This document shows, in pieces, positions 1 through 26,073 of a DNA stretch of 26,073 nucleotides. The notes beneath the pieces were generated by a model. That model did not search any database and was not told where the DNA came from. It saw only the letters and a program-made list of their open reading frames with translations. The DNA lies in IMG/VR virus record IMGVR_UViG_3300044949_002075, positions 1-26,073 of that record; one strand, written 5' to 3'. The DNA comes from a virus. How positions within the stretch are numbered: the stretch's first letter is position 1; every line of letters starts with the position of its first letter. Both the position numbers and the translations under genes were made by a program.

Positions 1-646
1 GCCAACCTTTTTTGGCACCGTTTTTTCTTTCACCTTTGCCAGTCCAAACATATGAACTGTCTTTGAATTTATAATCAGTATATCGTAAATCCATTAGACT
101 AATTTCCCCGGTATCAATCATGATATCTAACATACGCTGATCGTCCGCCCACCGAAAGTAGCTATTGTTTTTTATGTCTAATAACAATTCAGCAAATCGA
201 TATCTAGCTTGGTCTGGAGCAAATCCCACGGCACTGGCTAAACTTCGCTGATCACGTTTGGGGGCCGTGGGAACCCAACTGCGTTGCAAGTCAGATAGAA
301 ACTGTTCTTGACTCAAGGGTTTAACCATAACACAATCAGCATCAATGTCAATCACAGGAGTTGTATCATCATAATAATCCAATACTCTTACCCATCGCAT
401 GTTAGACCAGTAAGCTCGACGTTGTTCAATGTTTTGATTGTATTCAGCCGGGGTTACCTCACTGCTTGCACTACAGTTCTCTTGAGAACTTGTCCAGGCC
501 AGATCATCTGTGGTTGCATCAAAAATATGAAAGTGCATGTGTGCCCAGGGTGCATGTTCCCTGACAGATGCATATAATATTTTGCCAAGTTGATTAAAAT
601 ACAGTGTATCGCATCCGCACATGAAACCAGGTTGAGTTATTTTCAT
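1..646 (-). CDS. Glycosyltransferase-like protein, N-terminal part (runs off left edge)
   Basis: The frame opens with ATG at 646 and stays open to base 1, giving 215 residues without a stop, so this is the N-terminal part of a longer protein. Residues 97-110 read PVIDIDADCVMVKP. A hydrophobic strand followed by a DxD-type acidic cluster (D100, D102, D104) is the usual nucleotide-sugar and metal site of GT-A fold glycosyltransferases. Residues 88-90 (VLD) and the later DDQRMLDIM stretch also suit that fold. The start overlaps the stop of the methyltransferase gene by ATGA, so the two are probably translationally coupled. The acceptor is unknown: phage DNA, a virion protein or a host glycan are all possible. 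The glycosyltransferase call rests on the DxD context alone and is moderate. Confidence 0.6.
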   Translation of the reverse strand, partial: MKITQPGFMCGCDTLYFNQLGKILYASVREHAPWAHMHFHIFDATTDDLAWTSSQENCSASSEVTPAEYNQNIEQRRAYWSNMRWVRVLDYYDDTTPVIDIDADCVMVKPLSQEQFLSDLQRSWVPTAPKRDQRSLASAVGFAPDQARYRFAELLLDIKNNSYFRWADDQRMLDIMIDTGEISLMDLRYTDYKFKDSSYVWTGKGERKNGAKKGW

Positions 647-1401
647 TGTTGACCAAACCAAGTTAGATTTTTATCCAGCCACGGCAATACCAATTCATCT
701 TGCACAACATATCCGTGACGTTGAACACTGTTGGCTGCAGATTTGGGCAGCAACCCTTGTTCAGCCAGTTGATACCAGGATGTGGTAGCAGGATCTTGAG
801 GGCCGCGATCGCTACGATATACCACAGCATGCAACCAAGGGTCGTTGGGGAACTTCTTGAAGAATCCCGATTCACAATCCCAGCCCGACACAGCCAGCAT
901 GTGAATCAAATTTACAATCGAGTAATGATAATAGCAACCTTGTGGTTGAATAAATTTCAATTTGCGATGTTCGATGTTAGTGGTCTGCGGCACAATCAAA
1001 CACAGCATGGCACCCGATTCGGCAATGTCCCACCAAAGCTTGAGAGTTTGCAGTGGATTGATTGCATATTGAAAAGCATCATGGCACCATAATACGTCAT
1101 ACTTTTTCTTTTTGGGTGTGTAGATTTGCTGTTCAAAGTTATTGCGTTGATACACAATGTTGGGATAACGATGCGCTACACTTAGGCTATCGACTAAATC
1201 CAATCCTGTGCAATTAATATTCAACGGTTGTGCATTCTCATCACGTGTGGTTCGAGTTGCCCACCATTCAAGATCTAGACCAGCGCCGCAGCCAAGATCA
1301 ATTAAAGTATCTATGCTGGCCATGAAGTCATCATGCTCGTATAGCCAATTCAGTGTTTCTAAACTGTGAGCATGACTTTGTTCGTGATTTTGAAAAAACA
1401 T
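643..1401 (-). CDS. Class I SAM-dependent methyltransferase
   Basis: The 252-residue protein has the Rossmann methyltransferase signature: motif I DLGCGAG at residues 35-41, an acidic strand-2 end in TGLDLVDS, and a motif IV-like strand YDVLWCHDAFQY followed by a helix and LCLIVP. It should transfer a methyl group from S-adenosylmethionine; the substrate cannot be read from the sequence. The frame is open upstream to 1497, but I chose the ATG at 1401 because it forms a TAATG overlap with the preceding gene and the extra 32 residues look unrelated to the fold. A GGAAGAT sequence lies about 13 bases upstream. The stop overlaps the start of the glycosyltransferase-like gene, which suggests the pair acts on the same substrate. 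That link is inference. Confidence 0.75.
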   Translation of the reverse strand: MFFQNHEQSHAHSLETLNWLYEHDDFMASIDTLIDLGCGAGLDLEWWATRTTRDENAQPLNINCTGLDLVDSLSVAHRYPNIVYQRNNFEQQIYTPKKKKYDVLWCHDAFQYAINPLQTLKLWWDIAESGAMLCLIVPQTTNIEHRKLKFIQPQGCYYHYSIVNLIHMLAVSGWDCESGFFKKFPNDPWLHAVVYRSDRGPQDPATTSWYQLAEQGLLPKSAANSVQRHGYVVQDELVLPWLDKNLTWFGQQ

Positions 1402-1853
1402 TATATTGTTATATCTTCCATGCCTGCTGCGCGGAGTCTCACAATATGGCCCATTTGCCACTGTTTTGTTTCGAGACCCTTCATGATGCCCAGCCACTTG
1501 TTTCTCAGCAATGCAACTTCGTTGATTATGGTTTCAAAGTCAACAACTTCATCTTCGCCGTCCACATACTTTTCAGCGTCGCGGCTGGTGAGTGCTCGTG
1601 CATAAGCTTCCAAATATTTTTGGAAATGCTTTCTGCGAATTTTTCTCAATTGAATATTGAGATAATTCAATACAGCTTCAATCTCTTGTAGTTGATTAAA
1701 ACGATGCTCAGTGACTCCCGGCAACTCTTTGATATTGCGTTCCACTACTCCACCGATGCGGCACTCAGATTTAGCAGATTGCAGTTCATTCTCGTAGTGA
1801 GCAATGAAATCTGGCACATTGCCAAGATCAGATACCACTTTGTTATACCACAT
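1401..1853 (-). CDS. uvsY: UvsY-like recombination mediator
   Basis: The 150-residue protein is helical and charged. Its layout resembles T4 UvsY (137 residues): a basic helix (residues ~70-95, LRKIRRKHFQKYLEAYARAL), a short acidic linker (KYVDGEDEV) and a C-terminal helix ending in a conserved-looking WQMGHIVRLRAAGMED. In T4, UvsY loads UvsX recombinase onto ssDNA covered by gp32, and here uvsX and gp32 lie just upstream in the same transcription direction. The ATG at 1853 was chosen over a TTG at 1889, because the 12 extra residues would be encoded by the inverted repeat at 1875-1901. No good Shine-Dalgarno precedes 1853. The assignment rests on pattern and context rather than an alignment. 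Confidence 0.6.
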   Translation of the reverse strand: MWYNKVVSDLGNVPDFIAHYENELQSAKSECRIGGVVERNIKELPGVTEHRFNQLQEIEAVLNYLNIQLRKIRRKHFQKYLEAYARALTSRDAEKYVDGEDEVVDFETIINEVALLRNKWLGIMKGLETKQWQMGHIVRLRAAGMEDITI

Positions 1854-1874
1854 GTTATTTTTGGCTGTTAAATG

Positions 1875-1901
1875 ACAACAACAGGACAAGCCTGTTGTTG
1901 T
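1875..1901 (-). terminator. Intergenic hairpin (11-bp perfect stem) between the acidic-protein gene and uvsY
   Basis: The arms ACAACAACAGG (1875-1885) and CCTGTTGTTGT (1891-1901) are perfectly complementary with a five-base loop. The hairpin lies in the 65-base gap between the stop at 1919 and the uvsY ATG at 1853. On the minus strand it is followed by TCATTTAACAG, which is not a real T tract, so it may be a weak terminator, an RNA-stability element or a translational control element for uvsY rather than a classical terminator. Confidence 0.45.
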
Positions 1902-1918
1902 TCAAAGCTGTTGTTTGA

Positions 1919-2182
1919 TTAGTTTTCCCAATCTCGATCAAAGTCTGATTCATCGTCGTCTTCATCTTCTTCATACTCTGATTCGTCCTCGCCTTGATCT
2001 AAATAGTTGCTTAGAGCAAGCTTGATGTCCTTGTCTCCAGAAAATGCAGACTTGATATCATCGACATCACAATCGTTATCAATCAAGATACTGACCACTG
2101 TTTCAGCTGCTTCGGCTCGATCCACAGTGTTTACGTATCGCTTTAATTCGCCCCAAATTTCACTTGCTACTGTTTCGTGCAT
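1919..2182 (-). CDS. Small acidic protein, function unknown
   Basis: This 87-residue protein begins with an amphipathic helical part (residues 1-60) and ends in a very acidic tail (residues ~64-87, dominated by D and E with one R and a final WEN). I do not recognise the family. Its start overlaps the uvsX stop by TAATG, and the uvsX 3' end supplies a strong Shine-Dalgarno (GGAGGA), so it is translationally coupled to uvsX. Sitting between uvsX and uvsY, it could be a small modulator of recombination. An acidic tail can mimic DNA or bind a basic partner, but that is only inference. Confidence 0.7.
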   Translation of the reverse strand: MHETVASEIWGELKRYVNTVDRAEAAETVVSILIDNDCDVDDIKSAFSGDKDIKLALSNYLDQGEDESEYEEDEDDDESDFDRDWEN

Positions 2183-3240
2183 TATGCCTCCTCCGAATCC
2201 TCAGTGATACTTACCGCTTCTTTATGATTTCCGAAGTCTTTCATCACAGTGTCAAGACAACCATCGTCGTTCTTTTCCCAGGCTTTGCGGAACTTCTTGA
2301 TGATCTCGCCGTCGCTGGTAGTAAACACCAAGCTGTTGCCTTCGCGTTTGAGCATGCCTTTTTTCTCAATCAAGTCCACAAGACCACTGTAAGGGCTCAT
2401 ACCGGTCTCATAGGGAATCTTGACCTGCACGCCTTCAAAGGGCTTGGCATAGCGTGTTTTCATTACTTTACAGGCGGCACGAATACCCATGACGTCAGTG
2501 ATTTTGTTGCCGTCTTCGTCTTCTTTGAGCTTGAGTTTTTTCATGGCTACAACAATAGAGCTGGCATAGATAAAGCCTTGACCACCCGAAATCTTGTCAT
2601 CAGGATCAAACATGTCCTGGCTTGCGTATGTGTGATTGGTGCATACAAGACCAACATTGTAACTACCAAACATGTTCACACAGTTACGAACCAGTGCGGT
2701 CAGTGCCTTAGGCTTACGGCCTAGGTCACCTTTTAAGTCACCGCTGTCAAATTGATTGATATCAGTGGGTGTGAGCAACATGCCCAAGCTGTCAATCACA
2801 AACAATACCTTGGGACGCTCGCCATCGGGCAAGCCTTTATAGTCGCTCATGAATGTCGAAATGGTCTTTGCCACGTCGTCGATCATGGCCATGCTGAGTT
2901 TGAGCAGTTTTGAGTCACTGGTGTCGACACCCAGGGCTTTGAGCCAATCTTCGTCCAGTGCGTTTTCTGAGTCAATCAACACCACAAAGATGCCTTGCTC
3001 TTGTGCGTGTTTGATAATGTTGCCAGAGCAGATGTATGACTTACCTGCACCAGAGTCACCGGCAAACACAGTGACCTTGCCCAAGGGAATGCCACGGTTA
3101 AAGTCGCCTGAGATCAAGTAGTTCAAGGCATAGTTGCCTGTGGAGATCCAGTCAGTGGGATCATTGAAGCCAATACTTAGGCCGTCAATGCTTTTGGTAA
3201 TTTCCTTGCGGAATTTTGAAACGTCAAATGGTTTTGCCAT
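2182..3240 (-). CDS. uvsX: UvsX, RecA-family recombinase
   Basis: The 352-residue protein has a RecA/UvsX core. The Walker A motif GDSGAGKS is at residues 61-68, the Walker B strand VLFVIDSLGML at about 145-155, and a SGGQGFIYASS stretch lies in the position of the DNA-binding loop and subunit interface. It should form a presynaptic filament on ssDNA and catalyse strand exchange for recombination-dependent replication and repair, helped by UvsY and gp32, both encoded nearby. T4 UvsX is slightly longer (about 390 residues). Its C-terminus here is acidic (EDSEEA), as is common in RecA-family proteins. AAGAGGCAACC precedes the ATG and provides the Shine-Dalgarno, overlapping the stop of the gene before it. 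Confidence 0.93.
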   Translation of the reverse strand: MAKPFDVSKFRKEITKSIDGLSIGFNDPTDWISTGNYALNYLISGDFNRGIPLGKVTVFAGDSGAGKSYICSGNIIKHAQEQGIFVVLIDSENALDEDWLKALGVDTSDSKLLKLSMAMIDDVAKTISTFMSDYKGLPDGERPKVLFVIDSLGMLLTPTDINQFDSGDLKGDLGRKPKALTALVRNCVNMFGSYNVGLVCTNHTYASQDMFDPDDKISGGQGFIYASSIVVAMKKLKLKEDEDGNKITDVMGIRAACKVMKTRYAKPFEGVQVKIPYETGMSPYSGLVDLIEKKGMLKREGNSLVFTTSDGEIIKKFRKAWEKNDDGCLDTVMKDFGNHKEAVSITEDSEEA

Positions 3241-3249
3241 GGTTGCCTC

Positions 3250-4158
3250 TTAGTGTAAAATAATTTTTGCTCGATTTTTATCTCGTGAATTTCGATACAA
3301 AATTTTTCTGTAATCAAAAAGATTTTGTTCTAAATTTTGTAAATTTCCAATCGGAATCTGTTCGCCGATCAATTTGATTCCGTGCTGTTTTGCCCACAAC
3401 TGAGATTCTTGACTGAACGGCACAGTCTCGGGTCGATTCAAATTTACCTGAAATGCAAACTCAAGTGATTCATAATTGTAATGATCTTTGAATTCTAATT
3501 TGGTATCAAAGAATCGAAATTTATTATAATATTGTCGCCCTACATAGGTATATCCAAACGAAAAATTTATCACATCGTTGTTGGTAATCATTGAATCCAC
3601 AAACGGATTTTCAAAAACTTCCCATTTGGTGTCAGCTTTGAACTCGAGGTTTGATTTGTCAAAAGACCACTCTAGTCTGTGAACCCCCATGTTTACTTCT
3701 TCGTAGGGATATATGTATCCAAGTTTTTCTAACACCGCAGCAATCTTGGGAAATCTAATTTCATCAGGATACATGTCATGCAATTGATTTCCTAACCTGG
3801 CCTGAGCCGAAACATTGCTAAATCTCAGTTTGTCAATGTCCACAGTGTGCTGTTGGCTCAATGCCCAATCGCAATGAGTTTTGTTTAGAAAATTTTGTTC
3901 AAGATAATTTTCTAAATTTGTCTGTTGATCTAATTTTATTCCGATTAGATCATACAATACTTCATTGGTCTTGGTGATTGCCCAGTGCAGATGTGCTAAT
4001 TTTCTGTCAATATCTCTTTGCAGCACTCCATCATTGACAAATGAATTTTGAGATTGTTGATTACTCTTATCAACAAAAAATTCAAGAAGCTCGTGATTAT
4101 ACTTTACTTCAAAAGGCAAAGTATCGCCAGATTTGTCAAATATCAATGAAAATTTCAT
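3250..4158 (-). CDS. Conserved-looking protein of unknown function between gp32 and uvsX
   Basis: This 302-residue soluble protein has no signal peptide or membrane segment. It is rich in N, F, Y and Q. The most structured-looking part is the C-terminal half: a beta-rich aromatic region (FGYTYVGRQYYNKF, then DHYNYESLEFAFQV) followed by a helical basic tail (DYRKILYRNSRDKNRAK). I do not recognise a family. The gene is visibly richer in A+T than gp32 and uvsX on either side, which may mark a later insertion. There is no Shine-Dalgarno before the ATG; instead a strong GC hairpin (4166-4186) ends seven bases upstream. Its stop lies nine bases before the uvsX start. Confidence 0.75.
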   Translation of the reverse strand: MKFSLIFDKSGDTLPFEVKYNHELLEFFVDKSNQQSQNSFVNDGVLQRDIDRKLAHLHWAITKTNEVLYDLIGIKLDQQTNLENYLEQNFLNKTHCDWALSQQHTVDIDKLRFSNVSAQARLGNQLHDMYPDEIRFPKIAAVLEKLGYIYPYEEVNMGVHRLEWSFDKSNLEFKADTKWEVFENPFVDSMITNNDVINFSFGYTYVGRQYYNKFRFFDTKLEFKDHYNYESLEFAFQVNLNRPETVPFSQESQLWAKQHGIKLIGEQIPIGNLQNLEQNLFDYRKILYRNSRDKNRAKIILH

Positions 4159-4165
4159 GTCAAAT

Positions 4166-4186
4166 GGGCCCGGGGATACCGGGCCC
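4166..4186 (-). terminator. GC-rich hairpin after gp32
   Basis: Arms GGGCCCGG (4166-4173) and CCGGGCCC (4179-4186) form a perfect 8-bp stem with a five-base loop, eight bases beyond the gp32 stop codon. On the minus strand the stem is followed by ATTTGAC, so the T tract is short. It could stop or slow transcription after gp32, or protect the gp32 mRNA 3' end. It also sits directly in front of the next start codon at 4158, where it would obstruct ribosome loading. Confidence 0.55.
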
Positions 4187-4193
4187 TTGTGCT

Positions 4194-5198
4194 TTACTTG
4201 GCTTGACGAGCACGAATCATAGCCAGGATGTCTTCGGCTTTCTGCGTGGGCTTGGCAGCAGTTTGAACTGGTGCTGCGGCAGCTGGCGCATCGTCATCTT
4301 CCCAGGGCTGAGTTTCTGCCTTGGCAACAGGGGCAGGCTTGGCTGCTGGTGCTGCTCTGGGTGCGTCCTCATCGGCATGATCGGTGCTGCTGGCGCTGTT
4401 GCTGGGTGCCTGAACACCTGCAGGGCGGAAGTATTGACCCCAACGCTCAGTGTCGTAAGGCTGACCGTCAACTGATGCTTCAAACATTTCTTTGATAACA
4501 CGCAGTTCAACATCGCCGGGACGCTTGGGCAAGAAGGTGTTCAAGTCAAACAAGCCGTGTGCTTCAATAGCTGCTTGTTCAACTTCGGTGAGTGCACTTT
4601 CCTTGCGAGCCCACTTTGAGGTAGAGTAGTCAGCATAACCGCCCTTGCTGGTCTTGGTGATACGGAAGTCCAGACCACGCAGGAAGTCAGTGGGCAGTTC
4701 TTCAGTTTCGGGATCCATCAACACAGCCTTGATGGTTGCAAACAGCTGAGGGCCAATGATGAACTTGCGGATGGGGTTGTCTGGGGTAGTGTCATCAGCA
4801 ATGGGGTTCTCACGAACAAAACCTTGCATGATGTAGCTACGCTTTTTCCAATATTTGCGACCTTGATCTTCAAGACTCTTGTCTTTGAACCAGGTGCGAA
4901 CTTCTGCCAAAATTGGGCAGGCATTGGGTTCCCACATTTCCACGCAGGGAACTTGAACCATTACTTGCTTGCTATCCATTTCGCCTTTGATGCCAGCAAA
5001 TGGCAGACGAATCATTTGACGTTCCACCCAGAAAAATGTGTTCTTTGAGTTACTGTCGGGGAGGAATCGAATGGTGCACGATTGCCCTTCCTCCATGTTC
5101 CAATGCGGGTAAATTGATCGATCCCCGCCGGTGGATTGCCCACCTTGTTTGTTTTCAGCTGCCTGTAGTCGTGCTCGAATTTCTGCTAAAGATGCCAT
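4194..5198 (-). CDS. 32: gp32-like single-stranded DNA-binding protein
   Basis: The 334-residue protein matches the gp32 layout: a short helical N-terminus (residues 2-16), an aromatic and basic core (e.g. FFWVERQMIRLPF, RKYWKKRSYIMQGFV) that would bind ssDNA, and a long Ala/Pro-rich acidic tail from about residue 265 with EDDD at 300-303, the usual docking site for replication partners. Cysteines C85 and C94 sit where T4 gp32 has its zinc ribbon, but I see no full set of four ligands (only C41, C85 and C94), so zinc binding may differ. The start at 5198 was chosen because AAGGAG lies eight bases upstream, although the frame is open to 5279. It coats ssDNA during replication and recombination. 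The 95-base leader contains repeats that may serve autoregulation. Confidence 0.88.
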   Translation of the reverse strand: MASLAEIRARLQAAENKQGGQSTGGDRSIYPHWNMEEGQSCTIRFLPDSNSKNTFFWVERQMIRLPFAGIKGEMDSKQVMVQVPCVEMWEPNACPILAEVRTWFKDKSLEDQGRKYWKKRSYIMQGFVRENPIADDTTPDNPIRKFIIGPQLFATIKAVLMDPETEELPTDFLRGLDFRITKTSKGGYADYSTSKWARKESALTEVEQAAIEAHGLFDLNTFLPKRPGDVELRVIKEMFEASVDGQPYDTERWGQYFRPAGVQAPSNSASSTDHADEDAPRAAPAAKPAPVAKAETQPWEDDDAPAAAAPVQTAAKPTQKAEDILAMIRARQAK

Positions 5199-5216
5199 AG
5201 TATTTCTCCTTAAAAA

Positions 5217-5264
5217 GTTGCCTATGTAGTGTTGCCTATCTAAAAATTTAGATTCTAGTTGCCT
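5217..5264 (-). repeat. Three AGGCAAC repeats around an AU palindrome in the gp32 leader
   Basis: On the mRNA strand AGGCAAC occurs at 5264-5258, 5237-5231 and 5223-5217, the latter two as AUAGGCAAC. A 14-base palindrome TCTAAAAATTTAGA (5239-5252) lies between the first and second copies. The last copy is eight bases from the AAGGAG Shine-Dalgarno. T4 gp32 is known to repress its own translation by binding its mRNA leader, so this is a candidate translational operator. The same AGGCAAC also forms the uvsX ribosome-binding site. Scattered copies occur in coding sequence too, so the heptamer alone is not specific. Confidence 0.5.
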
Positions 5265-5280
5265 GTGACACACAAACAAG

Positions 5281-5313
5281 AAAGCGCATACACCAAGCTA
5301 GTATATGCGCTTT
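5281..5313 (-). terminator. Hairpin upstream of gp32, probable terminator of the preceding gene
   Basis: AAAGCGCATA (5281-5290) and TATGCGCTTT (5304-5313) form a perfect 10-bp stem with a 13-base loop. On the minus strand the stem is followed by CTTGTTTG, a moderate U-rich tail. It lies 28 bases past the stop of the 501-residue gene and would separate its transcripts from gp32. The -10 box of the gp32 promoter lies in the loop and upstream arm, so RNA started there lacks that arm. Confidence 0.6.
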
Positions 5314-5328
5314 ATGTCTCGGTGTCAA
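5300..5328 (-). promoter_or_regulatory. Sigma70-type promoter for gp32
   Basis: On the minus strand TTGACA (5328-5323) and TATACT (5305-5300) are separated by 17 bases, a near-consensus host sigma70 promoter. The predicted start is near 5293, giving a leader of about 95 bases before the gp32 ATG. It probably gives early or middle expression of gp32 and perhaps of uvsX and uvsY downstream. Confidence 0.65.
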
Positions 5329-5331
5329 GAG

Positions 5332-5339
5332 TATTTATG
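5332..5339 (-). promoter_or_regulatory. T4-late-type promoter box upstream of gp32
   Basis: CATAAATA on the minus strand matches the T4 late consensus TATAAATA at 7 of 8 bases. It lies just upstream of the sigma70 -35 box, so gp32 may have stacked early and late promoters. A late transcript would begin near 5326 and would include the hairpin at 5281-5313. Confidence 0.5.
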
Positions 5340-5341
5340 AA

Positions 5342-6847
5342 TTACTTCCCCAAAGCAATTTTTTTCAGTCTGGCCAGCTCGTCGCTTTCTTCCAGTCCAA
5401 AGTTGGTCCAGTTGCCCGAGTATTCGTAGATGCCACATTCTTCGAGGCCATGCTTGGGACAATGCTCCCCGGCTTCGGTCATGTTGCACTGAGCTTCTTC
5501 GATAGAACTCAGATCGTCGGCTTCTTTCATGCTCTGAGCAGCTTGATCTGCCTGTGATGCAACAGGCTGTTCGGGTTTGGTTGTTTGTAGTTGACCCAGC
5601 ACTACTTCAATATCGGGACTTTGATCAGATAGCTCTTGCATGCGAGCCATCACTATGCTGCGAGCATCAGCATCAGCATTGGCATCAGCAAGCTCGTGCA
5701 GTCTGTCAAACAGTTCGTCGTCGCCCAAAACATCATACAATTGTTCCGTGGCATTGGTTGCATCTGCTCCCACTGGGAAGTTCTTGCTCAACAAATCAAT
5801 CAATGTTTGTTTTTGTTCTGGTGTTTCGGGCAAGGCCCAGGTGCCCTCGGCCAAATTGTTGATCCAGGATTCAAAAATTTGTGTTTCTTTCATGGCAGCT
5901 GCCTCCTGTGTTATACGAGCCAGAATTGGCAAGGCTTCTTCGATTCTGTGATCAATTGTTTGCTTCACAAACAAATCTTTGATGTCTTCGATCACAATGT
6001 CGCCCTCGGTTACTTCAGCGGGGGCCCAGCTCTCAAAATAGGCTTTGTAGCCTCGTCCCGATCCCAAATGCTTGAGAATGCTGTGCATGTTTCGATAGTA
6101 AGCATCAGTTTGCTCCACTAGATTTTTGGTATCGCCTTCGAAAATTTGTCCCGAATTGGCTCTGCGAAAACGACTCAACACTGCCAGTTGTTCAACAATT
6201 TCGTTGATGTGTGTTCCACGAGCGTCATAAGGAGTTCCGCCCTGACGCACATGTTCCAGCATGGCCTTGGCCGCAGTCAAGCTGCGAGTTTTCATTTTGA
6301 ATCTCTCGCCGTGAGCTGTTTCCAAAAAGATACTGTCTATGTAACGAAAACGTGCTTCGCCTTCGCCCAAGGACTTTTTGTGTTTGATCAAAATTCGAGC
6401 TTCTGTGGGTGCGCCACTCCAACTTGTGGCTCCACGACCCTGCCAGCTTTCCAGCAGGCCTTCTGTGATGGACGCTTGACTTTGACGAACAAATTTTTCT
6501 TTGTTGATGTTTTCTGGTTGAAAATTTAAAAAATTCTTGGTTGCAAGTTGTTTGAGTTGATACATGAACTCAAACCAATCAGTTTTGTCTTGCCCTTCCA
6601 TGGTTTTACCAATGTTGTCCCCAAACATCAACGTAATGTCCTTGCTGTTGACATAGATCACCACGGTGCCGTAGTTTTTGCCCGATTGCGGAACATAGTC
6701 AAACACAAATTTATCAGCCGCACTGTTGTCTGGATCGCCGTTGTCGTCCACCGGGGATCTATCTGTTTTACTGTCTTTTGCTTCGACATTGAAGTTTTTA
6801 GTGACCAAAAGATCAAAAAGTTGTTGGGATGCTGTATTCGTTGACAT
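5342..6847 (-). CDS. Large phage protein of unknown function with C-terminal Cys/His module
   Basis: This 501-residue protein follows the terminase. Residues 40-130 look globular (FVFDYVPQ, TVVIYVNSKDITLMFG). The rest is helical and acidic, with stretches such as ADANADADARS. Near the C-terminus C453, C462, H465 and C470 (CPKHGLEEC) could form a zinc site, followed by a short helix SDELARLKKIALG. I do not recognise a catalytic motif. The position after gp17 and the acidic helical character could suit a virion or scaffold-related role, but this is inference. I chose the ATG at 6847: it is eleven bases past the terminase stop and directly behind a late promoter box. The upstream 14 residues to 6889 would overlap the terminase. 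No Shine-Dalgarno is present. Confidence 0.75.
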   Translation of the reverse strand: MSTNTASQQLFDLLVTKNFNVEAKDSKTDRSPVDDNGDPDNSAADKFVFDYVPQSGKNYGTVVIYVNSKDITLMFGDNIGKTMEGQDKTDWFEFMYQLKQLATKNFLNFQPENINKEKFVRQSQASITEGLLESWQGRGATSWSGAPTEARILIKHKKSLGEGEARFRYIDSIFLETAHGERFKMKTRSLTAAKAMLEHVRQGGTPYDARGTHINEIVEQLAVLSRFRRANSGQIFEGDTKNLVEQTDAYYRNMHSILKHLGSGRGYKAYFESWAPAEVTEGDIVIEDIKDLFVKQTIDHRIEEALPILARITQEAAAMKETQIFESWINNLAEGTWALPETPEQKQTLIDLLSKNFPVGADATNATEQLYDVLGDDELFDRLHELADANADADARSIVMARMQELSDQSPDIEVVLGQLQTTKPEQPVASQADQAAQSMKEADDLSSIEEAQCNMTEAGEHCPKHGLEECGIYEYSGNWTNFGLEESDELARLKKIALGK

Positions 6848-6854
6848 AGTCTTA

Positions 6855-6862
6855 TATTTAGC
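6855..6862 (-). promoter_or_regulatory. Late promoter box containing the terminase stop codon
   Basis: GCTAAATA on the minus strand contains the TAA stop of the large terminase (6860-6858). If spaced as in T4 (octamer at -13 to -6), transcription would begin at about 6849, two bases before the ATG at 6847, giving an almost leaderless mRNA. Confidence 0.5.
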
Positions 6863-8423
6863 GCATGACAATAAAGGGCAAGGGCTCAATCATTACATCG
6901 CCGTGATCCCGAATTTGACTGTCCATTTCTGTGTGATAGCTTTGTAGCAACTGCATCATACGCACAACCAGCAGCGTAGACATCACAAGATCGTCGGTTT
7001 CTCCGGGCTTGGCAGCATAACTGGTGCCGTGTGCCACAAATGTTTTTAGCTCGCTGACCAAGGGTTTTGAGTGTATTTTCATGCGACGGGATTCTATCAA
7101 AACTTTGAGTTTGTTGCAGGCTGTGATTTTTGATTTGTTTGTGGTATTGAAACCTTTGCGCCAGCGACGCCCTGTGGATGCTGTCACTGTGCCATCACTG
7201 AGGAAATATCCTTCGATGTTTTCTTCTCCATATTCTGCAATAGAGATCAGTGCTGCTTCACCAATGGTGTTGTTTTCCACTGAATAATAAACAGAATTTT
7301 TGTCTTTGACGTAGCTGTTGACATGTTTGATTATGTCAGCCATGATTTTGACCTGAGTTGGGATATCTGTGCGATTATGACGCCATTCGCCAATTTGAGT
7401 AGTTGTGTTGGCTTCGAATATCTGAATAGCCGCAGGATCGCTACCTGTGCCCAAACTGGGATCTAGAGCAATCACATAAATTTTGCCTGGTTCAGGATTT
7501 TTATACCAACGCACTTGGCCTGTTTTGTAAGCAGGCTCTATGCCCTCGATATCAATCAGTGTGGTAGGAGCAATCAACGTTTCGTCGTTGATCACAAATT
7601 CACAGCCAATTTCTCTGCGGAAGCGATCTGTGCCCAGCTGTGCTTCCATGTCCCGTCCCCACTGCTCATCTCGATCAGGGTGCTCGCGCCAGTATGCTCG
7701 ATAGGCTCTAAATCCATTTCGGCCCACTTCTGTGGGATTGCCGTATTCGTCTTCGCACTTGTTGGCCATCTTCCAGATGTAGGCAAATTGGTCTTCGTCG
7801 GAGTTGGGTGTGGATGTAATAATGGCTTTACCGCCAGTGGCCAGTGTGGGACTGATAGAAGTCCAGAACTCTTTGGCGATACCCGGTCTGACGAATGCAA
7901 ATTCGTCAGCGTATAACAGTGTGATACTCATACCACGTCCGGTGTTTTCTGTGGTTGTTGCTGACACAATACGTGATCCGTTTTCAAAGTCGATTGAGCC
8001 TTTGTTGTAGCTGATAACACCTGCTCTAATATGGTCAGGACACAGTTCATATGCAAATCTAATACGCTGCATGATTTCTTGGGCACCTGTGTATTTGTGG
8101 GCAGCAATTAGAATTGTGGAATCCGGCACAAACATAGCATACCACAACAAGTAGCCTGCTGCCGATGTCGACTTGCCAGTTTGTCGCGGCATCAGCGAGA
8201 TTGAAAAACGATAATTGTGATAGGTATGAATCAGTCGTTGTTGATACTCATAGGGATGATACAACATCTTGCCCCGTGTAGGGTGCTGGATGTAGAAAAA
8301 ATTGTCCATGAAGTATTCTGGACCTGTGTCTGGATCTGCACAGCGCAGAAATTCTTCCAGCTGTTGTTCTGAGAACACCTGCTTTTTGTGCGGTGACTTG
8401 ACTAATACGCCTTCTAATGCCAT
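6858..8423 (-). CDS. 17: Large terminase subunit (gp17-like), packaging ATPase and nuclease
   Basis: The 521-residue protein carries all the expected motifs in order: an adenine-binding Q region near YEYQQRLI, Walker A PRQTGKST at 79-86, Walker B ITLLYADEFAFV at 167-178 with the catalytic E, and coupling motif TSTPNS at 203-208. A C-terminal RNase H-like nuclease starts with VIALDPSLGTGSDP (D321), with later acidic residues in YYSVENN and TDDLV. It cuts concatemeric DNA and pumps it into the prohead with the small terminase at the portal. Its length is a little under T4 gp17 (610). The ATG at 8423 has no Shine-Dalgarno but is preceded by a late promoter box whose predicted start is the A of the ATG. 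Confidence 0.95.
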   Translation of the reverse strand: MALEGVLVKSPHKKQVFSEQQLEEFLRCADPDTGPEYFMDNFFYIQHPTRGKMLYHPYEYQQRLIHTYHNYRFSISLMPRQTGKSTSAAGYLLWYAMFVPDSTILIAAHKYTGAQEIMQRIRFAYELCPDHIRAGVISYNKGSIDFENGSRIVSATTTENTGRGMSITLLYADEFAFVRPGIAKEFWTSISPTLATGGKAIITSTPNSDEDQFAYIWKMANKCEDEYGNPTEVGRNGFRAYRAYWREHPDRDEQWGRDMEAQLGTDRFRREIGCEFVINDETLIAPTTLIDIEGIEPAYKTGQVRWYKNPEPGKIYVIALDPSLGTGSDPAAIQIFEANTTTQIGEWRHNRTDIPTQVKIMADIIKHVNSYVKDKNSVYYSVENNTIGEAALISIAEYGEENIEGYFLSDGTVTASTGRRWRKGFNTTNKSKITACNKLKVLIESRRMKIHSKPLVSELKTFVAHGTSYAAKPGETDDLVMSTLLVVRMMQLLQSYHTEMDSQIRDHGDVMIEPLPFIVMR

Positions 8424-8428
8424 GGCAG

Positions 8429-8436
8429 TATTTAAC
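8429..8436 (-). promoter_or_regulatory. Late promoter box directly before the terminase
   Basis: GTTAAATA on the minus strand contains the TAA stop of the preceding 90-residue gene (8434-8432). With T4-like spacing the transcript would start at 8423, exactly the A of the terminase ATG, predicting a leaderless message. It is the weakest match to the consensus among the boxes listed. Confidence 0.4.
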
Positions 8437-8704
8437 GTAATCGGGATTGGTTCAATGCAAACCAGGCCGGTGTTCCTGGACGGATACCCAGCTGTTTTGC
8501 TTCGTTTCTCAGTTCAAAATGTTGGTCTGATATTTGTTGACGTCGATGTGCATCGTAGGCTTGAGTCAATGCAGCAGGGGTCAGTGTGCCCAGCATGCCT
8601 TGTGATTTGATAGCGTGTATGGGATCCTGGGGATCAAGATAACAATCCCCAGAAGAATCTGCGGAACCTAGATTTTGTGTTGTAAAACGCAGTTCTCGTG
8701 TCAT
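8432..8704 (-). CDS. Small protein of unknown function before the large terminase
   Basis: This 90-residue basic helical protein ends with a AKQLGIRPGTPAWFALNQS stretch; the GIRPGTPAWF segment looks like a conserved core. It lacks the coiled-coil and gp16-like features of a small terminase, and a better gp16 candidate lies at 15988-16473. The start at 8704 overlaps the nuclease stop as ATGA, so it is coupled to the secreted nuclease gene. A start two residues upstream is possible but less economical. I do not know its function. Confidence 0.7.
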   Translation of the reverse strand: MTRELRFTTQNLGSADSSGDCYLDPQDPIHAIKSQGMLGTLTPAALTQAYDAHRRQQISDQHFELRNEAKQLGIRPGTPAWFALNQSRLR

Positions 8705-9156
8705 TGGCACCAGGAGGTTTTGGCTTCTCCGTAGTATTCTCTAGCAAAACCATTGGCAATCAGGCCCTGACGCAGACTACGACCGTCTAAAATGATATCT
8801 CCCAGCACACGACCACCAAACTTGTCCCAATTGTATAATGTGACCTGTCGTTTTTGGCTCGATGCAATCGCACTTTTAGTGAACTCTGTGGCGGCTTTGC
8901 CTCTAGCATCTTCTTGAGGGCACTGTGCTCTGTGTCCTTTTTCTGGTGTGTCCACACCATAGATTCTAACGGCCAGCTCTGGCTTGAGCGGAGCAGGTAG
9001 AAACGGGGCCGCTATGACCACAGTGTCGCCGTCATTGATGCGAACTATCTGTGCGTCATAGGTTACCCCTTGTGGTGTTTTTTGTGCCATGGCCAAGCAT
9101 GGAATCAGTAAAAGAGTGAGTAGTAGTTTTTTCGTATGGGTATCTATTTTATACAT
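8701..9156 (-). CDS. Secreted staphylococcal-type thermonuclease (SNase fold)
   Basis: Residues 1-24 form a Sec signal peptide: basic KK, hydrophobic LLLTLLLIPCL, and AMA-Q as a likely cleavage site. The mature part is an SNase domain with DGDT at 42-45, VRIYGVDTPE at 63-72 (R64, D69 and E72 correspond to R35, D40 and E43 of staphylococcal nuclease), and GGRVLGDI containing R116, the equivalent of R87. All catalytic residues are present, so it should be a calcium-dependent nuclease exported to the periplasm or medium, perhaps to recycle host DNA or attack competing DNA. The ATG at 9156 lies seven bases after the preceding stop. Codon 8 is ACG, in the position of the ATG of the related signal peptide at 10103, suggesting an N-terminal extension. 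Confidence 0.88.
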   Translation of the reverse strand: MYKIDTHTKKLLLTLLLIPCLAMAQKTPQGVTYDAQIVRINDGDTVVIAAPFLPAPLKPELAVRIYGVDTPEKGHRAQCPQEDARGKAATEFTKSAIASSQKRQVTLYNWDKFGGRVLGDIILDGRSLRQGLIANGFAREYYGEAKTSWCQ

Positions 9157-9162
9157 TTAATG

Positions 9163-9810
9163 TTAAACCCCTACTGGCACACAGGTTACGATTGCAGAAG
9201 GGATTGCAGGCCTATCAGGATTTGTGGGAGCGGCTATGGCCAACAGTCGTATGTTGGCGTCCAGGCTGTACCATCTCAACTGGAAAGTGTCGCCTGCATC
9301 AAAATCTTCTACAAAATTAAGAGCAAATATCACATAATCATTGGCACCTGTTAGACGTATTCTAGTATTGGTGTTGGCAACATTGTTGCCATTTTTGGCC
9401 AACCATGATTCGGCAAAATCTGTGCCGCCGTCGGTTTTGGTAAACTGATAACTGACTTGTATGTTATAGGTTCCTGCTTCGGTGATTGTCCATACATTGC
9501 CTGCGGCAGTGACTCCTTGTTCATACCAGGAGTTGTTTACGGATATATTACTAACGGTGTTGGCTGTGATTGTCTGGGTGACGTTGCTGTACCAAGAACC
9601 AAAAGTTTGGGAGGCGCCCGAAAAAATGCTAGTGAGCTGACCGGCATTATTTCCTATATACAAAGCTGGAGGATCCACTGTTAAATTTGCAACTAACTCG
9701 CCAGGGCGAGCATTGCCATCATAATTGTCAATGGTTTCTTGTGCATTGTCCTTCATCACAGCACGGCTGATGCCGGTAATGTCGTCGTATGGTGGTGGTG
9801 GATTTGCCAT
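9163..9810 (-). CDS. Virion protein with C1q/TNF-like jelly-roll domain
   Basis: The 215-residue protein has two parts. The N-terminal ~60 residues (ITGISRAVMKDNAQETIDNY, then NARPGELVANL and PPALYIGN) form an attachment module of the kind found at the start of phage tail or decoration proteins. Residues ~70-200 look like a C1q/TNF-like jelly roll: alternating strands with AGTYNIQVSYQFTKTDGGTD, ESWLAKNGNNV, and NFVEDFDAGDTFQLRWYS. Such domains usually make trimeric, ligand-binding knobs, so it may be a surface fibre, collar or capsid decoration that touches the host. The start overlaps the preceding... next gene's stop arrangement is TAATG at 9810-9812. The family assignment is from recalled pattern. 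Confidence 0.7.
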   Translation of the reverse strand: MANPPPPYDDITGISRAVMKDNAQETIDNYDGNARPGELVANLTVDPPALYIGNNAGQLTSIFSGASQTFGSWYSNVTQTITANTVSNISVNNSWYEQGVTAAGNVWTITEAGTYNIQVSYQFTKTDGGTDFAESWLAKNGNNVANTNTRIRLTGANDYVIFALNFVEDFDAGDTFQLRWYSLDANIRLLAIAAPTNPDRPAIPSAIVTCVPVGV

Positions 9811-10103
9811 TATCTTGGATAGCCTTTGAATGCTTTGATAGGACTTTGTGTGTCAACAAATGCAGGTTCTTGACTGTCTGCTGTGCTTACTAGTTCTTTG
9901 CCGCCAGCGGTGTTGGTCATTGCCAATGCCTGATCAATAATTTGTTCAATGCCACTATTCATGCCCGCCACAACACCATGTTCTCCAAATGCTGTTTCTG
10001 CCGTCCATTCAGGCATGTCTTTGGTCAGCCCATCAGTGCCGGCATCACTTTTTGCAAGAGCCATGGCAGGCACCAGTAGTAGGGTTAACAATAGTTTTTT
10101 CAT
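9810..10103 (-). CDS. Chimeric small protein: signal peptide joined to a head-protein paralog
   Basis: The 97-residue protein begins with a signal peptide-like MKKLLLTLLLVPAMALA, nearly the same as that of the nuclease at 8701-9156. From WTAETAFGEH to KAFKGY it matches the C-terminal part of the protein at 10757-11137 (43 of 63 residues identical by my hand count). It lacks the MRAREF N-terminus of that paralog. The two sources meet at an A-M-A codon run where all three genes share GCCATGGC. The product may be exported instead of packaged, or it may be a non-functional recombinant; the intact frame and good start argue for retention. Its start overlaps the preceding gene as ATGA. Confidence 0.8.
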   Translation of the reverse strand: MKKLLLTLLLVPAMALAKSDAGTDGLTKDMPEWTAETAFGEHGVVAGMNSGIEQIIDQALAMTNTAGGKELVSTADSQEPAFVDTQSPIKAFKGYPR

Positions 10104-10600
10104 TTTCTAACTTCCTTGGTTGTGTCTGGCCACCACTCGGGATCTGGGTTCAATTTGTTTTTGTATAGTTGTTTGATGCGTTTTTCGTATTCTTCTTTGC
10201 TGCCTTTGACTCGACCCGACACCACATCCATCACATAATTCAATGTCACTGCATTGGCACTCAGTGTGGCACAACGGGCAGTTACTTCGTTTTTCAACAA
10301 ATCCAGCAGAATACTCTCAGAACTTTCTGCCAGAACTCTCACATATTTTTTAGGCACATGCAGATCTATGGTGCTGTAGACAAAATCGTAGTGCGGAGCT
10401 GGGCAACAATGAAGCACATACTCATCTATGACTTCAATACGCTTGAAGCCATCGCGGTCATACCATACTGCACGTTCAGCAGTTAGTTCTGTGGGGGCAC
10501 CTAGTTTTTTGGTCAGCTGCTTGACAAACTCTCTAGGTTCGTCGTTGTTCCACTGAGCTAGTGGATTTCGGCTTTCGAGTAAGACATCGCGGATCAACAT
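10100..10600 (-). CDS. Protein of unknown function with capsid-targeting-like N-terminus
   Basis: The 166-residue protein starts MLIRDVLLESRNP; the first nine residues resemble a T4 capsid-targeting peptide ending in a prohead-protease site (L-L-E). A globular middle follows (RIEVIDEYVLHCC, DFVYSTIDLHVPKKYVRVL), then a helix-rich region (ESILLDLLKNEVTARCATLSA in part) and a basic tail (KEEYEKRIKQLYKNK). I do not recognise a function. Its stop overlaps the next start as ATGA, and it begins two bases after the stop of a 50-residue gene. It lies in the run of probable head-associated small genes. Confidence 0.75.
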   Translation of the reverse strand: MLIRDVLLESRNPLAQWNNDEPREFVKQLTKKLGAPTELTAERAVWYDRDGFKRIEVIDEYVLHCCPAPHYDFVYSTIDLHVPKKYVRVLAESSESILLDLLKNEVTARCATLSANAVTLNYVMDVVSGRVKGSKEEYEKRIKQLYKNKLNPDPEWWPDTTKEVRK

Positions 10601-10601
10601 A

Positions 10602-10754
10602 TCAAGCCCAATTTACTAAGTTGGTATCAACACCAAAGATTCGCACAGCGTTGGTACGAACAAAAACGTTGCCTGTGGCTTCGTCGAGCTCTAAGGCCTG
10701 ATTGATGTTACGTAGATACCACGGTGCTACTTGTGTAGGATCTGGGACCGCCAT
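10602..10754 (-). CDS. 50-residue protein resembling a detached fibre/virion N-terminal module
   Basis: The minus-strand frame runs from ATG at 10754 to TGA at 10604-10602 and encodes 50 residues starting MAVPDPTQVAPWYLRN and containing ALELDEATGNVFVRTNAVRI before ending VNWA. It fits exactly between its neighbours (two-base gaps) and AAAGGATA from the upstream gene's end serves as Shine-Dalgarno, so it is a real gene despite its size. The PWYLRNINQAL and NVFVRT segments resemble, from memory, the start of longer phage fibre or virion proteins. Here the C-terminal domain is absent. It may be a truncated remnant or a minimal virion component. Confidence 0.75.
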   Translation of the reverse strand: MAVPDPTQVAPWYLRNINQALELDEATGNVFVRTNAVRIFGVDTNLVNWA

Positions 10755-10756
10755 TG

Positions 10757-11137
10757 TTAATATCCTTTAAATGCTTTAACAGGGCTTTGTGTGCCAACAA
10801 AGGCAGGCTCTTCGCTGGCTGCTGTGCTGATTAATTTTTTACCGCCGGGTGTTTTGGTCATTGTAAGCGCAGCATCAATCACAGGATCAACATTGTTGTT
10901 GAATCCCACAATCACAGCATGTTCACCAAATGCCGTTTCTGCTGTCCACCCAGGACGAAAATCATTTACCGTGTCGGTTGCGGTATCGCTTCTGGCTCGG
11001 GCCATGGCCACACCAAATCGATAATTCCGGTAAGGATCAGAAGCACTGAGACCCGGAAGAACAAATGTGTTTTTCAATGGCTCTCGAATTTCTGGAGGCA
11101 GCTCTCGTTGCTCTCTAATGAATTCACGTGCTCTCAT
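10757..11137 (-). CDS. MRAREF-family small head-associated protein (paralog 2)
   Basis: The 126-residue protein begins MRAREFIREQRELPP, whose first nine residues resemble a capsid-targeting peptide with an I-x-E protease site. After a proline-rich linker comes YRNYRFGVAMARARSDT and the C-terminal domain WTAETAFGEH to KAFKGY that it shares with the gene at 9810. It ends in KGY where the other paralogs end GYPR. The KGY codons and stop form AAAGGATATTAACA, the ribosome-binding site of the 50-residue gene. It is coupled to the preceding paralog by an ATGA overlap. The function is unknown; packaging inside the head is inferred from the N-terminal peptide. Confidence 0.78.
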   Translation of the reverse strand: MRAREFIREQRELPPEIREPLKNTFVLPGLSASDPYRNYRFGVAMARARSDTATDTVNDFRPGWTAETAFGEHAVIVGFNNNVDPVIDAALTMTKTPGGKKLISTAASEEPAFVGTQSPVKAFKGY

Positions 11138-11505
11138 CTTGGGTATCCCCCAAATCCCACCACTGGACTTTTTGTGTTTACCGCAGGATGTTCTTCACTG
11201 TCCATATCACCGCTGTTGAGATCTTGCCATTCTGCTCCAGCAGATTTGTATGCCTGCTTAAGCATGTTTTGTTCTTGTTGAGTATATGGATGTGCAGAAC
11301 GACGTGTTCCTACCCAACTCATGTCCTCAATCTCAACTGGCGTGTCTGATCCATCAGCACAGGCAACTGCCATCATCACACGATTGAGAACATAATCACT
11401 ATTGGTTTTGCGTTTGTCTCTGAAAAGATGCAGACCTCGAGTAGCCTGTTGAATTCTCAAACCAGGCTTACCAAGTTGTTCAGTTACAAACTCGCGTGCT
11501 CGCAT
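11134..11505 (-). CDS. MRAREF-family small head-associated protein (paralog 3)
   Basis: The 123-residue protein begins MRAREFVTEQLGKPG. It shares the architecture of the next gene: an N-terminal peptide ending in V-T-E, a Y-x-x-N-R start of a helix (YVLNRVMMAVACADGSDTP aligned to YRNYRFGVAMARARSDT), and an ending KSPVVGFGGYPR comparable to QSPVKAFKGY. The central part (HPYTQQEQNMLKQAYKSAGA) is more divergent, so it is an older duplicate. Stop and start overlap the following paralog as ATGA. I do not know its molecular role. The tandem arrangement suggests expansion of a family of internal or capsid-bound proteins. Confidence 0.78.
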   Translation of the reverse strand: MRAREFVTEQLGKPGLRIQQATRGLHLFRDKRKTNSDYVLNRVMMAVACADGSDTPVEIEDMSWVGTRRSAHPYTQQEQNMLKQAYKSAGAEWQDLNSGDMDSEEHPAVNTKSPVVGFGGYPR

Positions 11506-11506
11506 A

Positions 11507-11803
11507 TTACTGGCCTACGTAGCTGCCGCCGCCCTGCACACCGGCCGTGGCAGAACTTGCTGTGCCAGCTTCAGCGGCTGTGAAGTTTGATCCTGTGATA
11601 GTGAGTTTATTGCCCACACCAACATACTTGTATTCATTTGCGTATGGGGGAACACTAACAGCGTTTGAATAAATTGTGTTGGCAAAATCAGTGGCCAAAT
11701 AAACTTGATAAGTCACGGCAGTATTGCTAGTTGAAATTTGAACTTTGTCTGTTTGCCACACTACGTTGGCCACTGCGGTATAAACATTTGCTTGACTTGC
11801 CAT
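11507..11803 (-). CDS. Small probable virion protein
   Basis: This 98-residue protein is rich in A, T, S, V and N with alternating hydrophobic residues (ANVVWQTDKVQISTSN, AVTYQVYLATDF) and a glycine-rich end (AGVQGGGSYVGQ). That composition suits a small beta-sandwich such as a decoration protein or fibre accessory. It has no signal peptide or catalytic motif. GAAAGAAAAAG precedes the start as a weak Shine-Dalgarno. It sits between two genes with head-targeting-like N-termini but does not itself have one. The family is not recognised. Confidence 0.7.
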   Translation of the reverse strand: MASQANVYTAVANVVWQTDKVQISTSNTAVTYQVYLATDFANTIYSNAVSVPPYANEYKYVGVGNKLTITGSNFTAAEAGTASSATAGVQGGGSYVGQ

Positions 11804-11820
11804 ATCTTTTTCTTTCTATA

Positions 11821-12990
11821 TTACCATGCTCTGCATGACCAGTATCTTGCTTTAAGTCGGCTGCCCGGGTTGTCACAGTTGTGTCTTGCTCTAAAACTTC
11901 TGCGGCGTGCAGGATCTGATTTTTTGATCTTCATGGTCTTTTGGCCCAGACGTTTTGCCGATGTTCCACCGTGACCGAAGTTTACTTTTTTGATGTTGCC
12001 TGTGCTGGGGTCGCGCACATACACTTTGAACTTTTTAACATCGCCGCGAGTGGGCTTGCCGAGCTTGACTTCACGACCTTGATACTTGGCTTCAGTTAAC
12101 TCATTTAGTGCGGCATCAACATAGCGTTGTGTATCAGGGTGATTGCCGCCAATTTTCCAATGCTGCCCAGATGTGCCGGTGCTGTCGTCTGTATATATTG
12201 TGGCCACTAGCCCATTACCAAATCTCAACACCCACATATCGCGTTCGGAATCAGGCATACCAAATGCACGAATCAGCGCATCACGATCGGCTGTTATGTT
12301 TCCACGCAAGGATGTGCCTGCGGCTGCTCTGAAGTCAGTATCTGTTATGTTTTCAACGTCAGTTGGATCAAAATCAGATTCTGAACCCTCGGACATAGCT
12401 CGTTGTTTGTTTGATTCAATATAGTCAGCAGCAGTGTCTACATAGTCAGCTGCTTTGTTGATCTTTGACTGCACCCATTCAGGCATGTTTTCGTCGTCGT
12501 CCAGCATGCCGTTGAGCTTGCGAGCAGCACGAATGATTGTGGCCAAGTCATCTTTGGCCATGTCGCCTTCGCGATCGTATTCGCCACGATCTACCACATC
12601 AATTTCTGTGTTGTAGTCAGATTCGTCAACTTCGTTGTGCTTGACACCATTTGCGTCGTGCCAAAATTTTTCAGCTTCGCCTGGCGAAAACAAATGTTCA
12701 AAACGATCAACAAAGTCTTCCATAGCCATACGTTCAGCAGCGGTAAGCATGCTTTGTTTGAACTGTCCTTCAAACAGCACTTCACCGGCTTCGCCTTCAA
12801 GATCTGCCCATTCACGTAAAACACCAATGATTTTTGGTGTTGCATCCAACAAAATAGTATCGTTGTCCACAGACATGATATAGGTTTCTAACAATGTGCC
12901 GTCTTCGAGTTCAATGGCAAACACATCTCCCTGTTGGGGGATATCTTGTTTGACTTCAGTTTCAACCAGATATTGTCGAAGGCTTTTCAT
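11821..12990 (-). CDS. Probable head-associated protein with CTS-like start and basic Cys-containing tail
   Basis: The 389-residue protein starts MKSLRQYLVETEVKQ, close to the capsid-targeting peptide of T4 internal proteins, with a predicted protease site after LVE. A small beta-domain follows (GDVFAIELEDGTLLETYI), then an acidic helical middle (DESDYNTEIDVVDRGEYD) and a helical repeat (INKAADYVDTAADYIES). The C-terminus is basic and unusual: KSDPARRRSFRARHNCDNP and ARYWSCRAW, with two cysteines and aromatic residues that could bind DNA or a metal. The start at 12990 is preceded by AAAGGATAACA; a further eight residues upstream to 13014 would overlap the previous gene. The exact role is unknown. 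Confidence 0.78.
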   Translation of the reverse strand: MKSLRQYLVETEVKQDIPQQGDVFAIELEDGTLLETYIMSVDNDTILLDATPKIIGVLREWADLEGEAGEVLFEGQFKQSMLTAAERMAMEDFVDRFEHLFSPGEAEKFWHDANGVKHNEVDESDYNTEIDVVDRGEYDREGDMAKDDLATIIRAARKLNGMLDDDENMPEWVQSKINKAADYVDTAADYIESNKQRAMSEGSESDFDPTDVENITDTDFRAAAGTSLRGNITADRDALIRAFGMPDSERDMWVLRFGNGLVATIYTDDSTGTSGQHWKIGGNHPDTQRYVDAALNELTEAKYQGREVKLGKPTRGDVKKFKVYVRDPSTGNIKKVNFGHGGTSAKRLGQKTMKIKKSDPARRRSFRARHNCDNPGSRLKARYWSCRAW

Positions 12991-12992
12991 TG

Positions 12993-15353
12993 TTATCCTT
13001 TGTAGGTTTTCCAAAGTTTGGTCAGTTCGTCGACACTTTCTTCGACCTTGACAGATTCTTCTGAAACTGGTTCTTTTGAACCTGCTGTCATTTTTGCCAA
13101 GTCATTCATGGCCTTGCGAGCCTGCATGCGATCCATTGTGACTGCATATTTTTTACCGCCAAAGTCAAAAGCATCTTTGCCATAGTCTGCGGCCTGTGCG
13201 TGTGCTTTGATAAACTCTGCTGTGGCTTCGGGACCGCCTAGCTTGGCACTGGCTTTGCGCCATGCATTGACCAAGGTATCATGGGTGAAGTTGGCTGCAC
13301 TGCGACCTGCACTGCCGCCAAGAGTAGTTCCTGTCATAGCAACCGGTAAACCAGTTCCGAGTCCGCCACCAATGGCACCGCCAGGTCCCAATGCAACGCC
13401 GCCGATTATTGCACCAGGTATAGCCCCCAGGGCGAAACCAATACCAGCACCTAAAACTTCGCCTGCCGCTTTACCTACACGTTGCATGCTTTGTGGTGCA
13501 GCTTCGTCCATAACGCCTTGACGTTGTGTCTGAAGGTTTGGTGGAGCACCGTCTGATTGACCAGTTGATTTGGGACCGTTGAGTCCGCCCGCATAACGAC
13601 GCATTAAAGGATCATCGTCGCCGATTGTTTCTTGATCGGTAGGCCAATCAGGTTGATTTTCATCTAGTTCTTGGTAACCACAATCAGCTGATCCACAGGT
13701 AGGGCATGTTTCTTCATGGCTATGTGCAGACATACCAGCCAAATTCAACAACTGTGCCAGTTGTTCTGCGGCTTCGCCTTGAGCACTGATAGTGATGTTT
13801 TTACGAGGTGTGCCAGTTTCGTCCATGCTCATGTTCACAGACACATTCATTGACTCGGCAATCATGCTTTCTACTTCGCGATTCATGGAATCATAGATGC
13901 CTTTGCCGAATGTCATTCCACCTTTGCCTTTGCTTTTTGGAGCAGCAGCAGAAGGAGCCACGCTACCTGCCACAGTGGTTTCTTCGACTTCTTCGGCTTT
14001 TTTCTTTGCCATTTTGGTAGCAGTGGCATACATCACTTCTTCGCCGCGCTCGCCGTAACGCTGTTCAAAGTCGCCTTTGTTTTTCTTCATGGACTTTACA
14101 ACTTCTTCGCGCTTTTTCATTTCGGGCTTGGTAAGTTTGCGCTCTTCTACTGAATAACCTGCTTCTTCAAGAGCAGCAATGGCTTCTTCAATATCTTCTT
14201 TGCTCATCTTTCGACCGCCTTTGTGCTTGTAGGCTTTGGCAGTTACACGCTCGGGTGCTCGGTCGGTTTTCTTGGGACGGCCACGGCCTCGCTTTTCGCC
14301 TGCGGGCTTCTCATCATCATCTGAATCTGTTTCGCCAGTCTTGGCATCATATCTGCGAGTGTGCTTGATTCCGGTGGCTGTTTTTTCAATTTCACCCTTG
14401 TGGCCTTGAGTTTTTTCTCCAGATCGCATGCCTTCACGTCTACGCTCGTCGGCAGCTTTGAGCATGTCGTCCCAACCTTCGGCCAGTTCGCCTTCGGCTA
14501 CACGACCATAATTTTGAGGAACCAAGCCTTTTTTCTGCAATGCAGCAATGTTTGCTCTGTCTCGGTCCATGCCATAATCACTGTTCTTTGCTAGAGTGCT
14601 ACCTGTTCTTTTCAAACGTGTTGCTTGTAGTTGATCTCTGTGTGCGGCTGCGGCATCTTGTGCGGCTTGCATGCCTGCGGCATCACCTTTACGTTGAGCC
14701 TTGTCAAATTTACTCCATTGTCTACCAGTTTGATAGTCATGATATTTTTCTTTGGCCCAATCTACAATGCCTTCTTCAACATCATGTTTGTGTTTTTTCT
14801 TGTCAGCAGCGGCTTGCCTCATCGTCTCTTTTTTGTTACCGTCGTTGTCAAGATCGATATAGTCTGGCTTGGCTGCTTCGCGCACTGGTTCCATGTCACC
14901 GTCGCCGTCCAAATCAGCTTGTTTTTTGCCAGCAGCACGAGCTTTCATTAGGTTACCAGTAAACTTGTTGCCTTCTTCTACATCATCTTCAGACATGGGT
15001 TGTTGTCCTGGCTGAACTTTTCCAGTTTGTGGAACTCCAGCTCTGCGCTGTAGATCCTTGATCATGTCTTGATTGTTGCCTTGACCCAATGCTTGCAAAG
15101 CTTGTTGAGCTGCTGTTTTGTCGTCGGTCATGGTTTCTTCTAGCTTGCCTTGTGCCTTAAGTTTGTTACGCACTGCGCCAGCCACACGCTCGCCTGCGGC
15201 CATGCTGCCATAACGCTCGGCTGCATCTTTGGCAATCTTTTCAAAGTTTTTACCTGGCTTGCCTTCGTCACGTTCATTGAGTTGTTTGTGTGTTGTTTCC
15301 GGCTTCTCGCGAATATCATCCAGTTTTTTGGTCAGGTCGTAAAAAAATGTCAT
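12993..15353 (-). CDS. Large mosaic protein, probable internal head or scaffold-associated protein
   Basis: The 786-residue protein is a mosaic of short modules in a highly charged K/E/A-rich chain. There are two calcium-loop-like acidic motifs (DLDGDGD at 148-154, DLDNDG at 167-172) and an AT-hook KRGRGRPKK at 354-362. A basic helical block at 405-450 (KLTKPEMKKREEVVKSMKKN, MYATATKMAKK) follows, then a beta segment (NITISAQGEAAEQLAQLL) and a possible zinc knuckle (CPTCGSADC, 550-558). A glycine-zipper hydrophobic region at about 626-685 (GAGIGFALGAIPGAIIGG) precedes the C-terminal helices. Several I/L-x-E sites (e.g. IAE near 500) suit prohead-protease cleavage. It could be packaged with and condense DNA, or act at the membrane on injection. 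The single function is not recognised. Confidence 0.8.
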   Translation of the reverse strand: MTFFYDLTKKLDDIREKPETTHKQLNERDEGKPGKNFEKIAKDAAERYGSMAAGERVAGAVRNKLKAQGKLEETMTDDKTAAQQALQALGQGNNQDMIKDLQRRAGVPQTGKVQPGQQPMSEDDVEEGNKFTGNLMKARAAGKKQADLDGDGDMEPVREAAKPDYIDLDNDGNKKETMRQAAADKKKHKHDVEEGIVDWAKEKYHDYQTGRQWSKFDKAQRKGDAAGMQAAQDAAAAHRDQLQATRLKRTGSTLAKNSDYGMDRDRANIAALQKKGLVPQNYGRVAEGELAEGWDDMLKAADERRREGMRSGEKTQGHKGEIEKTATGIKHTRRYDAKTGETDSDDDEKPAGEKRGRGRPKKTDRAPERVTAKAYKHKGGRKMSKEDIEEAIAALEEAGYSVEERKLTKPEMKKREEVVKSMKKNKGDFEQRYGERGEEVMYATATKMAKKKAEEVEETTVAGSVAPSAAAPKSKGKGGMTFGKGIYDSMNREVESMIAESMNVSVNMSMDETGTPRKNITISAQGEAAEQLAQLLNLAGMSAHSHEETCPTCGSADCGYQELDENQPDWPTDQETIGDDDPLMRRYAGGLNGPKSTGQSDGAPPNLQTQRQGVMDEAAPQSMQRVGKAAGEVLGAGIGFALGAIPGAIIGGVALGPGGAIGGGLGTGLPVAMTGTTLGGSAGRSAANFTHDTLVNAWRKASAKLGGPEATAEFIKAHAQAADYGKDAFDFGGKKYAVTMDRMQARKAMNDLAKMTAGSKEPVSEESVKVEESVDELTKLWKTYKG

Positions 15354-15358
15354 TTTAA

Positions 15359-15967
15359 TTATCCTCTTGGGTTACGGCCAGTAGCTGGCTTGGGCGGACG
15401 CTTGACTGTGCTCATTGGGCTCTTGTCGCCCTGTGGCAAATCATTTGTTGTTTCTGCTGGTTTGGTTTTTTCGCCAGCAATGGTAAAGTTTGAACGATAG
15501 GCGTTCTTGAGAACTGCATGATCGTATGGACCAGTGGCATAATCTTTGCTCAATGCTTTTTGCTTGGCATCAGGAGCAGGATAATCAGTGTCGTCTATGA
15601 GATCTTTGTTTTGATCTTCGATGTCGGTGCGTTCTTCTTGATTGTTTTCGCTGTAGTTGGGAGTCTGCATCAACACACGATTGGGATCCATGCCCAGCAA
15701 TTGTGCAATCTGTCTGATTTGTGCATCTATGGCAGGATAGCGAAACTCTACGTCCACAGTGGAAATACGTTCATTGCTGAATGCTGGAAAGTCGGGGGTG
15801 CGTGCCTGTATCGGAGTGCTTTTGACATCGCCGACCTTGACTGGATCAAATTGATCAAGTTTGGTCTTGAATGCTTTTAAAAATTCGCTGGGCACATCAC
15901 CGGCAAATTTGATGCGATAAGAGTAGGTTCTTTCGCTTTCAATCAAATAATCTCTGAAGTGTTTCAT
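15359..15967 (-). CDS. Probable head protein with CTS-like N-terminus
   Basis: The 202-residue protein begins MKHFRDYLIESERTYSYRIK, where the first ten residues are very like the T4 internal-protein targeting peptide (M-K-x-[YF]-x-[ED]-[FY]-[IL]-x-E). Residues 14-95 look like a compact alpha/beta domain (YRIKFAGDVPSEFLKAF, VDVEFRYPAIDAQIRQIAQL). The remainder is polar and proline-rich with a basic end (KRPPKPATGRNPRG), probably disordered. A late promoter box (15985-15992) lies upstream, giving a 12-base leader with AGGA as Shine-Dalgarno. Its 3' codons (AGAGGATAA) supply the ribosome-binding site for the 786-residue gene. Confidence 0.75.
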   Translation of the reverse strand: MKHFRDYLIESERTYSYRIKFAGDVPSEFLKAFKTKLDQFDPVKVGDVKSTPIQARTPDFPAFSNERISTVDVEFRYPAIDAQIRQIAQLLGMDPNRVLMQTPNYSENNQEERTDIEDQNKDLIDDTDYPAPDAKQKALSKDYATGPYDHAVLKNAYRSNFTIAGEKTKPAETTNDLPQGDKSPMSTVKRPPKPATGRNPRG

Positions 15968-15984
15968 GTCAGTTTCCTATACGA

Positions 15985-15992
15985 TATTTATG
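15985..15992 (-). promoter_or_regulatory. Late promoter box after the small terminase gene
   Basis: CATAAATA on the minus strand contains the TAA stop of the small-terminase candidate (15990-15988). Predicted transcription begins near 15979, twelve bases before the ATG at 15967, with AGGA between them. It would drive the head-protein block 15967-8432. Confidence 0.6.
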
Positions 15993-16473
15993 AGGATTTA
16001 TTGTTTTGAGTTCTAGTGGCCAGCAGGCGTTCCAGCAAATCGTTGCGATTCAGCACTTGCCCTTGTGCTGTTTCAGCTGGACTGCCATCGTCACCTTTGT
16101 CTTGATCAAGTTTTAGTTTCTTCATTTGAAGTTCAATCATCTTGATCTTTTTGTTCATTTTGGCTGTTTTTGCTGTGAGTGCATGTCCCAGCATGGTGCC
16201 TGCCACTGCAAATATCTCGCTGGCAAAACGACTGTCCACATTCATGCCAAGATCCATGAGTTCATCAAATGTTTTGGTTGCCTTGCTGGCCAGTTCGTCC
16301 ATTTCATTGTCTGACGCATCCAGGTCACGCACTGCAGGCAGTGCAGCGTCAATTTTGTCAATGGTTTCGTCAATGGCCACCAGTGCACTGCGAGTTTCGT
16401 TGATGGCGGGCTCTGAATCTGATTCGGGTTCAGTAACAGGTAAATCGAAAAGCTGCTCTAATTTTCTGGTCAT
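15988..16473 (-). CDS. 16: Probable small terminase subunit (gp16-like)
   Basis: The 161-residue protein matches T4 gp16 (164 residues) in size and plan: an acidic N-terminus, a central long helical region (residues ~60-130, e.g. DSRFASEIFAVAGTMLGHAL and AKMNKKIKMIELQMKKLKL) that would form the ring coiled-coil, and a C-terminal segment VLNRNDLLERLL after a disordered linker. It should recognise viral DNA and stimulate the gp17 ATPase. In T4 gp16 directly precedes gp17, but here they are about 7.5 kb apart. The ATG at 16473 has no Shine-Dalgarno and is four bases after a late promoter box. The assignment is from architecture, not alignment. Confidence 0.62.
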   Translation of the reverse strand: MTRKLEQLFDLPVTEPESDSEPAINETRSALVAIDETIDKIDAALPAVRDLDASDNEMDELASKATKTFDELMDLGMNVDSRFASEIFAVAGTMLGHALTAKTAKMNKKIKMIELQMKKLKLDQDKGDDGSPAETAQGQVLNRNDLLERLLATRTQNNKSS

Positions 16474-16477
16474 GCCA

Positions 16478-16485
16478 TATTTATG
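16478..16485 (-). promoter_or_regulatory. Late promoter box at the small terminase start
   Basis: CATAAATA on the minus strand ends four bases before the ATG at 16473. With T4-like spacing, transcription starts at about 16472, within the start codon, so any transcript from it would be leaderless or would lack the first base. It lies just past the stop of the gp4 gene (16491-16489). Confidence 0.5.
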
Positions 16486-16488
16486 GAT

Positions 16489-16920
16489 CTAAGCACGACC
16501 GTTAGTAAACATGTCGTTTTCGGTTATTACCCTGAATGTCAGTCCTTGACGTTGGCACCAAATGTTGGCGGCCGACCATTTGGCGTGATTCACTGCAACC
16601 ACAGCTCGTTCTTGTGGCTTTTGCTTTTCTGTGATCATGCTTTGTCCAGCAGGTTTGATTTCAATCACTTCGGCCTTAACCGAATTATTTTTGTCTCGAT
16701 ACACAACCAAAAAGTCAGGCACATAAATGGTTTGTTTGCCTGTGAGTGGGTGTCTATACGGAACATTTATGCTTTCGCTGGCCCATTGCAGCACATGTTC
16801 GTTGGTATCGCAGAACCGCATGAATGCTTGTTCCCAGCCAGATCTGTATCTGGGTTGTCCTTTGCCAACATACTTTTGAGGATTTTGAATTGTGTAAGAA
16901 CCCTGAGCCCACTTGGCCAT
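16489..16920 (-). CDS. 4: Head completion nuclease-like protein (gp4-like)
   Basis: The 143-residue protein matches T4 gp4 (150 residues). It has YRSGWEQAFMRFCD near the N-terminus, a middle strand VPYRHPLTGKQTIYVPDFLV, the nuclease-like E-V-I-E-I-K-P, and the ending WSAANIWCQRQGLTFRVITE. The D in PDFLVVY plus E-x-K in EIKP are the usual PD-(D/E)xK residues of the TnsA-like fold. In T4 gp4 acts in head completion before tail joining and affects the packaged DNA end. The ATG at 16920 was chosen over a GTG at 16923; it overlaps the preceding stop as TGATG. Confidence 0.82.
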   Translation of the reverse strand: MAKWAQGSYTIQNPQKYVGKGQPRYRSGWEQAFMRFCDTNEHVLQWASESINVPYRHPLTGKQTIYVPDFLVVYRDKNNSVKAEVIEIKPAGQSMITEKQKPQERAVVAVNHAKWSAANIWCQRQGLTFRVITENDMFTNGRA

Positions 16921-17279
16921 CACTGTCTCACGTTTCTAGCAGTCCAAAAATTAGGAGCAGCAGGTTGCAAAACACCCAACAGCGTGGCTCTGCTTCTCAC
17001 ACTGTTGAGATAATAACACAAGCTAATAGTAAGTTGTGGACCACTGGTGCCTTGTAGCTGCTGCACAATAGTCAATGCACTGTCGCCGCTTTCTTGTGCC
17101 ACTCTAAAAATAGACACTGTAAAGGCGTCGGCTTGTTCAACAGTGTCAAACACACTTTTGAAATAACTGTTCACAAGATCATATTCAGCAGCAGGAACAT
17201 CTTCAGAATAGTTATAGAATTCGTCGTAGATTCTTACTGTTTGATCAATTTTGTCATTGATTGTGTTGATAGTAGACAC
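16920..17279 (-). CDS. Small protein of unknown function in the tail/neck block
   Basis: The 119-residue protein is helical (INDKIDQTVRIYDEFYNY, AEYDLVNSYFKSVFDT, ADAFTVSIFRVAQES) with no catalytic motif. It starts at GTG 17279 behind GAGGTAAATT and stops at TGA 16922-16920, overlapping the gp4 start. Its place between a tube-like protein and gp4 suggests a baseplate, neck or assembly chaperone role, but I do not recognise it. Confidence 0.72.
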   Translation of the reverse strand: MSTINTINDKIDQTVRIYDEFYNYSEDVPAAEYDLVNSYFKSVFDTVEQADAFTVSIFRVAQESGDSALTIVQQLQGTSGPQLTISLCYYLNSVRSRATLLGVLQPAAPNFWTARNVRQ

Positions 17280-17282
17280 AAT

Positions 17283-18536
17283 TTACCTCACAGTGCCACG
17301 AGCTGCAATTTGATTGGCCAAATCTCTTGGTGTGGTGGCAGGTGCAGGACCAGGCACAGTGGATTGAGACGGTGTTGGGAAGAAAATTCCGTCCAATATT
17401 CCTCGCTGGCCTGTGCCAGGAATTCCACGAGTTCCCGGTGTTCCAATCACAGCACGCTGAACAGCAGGTAACGCACCCCTGGCAATGGCCGAGGCACTTT
17501 GTCTAACTTCTCGATTGGCAATGCTGGCAAGATTTTTGTCTTTGTAGGTGTTGTAAGCAGCCAGTGCTTTTTGTGCTGCACCAACATATCCAGCCACGCC
17601 GCCTGATGCCAAGTCTTCAGCAATACCAATTCCAGTGTCAACAAGTCCGCCTTGTCCCAACACAGTTGCATTGGTTCCCGGTCTTGTGATTCCACTGCGA
17701 ATGGTATCGTAGTAGCTGGGATCAGCAAATCCCACTGCGTTGGTATCTGGTCTCACATCTCCAATGGCACCAGTTCCATACTTTACAGTTTCGTAACGTA
17801 TGGTCATTCTGTTAGCCATGGTGCCATTGCTTTGAGCATAGTCATAGGTGTCATGTTGCCATTCAGTGATCAATGGATTGATCAAAATGTAACTGGCCCA
17901 CTTGTGCTGATTGAATCCATAGATTCTGATATCTCTAAAAAACGGTGGCTTGCCTGTTCTACTGATAGAAAATGTGTCGCCGCCATCGTTGTAACTTTCT
18001 CCAATATAGCCCCAGTCGTTGACAGTTCTATCGTTGTTGTATATGTCTCTGTCGTTGTAGCTGAAAGCATTGGGACTGCCAATCAAAGGACCCAAACTAC
18101 CATTGGTATTGGTTAGATTATCATACTTCTGACTGGGATCTTTGTAGTAGTATGAATAATAACTATACCAAAAGTCTCGAATCAAGTCGCCGCCGTCGTC
18201 ATGAAATTCAAATTGAACTGGTTGATAATCAATTTTTGTTTGAACCAATCTCTTGCGATTGTATTGATTCATGGTTTCCACTGAAATATTATAGTTGGGC
18301 AGCTGAACATTTTTTACCATGAGGCCAATGGTAGCAATTTCTTCGTTGTCACCAAATGCAGATCTCAGTGCAGGCACAAAAGCAGTGTTGATGGTAAAAT
18401 ACACATGGAAGAGATATTTGTGCCGAGGCGCAAACTGGTATCCATTAGACAAAAAGGTTTTAGCGGCGTGTGTGTAATCTTTTACACCTTCGATGCCGGT
18501 AAAACCTTTTAAAATATAATCTTGTCCAAATGCCAT
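17283..18536 (-). CDS. Second tail-tube-like protein (gp19/gp54-like)
   Basis: The 417-residue protein has a tube-protein core in residues ~35-260. It contains HKYLFHVYFTINTAF, an inner strand region LPNYNISVETMNQYNRKR, the turn QTKIDYQPVQFEFHDDGGD and a late strand NRMTIRYETVKYG. These parallel the gp19 layout: KLKYRFRVTF, then strands, then AMTIRYDNA. A glycine- and proline-rich C-terminal extension (~300-417) is added (GTPGTRGIPGTGQRG). In T4 the paralogous tube-fold protein gp54 initiates the tube on the baseplate; this could be its equivalent or a tail terminator. It lies immediately after gp19, consistent with a tail role. Confidence 0.65.
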   Translation of the reverse strand: MAFGQDYILKGFTGIEGVKDYTHAAKTFLSNGYQFAPRHKYLFHVYFTINTAFVPALRSAFGDNEEIATIGLMVKNVQLPNYNISVETMNQYNRKRLVQTKIDYQPVQFEFHDDGGDLIRDFWYSYYSYYYKDPSQKYDNLTNTNGSLGPLIGSPNAFSYNDRDIYNNDRTVNDWGYIGESYNDGGDTFSISRTGKPPFFRDIRIYGFNQHKWASYILINPLITEWQHDTYDYAQSNGTMANRMTIRYETVKYGTGAIGDVRPDTNAVGFADPSYYDTIRSGITRPGTNATVLGQGGLVDTGIGIAEDLASGGVAGYVGAAQKALAAYNTYKDKNLASIANREVRQSASAIARGALPAVQRAVIGTPGTRGIPGTGQRGILDGIFFPTPSQSTVPGPAPATTPRDLANQIAARGTVR

Positions 18537-18548
18537 GGATAAGACCTA

Positions 18549-19205
18549 TTAGACCACCGTGGTTGGTCCAGTTGCTACTGATCCACGAGGTCTTGTGCCA
18601 ATATCAGCACCAACACCGTCAGCTTGTCCGCTGGCTGCATTGATCTGCATTGCATTGTCGTATCTAATGGTCATGGCCACTGTTACCGGTTCACTGGTTC
18701 CGTAGTTCATGTCACCGTAGTTGACTTCGCTCAAGTAGCAACCATACATTTCCCACTGCTCCAACACCACTGGCTCGACTGTTCCATTGCCACCGTCGAG
18801 AACCTGCAGAGTGGTTGTGAACTTGTAATCGATACCAGCCGCTGCTGATGCTTGTTCAGCAAAGTCCAATTGCTTCTGCAGTTGTTCGCCAACAAGTCTG
18901 GTAATCTGTCCACTGGCATCATCGCGAACGTTACAAGTAACATCACCCCAGCTGTGCTTGCCAGCCAGTTTGATAGTGGAGTTGTAGATTGGAATGTCAA
19001 TGGGCTCAAACGTCAATGTGGGACGAGTAAAGTCCATGACCTGTTTGGTTAGTTCTGTGGTAGGCGAAGCACTGTTTGTAACGCCAAATCCTTCAAATGT
19101 TACTCTGAATCTATACTTCAGTTTTGGCATCAACAAGCCCTGAGTTGTTTGACTCTGGTCGCTTGCCAAAGGCACTGTCATTTTTGTTAATGATGCTACT
19201 GCCAT
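18549..19205 (-). CDS. 19: Tail tube protein (gp19-like)
   Basis: The 218-residue protein has the tail-tube fold pattern: MPKLKYRFRVTFEGFG, KQVMDFTRPTLTFEPIDI, SWGDVTCNVRDD, and the final strand VTVAMTIRYDNA. T4 gp19 is 163 residues; here the extra length is a Gly/Thr-rich C-terminal tail (~195-218) and a longer N-terminus. Rings of this protein form the inner tube through which DNA passes on ejection. It has its own perfect late promoter (TATAAATA, 19227-19234) and AGGAG Shine-Dalgarno, and a terminator separates it from gp18, so it can be made in excess. Confidence 0.88.
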   Translation of the reverse strand: MAVASLTKMTVPLASDQSQTTQGLLMPKLKYRFRVTFEGFGVTNSASPTTELTKQVMDFTRPTLTFEPIDIPIYNSTIKLAGKHSWGDVTCNVRDDASGQITRLVGEQLQKQLDFAEQASAAAGIDYKFTTTLQVLDGGNGTVEPVVLEQWEMYGCYLSEVNYGDMNYGTSEPVTVAMTIRYDNAMQINAASGQADGVGADIGTRPRGSVATGPTTVV

Positions 19206-19226
19206 GTTATATCTCCTGTATGTGTT

Positions 19227-19234
19227 TATTTATA
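19227..19234 (-). promoter_or_regulatory. Consensus late promoter for the tail tube gene
   Basis: TATAAATA on the minus strand equals the T4 late consensus. The predicted start is near 19221, leaving a 15-base leader with AGGAG before the ATG at 19205. It follows the terminator at 19249-19280, so tail tube transcription is independent of gp18. Confidence 0.75.
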
Positions 19235-19248
19235 CTGTTTTGGTCGAG

Positions 19249-19280
19249 AAAAAAATAGGGTCTGCGAGGACCCTATTTTT
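19249..19280 (-). terminator. Rho-independent terminator after gp18
   Basis: AAAAATAGGGTC (19251-19262) pairs perfectly with GACCCTATTTTT (19269-19280), with a six-base loop. On the minus strand the stem ends in a run of seven T. It lies about 20 bases past the gp18 stop and before the gp19 promoter. The arrangement is a textbook intrinsic terminator. Confidence 0.85.
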
Positions 19281-19299
19281 CAAACTGTTTACCAATACT

Positions 19300-22200
19300 T
19301 TATGCACTGGTAGCCACGGTGCTGATGCCACTGGCAATTTCACCGGTGTTCTTCAAGCGCAGAGGAATGTAGATGAATTCAACTGCTTTCACTGGCTCGA
19401 TTGCAATATCAACCCACAACTCATTGCGATCGATACGTGCAGGTGTGTTGTTGGTCAAGTCGCAGATCACAAGATAATCGTAGATTCCACGCTTGTTGAG
19501 CAGGTCGATCATCAGTGAGTTAATGGCACTGCTGATTTGATTTCGAGTGATCTGGTCGTTGGGTTCAAACAAGAACGACTTGCCAATGTCTTGCAATCTG
19601 TTGCGGATGTAAGCAACCAAACGAGCTACGTTGATTCGATCCAGCACAGATGCAATAGAGGTCACTGTCTTGTTGCCAAAGTTTGTGATACCCACACCAG
19701 GAACAAATGTAATTGGGTTAATATCAAGTTCATATAGAACATCTCTCAATCCTTGGTTGACTCCCAGTGTTATAAATTCACCTGTGGTAGCATTCACATA
19801 ACCAATGCGCAGAGCATTGTCAACCACACCGCGACGTGTTCCAGCTGGTGCCAACCACGGATATGCCACTTCATCTGAACGCAACACTGTTCTCAACATC
19901 ATGTGGCTGGGCGGTTGAACAACCAAACTACCGCTGAGATCTGTGGTTTGGCAGCTGGGATAGAACACACCAAGATAAGGATCAGCTGTTACTAATCCAT
20001 CGCCTGTGCTAAAGCCGACTCCAGAATTGTTAGTGGCCCAGGCCTGTACCGCTGTGGCATCGGGGGCCAATCTCAGCGGAGTATCTCCAATAACAAAAGC
20101 AGTGTTGTTACGATCGTTGTTGAGTTCCACCATGTTGGGGATCAACTCAGGATACTGAGGGCAAGTAATAAGATTGAACTGACGTTGCTCTTCTCGGATT
20201 TGAGTAGACGCATCAATTCCTGCCTTGAGTGCCTGAACAATCAACGCTCGCTGTGCCTGCCGTCCCATGTATGGGCTACCGTTGTTTTTGTTTCCGCTGG
20301 CATTTACCCAGGCATTGGTAACAGTGGGCAGTGTGTCATCAGGGAAGCTTTGAGCGTTGAAGTAATCAACTTGAAAGCTCTTGACGTTGAAGCCGCTGCG
20401 ACGTGTGTTGAACAACAACATGCCCTGTGGATACAGTGCTGGACTTGGAGCATCTAGGTCCAAATAATCGCTGACCAGCAAGCTTGTGATGCTGGGAATA
20501 GGATCAACAATGGGATCAGTCGTGCCGTTGGGAGCCCAACGTGCATCAGCAAATACAATCCCATCTTCTGTGGTTTGATCAGTGTTTACAAGCTGTACCC
20601 ATTGATCCGCACCATCTATGTTTTGCCAACGACTGATTACCGGGTAGTTTTCAAGGTCAGCAGTATCAATCCATAGATCTCCATAGACCAGCGGACTCTG
20701 AGCTGTGTCATTTTGTGTCACAGGTGCAGTAGCAGAGAAGATTGGCCCACTGGCATTGGTATCAGTTAGATTAAAACCACGAACATCATTGTCTACCATT
20801 TGATAGCCCATCCAGGCGCCGTTGTTTTGAATCAAAATATCTGCCTGGGTGTTAGAACTATAAAACCACAAACGACCATCAGCTGGATCTTGACTTGGAC
20901 CAGTTGAACTGGCTGTATATGTAAAGAACGGACTGCTAGTGAAATTTGACAGAATCAAACTGTTATTTGGTCCAGGATTAACACCCTGTATAGTTGTATT
21001 GAAACCAGCTGTGGTGAGTGGGATACCAGAGATATTGCCCATTACAATATCACCACCTGTGCTGTGTGTAAACACAATAGCACCGTCACTGTTTACTGAT
21101 GCACTGACATAAGGCACCGCAGCAGCTGATACAGCAGAAATAAAATCTGCTACAGTGGTTCCAGTTAAAGTAACAGTAACTGAATCAGTTAAATCAGACG
21201 TGCCTGGCTGTGTGGCTCTAATAAAGAAACTATTGCTGATTACAAAAGGACCGGGGCTGGTATCATCACCTGTGATCACTGTGGTTCCGGTGGCATAGTA
21301 TTCAAAAATTTCCAGGCCAGCAGTATCAGGTGTTGTGAAGCCTGGATTTAATCTTGCCCAGGTGGTGCCAATAGGAATATTTTTGCCGCCACCGCTGGGA
21401 TCCAATGCATACACTGCACTGTTGCCATCGGGGTAAATTGGCACAGCTTGTTGAATAAATGTTCCCAGCACACTGGAGTATTTCTTTAACACAAGATTAG
21501 CACCGAGATTCACGTTGTTGGTCTTTTGCCACACAGATCCTGTTGGTTCAGGTTGTGTATCGGTTGATCTCCAACGAGGCTGACTAAAGCTTGCACCAGC
21601 AAAGAAAGCAGGAGCATAGTATGTTTTGGCAGTGATTCCAACCGCAGTAAGAGGAGTTCCTGTGCCGTTTTCAATTATGACTGCGCCTTCTCCTGCTGTA
21701 GATCCGTCTGCAGTAGCAGTGGAATCAGCATAAATCACCAACTTACCACTAGCAACACCAGAATAAACGCCTGTAATAGCAGCGGTATTAATGTTGTCTG
21801 ACAGAATTTTTACGTTGGCAGTTGCGCCGTTGCCAACGTTAACAGTTTGTCCGTTGATAATAACTGTGTCACCGTTGTTAAGAGTTGGACTTGTAGCTGT
21901 GCCCTGAATGGTTGCCCAAGCTGTTTTCCATTCATCGCTGCCTACCAGCACCCATTCATTGTATAAATCAACAAGATCAGTTGATGATGAATAGTTTACA
22001 GTTGCGCTGTATGAACTGGTGCTGGGACCATTGCGTTTGTAATAAATTGGATTGAGAACAGTCACATCGGTATTCACTACAACAGCATAGTCGCCGATTG
22101 AACCAACGGTTTGCAGTGGAACAGTGCCGCCAAGATTAAGATCAGTGCTGCTAGTAATAACTATAGGCACTTGATTTGTAAATGCAGCAGTGGTCTGATT

Positions 22201-22647
22201 CCATTGAAAAATTCCCCAGGTTGTGTTGGCAGTGTCTAGCCAAAAATCACCGTCGTTGGGATTGCCAGTGGGACGGACCAAGCTGGCAGTGAGTTCAGTA
22301 AGGTCAATATCAGCACGTTGCACATAGCAGCGATTAGAAACTCCCAGGGCCGAATAAGCAGCAAGTAATCCGTATTCGTTAAGTTCGTAACCATTGATTG
22401 GTGTGCCAGCTGTGGTCTTGTAAAAGAAAGGAACGCCAAAAGTGGCTGATAGATCTCGCTGACTGGTAATCAAATAAGGAACGTTTGAATTTGCCTGTAG
22501 TGTGCCAGCAGCAACACCGGTTCCTGTTCCAGAAACTTTGTTTTGTGCTGTTGCAATCAACACATAAGGGACTGAGTTGGTCGCAGCAGGAATATATTGA
22601 CTTTCGTCAACTACTGTTACTTCTACGCCGGGTGAAATTAGTGCCAT
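19300..22647 (-). CDS. 18: Tail sheath protein (gp18-like), unusually long
   Basis: The 1115-residue protein opens with the sheath signature SPGVEVTVVDES, then VPYVLIATAQNK and YELNEYGLLAAYSALG near 86-101. It ends with a conserved-looking sheath core: NLITCPQYPELIPNMV, GVGFSTGDGLV, PITFVPGVGITNFGNKT, and RIDRNELWVDIAIEPVKAVE. T4 gp18 is 659 residues; here the extra ~450 lie between about 115 and 770 and include repeated short modules of the form GD(F/L)W-D-T followed by W. These would make protruding sheath domains. Sheath contraction drives the tube through the cell envelope. It has a GATAAATA late promoter and AAAGGA Shine-Dalgarno and ends at an intrinsic terminator. Confidence 0.92.
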   Translation of the reverse strand: MALISPGVEVTVVDESQYIPAATNSVPYVLIATAQNKVSGTGTGVAAGTLQANSNVPYLITSQRDLSATFGVPFFYKTTAGTPINGYELNEYGLLAAYSALGVSNRCYVQRADIDLTELTASLVRPTGNPNDGDFWLDTANTTWGIFQWNQTTAAFTNQVPIVITSSTDLNLGGTVPLQTVGSIGDYAVVVNTDVTVLNPIYYKRNGPSTSSYSATVNYSSSTDLVDLYNEWVLVGSDEWKTAWATIQGTATSPTLNNGDTVIINGQTVNVGNGATANVKILSDNINTAAITGVYSGVASGKLVIYADSTATADGSTAGEGAVIIENGTGTPLTAVGITAKTYYAPAFFAGASFSQPRWRSTDTQPEPTGSVWQKTNNVNLGANLVLKKYSSVLGTFIQQAVPIYPDGNSAVYALDPSGGGKNIPIGTTWARLNPGFTTPDTAGLEIFEYYATGTTVITGDDTSPGPFVISNSFFIRATQPGTSDLTDSVTVTLTGTTVADFISAVSAAAVPYVSASVNSDGAIVFTHSTGGDIVMGNISGIPLTTAGFNTTIQGVNPGPNNSLILSNFTSSPFFTYTASSTGPSQDPADGRLWFYSSNTQADILIQNNGAWMGYQMVDNDVRGFNLTDTNASGPIFSATAPVTQNDTAQSPLVYGDLWIDTADLENYPVISRWQNIDGADQWVQLVNTDQTTEDGIVFADARWAPNGTTDPIVDPIPSITSLLVSDYLDLDAPSPALYPQGMLLFNTRRSGFNVKSFQVDYFNAQSFPDDTLPTVTNAWVNASGNKNNGSPYMGRQAQRALIVQALKAGIDASTQIREEQRQFNLITCPQYPELIPNMVELNNDRNNTAFVIGDTPLRLAPDATAVQAWATNNSGVGFSTGDGLVTADPYLGVFYPSCQTTDLSGSLVVQPPSHMMLRTVLRSDEVAYPWLAPAGTRRGVVDNALRIGYVNATTGEFITLGVNQGLRDVLYELDINPITFVPGVGITNFGNKTVTSIASVLDRINVARLVAYIRNRLQDIGKSFLFEPNDQITRNQISSAINSLMIDLLNKRGIYDYLVICDLTNNTPARIDRNELWVDIAIEPVKAVEFIYIPLRLKNTGEIASGISTVATSA

Positions 22648-22672
22648 GGTAAATCCTTTTTCTAGCTACTGA

Positions 22673-22680
22673 TATTTATC
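22673..22680 (-). promoter_or_regulatory. Late promoter box for gp18
   Basis: GATAAATA on the minus strand, with a predicted start near 22667 and a leader of about 19 bases carrying AAAGGA before the ATG at 22647. It is divergent to the plus-strand box at 22730-22737. Confidence 0.65.
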
Positions 22681-22711
22681 GATAGCCGAAAAAAGAACCC
22701 CGACACAGTGC

Positions 22712-22724
22712 CCTTACCGTAAGG
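22712..22724. promoter_or_regulatory. 13-bp palindrome between divergent promoters
   Basis: CCTTACCGTAAGG is a perfect inverted repeat with a one-base centre. It cannot fold as an RNA hairpin, so it would be recognised as duplex DNA. It lies six bases upstream of the plus-strand promoter box and 32 bases from the gp18 box; an operator or sigma-related site is possible. Confidence 0.3.
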
Positions 22725-22729
22725 TTTTA

Positions 22730-22737
22730 GCTAAATA
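22730..22737 (+). promoter_or_regulatory. Late-type promoter box for the plus-strand gene
   Basis: GCTAAATA ends four bases before the ATG at 22742. T4-like spacing puts transcription start at about 22743, within the start codon; there is no Shine-Dalgarno. A true mRNA would be leaderless or would use another promoter. Confidence 0.4.
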
Positions 22738-22741
22738 CATC

Positions 22742-23089
22742 ATGAAACGACCCATGTGTCCGGCCTGCAATCAAAGACCCAAGGCCATAAATTGCTACCG
22801 CGGTGAAAAAATTTACTACCGAAGTCGCTGCGAAGTGTGCATCAAGAAGAACAAAAAGATCAAGCCGCCTATGCCGAGATGGCAAACAGCAGGCTACAAG
22901 AAAAAACCCACATGTGACCGCTGTGGGTTTAGAGCAAGATACTCAGCACAACTACAGGTGTTTCATGTTGATGGCAATTTGCACAACAGCGACATTCGCA
23001 ACTTAAAAACTGTGTGTCTTAACTGTGCCGAGGAAGTAAAACGCAGTGATGTTAATTGGAATCGTGGGGATCTTGAGCCAGACGTTTGA
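22742..23089 (+). CDS. Zinc-ribbon HNH-like protein (only plus-strand gene)
   Basis: The 115-residue protein has two CxxC pairs in its first half (C6/C9 and C30/C33) and two in the second (C58/C61 and C92/C95). Between the latter lies VFHVDGNLHNSDIRNLKT. The H-V-D-G-N with later N and N-L, closed by C-x2-C, is the HNH/treble-clef pattern, with H75 as the candidate general base. It may be a small endonuclease or a DNA-binding zinc protein. Its start is directly behind a late promoter box. Its last 38 bases overlap antisense the end of the dNMP kinase gene, so mRNA from both strands would be complementary there. Confidence 0.75.
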   Translation: MKRPMCPACNQRPKAINCYRGEKIYYRSRCEVCIKKNKKIKPPMPRWQTAGYKKKPTCDRCGFRARYSAQLQVFHVDGNLHNSDIRNLKTVCLNCAEEVKRSDVNWNRGDLEPDV

Positions 23090-23699
23090 CCTGACGATAT
23101 AGATCATCCAGTGTGCTGTTGTTGTCCAGCACAACATCAAACTCTGTGCCAACCCAGGCAGTTTCACTGGCATGTATTCCCAATCGTTGCAATTTTCCAG
23201 TGCTCAGGCTCCAGGTGGGATTTCCATCGGGGCCGCGATTGGCACTGACCGCAGCATCATACCATTCAGGCTCGGGTCCGCGCACTACTCTTACTATTTT
23301 TCCCCCTGCTGCTTTGATTGATTTGATTTCGTTGGGAAAGCGACAATCAGTGATTACAATATCGTCCTGAGAGTTGCGTAGTTTGTTTTCCAAACTTGCG
23401 ATCCAAATATCGTCGTGAAATCCCCGTCGGCAGACTTCTGTTCCCCATAGCTGTAGCATCAATCGAGGTGTAACTTCACGGCCCAACCGAGCGCTCCACC
23501 ACTTGTCAGGCTGTTCGCGCCATTCCCTGCTTTGTTTGGTGCGCCCTTCCAGCATGGTCCGATCCCACCCAAATACCTGAGCGACTGCATCTTTGAGACT
23601 GTTGGCAAAACTCTCTCTGCGAAAATGATGCAAATTAACAAGATAATCTGCTACAGTATCTTTTCCTGAGCCAATGAATCCACAAATTCCAATAATCAT
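23052..23699 (-). CDS. 1: Deoxynucleoside monophosphate kinase (gp1-like)
   Basis: The 215-residue protein has an N-terminal P-loop (MIIGICGFIGSGKDTVADYL, GFIGSGKDT at 7-15) and the T4 gp1 family features: a lid region with RTKQSREWREQPDKWW, VTPRLMLQLWGTEVCRRGF, and a Walker B-like strand DIVITDCRFPNE. It phosphorylates dNMPs to dNDPs to supply phage DNA synthesis. The start at 23699 was chosen over the open frame to 23810, because AGGAG lies seven bases upstream and the start overlaps the exonuclease stop as ATGA. It is transcribed with the exonuclease from the promoter at 24227-24255 and converges on the plus-strand gene. Confidence 0.88.
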   Translation of the reverse strand: MIIGICGFIGSGKDTVADYLVNLHHFRRESFANSLKDAVAQVFGWDRTMLEGRTKQSREWREQPDKWWSARLGREVTPRLMLQLWGTEVCRRGFHDDIWIASLENKLRNSQDDIVITDCRFPNEIKSIKAAGGKIVRVVRGPEPEWYDAAVSANRGPDGNPTWSLSTGKLQRLGIHASETAWVGTEFDVVLDNNSTLDDLYRQVKRLAQDPHDSN

Positions 23700-24220
23700 T
23701 TTAACTCCTGAACATTGAGGTGTTTTAGTGTATTTTGTAACATACCAATTTGTCTGCGGCAGTCTTCTAGTGCATGGTGTGTAGTGGGCGGGATGGGCTG
23801 GCTGGGCCATAAACTAAACACAGTGCGGCTGTCTCTGACTGCATAGAACTGCCATGGCAGGGGTTTGTTGTAGCTTTTGTAGGCGTGCTCAAGTATGTTA
23901 CAGTCATATGTGGGACCTTGTGCCCAGACACGATTACTATGCCAAATCAGCTTACCTAACTCGTCTAATGCTTGATCCAGTGGTATGCGATCTTGTTCGC
24001 TAAATGCTTCGTCGCGAACAACTGCAGGTTGTGTGGCCCACCAGTCAATAGTGCCTTGTTGTATTGAACGATTTTCTTGGCTTTCCAGGGTTATTCTTGC
24101 ATAGTAACTCTGCTCGTAATAGCCTGTACTCAATGGGTCAAAGCTCTGGGCAGCTATGGTTAGTATTGTGGTGTCGGGACCTGTACCAAGTCCTTCAAGA
24201 TCGATCATTAAGTCTGCCAT
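23696..24220 (-). CDS. DEDDh 3'-5' exonuclease (DexA-like)
   Basis: The 174-residue protein shows three exonuclease motifs: ExoI LMIDLEGLGTGP with D7 and E9, ExoII WAQGPTYDCNILEHAY with its Asp, and ExoIII HHALEDCRRQ with H-x4-D. This is the DEDDh family to which T4 DexA belongs. It likely degrades single-stranded or host DNA from 3' ends for nucleotide recycling or repair. The ATG at 24220 replaces a TTG extension to 24280. No Shine-Dalgarno precedes it, and the sigma70-type promoter predicts transcription start exactly at this A. The pair with dNMP kinase supports a salvage role: exonuclease makes dNMPs that the kinase phosphorylates. Confidence 0.83.
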   Translation of the reverse strand: MADLMIDLEGLGTGPDTTILTIAAQSFDPLSTGYYEQSYYARITLESQENRSIQQGTIDWWATQPAVVRDEAFSEQDRIPLDQALDELGKLIWHSNRVWAQGPTYDCNILEHAYKSYNKPLPWQFYAVRDSRTVFSLWPSQPIPPTTHHALEDCRRQIGMLQNTLKHLNVQELK

Positions 24221-24226
24221 AGTGTT

Positions 24227-24255
24227 AGTATAACAGGGTTGTGGAAGTAAGTCAA
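24227..24255 (-). promoter_or_regulatory. Sigma70-type promoter for exonuclease-kinase pair
   Basis: On the minus strand TTGACT (24255-24250) and TATACT (24232-24227) are separated by 17 bases. The expected +1 is 24220, which is the A of the exonuclease ATG, predicting a leaderless mRNA. The -10 box matches that of the gp32 promoter exactly. Confidence 0.65.
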
Positions 24256-24383
24256 GATCGCTGACAAATATTTTGTCCAAATTTTTGAGTACCAGTCAAC
24301 CCGCAACTGATACGATCATATAGATATTTGTATTCGTCGGAATCTTGACCTAAATGTTGTTTTATATTATTGTTTGAACTATG
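24252..24383 (-). other. Intergenic stretch with a start-less open frame
   Basis: The 24221-24393 gap has no complete gene. A 43-codon open minus-strand frame ends with TGA at 24252 and reads, in its middle, GQDSDEYKYLYDRI followed by GLTGTQKFGQN, which looks protein-like, but it contains no ATG, GTG or TTG in a usable upstream position. A weak TTGACA (24387-24382) with a poor -10 box precedes it. It may be a gene remnant; I would not annotate a protein here. Confidence 0.3.
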
Positions 24384-24393
24384 TCAACAGTTA

Positions 24394-24726
24394 TCAATAT
24401 TGAATGTCAAACTTTGCATCTCCATAAATGCCCTTGGCTTGTGCTGCCAATTGTACAATAGTTTGATGTGGAACATGTTGTAGTATCCAATCAGAAAATG
24501 CCATATCACTGCCTTGTGCCTCATCATCATCAAAGAAACTTCTCCAAGCGTCTCCCAATGGGCCTCGGTGGTGGTCGGTGAGCCACTCGTATCCGTCATC
24601 GCCACTTCCAAGGTCAACAATTTTCCAAACCAGTTTTTCCAATATTCGTGCTTCTTTTTTTGGTGCAGCTGGTGCAGATGCTTCGGTTACTAAATCTGCA
24701 TATTTTCTAAAAAATTTCGGGTCCAT
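24394..24726 (-). CDS. Small protein of unknown function with CTS-like N-terminus
   Basis: The 110-residue protein starts MDPKFFRKYADLVTEASAP. The FFRKYADLVTE segment resembles a longer form of the capsid-targeting peptide with an L-V-T-E cleavage site, followed by an A-rich linker. The remainder is aromatic and acidic (DGYEWLTDHHRGPLGDAW, FFDDDEAQGSDMAFSDWILQ) with no recognised motif. The start is preceded by AAAGGATATATAT. It lies 15 bases after the neck protein gene. Head localisation is a guess from the N-terminus. Confidence 0.7.
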   Translation of the reverse strand: MDPKFFRKYADLVTEASAPAAPKKEARILEKLVWKIVDLGSGDDGYEWLTDHHRGPLGDAWRSFFDDDEAQGSDMAFSDWILQHVPHQTIVQLAAQAKGIYGDAKFDIQY

Positions 24727-24741
24727 ATATATATCCTTTAA

Positions 24742-25503
24742 TTATCCAATTACCCAAGTTAGTGGTTGTGAGCCGTCTACATAGGTCTTGAGTGATTCAA
24801 TTAGAGCATCCATTTGTGTCTGGGCTTCTGCTTTCATTGCAGTTCCGTTTAGGCTGCTACCGTTTTGTGGTCCGGCAATCTGTCCAAACTTTTCGCGAGC
24901 TTCACCAATCATGAGTTTACAGTTGGCAACCATGTAGTCCCGAATCCATTGTGAAGTTTGGTAGTTTGACAATAACTGGAATTCAGGTTTTAGATTGTCT
25001 GTCCAAATCAGCACGTTTTCACCGGTGCCGCGCCAGTCTCTGCTCATTTGCAATTTTTTGGTCACTGGGTTCCAGGTAAACACCACATACTGACCAAACA
25101 TGCGCCCAGCCAATTCCACATACTGTGTGTAATAATCATATGTGGCCAGGCCTCCGGCCACGTTGAAGTTCATCAAATAAACGTTCAAACTGGCCTGTGT
25201 GAATGGATCAAAGTTTGTGGCATAGGGTCCTTGGCTGTTGCCAAATGTTCTACGATAAACCTGACGCACGTTGATGACTTCTTGCGGAAGTGTGTAGATG
25301 TTGACATCCTGCACCAACTCAAGAAAACTGAAGCTTTCTTCGTAAGCATTCTGCGCACGTTGACGATAAGTGCCAATGGTTTTTTGATACGCAGCTTCGT
25401 AGTGTGCAGGGTCAAGTTCTACGTCAATCATGCCACTGCCCAGTTGCAGTTGCACATAGTTGATTAGGTCTTGTTTGAGAACTTGTAGGGTATTTTCAGC
25501 CAT
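24742..25503 (-). CDS. Probable neck / head-tail connector protein (gp13-like)
   Basis: The 253-residue protein has a helical N-terminus (LKQDLINYVQLQLG, YEAAYQKTIGTYRQRAQ), a beta-rich middle (VNIYTLPQEVINVRQVYRR, QYVVFTWNPVTKKLQMSR) and a C-terminal helix region ending GEAREKFGQIAGP. I associate this pattern with the gp13 neck proteins of marine T4-like phages, which seal the filled head for tail attachment; T4 gp13 is somewhat longer (309). The match is from memory, so other connector roles are possible. It has a late promoter, and its start lies in a hairpin that forms only in read-through RNA. Confidence 0.58.
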   Translation of the reverse strand: MAENTLQVLKQDLINYVQLQLGSGMIDVELDPAHYEAAYQKTIGTYRQRAQNAYEESFSFLELVQDVNIYTLPQEVINVRQVYRRTFGNSQGPYATNFDPFTQASLNVYLMNFNVAGGLATYDYYTQYVELAGRMFGQYVVFTWNPVTKKLQMSRDWRGTGENVLIWTDNLKPEFQLLSNYQTSQWIRDYMVANCKLMIGEAREKFGQIAGPQNGSSLNGTAMKAEAQTQMDALIESLKTYVDGSQPLTWVIG

Positions 25504-25525
25504 ATAGGGAACTCCGTCCCTATAT
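25502..25525 (-). promoter_or_regulatory. Hairpin that sequesters the neck-gene start codon in read-through RNA
   Basis: ATATAGGGA (25502-25510) and TCCCTATAT (25517-25525) pair perfectly across a six-base loop (CGGAGT on the minus strand). On the mRNA strand the loop holds the GGAG Shine-Dalgarno and the downstream arm includes the first two bases of the ATG at 25503. RNA begun at the overlapping late promoter starts near 25517 and lacks the upstream arm. Confidence 0.6.
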
Positions 25526-25530
25526 TTAGT
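25523..25530 (-). promoter_or_regulatory. Late promoter box for the neck gene
   Basis: ACTAAATA on the minus strand lies directly after the stop of the upstream gene (25533-25531). Predicted start is near 25517, giving a 14-base leader with GGAG eight bases before the ATG. Confidence 0.6.
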
Positions 25531-26073
25531 TCACCAGACCCGAAGAATAACCAAGTTCTCAGTGCCGCGGCTGTTCCATGCAGTTTCTGTGGCCTTGATG
25601 TCTTTGAACAGTTTGCGAGCAGCTGGTTTTCCAGCAGCCACAATGGCCTTGAGTTGCTCTGCAGGTTTGCGCAGTGTTTTTTGCACAGTTTCCACGGTGC
25701 TGAATCCAATCACAGCATTGTTCTTCACAGTAAACACCTTGGCATACTCGTCGGCCACAACATGGATCAACTTGCGCTTTTTGGTGTCATATAGCCAGGC
25801 TTCGCTTTTGTCCACCAATTGTGCAGCCGGCAGGCTCCGGAGCTTGAGTTCAGCAAACTCTGCACAAATCTTGAACTTGGCTGCTTTCTTCTCCGGGGGC
25901 ACTGCCTTGACCTTGCGGGGCTTGCGCTCGACTTTCTTGATTTGCACATAGCTGCCGCAGTCCGAGATCACAAGTTCACAAAACTTCACACAGTTTTTGA
26001 GCTGTGTTTTGGTCATGTAGTCATAGGCTTTCACAAGGTCAGCGTCTTTGCCTGCCACAACTTCTTCAAATTC
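25531..26073 (-). CDS. C-terminal part of an unknown protein (runs off right edge)
   Basis: The frame is open from the right edge to TGA at 25533-25531, giving 180 residues of a longer protein; a GTG at 26058 is internal and not a reason to start there. It has a Cys-containing helical segment (YMTKTQLKNCVKFCELVISDC in part), a basic linker (VERKPRKVKAVPPEKKAA), a small alpha/beta domain (SEAWLYDTKKRKLIHVVA, VKNNAVIGFSTVETVQKTLR) and a final strand NLVILRVW. No function is recognised. Its position before the neck gene and its basic character would suit a virion or DNA-associated protein. Confidence 0.75.
   Translation of the reverse strand, partial: EFEEVVAGKDADLVKAYDYMTKTQLKNCVKFCELVISDCGSYVQIKKVERKPRKVKAVPPEKKAAKFKICAEFAELKLRSLPAAQLVDKSEAWLYDTKKRKLIHVVADEYAKVFTVKNNAVIGFSTVETVQKTLRKPAEQLKAIVAAGKPAARKLFKDIKATETAWNSRGTENLVILRVW

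Follow-up and report, generated by a model that had tools for sequence, protein, structure and literature searches.

Promoter-to-ATG spacing predicts a lineage-wide set of leaderless late transcripts in T4-superfamily jumbo phages

Can a phage promoter that stands directly against a start codon give rise to a messenger without a leader? The question is raised by a 26,073-nt stretch of viral DNA (hereafter the window), in which an initial annotation reported promoter boxes abutting five start codons that lack a Shine-Dalgarno (SD) sequence. We confirm this arrangement at all five. The boxes, their genes and four control promoters are as follows:

6855..6860, minus strand: late box TAAATA, 7 nt before the ATG of the gene at 5342-6847; likely +1 at 6850 (A), with a leader of ACU or shorter
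5342..6847, minus strand: virion structural protein gene (phrog_13484), predicted to be near-leaderless; ATG and spacing conserved
8429..8434, minus strand: late box TAAATA, 5 nt before the large terminase (TerL) ATG; kept in relatives L002-L005
6858..8423, minus strand: large terminase gene of T4 type (PF03237, phrog_36964), predicted to be leaderless in the window's own group
16478..16483, minus strand: late box TAAATA, 4 nt before the ATG at 16473
15988..16473, minus strand: phrog_16202 gene (function unknown), predicted to be leaderless
22732..22737, plus strand: late box TAAATA, 4 nt before the ATG at 22742
22742..23089, plus strand: HNH endonuclease-like gene (PF01844, match at the cut-off), predicted to be leaderless, divergent from the sheath gene
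24250..24255, minus strand: sigma70 -35 element TTGACT, read from the sequence; TTGACA/TAGACA in relatives
24227..24232, minus strand: sigma70 -10 element TATACT, 6 nt before the ATG at 24220, so that +1 would be the A of ATG
23696..24220, minus strand: DexA/Rv2179c-like 3'-5' exonuclease gene (PF16473, phrog_255), predicted to be leaderless, with a host-type promoter
19227..19232, minus strand: control late box TAAATA, 21 nt before the tube ATG (19205), SD present
22673..22678, minus strand: control late box TAAATA, 25 nt before the sheath ATG (22647), SD present
15985..15990, minus strand: control late box TAAATA, 17 nt before the ATG at 15967, SD present
25523..25528, minus strand: control late box TAAATA, 19 nt before the neck gene ATG (25503), SD present

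By gene content, the 26 kb window is a fragment of a T4-superfamily jumbo phage. It contains markers of that superfamily (i.e. T4-type TerL, gp32-like SSB, UvsX, tube, sheath and head closure), together with genes for an Ad2 neck protein, a DexA-like exonuclease and a dNMP kinase. The window TerL is 74–100% identical to that of 80 uncultured contigs, several of 315–347 kb, while its best match among cultured phages (PA5oct and kin) reaches ∼51% identity. The relatives are IMG/VR contigs of unverified completeness, and they share ancestry, so the conservation tallies given below are not independent trials. A homologue of gp55, the late sigma factor, is found in 11/12 relatives, with weak matches (E ∼1e-7) within longer frames; these homologues lie in the relatives' genomes and none is in the window fragment itself. 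Two further features of the window are a GC-rich inverted repeat (GGGCCCGGTATCCCCGGGCCC) at 4160-4185, directly after ssb and just before the ATG at 4158, and a row of neighbouring small genes (9810-11505) whose ends and starts resemble one another (KAFKGY-, MRAREF- and MKKLLLTLLL-type motifs), as a duplication might produce.

Late boxes at a spacing of 4–7 nt occur at four of the 31 gene starts in the window, against a mean of 0.02 in shuffled windows (Poisson P ∼7e-9), and the exonuclease promoter reads TTGACT-N17-TATACT-N6-ATG. AGGA, GGAG, GAGG and AAGG are all absent from positions -18 to -4 of the starts at 6847, 8423, 16473, 22742 and 24220. The initial annotation had set these genes against five promoter-linked genes with SD-bearing leaders; four of the latter stand, with a box 17–25 nt upstream and an SD, but the ssb gene (5198) has an SD and no TAAATA within 45 nt of its start. 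Promoter-linked genes do divide by SD, but this division alone says little. Absence of an SD is not diagnostic of leaderless genes because 11/26 other window starts have neither an SD nor a box, and the five-to-five division is partly forced because a box ending 4–7 nt before the ATG fills the SD position. The +1 sites had been placed 0–2 bases from each ATG: the boxes lie where they were said to lie, but the gene at 6847 is better described as near-leaderless, because its spacing of 7 makes the A three bases before the ATG the likely +1. The gene at 16473 had been proposed as a small terminase candidate, an assignment that we do not retain (it matches only phrog_16202, of unknown function, and no PDB sequence).

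A short palindrome (CCTTACCGTAAGG, 22712-22724) separates the sheath promoter from the divergent HNH promoter and is followed by a T-run on the plus strand. In 73/81 relatives a stem of 5 bp or more is found at almost the same position, compared with 9.6% in shuffles, and its sequence covaries among relatives (CCTTTG..CAAAGG, CCTATATAGG, CCTACCCAGTAGG). It is a candidate terminator, insulator or operator. In the neck gene leader (25504-25522), TAGGGA can pair with TCCCTA around GGAG, which could hide the SD.

We then compared promoter spacing among relatives, counting distinct upstream sequences gene by gene. The box lies 3–8 nt from the ATG in 85/88 distinct relatives for homologues of 6847, in 72/78 for 22742 and in 78/99 for 16473, and the -10 hexamer of the exonuclease gene (24220) lies 5 or 6 nt from the ATG in 73/74, mostly with a TTGACA/TAGACA-like sequence upstream. 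Conservation of this distance, which the initial annotation had offered as a check, thus holds for four genes and fails for TerL (8423), where the box is 3–8 nt from the ATG in just 44/134 relatives, close and scattered ones. The controls keep the longer spacing: a box 17–30 nt upstream is present in 59/61 relatives for tube (SD in 60/61), 56/58 for sheath (SD in 58/58), 56/62 for neck (25503; SD in 58/62) and 71/83 for the gene at 15967. Spacing-conserving relatives span 25–100% protein identity. On a TerL tree (FastTree, no bootstrap, long outgroup branches), the gene after TerL is assigned as leaderless in 135, leadered in 18 and without a box in 13 of 166 cases; T4, Syn9, PA5oct, Phosso and GAP32 are leadered, and the leaderless label changes 12 times compared with 28.8 times when shuffled.

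The arrangement extends well beyond the window. In four relatives of 315–347 kb (G001, G004, G007 and G005), we scanned the distance from TAAATA to every ATG opening at least 60 codons. The distribution is bimodal, with 125 genes at 4–7 nt (39, 35, 30 and 21, respectively), 32 at 8–16 nt (7, 6, 9 and 10) and 116 at 17–28 nt (36, 28, 25 and 27). Permuted box letters give an average of 4–7 genes per genome at 4–7 nt; the highest permutation, AAATAT, was rejected as an independent signal, as it overlaps the box itself (TAAATAT). The search term was the TAAATA core: no fixed TA precedes it, unlike in the 8-bp TATAAATA box of T4 late promoters, and the full T4 box is rare here (8–16 per genome). 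At spacing 4–7, ATG is the start codon in 125 cases and GTG/TTG in 11, in keeping with the AUG start of leaderless genes. An SD accompanies 3/122 genes of the 4–7 nt class versus 77/97 of the 17–28 nt class; the former value agrees with the lack of an SD in leaderless genes, though it is partly forced by geometry. Sigma70 -10 elements also peak, at spacing 6 (8, 8, 8 and 5 genes). The cultured genomes (T4, Syn9, PA5oct, GAP32 and Phosso) are without the near peak and contain 1–3 matches at 4–7 nt, most of them inside longer frames.

The mode appears to be a property of the gene. Among 44 families common to several genomes, 39 keep one mode (24 always leaderless, 15 always leadered) and five are mixed, whereas shuffling gives a mean of 11.5 and a maximum of 23 in 20,000 trials. 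Families of the predicted leaderless class include portal, gp25-like wedge, virion structural proteins, homing and HNH endonucleases, radical SAM proteins, phosphoesterases and a nucleotidyltransferase; leadered families include sheath, tube, neck, the large wedge subunit and spanin-like proteins. No box adjoins the major capsid gene, whose SD is strong.

Predicted +1 positions were taken from T4 and sigma70 geometry. The T4 late box lies about one helical turn upstream of the start (PMC2988020), so +1 would fall on or next to the ATG in the near class. A -10-like signal ∼10 bp before the start codon is a published mark of leaderless genes (PMC3160421), and a -10-type element is found at that distance here. 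The valley at 8–16 nt would correspond to leaders of ∼2–11 nt, a range also largely missing in Lactococcus cremoris, where no measured leader falls between 4 and 14 nt (PMC10986495).

Base composition gives a further signature, in families drawn from the same four genomes. With the first base after the box taken as position 1, leadered promoters show a preference for A at positions 5–7. At spacing 4, the A of ATG is position 5. At spacing 5 it is position 6, and 30/32 families have a pyrimidine at position 5; a purine precedes the ATG in 2/32 of these families versus 45/72 leadered ones at the same position (P 3e-8). At spacing 7, 13/18 families have A at position 5, mostly followed by two pyrimidines. 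This pattern fits starts on the A of AUG at spacings 4 and 5 and a putative 3-nt leader at spacing 7.

These observations suggest two kinds of late promoter on one gp55-type box. In the near kind, where the box ends 4–7 nt before the ATG, RNA polymerase would start on the A of AUG or at most ∼3 nt upstream, and the ribosome would have to initiate on a 5'-terminal AUG without an SD. In the far kind, where the box is 17–28 nt upstream, a short leader would carry the SD. Some host-sigma70 genes (e.g. 24220) would behave like the near kind, with 6 nt between a TATAAT-type -10 and the ATG, and a gene's choice of mode would be stable over long evolutionary distances. From placement, conservation, bimodality, SD contrast and initiator-base pattern, all computed directly, we infer that transcripts start at these ATGs and are translated as leaderless mRNAs. 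The initial proposal that the genes are built for leaderless transcription gains support: spacing is kept for four of the five, the class appears lineage-wide and the mode gene-specific. A lineage-wide set of leaderless (0–3 nt) late and sigma70 transcripts is thereby very probable.

The same boxes could instead be weak or unused promoters, or largely TAA stops plus chance, on longer polycistronic late mRNAs in which ribosomes restart at a nearby ATG. Upstream genes do stop 8–15 nt before the ATG at 6847, 8423 and 16473 (three of five), which would permit coupled initiation on read-through mRNA; the box contains the TerL stop TAA in many relatives; and a further 11 window genes have neither box nor SD. 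However, spacing is conserved both at 22742, which diverges from its neighbour, and at 24220, which has ∼170 nt of non-coding DNA upstream. Moreover, the box stays at an unchanged distance in three relatives (L016, L020 and L055) in which the TerL stop has moved, and cultured relatives are gene-dense too but without the 4–7 nt peak. We regard this account as improbable.

Reading TAAATA beside the ATG as a translation signal, or as a protein-binding site on DNA or RNA, accommodates its ribosome-binding position at genes without an SD. Yet in the same genomes the same box also precedes SD-bearing genes by 17–28 nt, a position that rules out a role in ribosome binding, and a different element (TATAAT) behaves alike at the spacing that its own promoter class demands. 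A ribosome-binding signal is disfavoured because the late box and the sigma70 -10, with different geometries, converge on the same +1; the initiator-base preferences likewise fit transcription starts, and we consider this reading very improbable. Real promoters with flexible starts, whose mRNAs mostly begin inside the frame or a few bases upstream and are translated from a later in-frame start, would accord with the range of spacings (4 to 7) and with the likely start 3 nt upstream in the spacing-7 class. Homologues nevertheless keep the same ATG in frame directly after the box, and GTG/TTG is not enriched after near boxes, which leaves this possibility with the slightest credence of all.

Leaderless transcription of these genes remains the preferred reading, and several possible causes of it were considered. 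Phage bS21 was rejected: it is encoded by 9/12 relatives and is missing from G001, G002 and G011, of which G001 has the most leaderless genes, and it is also present in PA5oct and Phosso, both without the trait. Escape of leaderless mRNAs from RegB-type SD cleavage was rejected too, RegB exceeding the cut-off only in T4. An IF3 domain protein is encoded by the leadered phages Phosso and GAP32 and by 0/12 uncultured relatives, a suggestive pattern of two cases only. The nearest cellular matches of bS21 are Gemmatimonadota MAGs (∼65% over 48 aa in a pattern-limited search), too weak to name a host. Identity with the bS21 phages of PMC9723584 was not adopted: their bS21 adjoins TerL and capsid, whereas here it adjoins ClpX/ClpS-like genes, far from the capsid gene in G005. 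In the uncultured relatives (L490 and L493), bS21 lies beside ClpX-, ClpS- and Hsp20-like genes, named from their translations.

We speculate that low-copy proteins (portal, gp25-like wedge, nucleases and enzymes) are held at a low output by the leaderless mode and that high-copy ones (capsid, sheath, tube and neck) are made from SD leaders, an idea resting on the annotated minority of families. Persistence of these messages when 30S recruitment is altered, the advantage suggested in the initial annotation, is likewise a speculative purpose. It is possible, though doubtful, that leader versus no leader acts as a built-in second tier of late control, fixed for each gene, in which one box at two spacings leads to two translation routes. 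Such control would be matched either to copy number or to some change in the ribosome late in infection, and would have been acquired by this lineage, its cultured relatives being without it. Most leaderless phage mRNAs known so far are isolated examples. A late gene set split between leaderless and SD-led genes from one box, with the choice conserved per gene, would offer a natural comparison of two initiation routes within one infection, and promoter searches that demand an intergenic leader would miss or misplace such promoters. No description of lineage-wide leaderless late promoters in T4-related phages was found in the open-access papers searched, which is not proof of novelty.

In phage lambda, the leaderless gene is cI. 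Lambda, named as the first leaderless mRNA case (PMC3160421), resembles the proposal for 24220 in that host sigma70 transcribes a phage gene beginning with the A of AUG, but that case is a single repressor gene, whereas here a lineage-wide late gene set is predicted. Bacterial leaderless genes (Actinobacteria, Deinococcus and Lactococcus) also have a -10-like box near the ATG, no SD, an AUG start and bimodal leaders (PMC3160421, PMC10986495); unlike them, the genes described here belong to a lytic phage lineage, would depend mostly on a phage late-type box and are accompanied by a second, SD-leadered set that uses this box as well. T4 late promoters, read by gp55, likewise have an AT-rich box about one turn before the start and no conserved -35 (PMC2988020, PMC7892883). 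In T4, however, the box is mostly 17–28 nt or more from the ATG, without a 4–7 nt peak (three cases at spacing 5, two of them inside longer open frames), while 21–39 genes per genome fall at 4–7 nt here. The jumbo phage AR9 differs in having leaders of 26–491 nt (PMC5312081). PA5oct, Phosso and GAP32 share TAAATA boxes and a TerL 44–51% identical, and PA5oct and Phosso encode bS21 as do most uncultured relatives; in all three, however, the gene after TerL has its box 21–30 nt upstream and no genome-wide 4–7 nt peak is seen. T4 and the cultured jumbo relatives examined have ordinary leaders for nearly all promoter-linked genes.
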